A stretch of DNA of 64,000 nt from Isoetes taiwanensis (lineage: Eukaryota; Streptophyta; Lycopodiopsida; Isoetales; Isoetaceae), in NCBI GenBank assembly GCA_021234155.1, contig JAJEKV010000837.1, positions 17,857 through 81,856 on the forward strand, written 5' to 3'. Made by a program: the position numbers and the translations under genes. Position 1 is the stretch's first letter; the number at the start of each line of letters is the position of its first letter. Below, one piece after another: positions 1 to 64,000 of this stretch. The notes beneath the pieces were generated by a model. The model saw only the letters and a program-made list of their open reading frames with translations, did not search any database and was not told the origin of the DNA.

Positions 1-211
1 AGTTTGTGCTAACCTATCAAGCATATACATATTGCATAACTCTCCATGTGTAACTTTTTTTTTAATTATTTTTTTCCCAAACATGCACATTTTACTGTAA
101 ACGTGGACATTTTACTGAAAACACGGATAGAAGAGCTCCAATCCGGTTGAAAATAGGTTTGAAATTGCACAATAACCCTTTAACTGCATAGTTAATGCAT
201 AGTTAACTGTG

Positions 212-289
212 GGATCCACGAGGGGATCCCCCGCCCAATCCAGGGTAAAAGGATCCACGAGGGGATCCCCCGCCCAATCCAGGGTAAAA
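212..289. repeat. 39-bp direct tandem duplication
   Basis: Two head-to-tail 39-bp copies begin GGATCCACGAGGGGATCCCC at 212 and 251, with the start of a third at 290. The 39-bp period is divisible by three, which produces a spurious 13-residue repeat in a minus-strand frame over 112-336. I see no gene here. Confidence 0.9.
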
Positions 290-528
290 GGATCCCATGT
301 TGCCAACGTATTTGTCAATGGTATTTGAGATAACAATTATTATGTGTTACATTGAACTATGTATGATAGGCATTTCATAATTTCAATACTGCAATCAAGG
401 CAACTTGCTTGAACATATAATTTTGTTGCATTCTATATTTGGCATGTATATTGTTATTCTGGCCTTATGGCCTTATGTAACTGCCCCAAATTAAAACACA
501 CCCCAATATAATACAAACCCTTGCATAT

Positions 529-557
529 GCCCGGCATTGCCGGGCACACGTTTCTAG
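529..557 (+). mobile_element. Diverged Helitron 3' terminus
   Basis: The hairpin GCCCGGC-ATT-GCCGGGC (529-545) is followed by eight bases and CTAG (554-557), then T at 558. This is the Helitron 3' signature of a stem-loop, a short spacer and CTRR before a T. The stem sequence differs from the GCCCAGC/GCTGGGC stem of the other Helitrons here, so it represents another subfamily. The 5' end is not in the window or is lost. Confidence 0.65.
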
Positions 558-981
558 TTGAGTTATGAAGAATTTGGTTGCCTATCTCATTGTGTATCAT
601 GTTTCTAAGAGAAGATACTAGGTTCAAATAGCTTAGATTGATATGGCAACCATGTAAATTTTTTATGTGAATCCATGGCTTTCAGTCACAATTATTTTCG
701 AAAATTGAAATAATGTCTTAACGATGGACAGATTTATACATTCCTGTAAGTCTCATTACTCAACTAATCCACTGCTAATCATCTGCCTTATGGATGATGT
801 CAAATGCATGTTCAAGGCATGTCCTCTATGTTAACTATATGTTAATAGCATAGAAAATAACTTAAAAAGGAGACATGGTACGCCATAACATACTCTTGCG
901 CTCAAATGCATGTTGTCTCGACTTCAATGCATCTAAATTGCAAAACTCTTTACAAGCTTGACAAAGATCTTCTTTTCCTTA
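558..981. other. AT-rich intergenic DNA, no feature seen
   Basis: This stretch holds no convincing reading frame, repeat or terminus. Base A at 981 is the flank of the Helitron that follows. Confidence 0.6.
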
Positions 982-2811
982 CTAGTAATGGTGCCCAGCG
1001 TTGCTGGGCAAATGTTGGGAACATTTGTGGATGGAAACCTATTCAGCTTAGACTCATTAACCAAGTCCATCATATCTAGGCTATAAGAGGTTTTTGTGCA
1101 TTTGATAACCTTCCCTTTGCTCTATCCTGCATATCCTTTTTTCCTCATTTTCTTACACACTTTCTTTTTTCCCTTTTCTTATTTTTCCTGCACATTTACT
1201 TTTCTCCTTCTCTCTCTTTTTCTTTTCTTTTCTTTTTTACCCTCTTCTCCCTCCTCTTTTCCTTCCTTTTCTCCTTCTCATTTTTCCCTTTCCCTTTCCC
1301 TTTTTTGACGTCTTTTTTCCTTCACTTTTCACCTTTCTCCACCCTTCAAATTTTTCTCATGCTCTTTTTTCCCTTTCCTTTTCCCATTCCTTTTGCTTTT
1401 CTCTTCTCCCTTCCCTTTTCTCATGCCCTTTTTCCATTCCCTTTTCCCCACCTTTTTTTCTATGTTTTTCTTCCTCTCCTCACCCTCTTCTTCTTTATCT
1501 CATGTCTCTTTTTTCCCATTTTCTTCTTCCTTTTTTTCTCATGCCTTTTCCTTTTTCCTTCCCCTTTCCGCCTCCTCTTTCTTTTTCCCTTTCCTTCTTT
1601 TTCATCATTTCCCCACCCTTTCCTTTTTTCAGTACCCTTTTCCTCTTTCCTTCCCCTTCCTTTTCTCTTTCCCTTTCCCTTTCCTTTTTCCTTTTCCCTT
1701 TTCCCATGTATTTTTCCATTTCCTTCCACTTTTTTTACTTGCCTTTTCTTAGCCTTTCCTACCCTCTTCCCCCCTTTTCCCGTCCCTATTCCCTTTTTTT
1801 TCTTTTTTTCCCCTTTCCCTATGCTCTTTTCCTTTATTTTTACCCTTTCCTCACCCTTTCCCTCTTCTAGTTTTTTTGTGCCCTTTTTCCCTTCCTCTTT
1901 TCTATTTTCCCTCCTTATTCCTCGTGTTCTTTTTTCTTTCCCCTTTCCCCTTTCGCCTCCCATTTCCTTTTTCCTTTTCCTTCTTTTTTTCATCCTTTTC
2001 TCTTTTTCCATGCCCTTTTCCTCTTTCCTTTCCACCCTTTTTTTTTCCTTCTCTCTTTTCCTTTCCATTTCCCACACCTTTTCCATTCCATTTTTTCCAC
2101 CTTTTCACATGCCCTTTTTCCTCCTTTTCCCACCCTCTTCCCCTTTTCCCTTTTTCCTCTTTTCCTATTCCATGTTTTACGTTTCTCTTTTTGCTTTTCG
2201 CTTTTCCTTTTCCCTTTTTTTCCATCTCTTTTCCCTTTTCTTTTTTTTCCTTTCCTCACCCTTTTCCTCTTCTCGTGCCACTTTCTCCTTCCTCTCTCAT
2301 TTCCTCTCCCTTTTCCTCATGCCCTTTTCCTTTTTTGCCTCCTTTTTTCCTTCTTCCTTCCTTTCATGTTTTTTCCATGCCCTTTTTTTTTTCCTTCTCT
2401 CCATCATTCTTATCTTCCCCTTTTTCCCTTCCATCACCGTTTAGTCTTCACCTTTTTCCGTTGCCCTATTTTTCTTCCCTTTTCCTCCCTTCCCCTTTTC
2501 TTTTCCCTTATTCCATCCTCACCCTTTCCCCTTTTCCTTTTCATAGTGTCCTTTTTTCCTTCCTTTTCTCCATTTCTTTTCTTTCCTTTTTTAGGTGCTC
2601 TTTTCCTTTCCTTTTCCTTCTCGAGTCTTTCCCTTTTACCCGTGCCTTTTTTCTACGCCATTTCCCTTTCCTCTTAAGAGTCCGGACATGGCCAATCCAC
2701 GGTGGTGGGAAGTTGTCGCGATAAATCTCGGCCTTGAATGCAATCGGGCGATCTCAACTATCTAAATTAGGGTTTGATTGAAGACATACGCTAAAACTTT
2801 ATAATATAAGA
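982..2811 (-). mobile_element. Helitron H1, non-autonomous, polypurine type
   Basis: On the minus strand the element starts TCTTATATTATAAAGTTTTA (2811 downward) and ends with hairpin GCCCAGC-AAC-GCTGGGC (1009-993) and CTAG (985-982). The flanks are A on its 5' side (2812, read on minus) and T on its 3' side (981), the expected A^T Helitron target without duplication. Its 1,830 bp hold no Rep/helicase frame, so it is non-autonomous. Both ends, and almost the entire body, match H5 at 28065-29901 closely, which suggests recent movement. The long plus-strand frames rich in F, P, S and L are compositional artefacts. Confidence 0.9.
1110..2675 (-). repeat. Polypurine tract of H1 (pyrimidines on plus strand)
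   Basis: About 1.57 kb is nearly pure C/T on the plus strand, hence G/A on the element's own sense strand. Modules such as CATGCCCTTTTCC and CACCCTTTCC recur at irregular intervals, so this looks like a decayed tandem repeat rather than a simple microsatellite. Mirror-symmetric stretches could form triplex DNA; that is inference. Confidence 0.9.
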
Positions 2812-3259
2812 TGGTGATGCATCATATTTATAAGAGGTAATTTAGGACTGCATCTCATGCTAGCATCTTAGTGATGAAATTTTTTCTTACTTCTTCATAT
2901 GGGTTAAATAATTCATAAGCTGAGGTATCGGCTTTCCGAGTCAACGACCCATAGCTGCAAATCTATTTCCGCGACAAAGGATTTCTTCTGTGCACGCCTT
3001 TCCATTTTCAAATTTGGGTGGGGATAATATGTGACTCCTTTCCATTTTCAAATTTGGGTGGGGATAATATGTGACTAATGGGCTCGAATCACAATACAAG
3101 CACCTATAATGGAAACCTTTGATCAATTGACCATTCAATAGATAGGACTTTTGATTTATTGAGCACTTAATAAATTTGTATTGAGTCACGCCTGTTAGAC
3201 CATCAGGTCCATAGACGAGAAAAGTTACATGCATGTTTTTTGGTCAACTGAAAAAAAAG
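2812..3259. other. Non-coding spacer with a 40-bp tandem duplication
   Basis: A 40-bp segment containing TTTCAAATTTGGGTGGGGAT is repeated head-to-tail at 2997-3036 and 3037-3076. The rest shows no gene. A minus-strand frame over 2941-3234 has no recognisable domain. Confidence 0.6.
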
Positions 3260-3891
3260 GGAAAAACTAACAAAACTAGACCTTACACATCAAGGTCTTT
3301 TTGCCATGTAGTAAAGGTCGGTAGCTCTTTCCTTGACTGTCATAATCTTGAAGATACATACCAAGTTTTATAAGCTGGTAAATTCAAAAGCTTCGTGAAA
3401 AGAATCGCGGTGATATCATCTTTGTGCCCTTAGGTAGTCAAAAGGCGAGGCAATGGAGAAGAGCATGTCGTTCATCTTCTACTTGAGCATCTAGGCAACA
3501 AGGACAAAAGCGCCAATTCCGTGGCATATCTGCTCTCGTCCCACCTCAATTTCTAGTCTCGTGAACTTAGAGGCATGCAAGAAGCTTAAAAGCTTTCCTC
3601 TACTAAACTTACCATTTAAATAATCTGCTTCGCCATAGACTACCATTGCATTTTACTTCTTCCCTGTAAAAGTTTCTTTTTGTCCCAAGATCTCCAACTG
3701 GCCACAATTTCAACAAAGATTTACCGGTCACTAAATCTCGAATCCCTATACTAGATGAAGGTAGATCATCCAGTCCAATGCCCCAATAGCCTGCCCACTC
3801 TTCTAAATACTTATACCATCCCACATGGGATTGGATTTTAGATTCTTGCAAGGCTTGTCTCGGCAATCTGTGGTCTTCTAATTTTTGTATT
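3260..3891 (-). pseudogene. LINE A, 3' part: C-terminal reverse-transcriptase region
   Basis: Minus-strand translation gives a typical C-terminal plant LINE segment. It includes IQKLEDHRLPRQALQESK at about 3890-3840 and, further 3', a Cys/His cluster with WRFCPCC (about 3510) and EDERHALLHC (about 3470). The same LINE continues on the far side of the Gypsy insertion at 16877-17430, so the two pieces are one element split by it. The frame is broken by stops and small indels. The exact 3' end near 3250 could not be fixed. Confidence 0.7.
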
Positions 3892-5302
3892 TGTTGCCAC
3901 AATTCCTGGCTCTATTGGGCAACTATTCTGTTTTGGTACAGAACCTCCAGAACTAGTCTTAAGGGCCTAGTTCCACCCTTCAAAACAAGGCTTTAGAAAA
4001 TAGGCAAGTTTCCTTCTCTCTATTTCAAAAGAAGGAATTGCACACGTGATGTAACAAGCATTCAGATAGTATAGTTTTTGTTTTCCTTGTAGGGTGCACA
4101 CAAGATCCAAATTCCCCACCTCTGTTTCAAAGAAGAGAAATGAATCTGGAAAACAATGTACGTCACCTTCTATTTCTTTGGCAAAAAGGGAATGCTTTAG
4201 TATGAAAGTCTTTTGATTCAAATTCTCCACCTACGTTTCAAAAAGAAATGAATTTGGAAGAATAGTGTGCTCCACCTTCCGTTTCTTTGGATTAAAGAGA
4301 ATGATCGGGTATGCAAGTCTTTGTTCAAATATGAAGGATATTTTTTTGCAAAATGCACAAAGATCAAAGATCCAAGTTCTCTCCCTCCTTTTCAAAGAGA
4401 AATGGTTACGGGAGAACAATATTTCGATCCTAGGGGAGAATCCTTGTGTAATTAGTATCTGAAAGGGCAAAGCAATGGTATATGGGAAATCAAAGAAATT
4501 GAAAAATTATTGTGTGCCGAAATTATAATTTTAGCATTAGGAAAAGGGCCAAAAGGAAATCGGAATAGGCTCCTAGAGTGAATTCGAAGGAGACTCTAGA
4601 CCAACATGAACATATCCAATGCATATGAAATCAACACAGCTTGAATTGAATAGAATAGAAATATAACAGTTCAATAACCCGGTTTTTGAAGAAAACATAG
4701 ATGGAAACGAAGCTCTTCTTGAATCCCGTTCCCCTGTAACTGAGTGCTTCCTGATCTTTATGCTTTTCGAAAAACACATACCAACAAACCGTACCTGGCA
4801 TCCCATAACTGCAGATGCAACTTCCCTCCACGAATCCGTTATGAGACAAATTTCGGCTCCAACGGTTCAAAATCGATTAACCCTAATTAATTTTTTGTTG
4901 CTTTTTCGTCCTTTCCATTTCTTCACTTGTTGTTTTTCCTTTTTTTTTTTTCTTCAATAGTCGAAAATGCCTTCAACAACTAAAACCAGAGATAAAACTA
5001 GCTAGCAACTATGAGCCTAGAGTAACTCTCCTTTTTTTTTTTTCTTTCTCTTTTTCTCCTTTTTTTTTCTCTTTTTCTAATATCCTGCAAGTATACTGTG
5101 CTGTGGTAGCACCCCCACAGCCATGAATATGCTCTGGCAATTTCATGAGGTGATCCAACTCACCAGGTCTTCAACCATCCTCTGCCACTTCAAATGCTTA
5201 CTCCAACATCTCCATCATCCTCAGCTTCAAGTAAACCTATAAAAAGATACATGCCCAAAAAATGTAAGTAAGGTGGATTTTGTTGCCTGTTCCCAGGCAA
5301 CA
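3892..5302 (-). repeat. 3' LTR of the Gypsy element
   Basis: This 1,411-bp LTR starts TGTTGCC and ends GGCAACA, a 7-bp terminal inverted repeat. It matches 12391-12668 plus 15754-16876 throughout, with many small indels. T-rich runs on the plus strand lie at about 4938-4955 and 5030-5075. The short frames inside it are not genes. Confidence 0.88.
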
Positions 5303-5344
5303 TGATGCCCAAAAAAACATTGGGCTGGTCCCCTCAGCCCTGAA

Positions 5345-6560
5345 TATTTCTAAATCCAGTATTTCTTCAGGAGATAAGCATTCACAGGATGAGGAAGTGG
5401 GTGTAGCTGCATATCTGTAAGAAAATAAGAGTTAGTACCAGCATTGCTTTGAACAAAAAATGGCCCTTCCCACAAGTGTGCAAATTTGGGAGGCATTTTC
5501 TCTTGAGCCCTGTTCCACTTAAGCACAAGTTCCCCTTTTTGAAACTGATTTTGTATCCTATTGTTCCTCATGAATGTGGCGACTTCTTTCTTTTTTACGA
5601 GCTTGTGATTTGCTCAAGTGCTTGAGCCCTTCAACCGATCTAATGCTTCCAATAGCATCAATCTATCTTCCACTTTGCTTACATTCTTGATACGGATTGC
5701 TGACATATTAGCTTAAAATTTTGGAATTTCAATATGAACTGGAAGAATGGCTTCAAGCCCATAAACTAATTCAAATGGAGTATGCCCACAGCTATTTTAC
5801 GGGTGGTTCTAAATGCCCAAAGGGCATTGGGTAGTGAGATGCCAATCATTTGAGATGCATTGATTTTTTTTTTTTTTAGGATGCCTTTCAAAACCTTGTT
5901 GGGCGATTACGTCCATCCATTACCAGGGGTAATAAAGGCGAACTCTTGGTGTGCTTGATTTTGAGTTGCATGGTCAATGCTTGCATAGTATCGTTCATAA
6001 GCAGCTGCCTCTATCGATAGAAGCTTTTGAGGCACTCAACACGCAACAAATGTGAGTAAATATGAAGGAAGGCGGTACTTTACGGCGGTTGCCTCCTTAA
6101 TGGCGACTTCCACCCATTTGGTAAAGAGATGCATTGCTGCAGAATGTATGCATGTTGTCCGGATGATGGTGGCTCTATCTTCCCTATGAAGTCTAATCCC
6201 CAACATTGGAGCGGTCAGGGAAATGATCCCCTTCAATGATTCCGGTTTGTAGGGTTCTTCTCAGTGCAATTGGCATTTTGACACCGTTTAGTGTGCTCGT
6301 GGCGATCTCTCGAACATGGTAGGCCAATAGTAACACTGCCTTGATATTTTCATTCTTTGTGGTATCTGAAAAGTGCCCTCGCCAAATGCCTTCGTGACAA
6401 TCCTGCATCACCAGTTCCTGTTCTTCTTCGTCTAGGCATCTGAGGTAAATCCCGTTTCTATCTTTCTTGCATAGAACATCACCAAACATGGCAAACCCTA
6501 AACATTTTTCCTTGAATCTCCTAATTGCACTCTTGGTCAAACCTACAGCGTGATTTGATG
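5345..6560 (-). pseudogene. Gypsy integrase region
   Basis: Reading 5' to 3' on the minus strand there is a zinc-binding-like start with HEGIWRGH (about 6390) and LLAYHVRE (about 6320). The catalytic-core segment follows, with LFTKWVEVAIKEAT (about 6120-6080). Then comes the core's end, with PNALWAFRTT (about 5820). A C-terminal segment at 5571-5350 contains the GPFFV pattern typical of integrase C-termini. Several frame breaks separate the parts. Integrase would insert the cDNA into the genome; this copy cannot be made intact. Confidence 0.8.
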
Positions 6561-6885
6561 TTGCAAAAATTTTTGCGTGGTGCCATCAAGTGGTTTTCTG
6601 CCACTATTATATTCAAGTATGTTTGAGGGACGTCCTCTTAAAGCGGTGATATCATGAAAAAAAGCATAAGGCAAAGTATAGGCTGGGGTCTAAACACCAT
6701 CAAAAGTTTCCACTTGCGGATCAAACACGGATAACAGCGCCCCACCGTAAAGTTTGTCCTTTTTCTCCCCCTTATTGAACAAAATCTTGATAGGGTTATG
6801 CTTCATATAAACAATAACCTTTTGATTGTAAAATAAATAGCCATACTTATCCACCAGAAGTATCAACCCTGTTGCATATTTCTCA

Positions 6886-6901
6886 TACTTGGGGTATCTT
6901 T
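6886..6901. repeat. Target-site duplication, left copy
   Basis: This 16-bp repeat matches 8641-8656 exactly and flanks the 6902-8640 retroposon. Confidence 0.88.
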
Positions 6902-8640
6902 TTTTTTTTTTTTTGATGGCAAGGTATTTTTATTTTTATTAATAATATGTAAAAATTACATTTATTCAGGCTCTATAATAGCCAGATAGCCTAACCGTGT
7001 CAGCCCAATGGCAAACCCAAGTGTGAAAATCAGGGAAGGTACCCCTTACGACAATCTGCCCCACAAAAGTGATCTTATGTTGCCCAAAGACGATACCCCT
7101 TCAAGCTCCTCTCAACGAAAATGCAAGCAAACTAGGCCAGAGTAGTGGAAGTTTCATCCCTCGCGTTAACTCGACATTAAACCTGCCTACAGCTCAGTAC
7201 TACTAGGAGAATCGGAGCACATTTCCAATTACTTGTACTACGAGCTCCTACTCTCACTATCTTCTTCAGATGTAAACAGCCATGCCTATCCCATCCAGGG
7301 TGGTCCACAAGCCACTATACTCACCTGATTGCTTCCCTGGGTTCCGTCTCTATTGTGCTCTTAGCGAAACTAGAAATGGCCTCAAGCCCCCACTCTGGTT
7401 GGTTTGGAGTCACGCAACTAGCTTAATTTTGTGAGAACATGTGGTCCTCCCGTACCAATGCCTTCTTTAGATCACTTAACTGAATCAAACTGCTTTCAAG
7501 AATACTCTTTTCTGAAATCGCACCTTCTTCCAGCTGGGATGGAAGAGGGCAACATAAAATCTTGTTCTCCTTTCCAAACAACAACTGTTCCACCATTCAA
7601 ATCAGTCCTGGGAAATCATAAGCAAAGGTAGAGCAGCCACACATATCGAAGGTCCACTACAACAGCAAGGCAACGTTTCAGGCTAAGGCACACTAATCTT
7701 GAGAAATCGGCTTTTTGCACATCTTTAAGTTAACTCCGGAAGATTTCATACAAAAGGTCTGCTCAAGAACTAGCATGCTACATATCCCAAGTCTTTTCCA
7801 CCACTGGGCAAGCCACAAGCAAAAACAGTACCTAAGATGCCGGCCAAATAAGTCTTAAGCACTCATTCTCACTATAACCAGCCTGTTAGCAGAATAGAAT
7901 GAAATACCCCAAGCTGTAACTAGTGCAGTAGCCAAACTAAGATAAAGGGGCCGCCCCATTCTACCTGTGTTTGCCCCAACCAATCTAACTGTAAAATCCG
8001 TGAGCTTGGAAAGTAGATCAAGTATTTTATGTTAAAAGGATGGAGAACTTTCCTCAATCAAGAAGTCTATTCCCCATGTTTTAGGCAGTAGCAAGGACCT
8101 GGCTGGAAGAGATAAGCCTCAAAAGATTAAACAACCACCACGGTTTCCATTAGTCTTGAGCAGAAACCTTACACAAGCTGCGGTGAGTGTAGTGTAAAAC
8201 CCTTGATGAGTGCGGGCCAAAGTCAGCCGAGATAATCAAACACAAAGCACGAAACTATGGAAGAAGGTCATTCTACGAGCTAAAATCGAGCTCATGTACT
8301 CACCCGTCGGCGTTGCAGCTGGCCTCACGAACTTCAAGAGCTTGGTGACGCCTTAGATGATGTGAAGATCTCCGAGAATCCCTGAGCTAAAGGTCGAGCA
8401 GCTTCCACTGAGTTGCAATGGCCACGGTTTACAGAGCAAGCGCGGTGACCGAGAGCTCAAACAAAACACACGAGCTTAAATGGCATCTCCATAGCTCCGG
8501 AAAACAAATCATGAGGGTTTGAGCTACAAGCTGGCCAAGAGGCCCTTCCGGCAAGCTCCCTTACGAAACCTCCACGAATCGAGGCTGCCGCCCGGAAGGC
8601 GCCCTAACCCTCTGAAACCCTAAACATCTCCCCAGTTTTC
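6902..8640 (-). mobile_element. Poly(A)-tailed non-LTR retroposon inside the Gypsy pol region
   Basis: The insertion is bounded by a 16-bp direct repeat, TACTTGGGGTATCTTT, at 6886-6901 and 8641-8656. The left end is a T run (6902-6914), that is, a poly(A) tail on the minus strand, preceded there by AATAAA-like motifs and CTTGCCATC. These are the hallmarks of target-primed reverse transcription. I recognise no reverse-transcriptase domain in its 1.74 kb, so it is either a truncated LINE (5' UTR-like sequence) or a non-autonomous retroposon. The same CTTGCCATC-poly(A) end appears at 33822-33850. Confidence 0.85.
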
Positions 8641-8656
8641 TACTTGGGGTATCTTT
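8641..8656. repeat. Target-site duplication, right copy
   Basis: This is the right-hand partner of 6886-6901. Gypsy pol sequence resumes immediately after it. Confidence 0.88.
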
Positions 8657-9560
8657 CCTCTGCATTGGTCCATTGTTTACCAGAATAAGCAATTGCTCTT
8701 TTCCTTGTATTAAAGCTATACCTATAGCTTTAATGGTGGCAAATGATATAGACATGGAATTCCCCTTCAATATTTGGAGATCCTAAAAGGCTGGTTCAGG
8801 CTAAGAATCATAATAACACTTTCAAAAAGCTTCTTGACATTCTTGGGTCAGAGAATGGAAAGCGTATTTGCTCTTGCCTTTCTCTACATGTCCTAAGTGT
8901 GAGTTTTGATATAGGATTGATAATATGTGCAAAATTAGGAACATGCAACCTCAAGAAGCTCATCATACCTATCAAGCGTTTTACTTCCTTCAAATTGCTT
9001 TCGATTGGTGGGCCGCTACCTTGTCTTCACCACCTGAATTCCCCGGCTGAAACTTCATGGCCAAGCAACAATCCCTTTTGGGTCCAAAAATACATTTCTT
9101 AGGGTTAAGACACAGCTGAAATCCACTGCCCACGGGGAGGCACAATTGTCTGATCATGTTGAGATGGTCTTCTCTTGTAGTCGCCAAACACAAATCATCA
9201 AAGAAATATTACGAAATTCTTGGAAGGCATGGTTGAACACTGTATCCATTGTCCTTTGGAATGTCGAAGGTGCATTCATAAGCCCCAAAGGGCATCCTTT
9301 TCATAACAAATGTCCCCATGGCGTAATAAAATTTTATTTTCGGTTGGTCATCCGCCTTCACACCGATTTGATTAAAGCCGAAAAATCCATCCGGGAAAGA
9401 ATATCACGGATTTACACCTTCTGACATGCAAGACCTCTTGAGAAAGAATTAGCGGATAGAAATCCTTGAGGGTTGCCTTGTTGAGTTCACGATGTCGGCG
9501 CAAATCCTTAAACTTCCATTTTTTCTTGTTTTGGGTACAATGCATGAAACCCAAGTGGGG
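8657..9560 (-). pseudogene. Gypsy reverse transcriptase (and start of the following RNase H)
   Basis: The minus strand encodes KKKWKFKDLRRHRELNKATL (9530-9465), the start of the RT fingers-palm region. Downstream are TTREDHLNMIRQL with LNPKKCIFG (about 9190-9090) and the thumb-side segment MMSFLRLHVPNFAHIINPI (about 8960-8910). A stretch related to connection/RNase H, AIGIALIQGKEQLL (about 8730-8690), follows. It is cut by the retroposon at 8656 and resumes below 6886. Multiple frameshifts are present. The role in life would be copying the element RNA into DNA. Confidence 0.82.
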
Positions 9561-9929
9561 TTTATTATTTTCGCAATAAGACCCGCCAGACCAACATCTT
9601 TTCTATTTGAACTTGAATCAAGGGCAATAAGGCTGGGTTTATTCTTCTCAATTTTGCACTAACTGGAGTTGCCCCAGGTTTTCAGTTTTAATCTCAAACT
9701 CCACGGACATGCGTTGGTATACCCTTGACTCATCATAATCCCAGCGGAATATGCGACATTTCTTGGAAGCGTCTTTTGTAGAATTTGTAGGTCTTCCTGC
9801 TCGATGTTCATCCCAACGCCACTTGTCTTGCCTTCCCATTTTTGTTACCAAAATTTGCTGCACATTTGTTTCTTTGCTTGTGTAATCTATCACCAAAATA
9901 GGGTGCATGTATCTCGGGGCATTTTCACG

Positions 9930-10420
9930 GAAGATCTTCTTACGCTATGGATTTGTTCTTTCAGTAATCCATTAAAGGCTTCTCTACACACCAAATCAGC
10001 CTCCATGTTGTCTCCTCTAGGGATGTCTTTGGTATGCTCCCTTTGCCCAAAGTATTTTCAATTTCTCCAATGCTAGATTTTTGTATCTCAAGATATCCTC
10101 ATGCTTGGCCTGAAATTCTCTAAATCAATTGCTTACAAACTAACATGGAATTTCCAAAATATGCAGCTGCTCAAATCCCAAATCCATTGCGATTAAGACC
10201 CATGAGGAGAGCCTCATACTCGCCACATTTGAAATTTCTTGGGGACGATTTTACCTGATCGGCCACTATTCTTTTTACATGAGTCCTTAGAAGCGCCCAA
10301 AGGCGGTACTTGAGCCCTTTTGAGATCCGCCATCAAACCATAAGCTGGCGGTTTGTTGTGTTGAGATAATGGCTTCCGCGAGCGGATTGCGAGACTGGGA
10401 GTTTGTTCTCACCATCAACC
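9930..10420 (-). pseudogene. RNase H-like domain upstream of the reverse transcriptase
   Basis: On the minus strand I read LWFDGGSQKGSS (about 10350), then CGEYEALLMGL (about 10220), a GNSMLVCKQL-like segment (about 10150), KHEDILRYKNLALEKLK (about 10105), and NMEADLV (about 9998). These follow the order of RNase H catalytic blocks: D with GS, E in EYEAL, D/N in the G-S-L-V block, and the final N-x-x-AD. Frameshifts separate the blocks. Lying between protease and RT is unexpected, because Ty3/Gypsy RNase H normally follows RT. A pasted or rearranged fragment is an alternative. Confidence 0.65.
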
Positions 10421-10839
10421 CACAATGTCCCTATATTGTCTTCATGCTCAATTGTTAATTTGCGTTGAGGCTGCGTCTATTTCCCCAGCGTCCCATGCCC
10501 CTAGGCTGCAACAAATCTTATGTCTCCATGAACATGAGCTCCTCTCCACATGGCGGGCCAATTCACGCCCCTTCTCTATTGTATAACAGTCTGTTTTGAG
10601 CCATGTTTTATAGTACAAGTCCCACGAGACCAAAGCTGCATCGGCATCATTTGCGCATCCATTTCCTCCCCAAGATCGAGGTCATACAAACTCTTTAGGC
10701 TTTCGAGCCAAAGGACACCACAACAAAGTCCGTGATGGCGTACCCCTCCACATTAATATTTCGTTAGTGATCATCCCTCTGGCGGGCTTAACTTTATGAT
10801 TTACAAAGACTTGACATGCGTGGTAGGGGCATCAAACGC

Positions 10840-10960
10840 ATCTTAAGTTTTGTGCATGATGTGTAAGGGCATAACATTCAGCCCTGAACCTCCGATCTAA
10901 AATACATTTTCAAAGCAAGCGTCATTAAGCACGACTTCACACATGAAAATACGGGTCAAC
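10840..10960 (-). pseudogene. Gypsy aspartic protease remnant
   Basis: The minus-strand segment GGSGLNVMPLHIM, just 3' of gag, resembles the retropepsin active-site block usually written DTGSGLNVMP; a stop precedes it and the catalytic Asp is not intact in this reading. Further on, NHKVKPARGMITNEI fits the flap region. The domain would cleave the polyprotein. About 400 bases between here and the RNase H-like domain hold no block that I recognise. Confidence 0.55.
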
Positions 10961-11065
10961 ATACTGTCTTGGATGATACAAAGTTAGTGGCACAATATTC
11001 TTGATCTTCCTCCACAAAGCTTGAAGAGTTGTTCCCTATACTTTGGAGCCCACTTTGAGTGCGTC

Positions 11066-12349
11066 ACCAAATCTATGTTAATCCTCGATTCTTTAACAAC
11101 TGCTCTATTTCACAATTAGCCAATGGTTTACGTTGTTGGGCTTTGTGGAAACATAACAATTGACTCTTGAGATTCTTTACATCTTTGTGCCTGGTTTGAA
11201 CCGCAAGGACTTGCTCTCCTTCTTCATCAACTTCTACGAGGCGGAAAGGTGTGCTTGCCTCCTCCTTTTGGCACTCTTTTTCTCGATCTTGCTTGGAGGT
11301 ATTCTTTACCAAGCATCTATCATCCAAGTGCCCAACCTCTTTACAAAATGAACACCTTGGGCACTCTCTCCCAAAGTGTCCTCGTTTCCCACATTTACGG
11401 CATGGTTTAGAAAAACATCTAGCTTCCGAAAGTGTCCGTCCTATTGCGATAAGCACATACTAACCCCGAATTTGAAGAAGAAATCTTTGCTGACCTTTAA
11501 CCGCTTACGCTTGTTGTTTGGAGACCTCCATAAGACTTTGCATGCTCAATTTCAGCTTACTTGTGGCCTTGGCAACTTCAGCCTTTATTTCTTCTTCAAT
11601 TTTGGTCTTCTTATCTTTAGCAAAGGCTGCTAAACATGGTTCGGCCTCCTGGTCCCATTCGTGATGGTTGTAGTCAGCTGCATACCCTGGTCCTTCCTCC
11701 TCAGGCAAAGAATGCTGCAATTTTGATAATTCTATGGCCTTAGAGAAGGCTTTATAGACTGAGTCCAAAAGCCCCAAACTTTGCAGCTTGAACATTTTTC
11801 TGTATAACTTAGAATGTGGTTTCAGACCAGCCGCGAAAAAACACCGTGTATGGTCCGTAGGTGTCTCTACGCGCTACCCTCGGCATCTCAGAAGATAAGA
11901 GTTAAATCTTTCCACAAAAAGATGTATGCTCTCGCCCCTCCTAATGGTCATAGTGCAAATCTCTTGTACCAACCCATTCTTGGTGCTCACGGTGCCAAAT
12001 CTTTCCAAGAAATTGTGCACCAATACCTCCCATGTGGTTATCTGGCAGCTCTTTTGATAAAGAAACCATCCCTTGGCATCTCCCTTCATTGCAAGACCAA
12101 AGACTGGAAATCTTGTCTCCCTTTCTTCTTACCAAAATCAGCATAATATTCTTCAAAGTGGCTCAGAAACTCTGTAGGATTTTTGGATCCATCGAACGTA
12201 GGTACTGGAGTAGGCAGGTTTACTTCAATCTGATAGGGGGGAGGCATTGAATGTACCTCTCCTTTCTTTGTGCTACCTTCTCTGCTCGTCGGCTTCTCAC
12301 GTGGTTTTGCTTTTTTGGGTGGCATGCTTGTGTCTTTGTGCCCGGACAA
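11066..12349 (-). pseudogene. Gypsy gag
   Basis: A start Met at 12349 precedes a basic N-terminus, then PTFDGSKNPTEFLSHFEEYY (about 12190-12130), the retrotransposon gag core. GDAKGWFLYQ and FLERFG follow (12080-11990). The C-terminus has two CX2CX4HX4C zinc knuckles, CRKCGKRGHFGREC and CSFCKEVGHLDDRC (about 11410-11310), which would bind element RNA. The frame shifts at least three times across the region. Gag forms the particle in which the RNA is copied. Confidence 0.82.
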
Positions 12350-12365
12350 TGCTCACGGAATCAAA

Positions 12366-12385
12366 GTATCTCGGTAGAACCTCCA
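12366..12385 (-). promoter_or_regulatory. Candidate primer-binding site
   Basis: Five bases inside the 5' LTR end, the minus strand reads TGGAGGTTCTACCGAGATAC. Starting with TGG it could pair with the CCA end of a tRNA. The tRNA identity was not established. Confidence 0.5.
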
Positions 12386-12704
12386 AAGAATGTTGCCACA
12401 ATTCGGCTCTATTGGGCAACTATTACGTTTTAGTCTGAACCTCGGGAACTAGTCTCTTGGGGGCCTAGTTCCACCCCTTAAAAAACAAGGCTTTAGAAAA
12501 TAGGCAAGTTTCCTTCTCTCTATTTCAAAAAGAAGGAATTGCACCGCATTGATGTAACAAGCATTGAGATAGTATAGTTTTTGTTTTCCTTGTAGGGTGC
12601 ACACAAGATCCAAATTCCCCACCTCTGTTTCAAAGAAGAGAAATGAATCCGGAAAACAATATGCGTCATAACGCTACATGTGGGTAATGGTATTAGAGCA
12701 GCCT

Positions 12705-12900
12705 GGTCATGTCCCATTGTTTTCTTGCTAGTTTGCTACATTCCCCATGCAGCTCTAAGTTCTACCGGGTACATGATGCGAACGGATGTCGTCTTAGGTA
12801 TAGGGAAGCGTATGATGACATAGACCGCTATAATCAGCAGGGACAAGTGTTTTTGCTTGGAGATTTCAATGCTTTCATTGACCTTGATTTTGTTCGGTGA
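12705..12900 (+). pseudogene. LINE B endonuclease fragment
   Basis: The plus frame contains GQVFLLGDFNAFID (about 12840-12880). GDFN is the conserved block of LINE apurinic-type endonucleases, which nick the target to prime reverse transcription. The N-terminal half of the domain is missing, so LINE B is 5'-truncated. Confidence 0.7.
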
Positions 12901-14164
12901 CCTTCAAGGTAATTGATAATGCTGATCCGCTTTGGCAGAAGACGGCTATTATCCGGAATACCACGGCACTCCGGGATATGGTGGCTAGACCATTTGGCTG
13001 ACCGGTAGTCCCGGCTCTGCCGAGTTTTGACATGGTAATTTGTAATGGTATCTTGGCGATGGCCACACTCGGGGGTGTTACTTGCGGGAGTGATAGGCGG
13101 GGATGGGGAGCCTAGTGTGTTGGATTACCTTCTCGCTCCGTGGTGACACTTGACATGGTTACACCTCTCCCAAGAGGGATCTTGGCTTGTGCTCTGACGT
13201 AAAAAATATCTCTCTCTCTCTCTCCATTGGCACAAGCCGGAGGATGAGGAGGCTTTGTCGGATCACTACCAGCTTTATGTCCGCTGAATTGGGAGCACTC
13301 AATAGCGGAGACAACGCAAAGGGGCGTGGAGGGTTACCATACATCCCACGCCATCGAGGCGAGGGGCGGTATGAATCTGTGTTAGTGCGGGAATTACAGG
13401 GGTTTGATATTTGCACTTGGTCATAGATCCACGATTCGCGGCCACCGAGCCCTACCAAGACTATAAGCTCTTCTAAAAGCCAAGAAGGGGAGATACATGG
13501 CGAAACCAGGGCGCTGTTTGACATGCTCATGGCGAGCCAAAAGCTTTTTGGCGTAAGGTGTTATATAAGAAGCGCCAATGTGGCTGGTAATGTAAGTGTG
13601 GAGCAATGGATGCCAGAAACGGGGAGTTATATGACCCGCCAGAGCTAATGCCGTGGTCCGGTCGAGTAGGAGAGGTGTTGCGAAAACTCACCTTGGGGAG
13701 GATACCCAAAATGTCTCGTGCATCCGGGCGAATGGTAAGGCAAAGGATTTCTGTGGGCTGCAGGCCGAGTATTGAAATGGGGTGGCCCATCAGCCAGGTA
13801 GGGCCCCGGCGGTGATCATTAACCGTGCTCTCGAGCGAGGGCTCCCTGTGAGTGGATGGTTAGAAATACGGTTGTTCTGTTCATAATATTTGGTGAGCCG
13901 GACGTGAATTACGGATGATTATGGTGCTCGCCGCTTGCAAAGCTCCCGCGGTGGTGGTGAGAAGAAACTTACTAAGCGGGCGAGGAGGCGGGTAAAGCGT
14001 ACTGGTCGCAAAGCCGCTTTACCACCTACTCCACGGCCGACCATATCTTCACTTTGAGAGTGTTGATGGAGTGCAGCCGGAATGAGCGGCGGACTTGTAT
14101 TGCTGCTTTGTAGATTTTAAGATCGTGATATGATACCGCTCCCGAGACATACTGTGGCGAGAGG

Positions 14165-14512
14165 TTGCAAGAATTGCAGTTCCCGGAGTTGCGAAATGTG
14201 GTGCACCAGCTTTATGATGGATTTATGTCAGATCAGCCTTATGAGGATCGGTGGGTAGCTAGCACTATGGGGATTAAGGGGCTGCCGTTGTCTCCAGCGC
14301 TTTTGGGTTGTATATTGATAGCTTGGAGGCGTGGATGCAGCACCATGGGGAATAGGGGTGCAATTATCGATCGACCTCGTGAGCGATTCTTATATGCGGA
14401 TGATGTAGCTTTGCTAGCTCACACCGGCCCGGCAGATATCTGCGGCATTTGGATGCCCTCGATGGGATTCTCCGTGGGGCCAACGGAAATGATGAACTTG
14501 CACAAAAACTAA
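14165..14512 (+). pseudogene. LINE B reverse-transcriptase core
   Basis: The plus frame reads FPELRNVVHQLYDGFM, then GLPLSPALLG (about 14280), the block before the active site. FLYADDVALLAHT follows (about 14390-14430), with the YADD catalytic motif. The frame is open for 115 codons, but the flanking RT sequence (13080-14160 and 14520-15000) is broken by stops and frame changes. Confidence 0.85.
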
Positions 14513-15066
14513 GCTTCTCGCGATCCTGTCTTTCATAACACCCTATCCGGAGTTCTAATACAGGGGCGAGGAAGTGGAGATGGTGCGAAGCTTCAAGTAT
14601 CAGGAATTGATTTCACTACTAACATGCTGTGGGATGAGTGTGTGGAGAGAAAACTGATCTGTTGGAAGGCTTTTATATATGGCAAAACGCTAAGTGTTCT
14701 TAGGATAGATCTCGCGGATCTGCAGGAGAGCACACCTTTAGAGAGCTTTTTGGCTGGGACGGCTGCTATATGGGGTGGAGGTTTAGCCCACAGCTTAGCA
14801 AAAAATAATGGGATAGGTTGAAAGGGTGCGTAAAAGCTTTCTTGACCTATAGCTTGGGAGTGAAGGACCGTGCCGTGTCGAGATTTTGTTGTACATGAGA
14901 CGGGGTCTCGCCTTTTACAAAGATTCCCCCGCTATCACGAGCATCTTACTTGCTTCCATAAGGTGGGATGGGATGAGCATCGCCACCCCACAAAAGTGTT
15001 GTTAGCGGGGCCTAAATGCAATAAGAGGTATGGCACGAGCCTTAATCGTAAGGGATGGTTTAGGAG

Positions 15067-15465
15067 GTGGTGCATGGATTACCACGGATGGTGGCACTGG
15101 CGATTACGTCTGCGCGAATGGGCAAATTGGATGCCGGGCTATCTTTGCCACTGTGGGATGCCTCTACTCTTGCAAAACCCAAGGCAGTACTATCACTGAG
15201 TATTAATCCCAGCCTTGAGCATGGACTATCCCGGTTGAAAGTACACATCTCTGTGAAAGCGAGGAGAGCTATTGCCGCCATAGGACGGGTTCCCATTACC
15301 TCTGCATTGGGAGCAATGTCATTTGGGGGTGAATGGCGCACGCAGGATCCCTGGGTGGAGGAGAGGATATGTCGGTGTTGTGAGATGCACGTGATAGAGG
15401 ATGAGCACCATGCCTCGGCGGGTTACCCGGCATATGCCCATGTCCAGCGAGGCACACGATCTTAG
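15067..15465 (+). pseudogene. LINE B C-terminal Cys/His region
   Basis: This open stretch of 132 codons contains ARRAIAAIGRVP, then RICRCCEMHVIEDEHHA (about 15370-15415) followed by AGYPAYAHVQRG. That arrangement of Cys-Cys with Asp/Glu-His matches the C-terminal domain of many plant LINE reverse transcriptases, thought to help bind template RNA. Confidence 0.72.
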
Positions 15466-15499
15466 ATGCTACGACACACCGCTACATCGATACTCGCAT

Positions 15500-15752
15500 C
15501 ACCTATGGTAAGCTGACCGCGGAGCTATATCCCGATTTCGGGTCCGGACTTGCTCTTCCGGGGCATGGTATTTGAGAGCTTATTGTTGGGTTTTTCCTCC
15601 CAAGTGGGGTTTTTTCATCCCTGTAGTAGGGTTCCACTTTGTCTGATTACATTGTTTTTTTTTTGGTGTTGGGGTTTTTGGCTTTTGCACGATACGTGCC
15701 GTCTCATAGGCCTCGGCCTCGTGGGCGTTAAAATAAACTTCCTTCCTTCCTT
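15500..15752 (+). other. LINE B 3' untranslated region and tail
   Basis: T/G-rich, non-coding DNA ends in AAAATAAA and four CTTC/TTCC repeats, abutting the resumed LTR. Confidence 0.65.
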
Positions 15753-16876
15753 CCCTTCTATTTCTTTGGCAAAAGGGAATGCTTTTAGTATGAAAGTCTT
15801 TTGATTCAAATTCTCCACCTCTGCTTTTCAAAGAAATGAATTTGGAAGAATAGTGTGCTCCACCTTCCGTTCTTTGGATTAAAGAGAATGATCGGGTATG
15901 CAAGTCTTTGTTCAAATATGAAGGATATTTTTTGCAAAATGCACAAAGATCAAAGATCAAGTTCTCTCCCTCCTTTTCAAAGGAGAAATGGTTACAGGAG
16001 AACAATATTTCGATCTAGGGAGAATCCTTGTGTAATTAGTATCTGAAAGAGGGCAAAGCAATGGTATATGGGAAATCAAAAGAAATTGAAAAATTATTGT
16101 GATGAAATTATAATTTTTAGCATTAGGAAAAGGGCCAAAGGAAATGTGAATAGGCTCCTAGAGTGAATTGAAGGAGACTCTAGACCAACATGAACATATC
16201 CAATGCATCTTGAAATCAACAAGCTTGAGATTGAATAGAATAGAAATATAACAGTTCAATAACCGGTTTTTACAAGAAAACATAGATGAAAGCGGCTCTT
16301 CTTGAATCCAGTTCCCACATGGCGAGTGCTTCTGATCTTTATGCTTTCAGAAAAACACATACCAACAAGCCGGTACGGCATCCCATAGCTGCAGATGCAA
16401 CTTCCCTCCCCAGATCCGATAGCTTGACAAATTCTCAGCTCCCAGCTTGGTTCAAAAATCGATTAACCCTAATTAATTTTTTGTTGCTTTTTTCGTCCTT
16501 TCCATTTCTTCACTTGTTGTTTTCCTTTTTTTTTTTCTTCAATAGTCGAAAATGCCTTCAACAACTAAAACGAGAGATAAAACTAGCTAGCAACTATGAG
16601 CCTAGGAGTAACTCTCCTTTTTTTTTCTTTTCTTTTTTCTCCTTTTTTTTCTCTTTTTTCTAATATCGCAAGTATCTTTTGTCTTTGTGGTAGCACCCAC
16701 GACCATGAATATGCTCCGGCAATTTCATGAGGTGATCCAACTCACCAGTCTTCAACCATCCTCGCCACTTCAAATGCTTACTCCAACATCTCCATCATCC
16801 TCAGCTTCAAGTAAACCTATAAAAAGATACATGCCCAAAAATGTAAGTAAGGGTGGATTTTGTTACTGTTCGAACA

Positions 16877-17430
16877 TGATATTCTACCAAAATACTCGGT
16901 GTTTGACAAAGGGCTTCCACTTGGCGGATACATACACATTTTACGCAAGCAACATCTCATATGGGGTCCGAGTTTTAACTCCAATTCTTCAAGCAAGAAG
17001 CGCTTTTGAACCTTTTCTACTTCCTTCCACTTTGACGGTACAGAAGACGGGACCCCGGACCATGCAACCAAACAATACGGTGCTATTTGAACCAATGTCA
17101 AAACATTAATTCTATTTGAGGTGCCAACTCGGATATGGTTATGTGCGCAATATTGAGCATATGATATAATGCCCTTAGCCCCCGATATTCTCTTCTTTAA
17201 CTCCGGGCTATTCCATTTATAGTTATTTGTCAACTCTATGCCCAAATACTTGTATGATTTTACCTGTTCCAAAATCTCTCCATCAAATTCCGTATCCGCT
17301 TTTTGGCGAGATCCCATCACCATCACCTTCGTTTTCCCTTTATTCACACTCACACCAGCATAGACACAAAATTTCTCAAGTTCTTGCGTATTCGTACAAG
17401 CTTTTCTCATTTGGGCCAAGACATTTACAG
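16877..17430 (-). pseudogene. LINE A, reverse-transcriptase part 5' of the Gypsy insertion
   Basis: The minus-strand frame (about 210 codons, from 17452) reads FCVYAGVSVNKGKTKVMVMG, then VKSYKYLGIELTNN and PYCLVAWSGVPSSVPSKWKE. This is the RT thumb/connection part of a LINE, downstream of the usual YxDD block. It stops matching where the Gypsy element begins and continues at 3891 downward. The 5' side is truncated at the Helitron A terminus. Confidence 0.8.
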
Positions 17431-17471
17431 GCTCCCAATTTATGCCCAGCAACGCTGGGCACCTTTACTAG
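17421..17471 (+). mobile_element. Helitron A 3' terminus
   Basis: ACATTTACAGGCTCCCAA is followed by hairpin GCCCAGC-AAC-GCTGGGC (17444-17460) and CTAG (17468-17471). The last ~50 bases match the 3' end of H4 (27964-28013). No 5' end of this copy was found upstream, so LINE A and its nest may lie within Helitron A, or the element is truncated. Confidence 0.8.
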
Positions 17472-17609
17472 TCTTATATTATAATGTTATACCGTAATTC
17501 TTGGATCAAGCCCTAATTTGAATGGCCAAGATCATCTAGGTGCATCCAAAGGCCGATATTTCTCGCACAATTTTTTACCACTGTGATTGGTCATGTTTTG
17601 ATATCTTAT

Positions 17610-19440
17610 AAGGAAAGGGTAAAGGAAAAGGGAGGAAGAGGAAAAAGGAGGAGAAAAGAGAGAATGTGAAAGGGCAAAAGGGTACGGGGAAAAGGAAGAA
17701 AGGGAAAGGGAAAAGGGTGGGGATAAGAGAGGAGAAAAATGCATGGGAAAAGATAAAGGGCAAGAAAAAATCAAAAGGGTGGGGGTAAGGCAACCTGAGA
17801 AAAGGGTACGAGGAAAAGGGGAAGAGGTAAAGGGGAAAAAGGAAGGGGAAATGGCATAGGAAAAAGAGAAAGAGTGGGAAAAAAGGTGAAGAATGGGAAA
17901 AGGAAGAAAACGAGCATGGGAAAAGGAAAGGGAAAAAGAGCATGCATATGGGAAAAAGGAGAAAACGGAAAAGGGTGAGGAAAGAAAAAAAAGGAAGGAA
18001 AAAATGGCATGGAAAAGGAAAAGAGAGAGGGAAATGTAAGGAAAAAGGGGCACCGAGAAAAGGAAAGGAGTAAAAGGTTGGGAAAATGAGGAAAAGGGCA
18101 TGGAAAAGGGGGAACAAGAAAAGAATGAAGAGAAGGGAAGGGAAAAAGGGCATGGAAAAAGGAAAAGTGAAAGGAGAAAGAAAAAGGGAGGGGAAAAGGA
18201 GGAAATGGAACCCGGAAAAAGGGCATTAAAAAAGGGGAAGAGGGAAATGAGAAAAGAAAAAGGGGAAGGGGTAAGAGAAAAAAGGGAAGACAAAAAGGGT
18301 GAAGACAGGGAAAAAAAGAAGCGAAAAAAAAGACATGGAAAAAATAAAAGGAAAGGGTAGGGGAAAAGAGGAAAATGGGCAGACAAAAAGAGGAAAGAGA
18401 AAAAATGTGGGAAAGGCATGGGAAAAGGAAAGAAAGGGAGAAAGGGTGAAGGAAAGGGAACAAGAGGAAGAGGGAAAGGATCCGAAAAGGAGGAAAACGG
18501 AAAGAAAAAAGTCCATCAGGAAAGGGAATGGGAAAAAGGCCAAGAAAAGGAAAACGGGGAAGGTAAAAAAAAAGAGGATAAGGGAGGGGAAAAAGGGGAA
18601 CGAGAGAAGGGTGAGGAGCAAGAGATTGAAAAAGAGGAAGAGGAAGGGGAAAAGGGCATGGGAAAAAAGGGAAGAGAGAAAGGGTGAGGAAAGGGGAAAA
18701 AGAGCTTGGGAAAAGGAAACAATAAAAACAAATGAAGGAAAGGGGAAAGTGGAAAAGGGAAAAAGGGGAGAGGGTGGGGAAAGGAGGAAAAGGGGCACAT
18801 GAAAAGGGTAGAGAAGAGGGATTGGAAAGAGGCATAGGGAAAGAGAAAATGAGAAAAAAGGAGAAGGGAAAGGGAAAAAGAGCATGGAAAAAAGCGAAAG
18901 GGTGGCGAAAGAATGAAAAATAAAGGAAAATAAAAGAGCAAAAGGAAGGTGGAAAGGGGGGAAGGGAAGGAAAAATGGGCAGAAGGAAAAGGGGAGAGGG
19001 AAATGGGAAAAAAGAAGCAGAAAAGGGCAAGGATAAAGCGGAAGATGATGGGAAAAAGAAGAAAAGGGGCACTGAAAAGGTGGAGAAACGAGAAGAAAAA
19101 ACGGCATGGGAAAAGGGAAAGTGAAAAGGAAAAGAAAAAGGAAAGGGAAAGGGGAAGGAAAAGGAAAAGGGAAAGGGAAAAATGGGAAGGCGGGAAAGGA
19201 TAAAAAGTGTGAAAAGGGCCGTTAGAAAAAAGGGAATGGAAAGAGGGAAGGGAAAAAGGGAAAGGGAAAAGGAAAGGGAAGAGAAGGGGATAAAAAAAGG
19301 AAAAAGAATAAGGGAAAAAGAAGACATGTAGGAAAAATGAGAAAAAGGAAAAAGAAAAAAAGGAAAGTGTGTAGGAAAACGAGGAAAAAAGGGAAATGCG
19401 GGATAGAGCAAAAGGCAAAGGGAAGAGGAAGGGTGTCGAA
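17610..19440 (+). repeat. Polypurine tract of H3
   Basis: About 1.8 kb of nearly pure A/G lies on the plus strand, with recurring GGCATGGGAAAAGG and GGGTGAGGAAA modules. Apparent long frames on either strand are compositional and should not be annotated as proteins. Confidence 0.9.
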
Positions 19441-19465
19441 TGCATAAAAACCTCTTAAAGCTCAG

Positions 19466-19960
19466 CAATGCTGGGCTTTGGTTTCCCGGGGACTTCACCA
19501 TGTTGAACCAGTATGGACCAACATCGTGACTGATAGGGGGGTTTTTTATTGCCTAGGGGGTCCGTAGACGTATGGGTTGGCTGTACGGAAAACCAAGAAT
19601 TTGGAGTACTCCAAACGGAAGGGGTGGTGGGCGGGAAATGGCGCTCCCGCATGGATCCGGGTAGGGGTATAGGGCTTCAGGAAGCTTCAGGGGTAAGCCG
19701 AAAGCCTAGTAATGGCGGAGCTATGCAAAGTATGGCTGGACGTGGATCTCCTAATCAGGTCCGTGGAAATTATAAGTTTTAATCTTAATCTTTGGTAAAA
19801 CCCAAAGTATGGCGGATCAAATCAGAAGATAAGTTATATGAATACTCAATAATATAGCTCGCTTTTAATTGGGCTTCAATATATGGTTTCTATGACTTAT
19901 TTCTGTAATCTTTTCCTTTTGCGGATGAAATCCAAATTTTATGATTTTGTCCTGTGTTAC
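19466..19960 (+). other. Captured segment of unknown origin
   Basis: GC-richer DNA follows a degenerate hairpin GCTCAGCAATGCTGGGC (19459-19475). A plus frame at 19549-19782 is open for 77 codons but shows no recognised domain. It is absent from H1, H5 and H6, so I infer host DNA acquired with the DGAT2-like fragment. Confidence 0.45.
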
Positions 19961-20059
19961 ATGAGTTTCTTTGTATATCTTAGCCTCTTGGGCCAATAGT
20001 TGCAAAAAAGGTGCAGCGTTTTCATTTCATGTTCTATATTATCGTTTTCATTGTGTTTG

Positions 20060-21090
20060 AAACCATGTTGGCAAGCAACTTTTGCTTCATGTCTTCCGTT
20101 ATTCATTCGTAACATCATATGTATTTTTCCGAAGGCCCTTGCTACACCAATATTGTGCCACATCCGGACATGGATGGGTTCTATTCCCGCATCAAGGAAA
20201 GTCTTTACACAACCCCCGAACGATGGTTGTTCGTTGTTGTTCCTGGTGGTGTTCGTGAAATCTTTTATATGGAATCGGACATGAGGTCGATAATGAGAAA
20301 CCTACATTAGCTATTATTGTGCTAACTATTCTTCTAAGACTTTCTGAATTCATCGCCGTGTAGCATTTTGAAACAACGATATGGGTTTGTTCGGGTTGCT
20401 ATTGAAACTGGAGTAATCAGTTGGTACACATCTTGCATTTTGGGCGTGTATTCTATTGCTAGTTATTTTGGGGCTCTAGTCAAAAGCAAGGAAAAGAACA
20501 AGTGAGTAATTTAGTATGCAATAAATGTTTGAAATTATTATGGGACTTTTTTCATATTGTATTAAGTTGTGATGAGTTAAGGAGCTATGCCAAAACAATG
20601 GATTTCAATGTTGTTTTTAGATCGATGTATACTGTGGTGGTGGAAGCCAAGAGGAAAATTTATTTATGGGTCTCAAAGAGCACTTAAATTTACTCCTTGA
20701 TATTTTGGGGGGAAGATATGGGTATGTAACATCATATTGCCATTATTCATCCTCCATTTATTCCTCGTTGTTTAAGTAGGAATTTCCACTTCAAAGTAGT
20801 TAAAGACATGTGTAAATTTGTTTTCAGATCTCCGTTCCATATAGGCGACCATTATACATTGCTGTTGGGAGCCCCATTGAAATGACAAAAATCCTCGCCC
20901 AAGAAAGATGAGGTAATTTAATTTGTCTTAGCTTTTGTAGATTTCATTCACAAGTAATTTTTTTATCTGTTGTTTCAGTTGCGGGCTTTGTGCTTTCAAA
21001 GTTTATACAAGCTATTGAGGAGTCAGACGTATCGGAAGCACAAGGCAAACCGCTTGGATTCAAAGATACAATACTTCATGTATATTAAGC
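20060..21090 (+). pseudogene. DGAT2-like acyltransferase gene fragment captured by Helitron H3
   Basis: Motifs of type-2 diacylglycerol O-acyltransferase, an ER enzyme that makes triacylglycerol from diacylglycerol and acyl-CoA, appear in order across three frames. They are IRTWMGSIPASRK (20145-20200), VVVPGGVREIFYM (20232-20272), RYGFVRVAIETG (about 20379-20415), SQRALKFTP with YFWGRYG (about 20673-20720), PYRRPLYIAVGSPIEMTKI (20837-20893) and KHKANRLDSK (about 21035-21065). Two intron-like gaps with GT and AG borders (about 20722-20827 and 20913-20979) lie at plausible places, so this is genomic rather than retrotransposed DNA. The N-terminal half is missing and frameshifts break it. A related DGAT2-family acyltransferase is possible. 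Confidence 0.72.
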
Positions 21091-21860
21091 GGCCGCAGGG
21101 TTATTCCATAACATTGTTTCACTTTATCTAGCTTGCCAAGAGAATCACTGCCAGTATTCCCCGAATCAAGTCATGATGTTCAACTATTTGTTTGGGGTAG
21201 TGCTGGCATAAGATTTGTTAGTTTATGTACAGTGTCCGACAAGATCATATGCTTAGTGAACTATTTTCAGAAAATGGTTGAAATGCCTACAATTTATACT
21301 CCTCTACATATTGATAAAAACTTTTGTTTGTGCATGTGGTTAGATTCTTCCTTATGGTTGGGGAGGATAAATGTTCTTGTGATGTATTTATTCTTTGTAA
21401 AGGTTGTGTCCATTGTGGTGTTTATTTTAACAGCTTGCCTAACTTCGAGGGTGAAACTTTCTCATCCACGTGTCCCTCCACTTTATCCGGCACAAAGATT
21501 CATTGTGTGGATCAAAAATTTAATCCAACCAAGCACCTTCTCTGGTCGAACTAGCTTAGCTAGCCCTTGTAATGACTAAAAAAATATTCAAAAAATGACC
21601 ATATGTGCTACAAGGGCTAGGACTTTTCTTATGGTGTCCAGTATATGTATGGGAAAGGGTATATGGATTGCTAGTTGGGACTGGAGTACATGTACGGATA
21701 AGGGGCCAAAATTAAAATTCATATATGCACGTATGGTTGGGGGTTTCACCAAAAAAGTTAGACAGGGGTTTGGGGCCGACCCCTTGCACGCACATGCCAT
21801 ATGCTCTATATAAAGGGGTGAAGCCCCCGGGTTTGGTTTCTATTATATTAGGTTTATAAA
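21091..21860 (+). other. Remaining captured or 3'-flanking DNA in H3
   Basis: A plus frame (21133-21579, 148 codons) and overlapping frames show no recognised domain. The segment is probably downstream sequence of the captured gene. The native Helitron tail starts at about 21861. Confidence 0.4.
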
Positions 21861-21936
21861 AATGAGTCTGAGCTTAATAGTTTTCGTCCACACAAATTCT
21901 GAACTCATGCCCAGCAACGCTGGGCACCATTACTAG

Positions 21937-23631
21937 TGAGAAAATAAAGAAGTCGTTTTATGTGATTATGATCCGTTGTTCTATTACATTTGGCTCTATG
22001 CCATGGAACAATGCAATTTCTATGCCACTAGCAAGGGCGGATCCTTCTTGCCCCTCCTCTCCTCGCGTCAGATTGCGCTCTCCCTTCTCTCGCCGGCTTC
22101 ACGTCCCATCCTCCTCTCTCGGATCTTGGCGTTCACTCTTCTAGTGTCCCTTTCCACTTCTCGACTTTCAAAGTCCCTATCATCGCTCCTCTCCATTCCC
22201 CCTCCGCCATCTCTCTCCCCAAAGACTAGCTCCTCTCCATCCTCTCTCGTCATTTTCTCTCTCTGCGCCCTAGTGTCGGCATAATCATGTCATAACCCAA
22301 ATGCTCCCCACGTTCCCTATCTTCCCTTCTTGAGAGCTGATCAATCTCATAGTGCTCCTCATTTCTTTGCCCGACTCTATCTTCTCTTCGTTGCAAAACA
22401 TCAAGATTGTCTTCTTGCCTCCCATGTTCATACTTCTCCTCGTCTCCATTGCATCTCCAAAATGTCTCTCGCCTCGTTGGCTCTCCCCGGATGCGATTGA
22501 ACCAACTCTCGAGATCGAAAGTAACCCTCCTCGCTTTGTTCACGTCTGCGGGATTCCCGACAAAGGGACGAGACCTTTCGAGACACACCAACGACGAAGT
22601 CGACTCTAATGCCTGCGGCCTCTCAATACCAACACATCGGAAGAAGAAACTGGAACCAAGAGGGTGGCGAACATGGCTGCAAGCACGCGAGAAACAATGC
22701 CATCCGCTCATCTTGTCGCTACCAAGCACGCCATGGTAATAGGCCATTATATGGACATCACTTGCGGTTTAGATTAGCATGCAAATGATGATGCTCACAT
22801 AGGTATACCATGCAAGTGTGCACCATGCACTGAAAGCATCCACACATGCATGCATTCACTTGCATGGCGCCGAATGGAGGGGGGCAATTTAATTTGTCTT
22901 TGTGTGTTATGCATGTGGAATTAGAGGATGAACCATAAGAGATCACTAAGAGCAAGCCGACCTAATGCAAGCCAACCCTTCCTCACAGAGCTGGTTTAGA
23001 AACACGTTGATCTTGAACCGCACGAGCTAATTCCCAAGGAAATTTACCCAAGTGCCTCTCCATTGGGAAAAATACGCGAATGCATCTGAGGCAAAAGGTG
23101 TTTTGCCATAATGGAAATAACTTTTCTGGCTCATAAAATGAGAAGATTTTCCCATTTTGCGTGATAGAGGAGATTAAGACCTTTTGAACGTAAGAAGGGT
23201 CATATCAAACGGAGTTCGGATCTTCGACTTATAGTGTTTTTATCGTTTGTTTCGTGGATAAACAAAATGTCACGCCAATGTACAAAAATAAGGACCCTCC
23301 TTTAAGTTATCGGACCACGAGAACTTCAACTGTCCACAAGCGCCGAACGTCTTAATGTGGTACATCAATGATGAAAAGATCCTACTTGTATAAAATGCAT
23401 GTGCACATTGTAAAGGCAAGATTTCTGGATCACGAAGTTTCATCAATTAGTAATGTTCGGTCGAGATGACTTTTAGACCAAATTTTGGTCCATAATTCAA
23501 TAGAACTTGTCCTTGTCTACCTTTTGCAAGTCGTGGTAAAATTGGGTTTAAATCCAGATAATGTTAAAATTACCATGGGACCGATGCCCAAGAAGCTACT
23601 AAACAAAGGACAAATGCGAACCCCTAATGCA
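21937..23631 (-). repeat. Tandem unit a of the ~1.75-kb gene repeat
   Basis: The unit starts TGAGAAAATAAAGAAGTCGT directly after H3 and ends TGCA before unit b. It contains a minus-strand gene copy (22020-22711), RY motifs (22845-22854) and a conserved non-coding half. Its 1,695 bp are shorter than units d-f, mainly because it lacks a ~75-bp segment near 23260 that lies between short AACAAAA repeats in the other units. Confidence 0.88.
22020..22711 (-). pseudogene. Secreted Arg/Glu-rich protein, copy a (frameshifted)
   Basis: This is homologous to the intact copy at 48626-49315. The start codon (22711) is present, but the signal-peptide region is out of frame and several other small indels occur. 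Blocks such as YEHGRQEDNLDVL and NEEHYEIDQLSRREDRERGE remain readable. Some indels lie at CG-rich spots and could be sequence errors. Confidence 0.65.
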
Positions 23632-24301
23632 TGAGAAAATAAAGAAGTCGTTTTATGTGATTATGATCCGTTGTTCTATTACATTTGGCTCTATGCCATG
23701 GAACAATGCAATTTCATGCACACTACCAAGGGGCGGATCCTTCTTGCCCTCCTCTCCTCAAGCGTTCAGATTCCGCTCTCCCTTCTCGTCGGCTTCACGT
23801 CCCATCCTCCTCTCTCTCGATCTTGGCGTTTCACCTCTTCTAGTGTCCCTTTCCACTTTTTCGACTTTCAAAGTCTAAATAATGGCTCCTCTCCATTCCC
23901 TCCCGCCATCTCTCTCCCCAGCCACTAGCTCCACTCCATCCTCTCCGGTCATTTCTCTCTCGCGCCTAGTGTCGACAATCATGTCATAACCCAAATGCTC
24001 CCACGTTCCCTATCTTCCCTTCTTGAGAGCTGATCAATCTCATAGTGCTCCTCATTTCTTTGCCTGACTCTATCTTCTCTTCGTGGCAAAACATCAAGAT
24101 TGTCTTCTTGCCTCCCATGTTCATATCTTCTCCTCGTCTCCATTGCATCTCCGAAATGTCTCTCGCCTCGTTGGCTCTCCCTGGATGCGATTGAACCAAA
24201 CTCTCGAGATCGAGTACCCTCCTCAGTTTGTTCACGTCTGCGGGATTCCCTCGACAGGGGACGAGACCTTTCCAGACACACCAACGACGAGTCAGACTCT
24301 C
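23632..24301 (-). repeat. Tandem unit b, truncated, with broken gene copy
   Basis: The unit begins TGAGAAAATAAAG and follows the array consensus until about 24301, inside the gene near codon 40 of the intact copy. It then changes abruptly to unrelated DNA. The gene part (about 23711-24301, minus) lacks the signal peptide and promoter and has frame breaks. Confidence 0.85.
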
Positions 24302-25860
24302 ATTAGGGCGGATTTGGGGTCTCAAAATGGCCTCCTATCAGCCATTCCACGTCATATTTCCACTCCTTTTTTCCCATGCCACCTAGGATACCAAAATCTC
24401 ATCATTACAGATTTACTTGGAATATTCTCTCGGAATAAGGGGGATTGCGCATTCATGGCGCCATATGTATTTAATTCTGTTGGTTGTCAGACAGGCTGAT
24501 GCAACATGTGGCGCTTCTAAAAAGCCACTTGCATTATAGCATACCGCAACTCATGGCGTTGTCTCTTAATTTGTCGCGTACAAAGCGTGCGGTCATCGAT
24601 TCTTTGCTTATTTTCATTTAGAGGCCATGGCCATACAAACTTCCGCCTTCACATTTCAAAATTTGAATGTGTAGGTTGAAGCTTTATATCGCATTTTTAT
24701 TTTTGGGCGCTATGCTGCGCTTTATGGGTGGTTCACATGGAGACTTTTAGGCTCTAAAAAATTCGAAAATGTAAGCACGTTTTGCAGATAGCGACTAAAA
24801 AAATTCAACGGCAGTAGGTCATTATCAACGGAGTTGGATCTTGCAAGGTTTTGATTTTCCAAAACCGGGCTGAATTTTTTGCCTCAGCCCAAGCATTCAA
24901 CTCCTTGTTGGTTTAAGCAAAAAGTAGGGGCATTGTCAGTTCATTCATGTGAACCCAAACAAAAATGGGATCTTTAGTTTCATCCCAATACAGCTTCCCG
25001 CCCTCACAATTCGAATGAATTTGCTTAATGTATAAAAGCATGGATTGTAGGGAGAATGGACTTCGATTTGTAGCGCACGTTACGGATCCAAATTTCAAAA
25101 AAAAGGTTAGATCACGGACGCGACTTTTAGAAGCGAATTGTCTTTGGTCCATAATACAAATTGTACACCTTCATTTCTCACACAGTGCGATCCATTGGTA
25201 AAGATGGGAAGCTCAAATGATGTTGTGGATAAGTGATCCAATGACTCACTAATATGCTCCGAGTCTTCAATCGAAAAAAAAGGAGGTCTAAAAAATAAGA
25301 ACTTAGACCTCGAATGTTGTGTCTTGGGCTCAAAAGTGTCGACATCCGGGGTGGATGAGCAGTTTATATCCATTGGATCCGTTGAGTGGCAAGAAACCGT
25401 CATTCGGGACGTTTCAAGTTTAGTCCCATTTTGTGGTGACGGTAACTCTGGCCTCCTAGGATATTGTGAGATTGAGAGAGGATGAAGGCATTCGGAATCG
25501 AATACAATTCCTGAGATGAGCTGCTTCCGATAAGGAAGGGGAAATATCCGTGAAGATGCTAATAAATGACATTATACTTTGCAATGTGAAGGGTTTATAC
25601 ATTCTTGAAGTACAAAGGTTATGGTGTTTGTGTTTAGATACCGCTAATACAAGAAGTCTTTGACTACTTTTAACAATAGATTCCTTTAAAAATCTATTGC
25701 TATTTAAATTATAGCAAAAATGAGTCTTGAAACTCTTTAAGTAGAAGAAGAACTCTTTGACTAGTTATCCATTTGATGACCATATTTTGAGAAAATATGA
25801 TATGTGACATTCTTATATGCAAACATTCATAAAATTTATGAACATTGAAGGTCAAAGCCA
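24302..25860. other. AT-rich DNA without a recognised gene
   Basis: No domain is recognisable. Short stretches, such as ACTCCTTGTTGGTTTAAGC at about 24900 and GCGACTTTTAGAAGCGAATT at about 25120, resemble the non-coding half of the ~1.75-kb unit, so part of this may be an old diverged copy. A minus-strand frame of 98 codons at 25107-25403 has no known motif. Confidence 0.4.
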
Positions 25861-28013
25861 TCTTATATTATAATGTTATACCGTAAGTGCGTAGTGCATC
25901 AAGCCCTAATTTGAATGGCCGAGATCATCTGGATGCATCCGAAGGTCTATATTTATTGCACGACTTACCAACACTGTGATTGGTCATGCTTCGATCTCTT
26001 AAGGGGAAAGGGTAAATGAAAAGGGGGAAAAGGAAAAGGGAAGTGGAAAGAGAGAATGTGAAGGGCAAAAAGGCATGGGGAAAAGGGAAAAGGGTAAAAG
26101 GAAAAGGGAAAAAAGAAAAAAGGAAAAGAAAAGGAAAAAGAGAAAGGGTGGGGAAAAGAAAAAGGCATGGGGAAAAGGAAAAAGGCAAAAAGGAAAAGGG
26201 AAAAAAGAAAAAAGGGAAAAAAGGAAAAGGGAAAAAGGAAAAGGGAAGTGGAAAGAGAGAATGTGAAGGGCAAAAAGGCATGGGGAAAAGGGAAAAGGGT
26301 AAAAGGAAAAGGGAAAAAGGAAAAAAGGAAAAGGAAAAGGGAAAAAGGAAAAGGGAAAAGAAAAGTGAAAAAAGGAAAAGGGAAGTGGAAAAGAGAATGT
26401 GAAGACTTAAAAAAGGCATGGGGAAAAGGAAAAGGGTAAAAAGGAAAGGGAAAAAGGAAAAAGGGAAAAGAAAAAGGAAAAAAAAAAGGGTGGTGAAAGG
26501 AAAAGGCATGGGGAAAAGGAAAAAGGGAAAAAGGAAAAGGGAAAAAAGAAAAAAGGGAAAAGAAAAGGGGCAAGAGAGAAAGGGTGGGGAAAAGAGGAAA
26601 ATGGGTATAGGAAATAAGAGAATAAAACAAATGTGCAAAAGGCATGGAAAAAGGGAAAAGGAAAAGGAAAGGAAGGAAAAAGTACTTGTGAAAAGGATGG
26701 CAAAGGAGGAAACGCGAAAAAAAAAACCCATCAAGAAAAAAAGCGGAAAAAGGGAAAGGGAAAGGGAAGCAGGGGGTGATGGAGGGGAGGGAAAGGGAAA
26801 AAGGACATGAGGAAAGGAAAAGAAAAAGAAAAAAGGAAGGGTTGAAAGAAGGGAAAAATTGCATGGGAAGAGGGAAAGGGTGGGAAAAGGAGGAAAAGGA
26901 AGCGGGAAAAATAGAAAGAAGAAAAAGGTGGGAAAAAGGGGCATGGGAAAAGGGAAATAGAAAAGAAAAAAGAATTGAAAAAGGGAGAGAGAGGCACGGG
27001 GAAAAAGGAAATTTAAAAATGGAAAAGGGAAGAGAAAAGGGGAACATGGAAAAGGGAAAGAGGGAAAGGGTGAGGAGATGGAAAAAGGGAAGATAAAAAG
27101 GGCATGGAAAATGGGAGCGGGAAAAGAAAATGGAAGGAAAAGGGCACAAAAAAAAAGGAGAGAAAAAAAGTGGGAAAAGGAGGAAAAAAAGAGAAGGGAA
27201 AATAGGCATGGAAAAGAGCGAAAGAGTAAAAGGTTGAGAAAAAGGGAAGACATGGAAAAAAGGTGGGGAAAAGAGAAGGCATAAAAAAAGAGAAAGGGGA
27301 AGGGAAAAGGGCAAAGAAAAAAGAGAAGAGGGAAAAGGTGGAGAAAGGAGCAAAAGGGAAGGGAAAAAGGTTATCGGGAACAGGGAAGGGGGAAGGAAAG
27401 GGATGGGAAAACAAGGAAACATGTGAGAAAGACACATGTACTCCAAATGGAGATTGGAAGCGGTGGACCATTGAGATAACTATGTCCTTATGGTTTGTCC
27501 TAAATCCATGATGCACTATAGGACATTCTAATCTAGATGACTAATCCTACCACCATGCATTACGGAACAACTCACAGTGGCAACCATTATATTGCAAAGA
27601 GATACCATATTTCTAGGAATACTTATGTAGTGGTAGCTGCCACTAATGCATATGACGTAGTTGCATTAGATAGAAGGTGGCAAATACTCTAAATTAGCTA
27701 TTGTTTACAGGGTATGCAGCCATGGATTAATACGCTTTTTGTGTCTTCCAATTCTAGACTACCTTTTTGAACCTTTCAATGTCTTATGTGAATAGATAGG
27801 CTTTCATCACCATTTGCAATCCTTATCCTTAAACTTCTAATAAAAAAATGTGGGCCAAATCTATGCACCTTTATATTTATACAAGTCGAAGTGAACGTCC
27901 ATAGGACTTCTACAAGAAAAGGGAAAGGGAAAGGGATATGGCTTTTCTCGTTGCATCCTAAAGCATTTACAGGCTCTCAACTTATGCCCAGCAACGCTGG
28001 GCACCATTACTAG
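25861..28013 (+). mobile_element. Helitron H4, polypurine type
   Basis: The 5' end TCTTATATTATAATGTTATA follows A at 25860. The 3' hairpin (27986-28002) and CTAG (28010-28013) precede T at 28014, giving the A^T insertion. At 2,153 bp it is non-autonomous. The 5' end belongs to the H3 subfamily and the last ~50 bases to the Helitron A type. A ~550-bp non-purine segment (27420-27965) lies between the purine tract and the terminus. Confidence 0.9.
26003..27415 (+). repeat. Polypurine tract of H4
   Basis: About 1.4 kb of A/G on the plus strand. The first ~500 bp show the clearest internal repetition, with GGCATGGGGAAAAGG recurring at about 26074, 26166, 26278, 26417 and 26507. This suggests local tandem amplification with variable periods of roughly 90-140 bp. 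Confidence 0.9.
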
Positions 28014-28064
28014 TCCTTGTTTAAAGAGGATCATATGATGCGAAATCTTCATGCGCAGAAGTAA
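28014..28064. other. 51-bp spacer between two Helitrons
   Basis: Only 51 bases separate the H4 3' end and the H5 5' end; no feature is seen. Confidence 0.8.
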
Positions 28065-29901
28065 TCTTATATTATAAAGTTTTAGCGTATGTCTTCAATC
28101 AAACCCTAATTTAGATAGTTGAGATCGTCTGATTGCATTCGAAGGCCGAGATTTATCGCACAACTTCCCACCACCGTGATTGGCCATGCTCCGATCTCTT
28201 AAGAGGAAAGGGAAAATGGCAGAGAAAAGGCACGGGTAAAAGGGAAAGACGGAGAAGGGAAAAGGAAAGGGAAAAGAGCACGAAAAAGGGAAAGAAAAAG
28301 AAATGGAGAAAAAGGAAGGAAAAAAGGACACTATGAAAAGGAAAAGGGGGAAAGGGTGAGGACAGAATAAGGGAAAAGAAAAGGGGAAGGGAGGAAAAGG
28401 AAGAAAAATAGGGCAACGGGAAAAAGGTGAAGACGGAAACGGTGACGGAAGGGAAAAAGGGGAAGATAAGAATGATGGAGAGAAGGAAAAAAGGGCATGG
28501 AAAAATAGAAAGGGAAGGAAGAAGGAAAAAGGAGGCAAAAAAGGGAAAAGGGCATGAGGAAAAGGGAGAGGGAAATGAGAGAGGAAGGAGAAAGTGGCAC
28601 GAGAAGAGGAAAAGGGTGAGGAAAGGAAAAAAAGAAAGGGAAAAAGAGATGGAAAAAGGGAAAAGGGAAAAGCGAAAAGCAAAAAGAGAACAGAAAACAT
28701 GGAATAGGAAAAGAGGAAAAGGGAAAAGGGGAAGAGGGTGGGAAAAGGAGGAAAAAGGGCATGTGAAAAAGGTGGAAAAAATGGAATGGAAAAAGGTGTG
28801 GGAAAATGGAAAGGAAAAGAGAGAAGGAAAAAAAAAGGGTGGAAAGGAAAGAGGAAAAGGGCATGGAAAAAGAGAAAAGGATGAAAAAAAGAAGGAAAAG
28901 GAAAAAGGAAATGGGAGGCGAAAGGGGAAAGGGGAAAGAAAAAAGAACACGAGGAATAAGGAGGGAAAATAGAAAAGAGGAAGGGAAAAAGGGCACAAAA
29001 AAACTAGAAGAGGGAAAGGGTGAGGAAAGGGTAAAAATAAAGGGAAAAAGAGCATAGGGAAAGGGAAAAAAAAAGAAAAAAGGGGAATAGGGACGGGGAA
29101 AAGGGGAAGAGGGTAGGGAAAGGCGGAAGAAAAGGCAAGTAAAAAAAAGTGGAAGGGAATGGAAAAATACATGGGAAAAAGGGAAAAGGAAAAAGGAAAG
29201 GGAAAGGGAAAGAGAAAAGGAAGGGGGGAAGGAAAGAGGAAAAGGGCACGGGAAAAAGGGAAAGGGTGGGGAAATGATGAAAAAAGAAGGAAAGGGAAAA
29301 GAAAGAGGGAGGCGGAAAGGGGGAAGGAAAGGAAAAAAGGCATGAGAAAAAAGGAAGAAGAAAATGGGAAAAAAGAGACATGAGATAAAGAAGAAGAGGG
29401 TGAGGAGAGGAAGAAAAACATAGAAAAAAAGGTGGGGAAAAGGGAATGGAAAAAGGGCATGAGAAAAGGGAAGGGAGAAGAGAAAAGCAAAAGGAATGGG
29501 AAAAGGAAAGGGAAAAAAGAGCATGAGAAAAATTTGAAGGGTGGAGAAAGGTGAAAAGTGAAGGAAAAAAGCCGTCAAAAAAGGGAAAGGGAAAGGGAAA
29601 AATGAGAAGGAGAAAAGGAAGGAAAAGAGGAGGGAGAAGAGGGTAAAAAAGAAAAGAAAAAAAAAAGAGAGAGAAGGAGAAAAGTAAATGTGCAGGAAAA
29701 ATAAGAAAAAAGGGAAAAAAAAGTGTGTAAGAAAATGAGGAAAAAAGGATATGCAGGATAGAGCAAAGGGAAGGTTATCAAATGCACAAAAACCTCTTAT
29801 AGCCTAGATATGATGGACTTGGTTAATGAGTCTAAGCTGAATAGGTTTCCATCCACAAATGTTCCCAACATTTGCCCAGCAACGCTGGGCACCATTACTA
29901 G
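28065..29901 (+). mobile_element. Helitron H5, polypurine type
   Basis: The 5' end TCTTATATTATAAAGTTTTA follows A at 28064. The 3' hairpin (29874-29890) and CTAG (29898-29901) precede T at 29902. Its 1,837 bp are nearly identical in structure to H1 on the opposite strand, including the 3' tail CTAGATATGATGGACTTGG. It holds no transposition gene, so it must be mobilised in trans. Confidence 0.92.
28203..29770 (+). repeat. Polypurine tract of H5
   Basis: About 1.57 kb of A/G on the plus strand, matching the complementary tract of H1 almost base for base. The F/P/S-rich minus-strand frame of 445 codons is not a credible protein. Confidence 0.9.
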
Positions 29902-30857
29902 TTGCATATAAGAAATTCGTCTGGTGTGATCCTTGCGTAAAAAAGTAAATAGAAACACAAATATTGAACTTACAACTTAGCGTAAACAAATAGTATTTTA
30001 ATAAACCAACACTTTATATACTAACACTTTACACTTTAAATAAGATATTTCTTTCTTTCCTTTTACTTGAAAGCTATTTTTTTTCAAGATGGATCACACC
30101 AAGCGAATAATACATATGCAAAAAAAAAGGGACACACTAAATTCGCATGGTGTGATCCACTTTCTTATTTGTTGTCAAATTAAAATTAAACACAAGTACT
30201 CATTCCTATTTGTATCTAAAATGCTTTACCACTCTTAAGTACATAAGTCATTATCCCTTTTCAAAGAGCATATTATTTTTCAAGAAGGATCACACCTGTT
30301 TAATAGTACATATGCAACAAAAATGGAACACACTAAATTCAAGATCGTGTGATCCACTTTCTTATTTGTTGTCAAATTAAAATTAAACACAAGTACCCCT
30401 TCTCATTTAATGCTTTACCACCCCAAGTGCATAAAGTTATTAGTCATTTTCATTATTAGCCCTTTTCAAAAAGCAAACACTTTATCAATAAATGAGCACG
30501 TCACATATCCACACTTAACTTCAAATAAGACACATATATATTTCTTTTATTAAAAGATAATCAAAGTAATTTTACTATAGGAAGTCATCTTTTTTCCAAA
30601 AGATCACACCTGCTTAATTTTGTATAAGCTAAAAGGTTGGAATATACTAAATTCGAATGGTGTGATCCACTTTCTTGTTTGTTGTCAATAGATAATAACA
30701 CCAAGTCCCTCATCAATAGTCTCCCATTTGCATATAAAATATGTATCATTCCAAGTTATATTATGTTTTATGAACTAAACTTTTTCAAAGAGGGTCCCAA
30801 AGCAAAATACAAACACTTAATCAATAAGCCAACACTTTACCAACAACCAAAGCTTTA
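29902..30857. repeat. Repeated module with inverted GGATCACACC / GGTGTGATCC motifs
   Basis: A diverged module recurs with GGATCACACC at 30091 and 30287 and GATCACACC at 30602. Each is followed 59-68 bases on by (G)GTGTGATCC (30149, 30346, 30659), then a shared CACTTTCTTRTTTGTTGTCA. An extra GGTGTGATCC lies at 29923. The DNA is AT-rich and non-coding. Confidence 0.8.
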
Positions 30858-30890
30858 TCCTTTATTATAAAGTTTTAGCGTATGTCGTGC
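30858..30890 (+). mobile_element. Orphan Helitron 5' terminus
   Basis: TCCTTTATTATAAAGTTTTA followed by GCGTATGTCG resembles the H1/H5/H6 start (TCTTATATTATAAAGTTTTAG) and follows an A. No matching hairpin-CTAG end is found before 46752, so the 3' end is lost or belongs to another subfamily. Confidence 0.6.
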
Positions 30891-31023
30891 ATAAAACCCT
30901 AAAACTTTCGACGGCCCAGATTTCACTTAAAATTTTGGACGGTCCTTGATTTTGTCGTGCATAAAACCCTAAAACTTTCGACGGCCCAGATTTCACTTAA
31001 AATTTTGGACGGTCCTTGATTCT
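30884..31023. repeat. 70-bp tandem duplication
   Basis: Two copies of a 70-bp unit containing CCCTAAAACTTTCGACGGCC begin at 30884 and 30954 and are almost identical. Confidence 0.9.
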
Positions 31024-31070
31024 GTTAGGGTTGCTCGAAATGGTTGCTCTAGCTTAGGGCTTCTTCGGCT

Positions 31071-31160
31071 ATGGCGGTTCAGGGCAAGGTCTGCAACAGT
31101 CATGGCGGCAAAGCTTGGCGTCTAGGGGATTGGCAGAAGAAGATGAAGCAGAGCTTCTTG
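31071..31160 (+). pseudogene. Exon-like coding fragment with a 5' splice site
   Basis: An ATG (31071) opens a short GC-richer frame, MAVQGKVCNSHGGKAWRLGD and ten further codons, running straight into GTGAGTC at 31161, a good donor consensus. No downstream exon is recognised. It may be a captured or truncated host 5' exon downstream of the orphan Helitron start. The product is unknown. Confidence 0.35.
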
Positions 31161-33785
31161 GTGAGTCTCGGTCATGGAGTTCTTGCTCGAAATGGTTGCT
31201 CATTCAACTGAAAGGTTTTCATTTCTCTATTTTCCTTCTTTGTAGGCATGTTTCAGACCTTTTTGAAAGGGTATTTTACTAACTCAGATATCTGACAGAA
31301 ATGAGGCAGCGAGGCAGCAATTCACCGGATCCTTCCCTGTTGGTGTGCATTCTTTGCATATGGTTAAATCCTTCCCTGTTGGTCTGGATTCTCTGCACCC
31401 AATCGAACTCCTTTTCTCCCCATATTTTCGAACACATTTTTCCCTTCTGCTTCTTGCTGCATCTGATTCTGCACAACAGATTTGTTGACATACCCTTCCA
31501 GCATTACCTCTTCCCTGAACTTGCAAATTTAAACAAATTGCTCTCAAATCCAAGCAAATTGCTCTCATCTTTGTATGCAGAAGATGGAAACCACCTAAGT
31601 TGCGATGATGCATTATTGAACAGCATTGTGTGCATTATTTGTGGTGCTTCTTCTCCCTTGCATGCGTTTTCATGCATGTCTTGCACCCCTGTAACATAAA
31701 AGAGCAGTGCATATCCCTAGCATATCCGGCCACCATATATCACAGCGGTAGCCATGAATCAATCTGGCTATGAATTCCGGTAAGTGGGATACTTCTCATC
31801 TGTGCTTGCAAATACTACTTTCTGTTGTGGCTATGGGTTGCTTACTTCAACTTCACATTTTCTAGGTTGTCGCTGCATCTTGAAGAGCCGAATGCTTACT
31901 TTAGCCAAGTCTGGATCAAGACAAACTGAATCTTTTGTAGCAGCCAACAGCTTGCAATTTCGAATATCTCCAGCTTCAGAAGTTCCTGTAAATACTGCTC
32001 TCATTAAGGTAATCAGAAGGGCTCTGGTATCTGCCGGACCCATCTCTAATATCTCATGGCATCATAATACAAGGACAGAGTCGATTTGCATTAATTTGCG
32101 TTTGAGGTTTAAAGCAAAATTCGTCATCTGAATCAACTAAGGATTCTTTTTCCCGGAAGAATGTTGCAAGGTTTGCCATTTTTGAACAATGACCTGCCAA
32201 ATCTCAACTCCGGATTCATTTGCTAGGCAGTAGGCTTCCAAAATAGACAGGTGTTTCTAAACTCATTTGACCTGTGATTAGCTTGATCATTTGAGTAACA
32301 TGCATGGTATTGTGAATAACCGGAGATGAGACAACTATGTCTGTGCGTCTACGCAAAGTTTTGGTCATAACTGTAAGCACGGGGATTTTTGCTTATGTCA
32401 GTGTTTTGCTTATGTTAGCACATGGGTTTTTGCATGGGTTTTTTGCACACGAATTTTGCACAGGGTTTATGTCAACTGACCTGAAATAAAGATGAATCAA
32501 GTTGTCAGAGTTTTTCGTTGGAAATAAGCAAATTAAGTTCAGTAATATGATATGAGTGGAATCAAGTGGTTAGAGCTTTCCTTTGCATATAAGCAGTTTA
32601 TGTTCATACTTTTAATTGTGGCATGATTAAACTTTTTTATTTCAATGTATACCTCCTTTAGTAGTCTTCCATCTGCATCTTTGATCTTAGCTTTCTTTTA
32701 TTTCTCATCTGTTCACTTTTTCTATATGCTCAATGTTTTTTGAATGTTTGCAGGTTCCAAATTTCAACGTAGCCAATTCCTTGGCACAATACAGACAATA
32801 TTTGTTATCTATGCATAGTGCTTCATGCAAAATTAAGGTGACAAAGTTAAGTTTGGCATAGTGGCCTTTGCGTCTGTAAGTAGCGCCATCATAAGTAAAG
32901 ATAGCCGTCATTATAAACATAGGCAAACACTTGAGCAATATCAAAATTACCAAACCATAATCTGGTTGTAGGCAGTATAAGCTTTGCTCCTCATTTGCCT
33001 TAATCTTTGACCTGCTCCTTCAAAAACCTTAGCATATCTCAGTTAAATCTCAAAAGAAGGATGAAAGCATTTACTATTACCATTTCACGCGTAGCAGTTA
33101 TGGAAGTTTAAATATCACTTGAAAGTGGAAGGTTACACTAATAACTTGGAAAGTTGGCATATTTGCCATGATAGGCTGGCATATTTGCGATGGTTTACTA
33201 AGAAAATTATAGAAAATTGACCAACTGATGTACAATAAATGTTGACAACTTTGCATCATATGGTTAGTTTTTTATGCAGTTAGTTGTGTTGTATGGCTTG
33301 CAACAAATGTATACAAAATCTATATACTTGCATCCCCAATTGTACATGGTTTAGTAATCAAATACTTTGAATTTTCAAATGATGGAGTTGTGGTTCAAAT
33401 CCATAAAATTTGTAGACAAGAGTAGTGTTCTTTAAACATTTTATTTGTGAGTGTGATATCTAGAGCCCTTTTGCTCGATGCTCATAGTTAATTTAGACTC
33501 TTCTCCATCTGTCACTTGAGACTTCACTTTAGCTTTAATTGTCATTCAAATTTTTGTAACATGAAATAGTTCTAGCTGTAAGGTAAGTGTACATGTAGCT
33601 ACTTTCATCTCAATATGCAGGTTTGGTGATCGATTGCATGAACATTTCAACCAACATACTAATGAAATGCATGAACACTTAAAACCAATACAACATTCCA
33701 TGTGGCAACAACATGATCAATTAAAAAACACAAGCTATAAAATACTCAAACCAAATTCACATTCAAGTTTCACATAATTATTTAA

Positions 33786-33787
<2 letters not shown>
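31161..33787. other. AT-rich region without a recognised gene
   Basis: Frames at 31284-31699 overlap on both strands and include a short internal duplication (CCTTCCCTGTTGGT at about 31331 and 31370). None has a known domain. A minus-strand frame at 31831-32043 is moderately open without a motif. Repeated TGCACAYG- and TTTGC-like phrases occur near 32400-32460. I see no terminus or coding gene that I can defend. Confidence 0.4.
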
Positions 33788-33820
<33 letters not shown>

Positions 33821-33837
33821 ATTTTTTTTTTTTTTTT
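33788..33837. repeat. Poly(T) tract, probable minus-strand poly(A) tail
   Basis: A run of 32 T, GA, then 16 T. It is followed by GTGATGGCAAGATG, which on the minus strand reads CTTGCCATCAC before poly(A), the same end as the retroposon at 6902-8640. It marks the 3' end of a minus-strand retroposon. Confidence 0.8.
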
Positions 33838-33914
33838 GTGATGGCAAGATGCTGTTACAGAGAAAACCCTTAAATATATGCAGCCGAATGGGATATCAAC
33901 AAGAAGACATACTC

Positions 33915-34300
33915 CCTTATCTAGTGGACAGCTGGAACCTTTGGTGTAGCAGGAAAATTCAGCACTTCATATGGCTTGCATGGCAAGGTGGAGTATCTAC
34001 CTTGTGTAGGTGAAGCAAGAGGAAGATTGTCGGGGAGATGATTGCGCTTGGATGTAAAGCCGAGGAAGATACCAACCATATGTTTTTCGCCGCGCACCAG
34101 TCCGTTTTGGCATTGGAGTGCTTGCCCATACTCTGGACTCACATCCGTGAACTTGTTTGGCCTAGGATTGTCATGCTTAGGGCCTCCAAAATTTGAAAAA
34201 AGATCGCTGATTGCTATTGCACTATGGTGTGTTTGGAAGCACCGTTGTGAGGTGGATAGAGGCAAACTGCTTTCGGGGACATGAAGGATCTGCTTGAGCT
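33915..34300 (+). pseudogene. LINE reverse-transcriptase C-terminal (zf-RVT-like) fragment
   Basis: The plus strand reads LVDSWNLWCSRKIQHFIWLA, then ALGCKAEEDTNHMFFAA and LIAIALWCVWKHRCEV across one frame change. This matches the W..K..F.W and C-x(n)-ED.NH.FF arrangement of the region after plant LINE reverse transcriptases. It is truncated at both ends and joins unit c at about 34376. Confidence 0.65.
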
Positions 34301-34375
34301 TCATGTCACCCTTTCACTGGAGTACATTTCGACTTCTCGACTCAGATGCTTTGCAAAACACCTTGCCATTTTATG

Positions 34376-34950
34376 TGTCCCTTTCCACTTCTCGACTTTC
34401 AAAGTCCCTAGTACTGGCTCCTCTCCATTCCCTCCTGCCATCTCTCTCCCCAGCACTAGCTCCTCTCCATCCTCTACTGGTCATTTTCTCTCTGGCGCCT
34501 AGTGTCGACAATCATGTCATAACCCAAATGCTCCCCACGTTCCCTATCTTCCCTTCTTGAGAGCTGATCAATCTCATAGTGCTCCTCATTTCTTTGCCTG
34601 ACTCTATCTTCTCTTCATGGCAAAACATCAAGATTGTCTTCTTGCCTCCCATGTTCATATCTTCTCCTCGTCTCCATTGCATCTCCAAAATGTCTCTCGC
34701 CTCGTTGGCTCTCCCTGGATGCGATTGAACCAAACTCTTGAGATCGAGTACCCTCCTCAGTTTGTTCACGTCTGCGGGATTCCCTCGACAGGGGACGAGA
34801 CCTTTCCAGACACACCAACGACGAGTCAGACTCTAATGCCTCGCGGCCTCTCAATACCAACACATCGGAAGAAGAAACTGGAACCAAGTGGGTGGCGAAC
34901 ATGGCTGCAAGCAATGCGAGAAACAATGCCATCTGGCTCATCTTGTCGCT
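34376..34950 (-). repeat. Tandem unit c, left part, with broken gene copy
   Basis: From TGTCCCTTTCCACTTCTCG the array consensus runs to CTTGTCGCT, where the 9.1-kb transposon inserts. The gene copy (34376-34941, minus) keeps its ATG and signal peptide but lacks its C-terminal end and carries at least one nonsense change (at about 34617, CAT where other units have CGT). Confidence 0.85.
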
Positions 34951-34974
34951 GGGTAAAAGAAAGCTAGGGTGTCT
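34951..34974 (+). repeat. Left terminal inverted repeat
   Basis: 24 bp pairing perfectly with 44022-44045. Similarity stops immediately inside, apart from the palindromes described separately. Confidence 0.92.
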
Positions 34975-34992
34975 TACATTTGGCCAAATGTA
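34975..34992. promoter_or_regulatory. Left subterminal palindrome
   Basis: TACATTTGGCCAAATGTA is a perfect 18-bp palindrome one base inside the TIR match. The right end has TACATTAT-AC-ATAATGTA at 43991-44008. Both share TACATT/AATGTA arms, which suggests a dimeric binding site for the transposase; function is inferred. Confidence 0.6.
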
Positions 34993-35290
34993 GAGTAAGA
35001 GATGTATCACATTTCAAATACATAACCGTTTTTTCAGTATGTACATAATAGCTATATTATGGAATTTTTTTTTTCGGAACTACTTGCCACGTCAATTAAA
35101 AGCGCCAATAATCATGAAGCGATTTCAATTCCCACCGCTCTAACCACTCCAAGAAACGCCTGAGCGTTAGGAGAATTTCCCACTTTACGGCTAAAAAACC
35201 GCCAGCTCAGATTTCCCTCCTTCTTGCGGAATTCCTCCGGCTAACCCTAAACCACGCAAGAACAATGATGAACAACGAAGGAAGCGAGAA

Positions 35291-38120
35291 ATGGCGCAAG
35301 AAGATTGCAATATCGGAATGTGACAAAGAAAATGAAGCGTAAGATTGATGAAATTTGTAAATTTATATATGATCAGGTTCAAGATTTACGTCCTGTGCAA
35401 AGGAGAGCTTTAGCAGTGAAAACTGTTCGGGATGAAAGGCTGCACTTCTTTTTTGAACACGCCATTGGAAATCCAAATAAGCAAGCAATTCGAAGGATAC
35501 TATGCTAAAAAATATCCGTGAAGGTCCGGGGAAGTGAAACAAGCAAATAGCAATGATAAATTAGCGACTAAGCATTCCTCGTTATCAATGATTGTTGGTG
35601 AGAATGGAAAACTCAGGCAAAAAGGAGTAGCCTCCAGAATTCTTCAAGTGCAAGCAAGAAACCTCACAAAAGCTGCAATTAGAAGAAAGCGGATGTCATT
35701 ATCAGGTGCTAATATGTGGGCACTGGCGGGAAGGCAACCAGGCGGGACATGCTTAGGAATCAACCAAACAGTTGGTAAATGAGTTTTGGTTAACCCACAC
35801 AAAACTTCTCCAAAGTCTGGGGATGTCGGGAAGAAAAGGACACTTCCAATCCGGTTTTTTGGACATGCCCTGTGTCAGTTTTAAGTCTTTTAATCCTCTT
35901 TTTGCAAAAGCTTGATAGAAGCTAGCTTCACGTGCATCTGGATAAGTTTAGTAATCCTATTTGCATTCCATGTAAGGGATGTATCGATATACATTGAAGT
36001 ACATCCAACTACCGTAATTATATTTTTAACCTTGGAGGTACTAAATGAGCTATGTTTAACAGGAAAAGTACTAGGATGTACTTCCAATTACATCCAATGT
36101 GGCATAAGGCAGAAAATGTGTTGAAAGTCAGGCTGTGTTATTATAGTCTTGATTTTTGTAGTTTCCAAGTACATTCTGATTACATTTTAAGCTTTCCTGA
36201 TCTCAAGATAGTTTTTAAAGATAGGGTGATACATAAAAGTATTTAAATGTACTTCCTTCCATAATAAAAGTATGAAATACATACATCCATGTCTGATGAA
36301 GGACACCGTCGCGGACCAGTTACATATTGAGTTTTTATGTACATCCGGAACTCTTTGGAGTACATTCTTTATACATTTATACATATCATGTACATGGTAT
36401 GCGATGATGTTGTGGTATAGTAGTTGAATGTATATCAAATCATGATCCGAGTGCCATAGAACTAATGGAATATGCGCAACATCTTTGAATTCGTAAAAGT
36501 AGTTCTAATTTATATCTTACTTATACATGTCGCTTTTTTTTTCCTTGCAGAGTGAATTGTATGAGATGTTCAAAGATGAACATCCTGAAGCGCGATTAGC
36601 ATCGAGAAAGTTCGAGCTGCTTAAGCCTACGGTGTGAGAAGGTTGAAAGAGAGGAACACATTTCGCTGCGTGAAGCATGAACAAGCCGATCTATCTGAGA
36701 AAAGCTTTTTACCGATCCGAGGAGCAAATTTCATGCCAATTGTACATGTTCTTGTGGTGTTTGTGCAGCAGATGAGAACAATGGCGCGTCGCCAAGCTCC
36801 TTCTAAAACATTTCAAAATGTTGGTGCTATGTGGAGAGCTACGGTCCGTGACAAGGAAGGCGAAGAGTGGCATAGTTTGGGTGTGGTCAGGGAGAGTGCG
36901 TAAGCGTGGTAATCGAAAATATTCAAATCGTCCTAAGGAGAAAGAGTCGCAGAATGAGAACATTGAATGGCAAGTTTACAAATGCACGCGGAACGAACCT
37001 TCCAAAGCTGGCACTTCAAGGAGGTTGAAGCTTGTTACCAAAAGCGGGACTCGTGTACATTGCTTGACAAGATGTTTCAGACCTTACAAAGTTCACTATT
37101 CACAACTTTTCGGCAAGTTGGCGAGCAAACAATTCAGAAAATCGGGTGCAAAATTTGAGGGATGATTCTGTTTTGTCAAGAATGGACTTTGAGAGAACTA
37201 CACTGCGACCATTCAGGGAGGTTCAGTCGAGCATTGGAACAATGACCAGATAACTATTCTGGTGCATATAACCATGATGAAAGTCAATGGCGAGCTGAAA
37301 AAAACTGTTCATTTGTATGTTTCCGATGTTATGAAGCATGATGCTTTCTTTGTTCAGGCTGCACTCAAGAAGCACCATATTTGGATGATGCAAAAAGGTT
37401 TTGGCCACATCAAATACCATGTCATGTGGTCTGATGGGTGTGCTGCTCAGTTTAAGTGTTCTCGAGCCTTTTATTTGAATGTGGCCCAATATTATAACAG
37501 GTATAAAATTAGGATGCAGTGGAATTATTTTGGCTCAGGCCATGGAAAAGGAGAACATGATGGGCAGGCTGCTTTGGAGAAAAGGTTCCTAGCAGACGAG
37601 CAAAGGAAAGAGAATGGTGTTCTGATTTTGGGTGCCAACTCTGCTTGCACTTTGCTGAGACAAAAGAAGTGCAAAATGGACAGAGTCATATGGGAGTTGA
37701 TGGCGTAAGACACGTGCGGGGACCCTCGCTCAGATTGTGAGACATTGCCTGGTACTCTAGCTATACATTGTGTCTGCTATTAATCCAGCTGACCCAACAC
37801 TTGTCATGTATAGATCCCTGTCATGTTTTTGCAATGGTTGCTTGAATTTCAGATGGGGAGAATGTGAGAATCTCGAGCATTGTGGTGCGTGGAAGCTGCA
37901 TAAACTGGAGCCTAGTTCGGCCCAGGTCGACGAACAAGAAGAGCTAGTTGGTTTTTATGCAGCTGATGAGCAAGAACTGTCCGATGTACTCCAAATTGGA
38001 GACATATTTGCATCTTTTGCTGCTCCGGGGAATCATGAAAATGTTCCATACCCGTCCTCCTTTTGCGTGAAGGAGATGCATATTCTTGAGGGAAGATGTG
38101 ATTGGCGACTATGGAAATAG
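35291..38120 (+). pseudogene. Transposase gene of the 9.1-kb transposon
   Basis: Exon-like blocks: about 35305-35508; 35534-35782; from 36551, after a clear T-rich tract and TTGCAG acceptor, SELYEMFKDEHPEARLASRK then RRLKERNTFRCVKHEQADL; 37150-37708; 37770-38120. The catalytic region has D in DF-ENYTATIQGG (37185), D in WSDGCAAQFKCSRAF (37433) and E/D in GSGHGKGEHDGQAALEKR (37553-37561), the usual three-acidic-residue pattern. A Cys-rich tail, SLSCFCNGCLNFRWGECEN, follows (about 37815-37880). It would cut and join element ends in the nucleus. Frameshifts at about 36630 and 37190-37260 make this copy defective unless they are sequence errors. The family name is uncertain. Confidence 0.75.
35980..36440. 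repeat. TACAT-rich subterminal block, left
   Basis: Many short TACAT, GTACATC and TACATTC motifs cluster here in both orientations, inside an apparent intron of the transposase gene. A comparable block is at 42040-42460. They recall subterminal motif arrays of TIR transposons, though they lie 1-2 kb from the ends. Confidence 0.45.
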
Positions 38121-38412
38121 AATGCTTGCTTTGGTGACGGGGTTATAGCTGGTCATTACTATCAAAGCGCTACAAGGCACAAAGCACAAGTACAAGTTGT
38201 TGGATGACAAAATAGTATTAGTACCATTTGAATCGTAATTGGAGCAAAGTTCACGATGCCAGTGAGGTCAAGCATAAGTTGAAGGGGGGCACGTCGGCAT
38301 ATATGATCACACGAGAGGTGCATGACATGCTTATATCAAGCCTACACGAGATTGTTGAGTGCACATGACTAAGTTACGTACAAAGGAACTTTCATATTTG
38401 CCATCATCTTTC

Positions 38413-38965
38413 GTTATGTTGAGAAAACTAGTCGATTGCTGTAAGTTTTTTTGTTATTTACTTATTTTTTAATCTGAAGTGCATTTTGATACTTCAATTT
38501 CAGTATCACAGAATATCTTCTGTGATCAAGCAAAATGTATATCAGAAAGTACAAAATGTTTATCAATTATTGCATGAAGAAGTTAAACTAGTCTGTGTTA
38601 TGTTGAGAAAACTAGTCGATTTTTCGCAAGTTTTTTTCTTATTTACTTCTTTTTTAATCTGAAGTGCATTTTGATACTTCAATTTCAATATCACAGAATA
38701 TCTTCTGTGACCAAGCAAAATGTATATCAGAAAGTACTTAATGTTTATCAATTGTTGCATGAAGAAGTTAAACTAGTCTGTGTTATGTTGAGAAAACTAG
38801 TCGATTGCTGCAAGTGTATTCTTATTTACTTATTTTTTAATCTGAAGTGCATTTTGATACTTAAATGTCAGTATCACACAATATCTTCTATTTCCAAGCA
38901 CAATGTATATCAGAAAGTACAAAATGTTCATCAATTGTTGCATGAAGAAGTTAAACTAGTCGTGA
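38413..38965. repeat. Three tandem copies of a ~184-bp repeat
   Basis: Copies start GTTATGTTGAGAAAACTAGT at 38413, 38597 and 38782, each containing ATCTGAAGTGCATTTTGATA and CAAAATGTATATCAGAAAGT. Periods are 184 and 185 bp. The DNA is non-coding and lies downstream of the transposase. Confidence 0.92.
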
Positions 38966-40688
38966 ACTTGTTACGTTATAATGGATATCAATAGCTTTTC
39001 TTTTGATTCATGAAACAAAAAGAAAGTGGAACATGTATGGAGACAAAAACTCTTGTATTACATATCACAAGATATACAACTTGGTCATATCGGATATGAT
39101 GCCAATATATACAAAGTCATTTGTTCATGTTTTATATTAACATTAATTTACAATCAAAATCTGGTCACAAACCGATGTGAAGCCAAGACATACTATTATC
39201 TTTGTTTCAATATGTTACTTTCTTGCAGCTTGTCCATAGCCCGGACATGCCATCTCCGTCCTTGTAGCCCTCACGAAGCATTTGCCTTTAAGCGGTTTGT
39301 TGTTAGTACATCGGATGGATTGCGTAAAGGATTACGCTTCACATCTTGTTGCAGGTCTCGGTGCTATCAACAAACCCTCTAGCCATGGTTTCGAAGTGTC
39401 AAGAGACACGTGTCTTCAACATCACTTTCTTGCCATGAAGGTGGGCATATGCAATTTTCGTTGGGATTGAAGAGCATCTTGTACTTTCGAAGTCGTCTAC
39501 TATTAGTGTGTTGTTCTTTGTCATTCTTCGGATACTTTAAGATATATAAACTCAATTGGCCGGATACAAAGGTTTGTCTTCACTTGTCGCAATCCGAAAG
39601 GCAGCTCCAAACGGTGGCTTCCATCAAAGGTGAACCTTAAGTCCCTTATATCTCAAGTCATTGTGAGTATTTTATCCACTACTCTTGATAGGTTCCATGG
39701 AGCTATTGATGACCATATTCCTACTTCAAAGTGTTCAAATACAAATTCGAGTGAATTCGCCTAGGTGGGGCCTTAAAAACAACACTTTCTTGCCTATTAT
39801 GTCATAATTTCCAACTAGTGATCATCCGATGCAAAGTCCTATGTATTTGTTTTGCCAAAACATTATTGATATCAAATACTATCAACCTTTTTCGGTACCC
39901 GATATGAAAGAACATGCAATTTATCAATAAAGTATGGTGGATTTGAATAAAAAGAGATTTTATTCATTAAAAATCAATGAAAAATGTGTATTTTATAATC
40001 AAATAGTGTTTAGCATTGACAATAGGGATAGGCTGATTTCATGCCACATTTATTAGTAGAGGTGGTCTAATAGTTTGAGGGTCGCGATGTGAATGTGGTC
40101 TAACTCCACGGTAGTGGGGGTGAGAAGAACAAAACGACGAAAGGGAAAGATACTTTGGCAAGAACCAGCCGGGTAAAAGAATGTGACAACAATACTTACA
40201 TAATAAGTATTAAAACCATTTGTTTGCATGACAAAAGAAGTGAGACACTCACATTGGTAGTTTTACCACACAGAAAATTGTGTCTACAAACTTCGCGATA
40301 TAAGCCGCAACATATAGGCCACATGGGAAGATAAGAATGGTGGACACTTATGAATCTTCAAAAATAGTGAAGGATTTTGTCCATGCTTCAAAAAAGTGGG
40401 ACACTCGACACAACCAGCGGCCATAGTGAGTATGTGGAGAGGGAAAAGACCGGATCTATTTTGTAGCAAATGAATGAAAAAAGTTGCTAACATGGTATCC
40501 AATCTACTCAATATTAATAAAAGGAGATGTGAAATACAAAATACAAAAAAAGTGCAAGCATGTCAACGTCAATGAAAAAGGAAAAGCAGAATTGAAGATC
40601 CGAATGTTGATGGTGTTCTTACTCTTAGTAAGTGCCATGTTGAAGATGGCCAAAGTGTGATGTTCAAGAACTCTACATAGCATTGGAA
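38966..40688. other. Central non-coding part of the 9.1-kb transposon
   Basis: This stretch lies between the convergent genes. Short frames (for example 39026-39382 plus, 40284-40511 minus) have no recognised domain. Part may be 3' UTR of either gene. Confidence 0.4.
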
Positions 40689-41100
40689 TCATGATCCAGA
40701 GGGCACTTCAGCCAATTTATCCCCAGAAGAGCTACCTTTACAATATCTCTTCCACGCTTCGGAGGCTGCCATAGATTTATCTTTTTCGCTTGCCTTGGCC
40801 CATGCCGCAAATTCCATGAAGTCTGGAAGATGGGAAGAACCGACGGAAACCTTCTTATCATCCGGAACACGGAGCCGCAGTACCTATAACAAGTTGAAAA
40901 GGATAAAATTACTAACTTCACTTACACATACAAATGAACAAGTTCAAAGTCCAGTACCTTGCATACATATCCACATGCCGGTTGGAAAATTTTCCCACAT
41001 CCATGTCCAAAGACATCTTGTTCAAATAAATAACACTCCATTTCGTGCAAAGATCCCGGGAAAATCCTTGCCTTCTTGAGCTTCATCATTCGGTTCAACA
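40689..41100 (-). CDS. 3' exons of the minus-strand accessory gene of the transposon
   Basis: Two exons can be read on the minus strand. The upstream one (about 41100-40958) encodes MMKLKKARIFPG, CYLFEQDVFGHGCGKIF and QPACGYVCK, ending at AAG|GTACTG. After a 74-bp intron ending TTATAG, the last exon (40883-40689) encodes VLRLRVPDDKKVSVGSSH, then a hydrophilic tail with DFMEFAAWAKAS to a TGA at 40689. The spaced Cys residues suggest a small metal-binding motif. I do not recognise the family. Upstream exons probably lie in 41.3-43.8 kb. Confidence 0.5.
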
Positions 41101-41283
41101 AGACATCATTATGGCTTGTCAGATATCAGAACTGCAGTCTGGGTTCAATGACCAGTACATTTACACAAATCATCTACATTCGTCTACTACTATCCATATT
41201 ATTTTAAAGTTTTTAACTTGGATACTAGATGTAAAAAAAATGTAAGACATGTAGATCAAGTTACACTGTAGAGATCATTCTTA

Positions 41284-43814
41284 CGCTCTTTCTCTTTTGT
41301 TTTTCTCAGTCGAAGATCCATTTCCTTCCCCGCTTTTTGGTTTCCTCACTTTCAGATTCTTATTAGGTCCATCTTGAATCCTCGTCTTCAACCTCTCCCG
41401 ATTTCTCATTGGCATGAAATTCTTAGCGTCCTTTGCTATGTCGAGCAATATTTGACACAAACTTAAAAGTATCCCCGCTCTACATCTTGATGCTCGGAAG
41501 ATTCCTCTTCATTAGGACTGTAAAGATAGGATGTCATGGATTTCTCACCGCCGCATAATCAAATAAAATGCTTGATTTACCTGTTTCCTTTGCTTTAATT
41601 GTCTTCTTCTGTGGCTTTTTAGGCGTGGAGTTCTTCTTTGAGTCACATTTTTCCTGGCCGCCTTTACTTTTTTTGAAGATGTGGCCTTAGCCCGCCTCCC
41701 CTCAATCTCTCAAGTTCCTCGTCATAACTGAATGTCACCATGGACTGGGTGCAACCTCCTCATGTTGGTAGACACCGCTAGAATAGTGATTTTGCTTTTT
41801 CCTTCAATCATCGCTTTTTTCCTGGCCACATCTTTGCACCTCAATTTTCTTTGGAACCTCCAACATTGGAAAACCGAACCAAGAATATGAAATTGCTTTC
41901 TGCGACACAATGCAAATTGAATTTGAAAACAAGCGCACCTTGGGATGGGTGTAATTTTCGCCAAGAAGTTTTTGGCACTTTGAAGCTCAAAAATAAATCA
42001 CATAAGTCCGTTCCGATATATCCTCAAACTAATCGTCTCTAACCGTTTCGTACATATCAATAGTCGTACATATTACTAGAACTGATCTACATTGAAGTAC
42101 TTTGAGTACATACACATGTAAACACTATTTATCTAGATGGAATGTACATGTAATGTACATGAATGTGCTCCAATGCATGCACATGTAAACATCGACATTA
42201 CATAAAATACCTCTAAATGTTCTCGCCACAAAAAAAAATTTACACAACTCCTAATTTTATGTATTTAAGTTCTACATTTAGGACCCTACACTTTGAATGT
42301 ACAACATGTATGTAAGAAACACATATATGTATGACATGCAAGCCAAGGAACTATAAGTATAAAATAACCAAGACACTCCTACATCAGAAGTAAAACCTTT
42401 AAAAAAAGCAATCTACATGTAAATGGATTCTACATGTAAATGGATTCTACATTGCATCAAGGTGCAAGAAATTGAACATAAATCATGAAATATCGCTTAC
42501 CTCCAAAGGTACACACCCAAGGTCTTTGAAATGTTATCGTCCCATTTGCATGCTCTTGGGCAGATAGTCCCAAAGAAATAGAATATGAGAAACAGAAGAT
42601 ATGAAATGAATGCTCGCATGGAGCAACTAGGATAGGTTCATTATTAGCAAAGCCATTCTTCGCAAAAACACATCCATGCACGATATGAATTTTAGCCTAG
42701 CAATGATGGAGAGATCACTAAGCTTGTTTTGGGTTGAAGGAGAATTGCTGCAGAATGCATCATGTACTTATGCATATCATCAAGCCCGTAAAAAAGACTC
42801 AAACCTGAACTTTGTGAGCCTCCTCAAGTTCTGCAATCCTCTTTTCACATAACTCCTTCTCCGAATGGCTTTCTCCAATGGCTCTGAATTCTCTAAAAAA
42901 ACATTTCTTCCTTTCTCGTTCTATCCCTCATCAAAGGTCAACCTCCATTTGCAAGAACCAGCTTTGATGTCTCTCTTATTCGCTTAGCATCCGCCGAGAA
43001 CACTATTGATGTCTTCTTGTATCTGTGGTAGGTCCTCTTCATGTGCATCCTTTCTTCCTGAAATCTTATTTATATTGTCATGCACATCTTCTCGCTGAAT
43101 TTTCAGTTCTTCAACCTTGGATGTGCTGCTAATTAACTCTCCATGACACCTAAAAAATGAGAGTTTCCGCAAATTCAAGCTCTTCCTTAGGGTAAAATCC
43201 TTGCTGAAATTTAGGACCCTTGATGTTGATTTAGAGGTCGCAATTTCTTCACGTAATAAAAGGATTCTTTTGCTCCTCCCTTTGCCAAATCTTTGGCCAA
43301 AACTTTAAAAGTATCCCAATCTACTTTTTAATTGTCAATTGAAGGGCAAATGCACGAAAGCAAAGTACTCAGTGTACATGGCGATTTGTGACCTCCCGCT
43401 TACCAAAAACAATTTCATAATGTTTGTAGAAGTTCTCGCCCACTCGCTTCACGCTAGATTCTTTGAATAAAGAAGATGTCTTTGGGCCCCCACACGTCGT
43501 CCATTATCTGTTGTAAATCTGGAAAATTTCATCCGCATTTACACATCTTACATGCTTTGTTTCCACAACAGCGGGTTCTTCACAAATAAGTCTTCTTTTT
43601 GGCCCTGGTTCCTCTAAGTTTGAACCTTCCTCTTGTTTTTTTCGGCTTTCTTGCTAGAATCGGCTATTTTCAAATTTTTGTTTAACTGGTGACTTAGGGA
43701 GGCAAAGGCGCCCATTGCTTGGATTTTTGGCAAGGATTTCGAGGAAGAAGAATAGTTACAAATAATTACTTCGTTGATCACTTTCGAAACACGTAAAATT
43801 GGAACGTAAAACAA
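41284..43814 (-). CDS. 5' part of the minus-strand accessory gene(s), exon-like fragments
   Basis: Fragments on the minus strand: 43814-43614 (basic, Lys-rich C-terminal part); 43178-42984 (ELKIQREDVHDNINKISG, coiled-coil-like); about 42960-42810 (ESHSEKELCEKRIAELEEAH, heptad-like); 42681-42457 (PCEHSFHIFCFS, a C-x-H-x2-H-x2-C cluster resembling a half RING/zinc motif); 41964-41722; and Lys/Arg-rich stretches at 41300-41700. Exon borders are not resolved and stops separate the blocks. A DNA-binding or accessory transposition protein is possible but not shown. Confidence 0.35.
42040..42460. repeat. TACATG-rich block, right
   Basis: Dense GTACAT, TACATGTA and ACATGTAA motifs, including a duplicated CTACATGTAAATGGATT at 42413-42445. 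The counterpart is at 35980-36440. Confidence 0.5.
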
Positions 43815-43990
43815 ATTTTTTTCCTAAACAGAAACATTTCAATCTCCCTCAAAAAATTGCAATGATTGTCCATTTCGGTTGCCCCGCCACTCATAATTTT
43901 GAATTGCCGACGTGGCTACTCCTAATCATTACATATCCCAACTAACTAAAATTCAAAAAAAATAACAAAAATCTTGATGCCTACATGCCC

Positions 43991-44008
43991 TACATTATAC
44001 ATAATGTA
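43991..44008. promoter_or_regulatory. Right subterminal palindrome
   Basis: TACATTAT-AC-ATAATGTA, with GCCC/GGGC extending the stem outside one unpaired base. Its arms match those of 34975-34992. Confidence 0.6.
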
Positions 44009-44021
44009 AGGGCATTTTTTT

Positions 44022-44045
44022 AGACACCCTAGCTTTCTTTTACCC
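44022..44045 (-). repeat. Right terminal inverted repeat
   Basis: Exact reverse complement of 34951-34974, followed by CGCT, the right copy of the target duplication. Confidence 0.92.
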
Positions 44046-45006
44046 CGCTACCAAGCACGTCATGGCAATAGGCCATTATATGGACACCACTTTGCGGTTT
44101 AGATTAGCATGCAAATGATGATGCTCACATAGGTATACCATGCAAAGTGTGCACCATGCACCGAGCATCCACACATGCATGCATTCACTTGCATGGCGCC
44201 GGAATGGGGGGGCACGACTTGTCTTTGTGCGTTATGCATGTGGAATTAGAGGATGAACCATAAGAGATCACTGAGAGCAAGCCGACCTAATGCAAGCCAA
44301 CCCTTCCTCGCGTAGCGTGGGTTTAGAAACACAGTTGATCTTGAACCGCGACGAGCTAATTCCCAAGGAAATTTACCCGCGCCTCTCCGTATTGGGAAAA
44401 TTACGAATGCATCCTGAGGCGCAGGTGTTTTGCCATAATGGAAATAACTTTTTTTCTGGCTCATAAAATGAGAAAATTTAAGCCCATTTTGCGATAGATA
44501 GAGGAGACTAAGACCTTTTGAAGCGGCAGTAAAAGGTCATATCAAACATGAGTTCAGATCTTCGACTTATAGTGTTTTTATCGTTTTGTTTAGGTGGATA
44601 AACAAAATAAAACAACCAATGTACAAAAATAAGGACCCTCCTTTAAGTTATCTGGACCACGAGAACTTAAGGACCCTCATAGTCCGAAGCCCGAACTTCA
44701 ACGCCCATTCACACAAATCTGGACTTAATGTGGTACATCCAATGATGAAAGATTCCAACTTGTATAAAATGCATGTGCACATTGTAAAGGCAAGATTTCT
44801 GGATCACGAAGTTTCATCAATTAGTAATGTTCGCCCAGAGGCGACTTTTTAGACCAAATTGTTTGGTCCATAATTCAATAGAACTTGTCCTTGTCTACCT
44901 TTTGCAAATCGTGGTAAAATTGGGTTTAAATCCGGATAATGTTAAAATTACCATGGAACCGATGCCCAAGAAGCTACTAAACAAAGGACAAATCGAGCCC
45001 TTTGCA
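44046..45006 (-). repeat. Tandem unit c, right part (non-coding half)
   Basis: The array consensus resumes after the transposon as CGCTACCAAGCACGTCATGG and runs to CCCTTTGCA at 45006, where H6 inserts. The RY motif CATGCATGCA is at 44174-44183. This half lies upstream of the gene copy at 34376-34941, which the transposon has separated from its promoter. Confidence 0.88.
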
Positions 45007-46779
45007 TCTTATATTATAAAGTTTTAAGCTTTATGTCTTGCATCAAACCCTAATTTAGATAGTTGAGATCGCCGATTGCATTTGAAGGTGAGATTTATCA
45101 CACAACTTCCCACCACCATGATTGGCCATGCTCGATCTCTTAAGAGGAAAGGGAAAATGGCGTAGAAAAAGAACAAAGTGAGAGGCAAAAAGGCAGATTA
45201 AAGCGGGAAAGATCGCGGAGAAGGAAAAAGGAAAGGGAAAAGAGCACGAAAAAGGGAAAGAAAAGAAAGGGAGAAAAAGGAAGAAAAAAAGACACTATGA
45301 AAAGGAAAAGGGGGAAAGGGTGAGGGCGAGAATAAGGGAAAAAAAGAAAAAGGGGAAGGAGGAAAAAAAAAGAAAAAAGGGGCAATGGAAAAAAAATGTG
45401 AAGACGTTCCACGATGTGGAAGGGAAAAAGGGGAAGATAAGAATGGTGGAGAGGGAAAAAAAGGGCATGGAAAAAATAGAAAAGGAAGGAAAAGGAGGCG
45501 AAAAAGGGAAAAAGGGCATGAGGAAAAGGGAGATGGGGAAATGAGAGAGGGGGGAGAAAGCCATTGCAGAAGGAAAAGGGTGAGAAAAGGAAAAAAGAAA
45601 GGAAAAAGAGATGGAAAAAGGGAAAAGGGGAAAAGCAAAAAGAGAACAGAAAAACATGGAATAGGAAAAGAAGAAAAGGGAAAAAGGGGAAGAGTGTGGG
45701 AAAAGGAGGAAAAAAGGGCATGTGAAAAAGGTGGAAAAAATAGAATGGAAAAAAGGTGTGGGAAAATGGAAAGGAAAAGAGAAGGAAAAAAAAGGTGGAA
45801 AGGAAAGAAAGGAGGAAAAGGGCATGGAAAAAGAGAAAAGGATGAAAAAAGAAGGAAAAGGAAAAAGGAAATGGGAGGCGAAAAGGGAAGGTAAAGAATC
45901 ACTTTGGTTTAGGAATAAGGAGGAAAATGGAAAGAGGAAGGGAAAAAGGCGCGGAAAAACTGGAAGAGGAAAGGGTGAGAAAGGTAAAAATAAAGGGGAA
46001 AAAGAGCATGGGAAAGGGAAAAGAAAAAGAAAAAGGGAATCTTGGACCGGGAAAAGGGGAAGAGGGTAAGGAACCCAGGTTAAGAAAGGGAAAGGGAAAG
46101 AGAAAAGGGAAAGGGGAAGGGAAAGAGGAAAAAGGGCCCCGGGAAAAATGGAAAGGGTGGGGAAATGATGAAAAAAGAAGGAAAGGGAAAAGGAAAAAGG
46201 AAGGAGGAGAAAAGGGGGAAGGAAAGGAAAAAAGGCATGAGAAAAAAGAAAGAAGAAAATGGGAAAAAGAGACATGAGATAAAGAAGAAGAGGGTGAGGA
46301 GAGGAAGAAAAACATAAAAAAAAGGTGGGGAAAAGGAATGCAAAAGGGGCATGAGAAAAGGGAAGGGAAAAGAGAAAAGCAAAAAATGGGAAAAGGAAAG
46401 GAAAAAAAGATCTATAGAAAAATGGGAAGGGTGGAGAAAGGTGAAAAGGGAAGGAAAAAAGCAAAAAAAAAAAAGGGGAAAGGAAAGGGAAAAATGAGAA
46501 GGAGAAAAGGAAGAAAAAGAGGAGGGAGAAGAGGGTAAAAAAAAGAGAGAGAAGGAGAAAAGTAAATGTGCAGGGAAAATAAGAAAAGGGAAAAAAGAAA
46601 GTGTGTAAGAAAATGAGGAAAAAAGGATATGCAGGATAGAGCAAAGGGAAGGTTATCAAATGCACAAAAACCTCTTATAGCCTAGATATGATGGACTTGG
46701 TTAATGAGTCTGAGCTGAATAGGTTTCCATCCACAAATGTTCCCAACATTTGCCCAGCAACGCTGGGCACCATTACTAG
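45007..46779 (+). mobile_element. Helitron H6, polypurine type, with empty site in the same array
   Basis: The 5' TCTTATATTATAAAGTTTTA follows TTTGCA (45006). The 3' hairpin (46752-46768) and CTAG (46776-46779) precede TGAGAAAATAAAG. At the d/e boundary (about 48535-48550) the unbroken sequence CCTTGCATGAGAAAATAAAG shows exactly what existed before insertion: A^T, no base gained or lost. At 1,773 bp it is non-autonomous and a close relative of H1 and H5. Confidence 0.93.
45143..46640 (+). repeat. Polypurine tract of H6
   Basis: About 1.5 kb of A/G on the plus strand, alignable with H5 but with more interruptions (for example GTTCCACGATGTGG near 45405 and ATCACTTTGGTTTAGG near 45898). This suggests an older copy. 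Confidence 0.9.
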
Positions 46780-48542
46780 TGAGAAAATAAAGAAGTCGTT
46801 TTATGTGATTATGATCCGTTGTTCTATTACATTTGGCTCTATGCCATGGAACAATGCAATTTCTATGCCACTAGCAAGGGCCGGATCCTTCTTGCCCTCC
46901 TCTCCTCGCGTTCGTATTCGCTCTCCCTTCTCTCGTCGGCTTCACGTCCCATCCTCCTCTCTGGATCTTGGCGTTCACCTCTTCTAGTGTCCCTTTCCAC
47001 TTCTCGACTTTCAAAGTCCCTAGTACTGGCTCCTCTCCATTCCCTCCTGCCATCTCTCTCCCCAGCACTAGCTCCTCTCCATCCTCTCTGGTCATTTCTC
47101 TCTCTGCGCCTAGTGTCGACAATCATGTCATAACCCAAATGCTCCCCACGTTCCCTATCTTCCCTTCTTGAGAGCTGATCAATCTCATAGTGCTCCTCAT
47201 TTCTTTGCCTGACTCTATCTTCTCTTCGTGGCAAAACATCAAGATTGTCTTCTTGCCTCCCATGTTCATATCTTCTCCTCGTCTCCATTGCATCTCCAAA
47301 ATGTCTCTCGCCTCGTTGGCTCTCCCTGGATGCGATTGAACCAAACTCTCGAGATCGAGTACCCTCCGCAGTTTGTTCACGTCTGCGGGATTCCCTGGAC
47401 GAGACCTTTCCAGACACACCAACGACGAGTCAGACTCTAATGCCTCGCGGCCTCTCAATACCAACACATCGGAAGAAGAAACTGGAACCAAGAGGGTGGC
47501 GAACATGGCTGCAAGCAATGCGAGAAACAATGCCATATGGCTCATCTTGTCGCTACCAAGCACGTCATGGCAATAGGCCATTATATGGACATCACTTGCG
47601 GTTTAGATTATTATGCAAATGATGATGCTCACATAGGTATACCATGCAAGTGTGCACCATGCACTCGAGCATCCACACATGCATGCATTCACTTGCATGG
47701 CGCCGGAATGGAGGGGGGGGCACGACTTGTCTTTGTGCGTTATGCATGTGGAATTAGAGGATGAACCATAAGAGATCACTAAGAGCAAGCCGACCTAATG
47801 CAAGCCAACCCTTCCTCGCGTAGCCAGGGTTTAGAAACACAGTGATCTTGAACCGCACGAGCTAATTCCCAAGGAAATTTACCCAAGTGCCTCTCCGTAT
47901 TGGGAAAATTACGCGAATGCATCCGAGGCGAGGTGTTTTGCCATAATGGAAATAACTTTTTTCTGGCTCATAAAATGAGAAAATTTCGCCATTTTGCAGA
48001 TAGAGGAGACTAAGACCTTTGAAGCAAAGAAGGTCATATCAAAAGCGGAGTTCGGATCTTGACTTATAGTGTTTTTATCGTTTGTTTCTCGGATAACAAA
48101 ATTAAAACAACACATCTTTGTGCATTGCAACTCCTTGTTGGTTCTAGCAAAAGTAGGGCATTGTCTACCTCAAACAAAACGTCCCGCCAATGTACAAAAA
48201 TAAGGACCCTCCTTTAAGTTATCGGACCACGAGAACTTCAACTGTCCACAAGCGTCGAACGTCTTAATGTGGTACATCCAATGATGAAAGATTCCAACTT
48301 GTATAAAATGCATGTGCACATTGTAAAGGCAAGATTTACGGATCACGAAGTTTCATCAATTAGTAATGTTCGTCGAGCGACTTTTAGACCAAATTCTTGG
48401 TCCATAATTCAATAGAACTTGTCCTTGTCTACCTTTTGCGAGTCGTGGTAAAATTGGGTTTAAATCCGGATAATGTTAAAATTACCATGGAACCGATGCC
48501 CAAGAAGCTACTAAACAAAGGACAAATCACGAGCCCCTTGCA
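46780..48542 (-). repeat. Tandem unit d
   Basis: A 1,763-bp unit from TGAGAAAATAAAG to TTGCA. It holds the gene copy 46863-47545 and RY motif CATGCATGCA at 47678-47687, followed by a conserved non-coding half. Confidence 0.92.
46863..47545 (-). pseudogene. Secreted Arg/Glu-rich protein, copy d (one frameshift)
   Basis: The signal peptide MSHMALFLALLAAMF and most of the body match copy e. A 10-bp deletion near 47397 (CCCTGGACGAGACC where copy e has CCCTCGACAGGGGACGAGACC) shifts the frame between the N-terminal and C-terminal parts. Otherwise the frame is open, so the loss is recent. Confidence 0.8.
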
Positions 48543-48625
48543 TGAGAAAATAAAGAAGTCGTTTTATGTGATTATGATCCGTTGTTCTATTACATTTGGC
48601 TCTATGCCATGGAACAATGCAATTT

Positions 48626-49315
48626 CTATGCCACTAGCAAGGGCCGGATCCTTCTTGCCCTCCTCTCCTCGCGTTCGTATTCGCTCTCCCTTCTCTCGTC
48701 GGCTTCACGTCCCATCCTCCTCTCTGGATCTTGGCGTTCACCTCTTCTAGTGTCCCTTTCCACTTCTCGACTTTCAAAGTCCCTAGTACTGGCTCCTCTC
48801 CATTCCCTCCCGCCATCTCTCTCCCCAGCACTAGCTCCTCTCCATCCTCTCTGGTCATTTCTCTCTCTGCGCCTAGTGTCGACAATCATGTCATAACCCA
48901 AATGCTCCCCACGTTCCCTATCTTCCCTTCTTGAGAGCTGATCAATCTCATAGTGCTCCTCATTTCTTTGCCTGACTCTATCTTCTCTTCGTGGCAAAAC
49001 ATCAAGATTGTCTTCTTGCCTCCCATGTTCATATCTTCCCCTCATCTCCATTGCATCTCCAAAATGTCTCTCGCCTCGTTGGCTCTCCCTGGATGCGATT
49101 GAACCAAACTCTCGAGATCGAGTACCCTCCTCAGTTTGTTCACGTCTGGGGGATTCCCTCGACAGGGGACGAGACCTTTCCAGACACACCAACGACGAGT
49201 CAGACTCTAATGCCTCGCGGCCTCTCAATACCAACACATCGGAAGAAGAAACTGGAACCAAGAGGGTGGCGAACATCGCTGCAAGCAATGCGAGAAACAA
49301 TGCCATCTGGCTCAT
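48626..49315 (-). CDS. Secreted Arg/Glu-rich protein, intact copy e
   Basis: The protein has 229 residues from Met at 49315. Residues 1-25 (MSQMALFLALLAAMFATLLV then PVSSS) form a clear signal peptide, so the product enters the secretory pathway. The rest is very hydrophilic and rich in Arg and Glu, with blocks such as REDRVRQRNEEHYEID and a repeated WRGAS motif (around residues 150 and 165), ending RRARRIRPLLVA. One Cys remains after the signal. The frame extends 12 codons upstream, but that ATG (49351) overlaps a TATA-like box, so I chose the internal Met. I recognise no family. The composition recalls charged arms of vicilin-type storage proteins, but no cupin domain is present. A non-coding origin of the frame cannot be excluded. 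Confidence 0.55.
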   Translation of the reverse strand: MSQMALFLALLAAMFATLLVPVSSSDVLVLRGREALESDSSLVCLERSRPLSRESPRREQTEEGTRSREFGSIASRESQRGERHFGDAMEMRGRYEHGRQEDNLDVLPRREDRVRQRNEEHYEIDQLSRREDRERGEHLGYDMIVDTRRRERNDQRGWRGASAGERDGGREWRGASTRDFESREVERDTRRGERQDPERRMGREADERRESEYEREERRARRIRPLLVA

Positions 49316-49347
49316 CTTGTCGCTACCAAGCACGTCATGGCAATAGG

Positions 49348-49457
49348 CCATTATATGGACACCACTTGCGGTTTAGATTAGCATGCAAATGATGATGCTC
49401 ACATAGGTATACCATGCAAGTGTGCACCATGCACTCGAGCATCCACACATGCATGCA
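49348..49457 (-). promoter_or_regulatory. Putative promoter of copy e: TATA box and RY motif
   Basis: On the minus strand CATATAATGG (49357-49348) lies ~35 bp before the chosen ATG. CATGCATGCA (RY-type, 49448-49457) and several CATGCA/TGCATG motifs lie ~95 bp further upstream. RY elements bind B3 factors of the ABI3/FUS3/LEC2 type in seed-protein promoters. The arrangement recurs in units a, c, d, f and g. Embryo- or spore-type expression is inference. Confidence 0.5.
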
Positions 49458-50294
49458 TTCACTTGCATGACGACTTGTCTTTGTGCGTTATGCATGTGGA
49501 ATTAGAGGATTAACCATAAGAGATCACTAAGAGCAAGCCGACCTAATGCAAGCCAACCCTTCCTCGCGTAGCCAGGGTTTAGAAACACAGTGATCTTGAA
49601 CCGCACGAGCTAATTCCCAAGGAAATTTACCCAAGTGCCTCTCCGTATTAGGAAAATTACGCGAATGCATCTGAGGCGAGGTGTTTTGCCATAATGGAAA
49701 TAACTTTTTTCTGGCTCATAAAATGAGAAAATTTCGCCCATTTTGCAGATAGAGGAGATAAGACCTTTTGAACGGCAGTAAGATCATATCAAACAGAGTT
49801 CAGATCTTCGACTTATAGTGTTTTTATCGTTTGTTTCGTGGATAACAAAATTAAAACAACACATCTTTGTGCATTGCAACTCCTTGTTGGTTCTAGCAAA
49901 AAGTAGGGGCATTGTCTACCTCAAACAAAACGTCACGCCAATGTACAAAAATAAGGACCCTCCTTTAAGTTATCGGACCACGAGAACTTCAACTGTCCAC
50001 AAGCGCCGGACGTCTTAATGTGGTACATCCAATGATGAAAGATTCCTACTTGTATAAAATGCATGTGCACATTGTAAAGGCAAGATTTCTGGATCACGAG
50101 TTTCATCAATTAGTAATGTTCGTCCAGAGACGACTTTTAGACCAAATTACTGGTCCATAATTCAATAGAACTTGTCCTTGTCTACCTTTTGCAGTCGTGG
50201 TAAAATTGGGTTTAAATACAGATAACGTTAAAATTACCATGGAACCGATGCCCAAGAAGCTACTAAACAAAGGACAAATGCGAACCCCACTGCA

Positions 50295-52070
50295 TGAGAA
50301 AATAAAGAAGTCGTTTTATGTGATTATGATCCGTTGTTCTATTACATTTGGCTCTATGCCATGGAACAATGCAATTTCTATGCCACTAGCAAGGGCCGGA
50401 TCCTTCTTGCCCTCCTCTCCTCGCGTTCGTATTCGCTCTCCCTTCTCTCGTCGGCTTCACGTCCCATCCTCCTCTCTGGATCTTGGCGTTCACCTCTTCT
50501 AGTGTCCCTTTCCACTTCTCGACTTTCAAAGTCCCTAGTACTGGCTCCTCTCCATTCCCTCCTGCCATCTCTCTCCCCAGCACTAGCTCCTCTCCATCCT
50601 CTCTGGTTATTTCTCTCTCTGCGCCTAGTGTCGACAATCATGTCATAACCCAAATGCTCCCCCCCGTTCCCTATCTTCCCTTCTTGAGAGCTGATCAATC
50701 TCATAGTGCTCCTCATTTCTTTGCACGAACTCTATCTTCTCGCGTGGCAAAACATCAAGATTGTCTTCTTGCCTCCCATGTTCATATCTTCTCCTCGTCT
50801 CCATTGCATCTCCAAAATGTCTCTCGCCTCGTTGGCTCTCCTGGATGCGATTGAACCAAACTCTCGAGATCGAAGTACCCTCCTCGTTTGTTCACGCCTC
50901 GGGATTCCCTCGTGGGAGGGACGAGACCTTTCAGACACACCAACGACGAAGTCGACTCTAATGCCTCGCGGCCTCTCAATACCAACACATCGGGAAGAAA
51001 ACTAGAACCAAGAGGGTGGCGAACATCGCTGCAAGCAATGCGAGAAACAATGCCATCCGCTCATCTTCTCGCTACCAAGCACGCCATGGCAATAGGCCAT
51101 TATATGGACACCACTTTGCGGTTTAGATTAGCATGCAAATGATGATGCTCACATAGGTATACCATGCAAGTGTGCACCATGCACTCGAGCACACATGCAT
51201 GCATTCACTTGCATGGCTCGAATGGAGGGGGGCACGATTTGTCTTTGTGCGTTATGCATGTGGAATTAGAGGATGAACCATAAGAGATCACTAAAAGCAA
51301 GCCAACCTAATGCAAGCCAACCCTTCCTCAGCGTAGCCGGGGTTTAGAAACACAGTGATCTTGAACCGCGACGAGCTAATTCCCAAGGAAATTTACCCAA
51401 GTGCCTCTCCGTATTGGGAAAATTACGCCGAATGCATCCGAGGCGCAGGTGTTTTGCCATAATGGAAATAACTTTTTCTGGCTCATAAAATGAGAAAAAT
51501 TTCGCCCATTTTGCAGATAGAGGAGATAAGACCTTTTGAATGGCAAAGAAGGTCATATCAAAAGCGGAGTTCGGATCTTCGACTTATAGTGTTTTTATCG
51601 TTTGTTTTCGTGGATAACAAAATTAAAACAACACATCTTTGTGCATTGCAACTCCTTGTTGGTTCTAGCAAAAGTAGGGGCATTGTCTACCTCAAACAAA
51701 ACGTCCACGCCAATGTACAAAAATAAGGACCCTCCTTTAAGTTATCGGACCACGAGAACTTCAAGCATCCCAAGCGCCGAACGTCTTAATGTGGTACATC
51801 CAACATATGAAAGATTCCTACTTGTATAAAATGCATGTGCACATTGTAAAGGCAAGATTTACGGATCACGAGTTTCATCAATTAGTAATGTTCGCCCGGA
51901 GGCGACTTTTAGACCAAATTACTTGGTCCATAATTCAATAGAACTTGTCCTTGTCTACCTTTTGCGGTCGTGGTAAAATTGGGTTTAAATGCGAGATAGC
52001 GTTAAAATTACCATGGAACCGATGCCCAAGAAGCTACTAAACAAAGGACAAATCACGAACCCCCTTCGCA
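50295..52070 (-). repeat. Tandem unit f, with broken gene copy
   Basis: A 1,776-bp unit. Its gene copy (50378-51064, minus) has several indels between 50645 and 51000, so the middle is out of frame. RY motif CATGCATGCA is at 51194-51203. Divergence from d and e is concentrated in this part of the gene and in the non-coding half. Confidence 0.9.
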
Positions 52071-53192
52071 TGAGAAAATAAAAAAGTTTTATGTGATTAT
52101 GATCCGTTGTTCTATTACATTTGGCTCTATGCCATGGAACAATGCAATTTCTATGCCACTAGCAAGGGCCGGATCCTTCTTGCCCTCCTCTCCTCAAGCG
52201 TTCAGTATTGGCTCTCCCTTCTCTCGTCGGCTTCCACGTCCCATCCTCCTCTGACGGATCTTGGCGTTCACCTCTTCTAGTGTCCCTTTCCACTTCTCGA
52301 CTTTCAAAGTCCCTAGTACTGGCTCCTCTCCATTCCCTCCTGCCATCTCTCTCCCCAGCACTAGCTCCTCTCCATCCTCTCTGGTCATTTTCTCTCTGGA
52401 TCCCTAGTGTCGACAATCATGTCATAACCCAAATGCTCCCCCGTTCCCTATCTTCCCTTCTTGAGAGCTGATCAATCTCATAGTGCTCCTCATTTCTTTT
52501 GCGACTCTATCTTCTCTTCGTGGCAAAACATCAAGATTGTCTTCTTGCCTCCCATGTTCATATCTTCTCCTCATCTCCATTGCATCTCCAAAATGTCTCT
52601 CGCCTCGTTGGCTCTCCACGGATCGCGATTGAACCAAACTCTCGAGATCGAGTACCCTCCTCGGTTTGTTCACGTCTGCGGGATTCCCTCGGCGAGGGGC
52701 GAGACCTTTCGGAAACACACCAACGACGAAGTCAGGACTCTAATGCCTCGCGGCCTCTCAATACCAACACATCGGAAGAAGAAACTGGAACCAAGAGGGT
52801 GGCGAACATGGCTGCAAGCAATGCGAGAAACAATGCCATCTGGCTCATCTTGTCGCTACCAAGCACGTCATGGCAATAGGCCATTATATGGACACCACTT
52901 GCGGTTTAGATTAGCATGCAAATGATGATGCTCACATAGGTATACCATGCAAGTGTGCACCATGCACTCGAGCATCCACACATGCATGCATTCACTTGCA
53001 TGGCGCCGGAATGGGGGTGGGGGCACGACTTGTCTTTGTGCGTTATGCATGTGGAATTAGAGGATGAACCATAAGAGATCACTAAGAGCAAGCCTACCTA
53101 ATGCAAGCCAACCCTTCCTCGCGTAGCCAGGGTTTAGAAACACAGTGATCTTGAACCGCACGAGCTAATTCCCAAGGAAATTTACCCAAGTA
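52071..53192 (-). repeat. Tandem unit g, truncated, with broken gene copy
   Basis: The unit starts TGAGAAAATAAAAAAG and ends at CAAGGAAATTTACCCAAGT (53192), losing the last ~630 bp. The gene copy (52151-52848, minus) keeps the signal peptide but has frame breaks. RY motif at 52981-52990. This is the right limit of the array. Confidence 0.9.
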
Positions 53193-55290
53193 ACAAGGTG
53201 ACGGTGCAAACGCACTAATGACTTGCGTTTGCACTAATAAAAAGCATCTTTCAAAGATTCCCTAAAATACCCTTAAATTCTGCCACTTTTGGGGGGTCAC
53301 TTAAAAAAATGACCCTAAATTTACGATTGCATGTGCCATTTTAGGGGCCAAAATTACAGAAAAGTTGGCTTCTTGTTAATTTGACATCCCTAATTTAGGT
53401 TAAAAAATAAAAATCTAATTTAGGTGGTTTTGGGACAGACATGGAAAGTGAGAAAATGAAAGAACCATCGGAATCTCGACGAATAGTGAAAGCATTTCCT
53501 ATTGATCAAAGAGAACCACAACAGGCTATGCGCGCATACGCAAGCCACAAAATTATAAAACACAACTAAAACAAAAATTGCAAAATACTATGCCTGTGTC
53601 TGTGCGCGCATAACATAAAATAAAATCTTGTTGCCTATGTCTATGCGCGCATAGCATAACATAAAATCTTGTTGCCTCTGTCTCTGTGCGCACAGCATAA
53701 ATTAAAATCTTGTTGCCTGTGTCTATTGTCAATCGAGCATAGCATAAAATTTCTTGTTGGGAGGCCACATATAATATAAGAATCCTTTTCTTGTGATATT
53801 TATTCATTCTCTTTGTAAGAGAACTCACTGAAACAAAGGGCATGCATAGAGCATGAAAATTTTCGTTCCAGCTCTGGCTTTTATGGCATGTCTCCAGCTT
53901 ATTGAATTAGGCTTATTACAGGTTAAAAATAAAGGTTGAGCATAGGCTTATTACAGGTTAAAAAATAAAGGTTGAGCATAAGGGTTTTGCTGAAGAACGG
54001 CTGCATTTCGCTGGTCGACTCTGGTCTTTGCTGGCCGAATCTAATCTTCCTGAAAGGCTGGTGGAAGCGTCTAGATACAACGGTGACTGCATGTTGCATA
54101 TTTTCAATGCAGGGTTTAGGGTGGTCTGTAAGCAATACAGAAATACTGAAGCCCGTTCTCCAATAATCATTCTTGAATAGTGAAGCCATGGCGCCAGAAA
54201 ATCTCTGCCTCTTAGCGGCATCTTTTAGCAGCATCTTAGCTCATGTCTTAGCAGTGTCTCTGCTCATCTTTGACAATCAGGGTTTTATGATATTCAGAAA
54301 ACAGAGGGACACCTAGAAAGAGGATTTTGTCCATTTTGATAGCTGCAAACAGCCTTATTGCTCAGGTAAAGGTCTTAGAAAACTGACAAAGGCCGGAATG
54401 AGTGCTCATAGTTTCTTCAATCACAAACTTAAGGCTTGCTTCGAACTATCGGCTCCGAGGATGCCTTAATCAGGCAATCTGGCAAAATATTGCCCCATTT
54501 TGGAATAAATCTGAACCCAAAGATGCAAAATCCAACCTCAATCCTGTTTTTTCGTCACAAATCAAAGCCACAAAAAATTCACAAAAGCCCCTTTTTCCCA
54601 CAAATTTTACCTCCTCCTTCTTCTTTCTAACGCCAGGAATGCATTGTAACAGAAACGCTGCCGAAAATAGCTGTGAAACTTGAAGATAAGAAGAAAATTC
54701 TGAGGGGAAAATTTTTGTTTTTGCTATGCGCGCATAGCATAAAATTCTACCTACCAGCTAAAATTCTACCTACCCATTTTTTTTAACAACCTACTAATTT
54801 TGTACCTACTCAATATTTTCATACCAAGATATTTTACTCCTAACCTAATAATTTTGGTTATAGCTTGCCTACATACATTTCAATTATTTCTTTTTTGCAT
54901 TTATGGTTTGAAAAGGTCCTAACGTAGTCGACAACCTTTGCCCTAGCTATATCCTTTTCTTTTTTCTCAACGTTGGTTATGTGCACAAAGCTTGGCTATA
55001 TTCTTTTCCACCTTATAGGTTTTGCATGCTTAGCTTGGCAATTTTTTTTATCCTTAAAGGCAATAACATGACAACCTTTTTCTCTTCTAGTTGCTCTATG
55101 TGCATAGCTCATCAACATTTCCTCCTCAACCATAGCTAGCAGCTTTTTTTTTCATGTCTTTGGTTGTGTTGTGACTAATTTGTTTGTGGCTTTTGTTTCC
55201 TATTTTCTCACACATTCCACAGACATCTCATAAAGTATTATTCGTGAAGGGACCATTGTTCAACTAGTTAAGCATCATTCAACTGGGTTG
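53193..55290. other. AT-rich region with short repeats, no gene recognised
   Basis: It starts with an inverted repeat, GTGCAAACGC (53204-53213) and GCGTTTGCAC (53225-53234). A ~45-bp repeat with a TATGCGCGCATA-type palindrome and AAAATCTTGTTGCCT occurs three to four times at 53526-53730, and a perfect GCTATGCGCGCATAGC is near 54725. A 35-bp duplication (GCTTATTACAGGTTAAAAA) lies at 53911 and 53946. Frames at 53923-54683 have no domain. Confidence 0.6.
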
Positions 55291-55291
55291 T

Positions 55292-55833
55292 CACTACAAG
55301 GGATAGTCGACGTCCAACGACGTCGCGACGTCGAAGAACGATGGGTCATCGTCGAACATCGACGACATCGTCGTTCAACGACGACAACGTCGTTCGACGC
55401 CGTTCAACGACGTTTTCGGTCGGCGTGTCGGATTGGGCTGCGTGGCATGGTACCGCCGCTTTGCCAAGCGTGGCGGGCTGCGTGTCAAAACGTCGTCCAC
55501 CGGACGCCGTTGAACGACGCGTCTCCGTAGGCGGCGTGGCACATCCGGGCTGCGTGGCTGGCGACATGCGCCGCCGCACGCCACCGTGTTCGCCATCGTC
55601 GACATGGACGCCGTTGAACGACGACTAAAAATTCTCGACGTGACCGGTCGGCTTCGGGCTTTGGCGACATGCAGCCGGCACGCCAAAGTGTCCCCGCCCG
55701 CGTCGACATGTCGCCGTTAAACGACGCCTAGAATATCTGACGTGGCAGCAGTTTTGTCAGCGTGGCCGACATCGTCCGCGTCACGCTATTGTCAGCAGAG
55801 CACCACGTAAGCAACGTCGTTTAACGACGTCAC
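55292..55833 (+). mobile_element. CACTA-like transposon terminus with subterminal motif array
   Basis: CACTACAAG at 55292, preceded by TGT, matches the plant CACTA (EnSpm) terminal sequence. The next ~540 bp are GC-rich and carry at least six CGTTNAACGACG-type motifs (about 55371, 55401, 55508, 55611, 55713, 55816), several extended to palindromes. Such arrays bind the transposase in En/Spm elements. No matching right end (CTTGTAGTG) is seen before 64000, so the element is truncated or extends beyond. Confidence 0.6.
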
Positions 55834-55854
55834 TATTTTTTTTTTTTTTTTTTT

Positions 55855-58800
55855 GGGAGAACATATCAAACCGCTGCGGCGTCTGCGGGCGACAGTGTAG
55901 AAACCAAAGTGTTTTGTCGTTCGGACATTGCGGAGGCTCCGAAATGCCGATCCGACTTCGCCACATCGTCCGGAATGCCAAAATTACCATAGGGACCAAG
56001 TTACACGGTCAGTTTTGCAAAAGAAACAAACACTTACGCCCTACATTGCAGTATTCAGCAGCCACCTCCTAGGCCAATTGACTACGAGTGCGTTGCACAT
56101 GAGATAGTTTGGCGCTTCTTTGAGAAGGGGTGGGCTTCTAGCCACAAAACTTGGTCCCTAGGGCAATTTCGACGTTGTGAGTCCATTGGCAGAGACAGAT
56201 CACGGTTCCGGAGAGGGGAAGTTGCCCGTCCGTCGCCAGGGCCTTCGGGAGAGGACTTTTGGGGCAAGCTGCTTCCGGGTGGTTTTTAGGGTCCGTGCTC
56301 TGGCGTCAACACCCCCCCTCTACGTCAAGACACGGCGCAAGGTCCTAGTCAAATCTGACAAGGATAGAGCCTCCGAAACGTAAACCCTATGAGTTGATAG
56401 GTTCTAGCAGGGTTTGCGTTTTGGGTGCCGAGTTTTAGTCTTTTGCACTTGGGACGTGGCCGATCACATGCGTTGAGAACGAAGCAAAGGGGAACGACGG
56501 AATGGAGTTTGAACCTGTACTCCTCCCGTTGTGGCGGTTAGAAGTCAAGGGCCGCTTTTAAAAGTAGCAAGACATTCATAAATTCGTAATTAATGCATAG
56601 TACGAACTTAAATTCTGATTTTTGTGTCGTAGCTTCCTAAGTCATCGCCAACATACAGGCCAACTTTCAAAAAATTTTGGATAAGGTTTAGATCAAAGAG
56701 TTTGCATTAGAACGATGCAGGCATTTGTTGTTGGGCGGAGCCGCACACTTGCCCAAGTCAAACAAGGCCAGGACCTTGCAAGGCCTTCTCATTAGAGGGG
56801 AGAGTCCGAACCCGTGAGGCGAGCCCCCAAAAGCTTCCCAAGGCAGCCTTTCTGGCGGCGCCCGCCGTGGGGGCGACGCTAAAGACCACACTCCGGATCT
56901 CGGTTCCCGTGATCCGACCGTTGAATCCTTTGTTCAAGGAACCTGGTCCGAGAAGGTCCAAAAAAATCCAACATCCGTCCGGGAGAACATATCAAACCGC
57001 TGAAGCGTCCCCCGGCGGCGATGTAGAAACCAAAGTGTTTTGTCGTTCGGACATTGCGAGGAGGTTCAAATGCCGATCCGACTTTGCCACATCGTCCGGA
57101 ATGCCAAAATTACCCTAGGGACCAAGTTACACGCGGTCGGTTTTGCAAAAGAAACAAACACTTACGCCCTACATTGCAATATTCGCAGCCACCTCCTAGG
57201 CCAATTGACTACGAGTGCGTTGCACATGAGATAGTTTGGCGCTTCTTTGAGAAGGGGTGGGCTTCTAGCCACAAAACTTGGTCCCTAGGGCAATTTCGAC
57301 GTTGAGAGTCCATTGGCAGAGACAGATCACGGTTCCGGAGAGGGGAAGTTGCCCGTCCGTCGCCAGGGCCTTCGGGAGAGGAATTTTGGGGCAAGCTGCT
57401 TCTGGGTGGTTTTTAGGGTCCGTGCTCGCGCCAACACCCCCTCACGTCAAGACACGGCGCAAGGTCCTAGTCAATCGACAAGCATAGAGCCTCCAAATGT
57501 AAACCCTATGAGTTGCCGTGTTCTAGCGGTGGTTTGGCGTTTTGGGTGCCGAATTTTGGTCTTTTGCACTTGGGACGTGGCCGATCACATGCGATTGAGA
57601 ATTGAAGCAAGGGGAACTCGGACGGAATGGAGTTTGGACCTGTACTCCTCCCGTTGTGGCGCTTAGAAGTCGAGGGCCGCTTTTGCAAAAGAGCAAGACA
57701 TTCGTAAATTCGTAATTAATGCATAGTACGGACTTAAATTCTGATTTTTGTCAGCTAGCTTCCTAAGTCATCGCCAACATACAGCCAACTTTCAAAAATT
57801 TTGGATATGGTTTAGATCAAATAGTTTGCACTAGAACGGTCCGGGCAGCTTTGTTGTTGGGCAGCCGAAGCTGGCACACTTGCCCAAGTCAAACAAGGCC
57901 GGGACCTTGCAAGGCCTCCTCATTAGAGGGAGAGTCTGAACGTTGGGTGAGGCGAGCCCCAAAAAGCTTCCCCGAGGCAGCCTTTCTGGCGGCGCTCACG
58001 GGGGCGACGCTAAAGACCACACTTCCGGATCTCGGTTCCCGTATCCGACCGTTGAATCCTTTGTTCCAGGAACCTGGTCCGATAAGGTCCAAAAAAATCC
58101 AACATCCGTCCGGAGAACATGTCAAATCGCTAAGCGCCCGTCTGGCGGCGGCGTAGAAACCAAAGTGTTTTGTCGTTCGGACATTGCAGAGGCTCCGAAA
58201 TGCCGATCCGACTTCGCCACATCGTCCGGAATGCCAAAATTACCTTAGGGACCAAGTTATACGGTCAGTTTTGCAAAAGAAACAAACACTTACGCCCTAC
58301 ATTGCAAAGATTCGCCAGCCCACCTCCTAGGCCAATTGACTACGAGTGCGTTGCACATGAGATAGTTTGGTGCTTCTTCGAGAAGGGGTGGGCTTCTGGC
58401 CACAAAACTTGGTCCCTAGGGCAATGTCGACGTTCCGAGTCTATTGGCGAGAGATCACGGTTCGAGAGAGGGAAGTTGCCCCGTCGTCGTCGCCCGGGGA
58501 GCCCGGAGAGGAATTTTGGGGCAAGCTGCTTCCGGGTGGTTTTAGGGTCCGTGCTCAAGGCGTCAACACCCCTCTACGCCAAGACATCTGGCAAGGTCCT
58601 AGTCAAATCGACAAGGATAGAGCCTCTCGAAAACGTAAACCCTATGAGTTGATAGGTTCTAGCAGGGGTTTGCGTTTTTGGGTGCCGAAGTTTTGGTCTT
58701 TTGCACTTGGGACGTGGCGATCACATGCAGTTGAGAACGAAGCAAGGGGAACCGGACGGAATGGAGTTTGGACCTGTACTCCTCCCGTTGTGGCGGTTAG

Positions 58801-61800
58801 AAGTCAAGGGCCGCTTTTGCAAGTAGCAAGACATTCGTAAATTCGTAATTAATGCATAGTACGGACTTAAATTCTGATTTTTTTGTCGTAGCTTCCTAAG
58901 TCATCGCCAACATCTGAGGCCAACTTTCAAAAATTTTGGATAAGGTTTAGATCAAAGAGTTTGCATTAGAACGGCAGGCAGCCTTTGTTGTTGGGCGGCG
59001 AAAGCCGCACACTTGCCCAAGTCAAACAAGGCCAGGACCTTGCAAGGCCTTCTCATTAGAGGGGAGGGTCCGAACCCGGGAGGCGAGCCCCAAAAAGCTT
59101 CCCAAAGGCGCCTTTTCTGGCGGCGCCCGCCTTGGGGACGTGACGCTAAAGACCACTCCGGGATCTCGGTTCCCAGATCCGGCCGTTGAATCCTTTGTTC
59201 AAGGAACCTGGTCCGAGAAGGTCCAAAAAATCCAACATCCGTCCCGGGAGAACATATCAAACCCAGAAGCGTCCTAAGGCGGCGGTGTAGAAACCAAAGT
59301 GTTTATTGTCGTCAGGACATTAAGGGAGGCTCGAGAAATGCCGATCCGACTTCGCCACATCGTCCAGGAATGCCAAAATTACCCTAGGGACCAAGTTACG
59401 GTCAGGTTTGCAAAAGAAACAAACACTTCGCCCTACATTGCAGTATTCAGCAGACCACCTCCTAGGCCAATTGACTCACGAAAGTCGTTGCACATGAGAT
59501 AGTTTGGTGCTTCTCGAGAAGAGGTGGGCTTCTCGGCCACAAAACTTGGTCCCTAGGGCAATGTCGACGTTCCGAGTCCATTGGCGAGCGGATCACCGGT
59601 TCGAGAGGGAAGTTGCCCCGTCCGTCGCCGTGGCCTTCCGGGAGAGGAATTTTGGGGCAAGCCGCTCGGGTGGTTTTAGGGTCCGTGCTCAAGGCCAACA
59701 CCCCCCTCTACGTCAAGACACGGCATAAAGGTCCTAGTCAAATCGACAAGCATAGAGCCTCAGAAATGTAAACCCTATGAGTTGCGGGTTCTAGCGGGGT
59801 TTGCGTTTTGGGTGCCGAGAGTTTTGGTCTTTTGCACTTTGGACGTGGCCGATCACATGCGATTGAGAACGCCGAAGCAAGGGGAACTGACGGAATGGAG
59901 TTTGGACTGTACTCCTCCCGTTGTGGCGCTTAGAAGTCGAGGGCCGCTTTTGCAGTAGCAAGACATTCGGTGAATTCGTAATTAATGCATAGTAACGGAC
60001 TTAAATTCTGATTTTTGTCACTAGCTTCCTAAGTCGCCAACATACAGGCCAACTTTCAAAAATTTTGGATATGGTTTTAGATCAAATAGTTTGCACTAGA
60101 ACGGTCAAGGCGCTGTTGTTGCAGCCGAGCTGGCACACTTGCCCAAGTCAAACAAGGCGGGACCTTGCAAGGCCTCCTCATTAGAGGGGAGAGTCTGAAC
60201 CCCGGAGGCGAGCCCAAAAAGCTTCCCGAGGCAGCCTTTCACGGCCGGCGCTCGCTCCGGGCGACGCTAAAGACCACACTTCCGGATCGGTTCCTCAGAT
60301 CCGGCCGATTGAATCCTTTGTTCCAGGAACCTGGTCCGATAAGGTCAAAAAAATCCAACATCCGGCCTGGGAGAACATGTCAAAGCTGCCGGCCCCCCGG
60401 GCGGGGCCAGAGAAACCAAAGTGTTTTGTCGTTTCGGACATTGCGGAGGCTCAAATGCCGATCCGACTTCGCCACATCGTCCGGAATGCCAAAATTACCT
60501 TAGGGACCAAGTTATCCTGGCCAGTTTTGCAAAAGAAACAAACACTTACGCCCTACATTTAAAAAGATTCGCCAGCCCACCTCCTAGGCCAATTGACTAC
60601 GAGTGTGTTGCACATGAGATAGTTTGGCGCTTCTTCGAGAAGGGGTGGGCTTCTAGCCACAAAACTTGGTCCCTAGGGCAATGTCGACGTTCTGAGTCCA
60701 TTGGCGAGAGACATCATGGTTCCGGGAGAGGGAAGTTGCCCCGTCCCCGCCGTGGAGCCGGGGAGAGGAATTTTGGCGCAAGCTGCGCAGGGTGGTTTTT
60801 AGGTCCGTGCTCGCCGTCAACACCCCCCTCTACATCAAGACACGGGCCAAGGTCCTAGTCAAATCGACAAGGATAGAGCCTCCCAAACGTAAAACCCTAT
60901 GAGTTGCCGGGTTCTAGCGGTGGTTTTGCGTTTTGGGTGCCGAAGTTTTGGTCTTTTGCACTTGGGACGTGGCCGATCACATGCAGTTGAGAACACGAAG
61001 CAAGGGGAACTGACGGAATGGAGTTTGGACCTATACTCCTCCCGTTGTGGCAGTTAGAAGTTAAGGGCCGCTTTTGCAGTAGCAAGACATTCGTAAATTC
61101 GTAATTAATGCATAGTACGGACTTAAATTCTGATTTTTTGTCAGCTAGCTTCCTAAGTCATCGCCAACATACAGGCCAACTTTCAAAAATTTTGGATAAG
61201 GTTTAGATCAAATAGTTTGCACTAGAACAGTCCGGGCAGCCTGTTGTTGGGCCCCGCACACTTGCCCAAGTCAAACAAGGCCAGGACCTTGCAAGGCCTC
61301 CTCATTAGAGGAGAGTCCAACCCCTGGGAGGCTAGCCCCAAAAAGCTTCGAGGCAACCTTTCTGGCGGCTCCGCCCAGGGGGTGTACGCTAAAGACCACA
61401 CTCCGGATCTCGGTTCATTCACGTATCCGACCCGTTGAATCCTTTGTTCCGGGAACCTGGTCCGGAGAAGGTCCAAAAATCCAACATCCGTCCGGGAGAA
61501 CATATCAAACCGCTGGCGTCTGCGGGCGGCGATTGTAGAAACCAAAAAGTGTTTTGTCGTTCGGACATTGGCGAGGTTCGAAATGCCGATCCGACTTCGC
61601 CCATACATCGTCAGGAATGCAAAATTACCCTAGGGACCAAGTTACACGGTCGGTTTTGCAAAAGAAAGAAACACTTACGCCCTACATTCGCAAGATTGAC
61701 CACCTCCTAGGCCAATTGACTACGAGTGTGTTGCACATGAGATAGTTTGGCGCTTCCGAGAAGGGGTGGGCCGGCCACAAAACTTGGTCCCTAGGGCAAT

Positions 61801-62292
61801 GTCGACGTTCTGAGTCCATTGGCGAGAGCGGATCACGGTTCCGGAGAGGGAAGTTGCCCCGTCAAAATTCGCCGTGGCCTTCTCGAGAGGACTTTGGGGT
61901 AAAACTGCTTAGAGGGTGGTTTTGGGTCCGTGGCTCTCTCGTGTCAACACCCCCCTCTCGTCAAGACACGGCGAAGGTCCTAGTCAAATCGACAAGCATA
62001 GAGCCTCAAACGTAAACCCTATGAGTTGCCGGGTTCTAGCGGGGTTTGCGTTTTGGGTGCCGAAGTTTTGGTCTTTTGCACTTGGGACGTGGCCATTCAC
62101 ATGCGATTGAGAGCAGCAAAGGGAACCGACGGAATGGAGTTTGGACGTACTCCTCCCCGTTGTGGCGGTTAGAAGTCAAGGCCCGCTTTTGCAGTAGCAA
62201 GACATTCGTAAATTCGTAATTAATGCATAGTACGGACTTAAATTCTGATTTTTTGTCAGCTAGCATCCTAAGTCATCGCCAACATACAGGCA
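55855..62292. repeat. ~1.13-kb satellite array, about 5.7 copies
   Basis: Units start (G/C)GGAGAACATRTC at 55855, 56981, 58111, 59246, 60369 and 61494 (lengths 1126, 1130, 1135, 1123 and 1125). The last stops at 62292, about 800 bp in. Each contains an inverted repeat, ATTRCCCTAGGGACCAAGTT, ~150 bp apart. No frame is conserved across units, so it is non-coding. Units differ by many small indels, especially near CG and homopolymers. Being directly downstream of a CACTA-like end, it may have expanded inside that element. Confidence 0.93.
57108..57294. repeat. Inverted repeat within each satellite unit (unit 2 shown)
   Basis: Arms 57108-57127 and 57275-57294 are 20 bp with one mismatch, enclosing 147 bp. 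The equivalent arms in unit 1 are 55983-56002 and 56148-56167. It is kept in all six units. Confidence 0.85.
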
Positions 62293-62355
62293 TGTTGAGA
62301 TAAACTACATCTTCGCATGTTGGTAGGGTATTAGTTCTCATAGCAGGGGACAAAA

Positions 62356-62386
<31 letters not shown>
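62293..62386. repeat. A-run and (TA)n microsatellite
   Basis: After the satellite come ~65 bp of unique DNA, an A run (62358-62368) and about nine TA repeats (62369-62386). The Helitron terminus at 62387 lies at the end of the TA run. Confidence 0.85.
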
Positions 62387-62390
62387 CTAG

Positions 62391-63170
62391 AAAAAGTGCC
62401 CAGCGTTGCTGGGCTTTTCATCAGGAAGCGATATGTCATTGTCTTGTGATTAGGCATAATCTATTTCTATACTCAATATTTAAGTGTACATTTGTACTTG
62501 AAGGCATAACGGCATTGTTCTATACAATAGATTTGCCAAACAGGTGGCAAATGCATATTTAGCCTAATTGTATAATTAGCTATGTATTTTTGTGGCATCC
62601 CTCAAATTTGCCATGAATGTATAAGGTAGGCACACATGACAAATTTGTATAAGGTAGACAAACATGACAAATTTGTAGATTCTTTCAATCATTGTATGAT
62701 AGTCACACATGGCAATATAAACTGCTCTAACCATGCACAAACAAATAAGTTGTTTGCCAAGAGAACATTTGTAGCCCAATTTGGTTGCTTGATGTGCCAA
62801 GGAAAGTGCCCAGCATTGCGTGGCTTTTCATCAAGAAGCGATTGCATAAAGATATGTCATTGTCTTGTGATTAGACATACCTATATCCATACTCAATATT
62901 GAAGCCTATGTTTGTATTTGAAGGCATAACATCATATTTCTATACATATATATTTGCCAATCTAATTGTATAATTAGCTATGTATAGGTGTGGCATCCCT
63001 CAAATTTGCCATGAATGTATAAGGCTGGCACACATGACAATTTTGTATAAGGTAGACACATGACAAATTTGTAGGTTTTTTTCAATAATAGCATGATAGT
63101 CACGCATGGCAATGTAACCACGCACAACCAAATAGTGGTTTGCTAAAGAGAATCTGTAGCCTGTTTTGGT
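62391..63170 (-). repeat. ~410-bp tandem duplication including the Helitron 3' hairpin
   Basis: The segment from 62391 is repeated from 62801, with GCCCAGC at 62398 and 62808 and shared GATATGTCATTGTCTTGTGA. The second hairpin is degenerate (GCCCAGCATTGCGTGGC) and lacks CTAG. Smaller repeats such as TATAAGGTAGACA occur inside. Confidence 0.88.
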
Positions 63171-64000
63171 TGCAATTTGGTTATTTAATGAAGATGGTCC
63201 AACTAAAAAACTATAAAAGTTATTTCCATTAAGCTACAAAGATGGTGGATTTAAGTTGAGAAACATGTATAGGTATAGTTTCAAACAATAAAATGTGATG
63301 CATGGATAGAAGTTTGCAACTAAATTCATGCAATAATAAAAGGAAATAAAATAAATGGTTGTAGTGATAAATTGCGCCGACACAAATTGCCAAATAAAAG
63401 TTGGTATTAATATTTATTTTCGAACCAAATAAACCTAAATCAACATGTGTGATTGTTCACCAATGAATTCCATGTCCATGTCTATTGAAAAGGACTTTTA
63501 TGTGTATACATTGTTTCCCGTGATGGTTAGCACTTCTTTTATTCCCCACTTTTTTCAGTTAATTATCAAACTACTTCTTAACTCGAGTGTATACATCACA
63601 TCTAATATGACAAAAAATAAACCAAAGGAGTTCCTATGTTGTTTTCCCATCTAATTTCAGTCATTGAGACACACAAAAGCCATTATTCAACGTGTTAAAT
63701 GTTGTGTTAAATATGTTGGTGATGAGATGAGCTGGATTCTCCCAAAAGCACTCAAAAATATACAAAGCTATGTGTTCGTAAAATGTGTTTGTAAAATGTG
63801 TTTGGAGGTCTTCACATTTGTGGGCTCATGTTTCTTAACTGCAAGTTCTTGTTTCTCTCTAAAACTGCAAATAAGAGGATTTCGGAATGTTTGCCCAGAA
63901 TGGTTTGTATCAGATCTGACTTTTATTATATATTGCCCAGAATATATTATTATTTTGCCCAGAATGGTTTGTATCAGATCTGACTTTCCATTAATGCCAC
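63171..64000. other. AT-rich DNA with a 64-bp direct repeat at the end
   Basis: TTGCCCAGAATGGTTTGTAT and the following CAGATCTGACTTT recur at 63891 and 63955. No gene is recognised; short frames at 63445 and 63798 have no domain. Confidence 0.6.

Follow-up and report, generated by a model that had tools for sequence, protein, structure and literature searches.

Helitrons with a long polypurine tract of fixed orientation in the genome of Isoetes taiwanensis

Polypurine Helitrons in the window

The window, i.e. the whole stretch of DNA analysed here, comprises 64,000 nt of Isoetes taiwanensis (GCA_021234155.1, JAJEKV010000837.1:17,857-81,856, forward strand). It harbors five Helitrons (H1, H3, H4, H5 and H6), in all of which the 5' end TCTTATATTATAA and the 3' end GCCCAGCAACGCTGGGCACCATTACTAG are present without a single mismatch. 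The common ends and the positions that a sequence-only reading of this DNA had given for the five elements were thereby borne out. The features of the window are as follows.

982..2811, minus strand: H1, complete tract Helitron; exact ends at 982-1009 and 2799-2811; tract at approximately 1100-2679, pyrimidine on the plus strand; purine fraction 0.899 when read on the minus strand
17444..17471, plus strand: 3' end (hairpin and CTAG) of another family member, one mismatch to the 28-base 3' end
17472..21936, plus strand: H3, tract Helitron with an extra segment; exact ends; tract at approximately 17592-19453; purine fraction 0.899 over 17601-19400
19460..19476, plus strand: decayed copy of the 3' hairpin in H3, GCTCAGCAATGCTGGGC, directly after the tract
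19480..21860, plus strand: segment of H3 between tract and 3' end, ordinary composition
25861..28013, plus strand: H4, tract Helitron; exact ends; tract at approximately 25988-27448 (limits set by hand); purine fraction 0.914 over 26001-27400
28065..29901, plus strand: H5, complete tract Helitron; exact ends; tract at approximately 28192-29783; purine fraction 0.908 over 28201-29800
45007..46779, plus strand: H6, complete tract Helitron; exact ends; purine fraction 0.887 over 45201-46700
48520..48568, plus strand: empty paralogous site of H6, GAGCCCCTTGCA followed by TGAGAAAATAAAG, junction at 48543

The tracts of the five elements are 1.4-1.8 kb long, and the element parts outside of them contain approximately 0.5 purine. 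Pyrimidines occupy approximately 10% of the tract positions, often in motifs of the GGGCATG/GGGTGAG type, and the longest uninterrupted purine runs measure 60-74 bp. The tracts had been described as nearly pure purine over 1.4-1.8 kb; they are indeed long and consist of 89-91% purine, but "nearly pure" is slightly too strong. The purine-rich strand is the sense strand of the element in all five cases, including the inverted H1 with a plus-strand purine fraction of 0.101 (1101-2700), which confirms that polarity goes with the element.

H3 and H4 carry DNA in addition to the tract, an extra 2.4-kb segment in the former and approximately 0.5 kb in the latter. The 3' end at 17444..17471 abuts the 5' end of H3 at 17472 in a head-to-tail junction, and a search of 2812-17444 for the 5' end belonging to this 3' end, with up to four mismatches allowed, found none. 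The decayed hairpin behind the H3 tract is the sole site in the window with exactly one mismatch to the hairpin pattern (all other sites have 0 or 2), and we read it as a putative former terminator that was bypassed. The segment following it is probably captured host DNA. We take it to resemble a DGAT2-like (diacylglycerol-acyltransferase-like) gene, for which the Pfam search gave sub-threshold support in one of the three pieces submitted (PF03982, E 0.028, 13.8 bits, cut-off 22).

Helitron class and size of the family

Canonical Helitrons are defined by TC...hairpin-CTRR ends and insertion between A and T. In all five window elements the 5' end starts with TC and the 3' end is CTAG, which fits CTRR, with the hairpin GCCCAGC-AAC-GCTGGGC located 7 nt upstream of CTAG; this hairpin is present in the minimum-energy as well as in the centroid fold of the 3' terminal 150 nt of H5. 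No terminal inverted repeats were seen by inspection of both ends of the five elements. The host site of H6 belongs to a local tandem repeat with units of 1.75 kb, and three paralogous sites (23632, 48543 and 50295) are empty (...TGCA followed by TGAG...). Compared to them, H6 was inserted between A and T, and the target was not duplicated; its flanks match the empty site by 95% (44724-45007 vs 48263-48543) and 94.7% (46780 onwards vs 48543 onwards). Among 61 copies, the base 5' of the element is A in 49, T in 10 and G in 2; six of the ten T cases come from C1 copies that nearly share one flank. The base 3' of the element is T in 20 of 20. With A as 5' neighbour in 49/61, the T-rich or TT target characteristic of Helentrons and HINEs was not found. 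Hence, given the TC...hairpin-CTAG ends, the A/T insertion and the empty H6 sites, the five window elements are canonical Helitrons.

The family is very numerous in the Isoetes taiwanensis genome. The 13-mer of the 5' end has 2588+2559 genome matches (control 183+151), and the 28-mer of the 3' end, with up to two mismatches, has 2796+2878 (control 0).

A Rep/helicase partner sharing the ends, which had been proposed as a check, was found as well. It is a 7.8-kb element (C1036) whose 3' end is exact and whose 5' end deviates by one mismatch; it lacks the tract, and its open frame of 892 aa matches PF14214 (E 2.3e-61) and PF05970 (E 9.3e-59). The exact 28-base 3' end lies downstream of Rep in this one of the 12 Rep loci examined, and near variants were found at two others (C1105, C23). 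The tract Helitrons are presumably non-autonomous and would be moved in trans by such a Rep/PIF1-helicase Helitron. As a side observation, an integrase gene lies beyond the 3' end of the C1105 Rep element.

Distribution of the tract in the family

A non-random sample of 60 5' ends was collected, 56 of which were judged family members. A tract is present within 860 bp in 24 of these 56 and absent in 32. Among 20 sampled exact 3' ends, 12 lack a tract in the 2.2 kb preceding them, so that the tract is no defining trait of the family sharing this 3' end. The claim of a family built around the tract is contradicted by these 5' and 3' ends and by the tract-less Rep/helicase element. However, all 20 copies that were selected only by a 5' sequence ending before the tract do carry it. 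Only 24/56 family 5' ends are followed by a tract, which is thus characteristic of sub-lineages and not defined by the ends. Moreover, the tract shows purine on the sense strand in 24/24 tract-bearing 5' ends, in 8/8 tract-bearing 3' ends and in the 20/20 copies chosen by 5' sequence, and no tract of reversed polarity occurs among all tracts in the window and the sampled copies. A genome-wide comparison of copies with the same ends had been named as the test that could refute the association. In the sampled copies the outcome is divided: the ends by themselves are weakly linked to the tract, but polarity is never mixed and the link to sub-lineages is strong.

Tract rows have nearer relatives than tract-less rows, with a median nearest-relative distance of 0.08 (n=21) vs 0.17 (n=29; p 0.0013) in a comparison of non-independent rows with six C1 rows left out, which suggests a more recent or a denser spread of the tract rows. 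The 3' end was detected in 6/10 H5-type copies, within 2 kb in 3/10 clade B copies (L110, L115 and L116; not in the other seven) and, with the end pattern applied to L096, L097 and L098, only in the last one; L095, the extended version of the tract-less L080, shows no 3' end in 3.25 kb. Furthermore, an inverted copy of the 5' end was noticed at C5:111525, outside the element at C5:111641.

Origin of the tract

In the tree of sampled 5' ends, two clades (A and B) carry the tract and are separated by tract-less clades, which needs four changes of the tract label, at least three by starred branches. This pattern could mean two independent origins of the tract, one in each 5' clade, with convergent polarity. 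The motifs also differ between the clades: clade A tracts often begin with CTCTTAAGAGG followed by AAAGGG and contain GGCATG/GGGTGAG, whereas in some clade B rows CAATATG precedes AAAGGG and CGATG occurs inside the tract. Nevertheless, we regard two origins as unlikely in view of the similarity between the clades. Cross-clade local alignment scores lie 3.2-10 s.d. above those of order-3 Markov resamples in six of six pairs, compared to only 0.6-2.2 s.d. for reversed-sequence controls. Shuffling of 50-bp blocks, which keeps local motifs and breaks their order, reached the observed score in 0/40 trials in all seven cross-clade pairs, and shuffling of 150-bp blocks in 0/40 trials in six of the seven. 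The 3'-subterminal sequence AATAGGTTT...TCC.CA is apparently also common to H5 and L092a, as judged by eye. According to these alignments, the tracts of clades A and B are homologous with a common order, and common descent accounts for the fixed polarity. The pattern is better explained by one tract that became linked to different 5' ends, or by an ancestral tract that other lineages lost, than by two origins.

The homology is not sharp everywhere. Within clade A, the scores of pairs such as H5-H4 (z 2.6) and L049-L058 (z 2.7) are not higher than those of the weaker cross-clade pairs, and the L049-L058 score was reached by 3/40 and 5/40 block shuffles. The wide span of cross-clade alignments was dropped as evidence for collinearity, since resampled and reversed tracts align equally wide.

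Mutation in the tract and the favored explanation

Nine near-identical copies were aligned over 1515 tract and 223 flank columns. The tract contains 340 gap runs and the flanks 1, i.e. approximately 48 times more gaps per base in the tract, in a low-complexity alignment in which shared gaps count once per copy and assembly errors may contribute. Substitutions are not lowered in the tract (82/1515 vs 9/223 columns); its transversions changed purine to pyrimidine in 20 cases and in the reverse direction in 1. Selection for purine was not visible in the transversions either, with 87/8893 tract vs 8/1879 flank sites summed over ten non-independent pairs of the five closest copies, and singleton counts agree that transversions are not reduced. 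An earlier count had given an excess of transitions (41/410 tract vs 1/146 flank sites), which largely disappeared with nine copies and another filter (61/1515 vs 7/223), and it probably reflects mostly shifted run lengths. Between some lineage pairs, only about one tenth of the tract sites pass the alignment filter. The copies analysed are mostly dead insertions, and their substitution rates are uninformative on selection in the source copies.

In H4 and in clade B, the 5' side of the tract shows recent local duplication; in H4, a 341-bp unit is repeated 2.0 times at 26007-26682. Local repetitiveness was predicted to go along with purine content, but the correlation is weak: rho is 0.28 (p 0.016; 71 windows, 14 elements), and 0.17 (p 0.32; 35 windows) when each subfamily is represented by a single element.

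We consider it probable that a slippage-prone purine minisatellite was acquired once and that non-autonomous Helitrons carry it as filler. A degenerate, minisatellite-like polypurine module of the AAAGGG/AAAAGG type would have entered the family a single time and would have been inherited in one orientation in elements of approximately 1.8-1.95 kb, with 5' ends of at least two types and 3'-subterminal sequences of two types. The Rep/PIF1 Helitron would mobilise the tract elements in trans, while source copies could gain purine DNA by slippage and local tandem duplication faster than point mutation erodes it, and the element may simply tolerate the tract between its 5' end and the 3' hairpin. 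Polarity then needs no function, because it is copied along with the element. Pure drift explains less easily that tract length and a purine fraction of approximately 0.9 are alike in two diverged lineages.

If the tract is only filler, the transposon spreads a few Mb of strand-asymmetric, slippage-prone DNA and seeds fast-evolving purine repeats, the amount being a very rough estimate of 2,000 copies x 1.5 kb that extrapolates 24/56 from a non-random sample to approximately 4,800 ends. Furthermore, one tract behind different 5' ends suggests modular recombination of Helitron parts, or an old and often lost tract.

Possible functions of the tract

The tract could have a cis function. In one version, it would be a selected part that stays unfolded as single-stranded DNA during rolling-circle transfer, which keeps the 3' hairpin dominant and termination clean; in the other, its potential for triplexes or RNA:DNA hybrids would open the duplex. 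Polarity would be required if the tract were such a part. In either version, a cis function is unlikely. As DNA, three sense-strand pieces of the H5 tract, each 150 nt long, have folding energies of 0 to -1.2 kcal/mol. The 150 nt at the 3' terminus reach -17.9, those at the 5' end -9.8, and two stretches of H3 -7.8 and -15.5 kcal/mol. The identical polarity of all sampled tracts as well as the nearer relatives of tract rows (0.08 vs 0.17) would also suit a cis-acting part. However, dinucleotide shuffles fold equally little, i.e. the low folding is due to composition, the transversion rate in the copies is not reduced, and the tract is not required, as the Rep/helicase element and 32/56 family 5' ends lack it. 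G-quadruplexes gave no support for such a part: with 0-5 sense-strand motifs per tract vs shuffle means of 0.6-2.6 in 11 elements, the counts generally stay within the dinucleotide expectation, and only H4 exceeded the highest of 50 shuffles (4 vs 3), approximately half of the tract being covered in H4 and H6. A G-quadruplex reading of the tract is thus unsupported. The more far-reaching proposal that the module is a functional cis-element, whose kilobase of structure-free or triplex-forming sense strand raises transposition in trans, which for this reason was passed between 5' lineages and which caused their more recent spread compared to tract-less ones, is rather unlikely. If the tract does have a role, tract-bearing and tract-less elements with the same ends make the cis requirements of Helitrons testable.

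It appears very unlikely that the purine tract and the telobox-like CCCTAA close to the 5' end together form a chromatin signal (Polycomb/siRNA) by which the element is better tolerated. CCCTAA occurs in the first 80 bases of 17/24 tract-bearing 5' ends, but also in 19/32 tract-less ones, and the short motif is therefore not tied to the tract. The fuller AAACCCTAA was found in 6/24 tract-bearing and 0/32 tract-less 5' ends; these six are a minority of the tract rows and close relatives. In the nine aligned copies, G>A changes in the tract outnumber A>G changes (43 vs 13), as expected if the cytosines of the pyrimidine strand are methylated.

An assembly or sequencing artefact is extremely improbable. 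Oddities around CG in some copies (H1 and L034, by eye) suggest base-calling errors, but the same structure recurs with different flanks in dozens of copies, including contigs >20 Mb, which refutes an artefactual origin of the tract itself.

Comparison with known Helitrons

The family resembles canonical plant-type non-autonomous Helitrons in its ends, hairpin, target, lack of target duplication (H6) and Rep/PIF1 partner, as well as in the host-like extra segment beside the 3' end and the head-to-tail junctions. It differs from them in the polypurine interior of 1.4-1.9 kb with fixed orientation. No described Helitron with such an interior was recognised among the matches listed, a weak negative result as most subscription journals lie outside the coverage.

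Going by the titles of Coates et al. 2010 and 2011, lepidopteran Helitron-like elements and MITEs are associated with microsatellites of the (GAAA)n or (GTCY)n type; as in the present family, a mobile element and simple repeats occur together. As far as the 2010 title tells, the microsatellite there is the disrupted target, whereas the purine tract here is internal.

DINE-1/HINE elements, the partners of Helentrons, are described in PMC4067079 as having subterminal inverted repeats and a preference for T-rich targets. They are likewise non-autonomous rolling-circle elements, and their interior can hold micro- or minisatellites (PMC4067079). In contrast to their T-rich targets as given there, the present elements have CTAG ends and an A/T target, and the degenerate purine module makes up >80% of complete elements without extra segments.

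Maize Helitrons carry captured host sequences, according to PMC13317346. H3 fits both the tandem Helitrons of bat and silkworm and the gene-carrying Helitrons of maize; nothing essential differs, and its composite structure is ordinary.

The tract elements and their insertion sites

The sequence-only reading had described five Helitrons, each with 1.4-1.8 kb of nearly pure purine on the sense strand. Their ends proved exact, and they are listed here with two local tandem arrays:

982-2811, minus strand, Helitron H1
17472-21936, Helitron H3
25861-28013, Helitron H4
28065-29901, Helitron H5
45007-46779, Helitron H6
46780-53191, local tandem array, unit of ~1.75 kb, ~95% alike
55855-62291, local tandem array, unit of ~1.1 kb, ~88% alike

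The purine fraction is 0.887-0.914 in the five tracts and ~0.5 outside them within the same elements, which bears out the tracts and their strand. However, "nearly pure" means about 90%, because the longest pure runs are just 60-74 bp. Tandem Repeats Finder reported many short degenerate purine units inside the window tracts and a 341-bp unit, present twice, in H4. The complete length is 1,773-1,960 bp in 18 tract elements with both ends located and no large extra segment (including copy L104, whose 3' end has one mismatch, and copy L098, whose entry is 3 bp too long).

The tract elements are canonical Helitrons. The 5' end begins with TC, and the 3' end consists of a hairpin with a 7-bp stem, seven further bases and CTAG. 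Of 61 family 5' ends (56 sampled, five from the window), 49 are preceded by A, and T follows all 20 sampled 3' ends. H6 is located inside one unit of the 1.75-kb repeat, and three empty paralogous sites (23632, 48543, 50295) read ...TGCA/TGAG..., hence H6 was inserted exactly between A and T (at the slash) without duplication. H3 (ending before 21937) and H6 (ending before 46780), which are different subtypes, stop at the same nucleotide of paralogous 1.75-kb repeat copies, and the sequence after both 3' ends is alike (TGAGAAAATAAAGAAGTCG). Either one site was hit repeatedly by insertion, or something less simple took place.

Distribution of the tract in the genome

In the searched genome (1.66 Gb, 1,110 contigs), where the window spans 17857-81856 of contig C594, the exact 5' 13-mer occurs 5,147 times compared to 334 times for a reversed-pattern control, and the 3' 28-mer with up to 2 mismatches occurs 5,674 times compared to 0 for its control. 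By a fixed rule, 60 of 100 listed 5' sites were sampled, of which four (L023, L036, L064, L067) were excluded because by eye they are not family 5' ends; these are tract-less. A tract (150 bp or more of purine, sought within 860 bp) was found in 24 of the remaining 56, a share of 43% that is not an unbiased genome estimate, since the sites are the first listed, on contigs C1-C38. Of 20 exact 3' ends, eight follow a purine tract at a distance of no more than 2.2 kb. The family is thus not "built around" the tract as had been proposed, since 32 of the 56 5' ends and 12 of the 20 3' ends are without it. The proposed fixed polarity did hold, as all tracts among sampled and 5'-selected copies are purine on the sense strand, and no pyrimidine stretch of at least 150 bp was found among the 60 sampled 5' sites.

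For wider searches, the first 126 bp of H5 and the first 120 bp of copy L031 served as queries, both of which stop before the tract; these listed 40 scored matches each, out of 1,748 and 1,016 candidates, respectively. Ten of each 40 were fetched, and all 20 (contigs of 0.5-53 Mb) carry the tract with purine on the sense strand, shortened in L101 and L102 and interrupted in L100.

On contig C1, seven 5' ends follow in succession (815274-830596, spacing 2.4-2.7 kb). The 20 bp before the 5' end are nearly identical in six fetched C1 copies (L001-L006, C1:758497-831443, four from this cluster), which looks like duplication including flanks; three of the six have a tract stretch, the other three do not.

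Descent of the tract

A tree built for 61 rows from their 5' 115 bp places the tract-bearing rows in two clades, 22 of 28 rows in clade A (with the H5 type) and 7 of 7 in clade B, with tract-less rows between them. Tract-less rows L003-L005, from the C1 tandem cluster, lie inside clade A, and L027, L077 and L080, likewise tract-less, are attached to it by a long branch. The tract label needs four changes on this tree, at least three of them by well-supported branches, and the tract onset differs between the clades. Such a pattern could be read as two independent tract origins. The tracts themselves were compared with L048, L049, L055 and L058 added, whose 5' ends are nearest clade A (L049 only at 0.18). 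Cross-clade scores were 3.2-10 s.d. above order-3 Markov resamples in six of six pairs (15 resamples each), with reversed-sequence controls at 0.6-2.2 s.d.; a repeat with 40 resamples gave 6.6-11.7 s.d. in four cross-clade pairs (one new). Block shuffling of one tract, by which motifs survive but lose their order, reached the observed score in 0 of 40 trials for all seven cross-clade pairs with 50-bp blocks, and with 150-bp blocks solely for L058-L092a (2 of 40). Hence, the tracts of both clades are homologous and share their order, and two independent origins, improbable from the outset, became slightly more so. For L049-L058, both nearest clade A, block shuffles reached the score in 3 of 40 and 5 of 40 trials; some pairs within clade A are thus hardly above controls, which indicates that the tract evolves fast.

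These alignments are most simply read as one tract of common descent, which now occurs with different 5' ends and 3'-subterminal sequences (by eye, AATAGGTTTCC-type in H5 and CATTTACAGGCTCTC-type in H4, L056 and L058). Given common descent, the elements would have inherited the polarity, which then does not count separately as a sign that it is required.

Change and proposed maintenance of the tract

Nine near-identical H5-type copies were compared over ~1,573 tract and ~224 flank positions of H5. We counted 340 gap runs in the tract versus 1 in the flanks (~48-fold per base). Over 1,515 columns the tract showed 61 transitions plus 21 transversions; the flanks, over 223 columns, showed 7 and 2, respectively. 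These counts indicate that copies lose purity at the ordinary point-mutation rate, while lengths change very fast. As judged from the majority base, 20 of the 21 tract transversions are purine to pyrimidine. In H4 and in clade B, internal duplications of recent date cluster at the tract's 5' side; here the second 300-bp window attains a purine fraction of 0.92-0.96. The general correlation of local repeat content with purine content is weak and loses significance when each subfamily is represented by a single element. Slippage in source copies would keep regenerating purine DNA, a model that is supported, not proven. The tract is a real, unusual Helitron interior, which single origin, inheritance and slippage explain well enough. 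No described Helitron like this lineage was recognised in the open literature searched, itself limited in coverage.

By eye, H1 and L034 show many small differences from H5 at CG dinucleotides. These look like base-calling errors, not evolution, and may inflate divergence.

Candidate functions of the tract

As single-stranded DNA, three 150-nt sense pieces of the H5 tract fold with 0 to -1.2 kcal/mol each; shuffles fold as little, so the low folding is a matter of composition. G-quadruplex motifs were not in excess over dinucleotide shuffles, except marginally in H4. Triplex formation, R-loops and chromatin effects are further, hypothetical roles. Nearest relatives are closer for tract-bearing than for tract-less 5' ends, which means that the former spread recently or densely and does not imply a cause. 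In copy L022, the inverted 5' terminal 13-mer is found at base ~122-134, the border of 5' region and tract, so that a stem could form within the element's first 130 bp.

A putative Rep/helicase partner

A Rep-domain search gave at least 150 matches over the cut-off, among 1,813 candidates, and 12 loci were fetched. Only that on contig C1036 has the exact 28-base family 3' end downstream of Rep. Its open frame of 892 aa comprises Helitron_like_N and PIF1, and with an upstream piece the element measures 7.8 kb. A candidate for the suggested Rep/helicase partner therefore exists, with ends that are nearly, not fully, the same (5' end with one mismatch, 3' end exact). It has no tract, as no 200-bp window (100-bp step) exceeds 72% purine or pyrimidine.

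The Rep loci on C1105 and C23 have near variants of the 28-base 3' end. On C23, locus L092 (C23:221000-228400) contains a pair of tract elements whose 5' ends face each other across 11 bp. Beyond the pair comes a Rep domain and, ~3 kb downstream of this domain, a family-type 3' end that adjoins a further tract element head to tail; a 5' end matching this Rep domain was not found. In two Rep elements (L085+L093, L083+L094), 114 bp separate the true 3' hairpin from an imperfect second one upstream, ACCCAGCAGCACTGGGC, which may be an older terminator. On the 3' side of the C1105 Rep element and outside it, a 496-aa open frame on the opposite strand (L083, 839-2329) presumably resembles a retrotransposon integrase.

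The extra segment of H3

Directly after the H3 tract, at 19460-19476, lies a hairpin that differs from the 3' hairpin by one mismatch, followed by ~2.4 kb of ordinary composition and then the true 3' end. In the end-bypass model, a terminator is bypassed and downstream sequence acquired. We read the hairpin as a bypassed former terminator and the 2.4 kb beyond as picked up by read-through. This segment may resemble a diacylglycerol acyltransferase gene, with a Pfam match below threshold. One study links tandem arrays to bypassed termination (PMC4067079). Another 3' end (17444-17471) directly adjoins the 5' end of H3, and such direct 3'-to-5' junctions were found for H3, L037 and L113, i.e. in 3 of 81 family 5' ends with inspected flanks (56 sampled, 5 from the window, 20 chosen).
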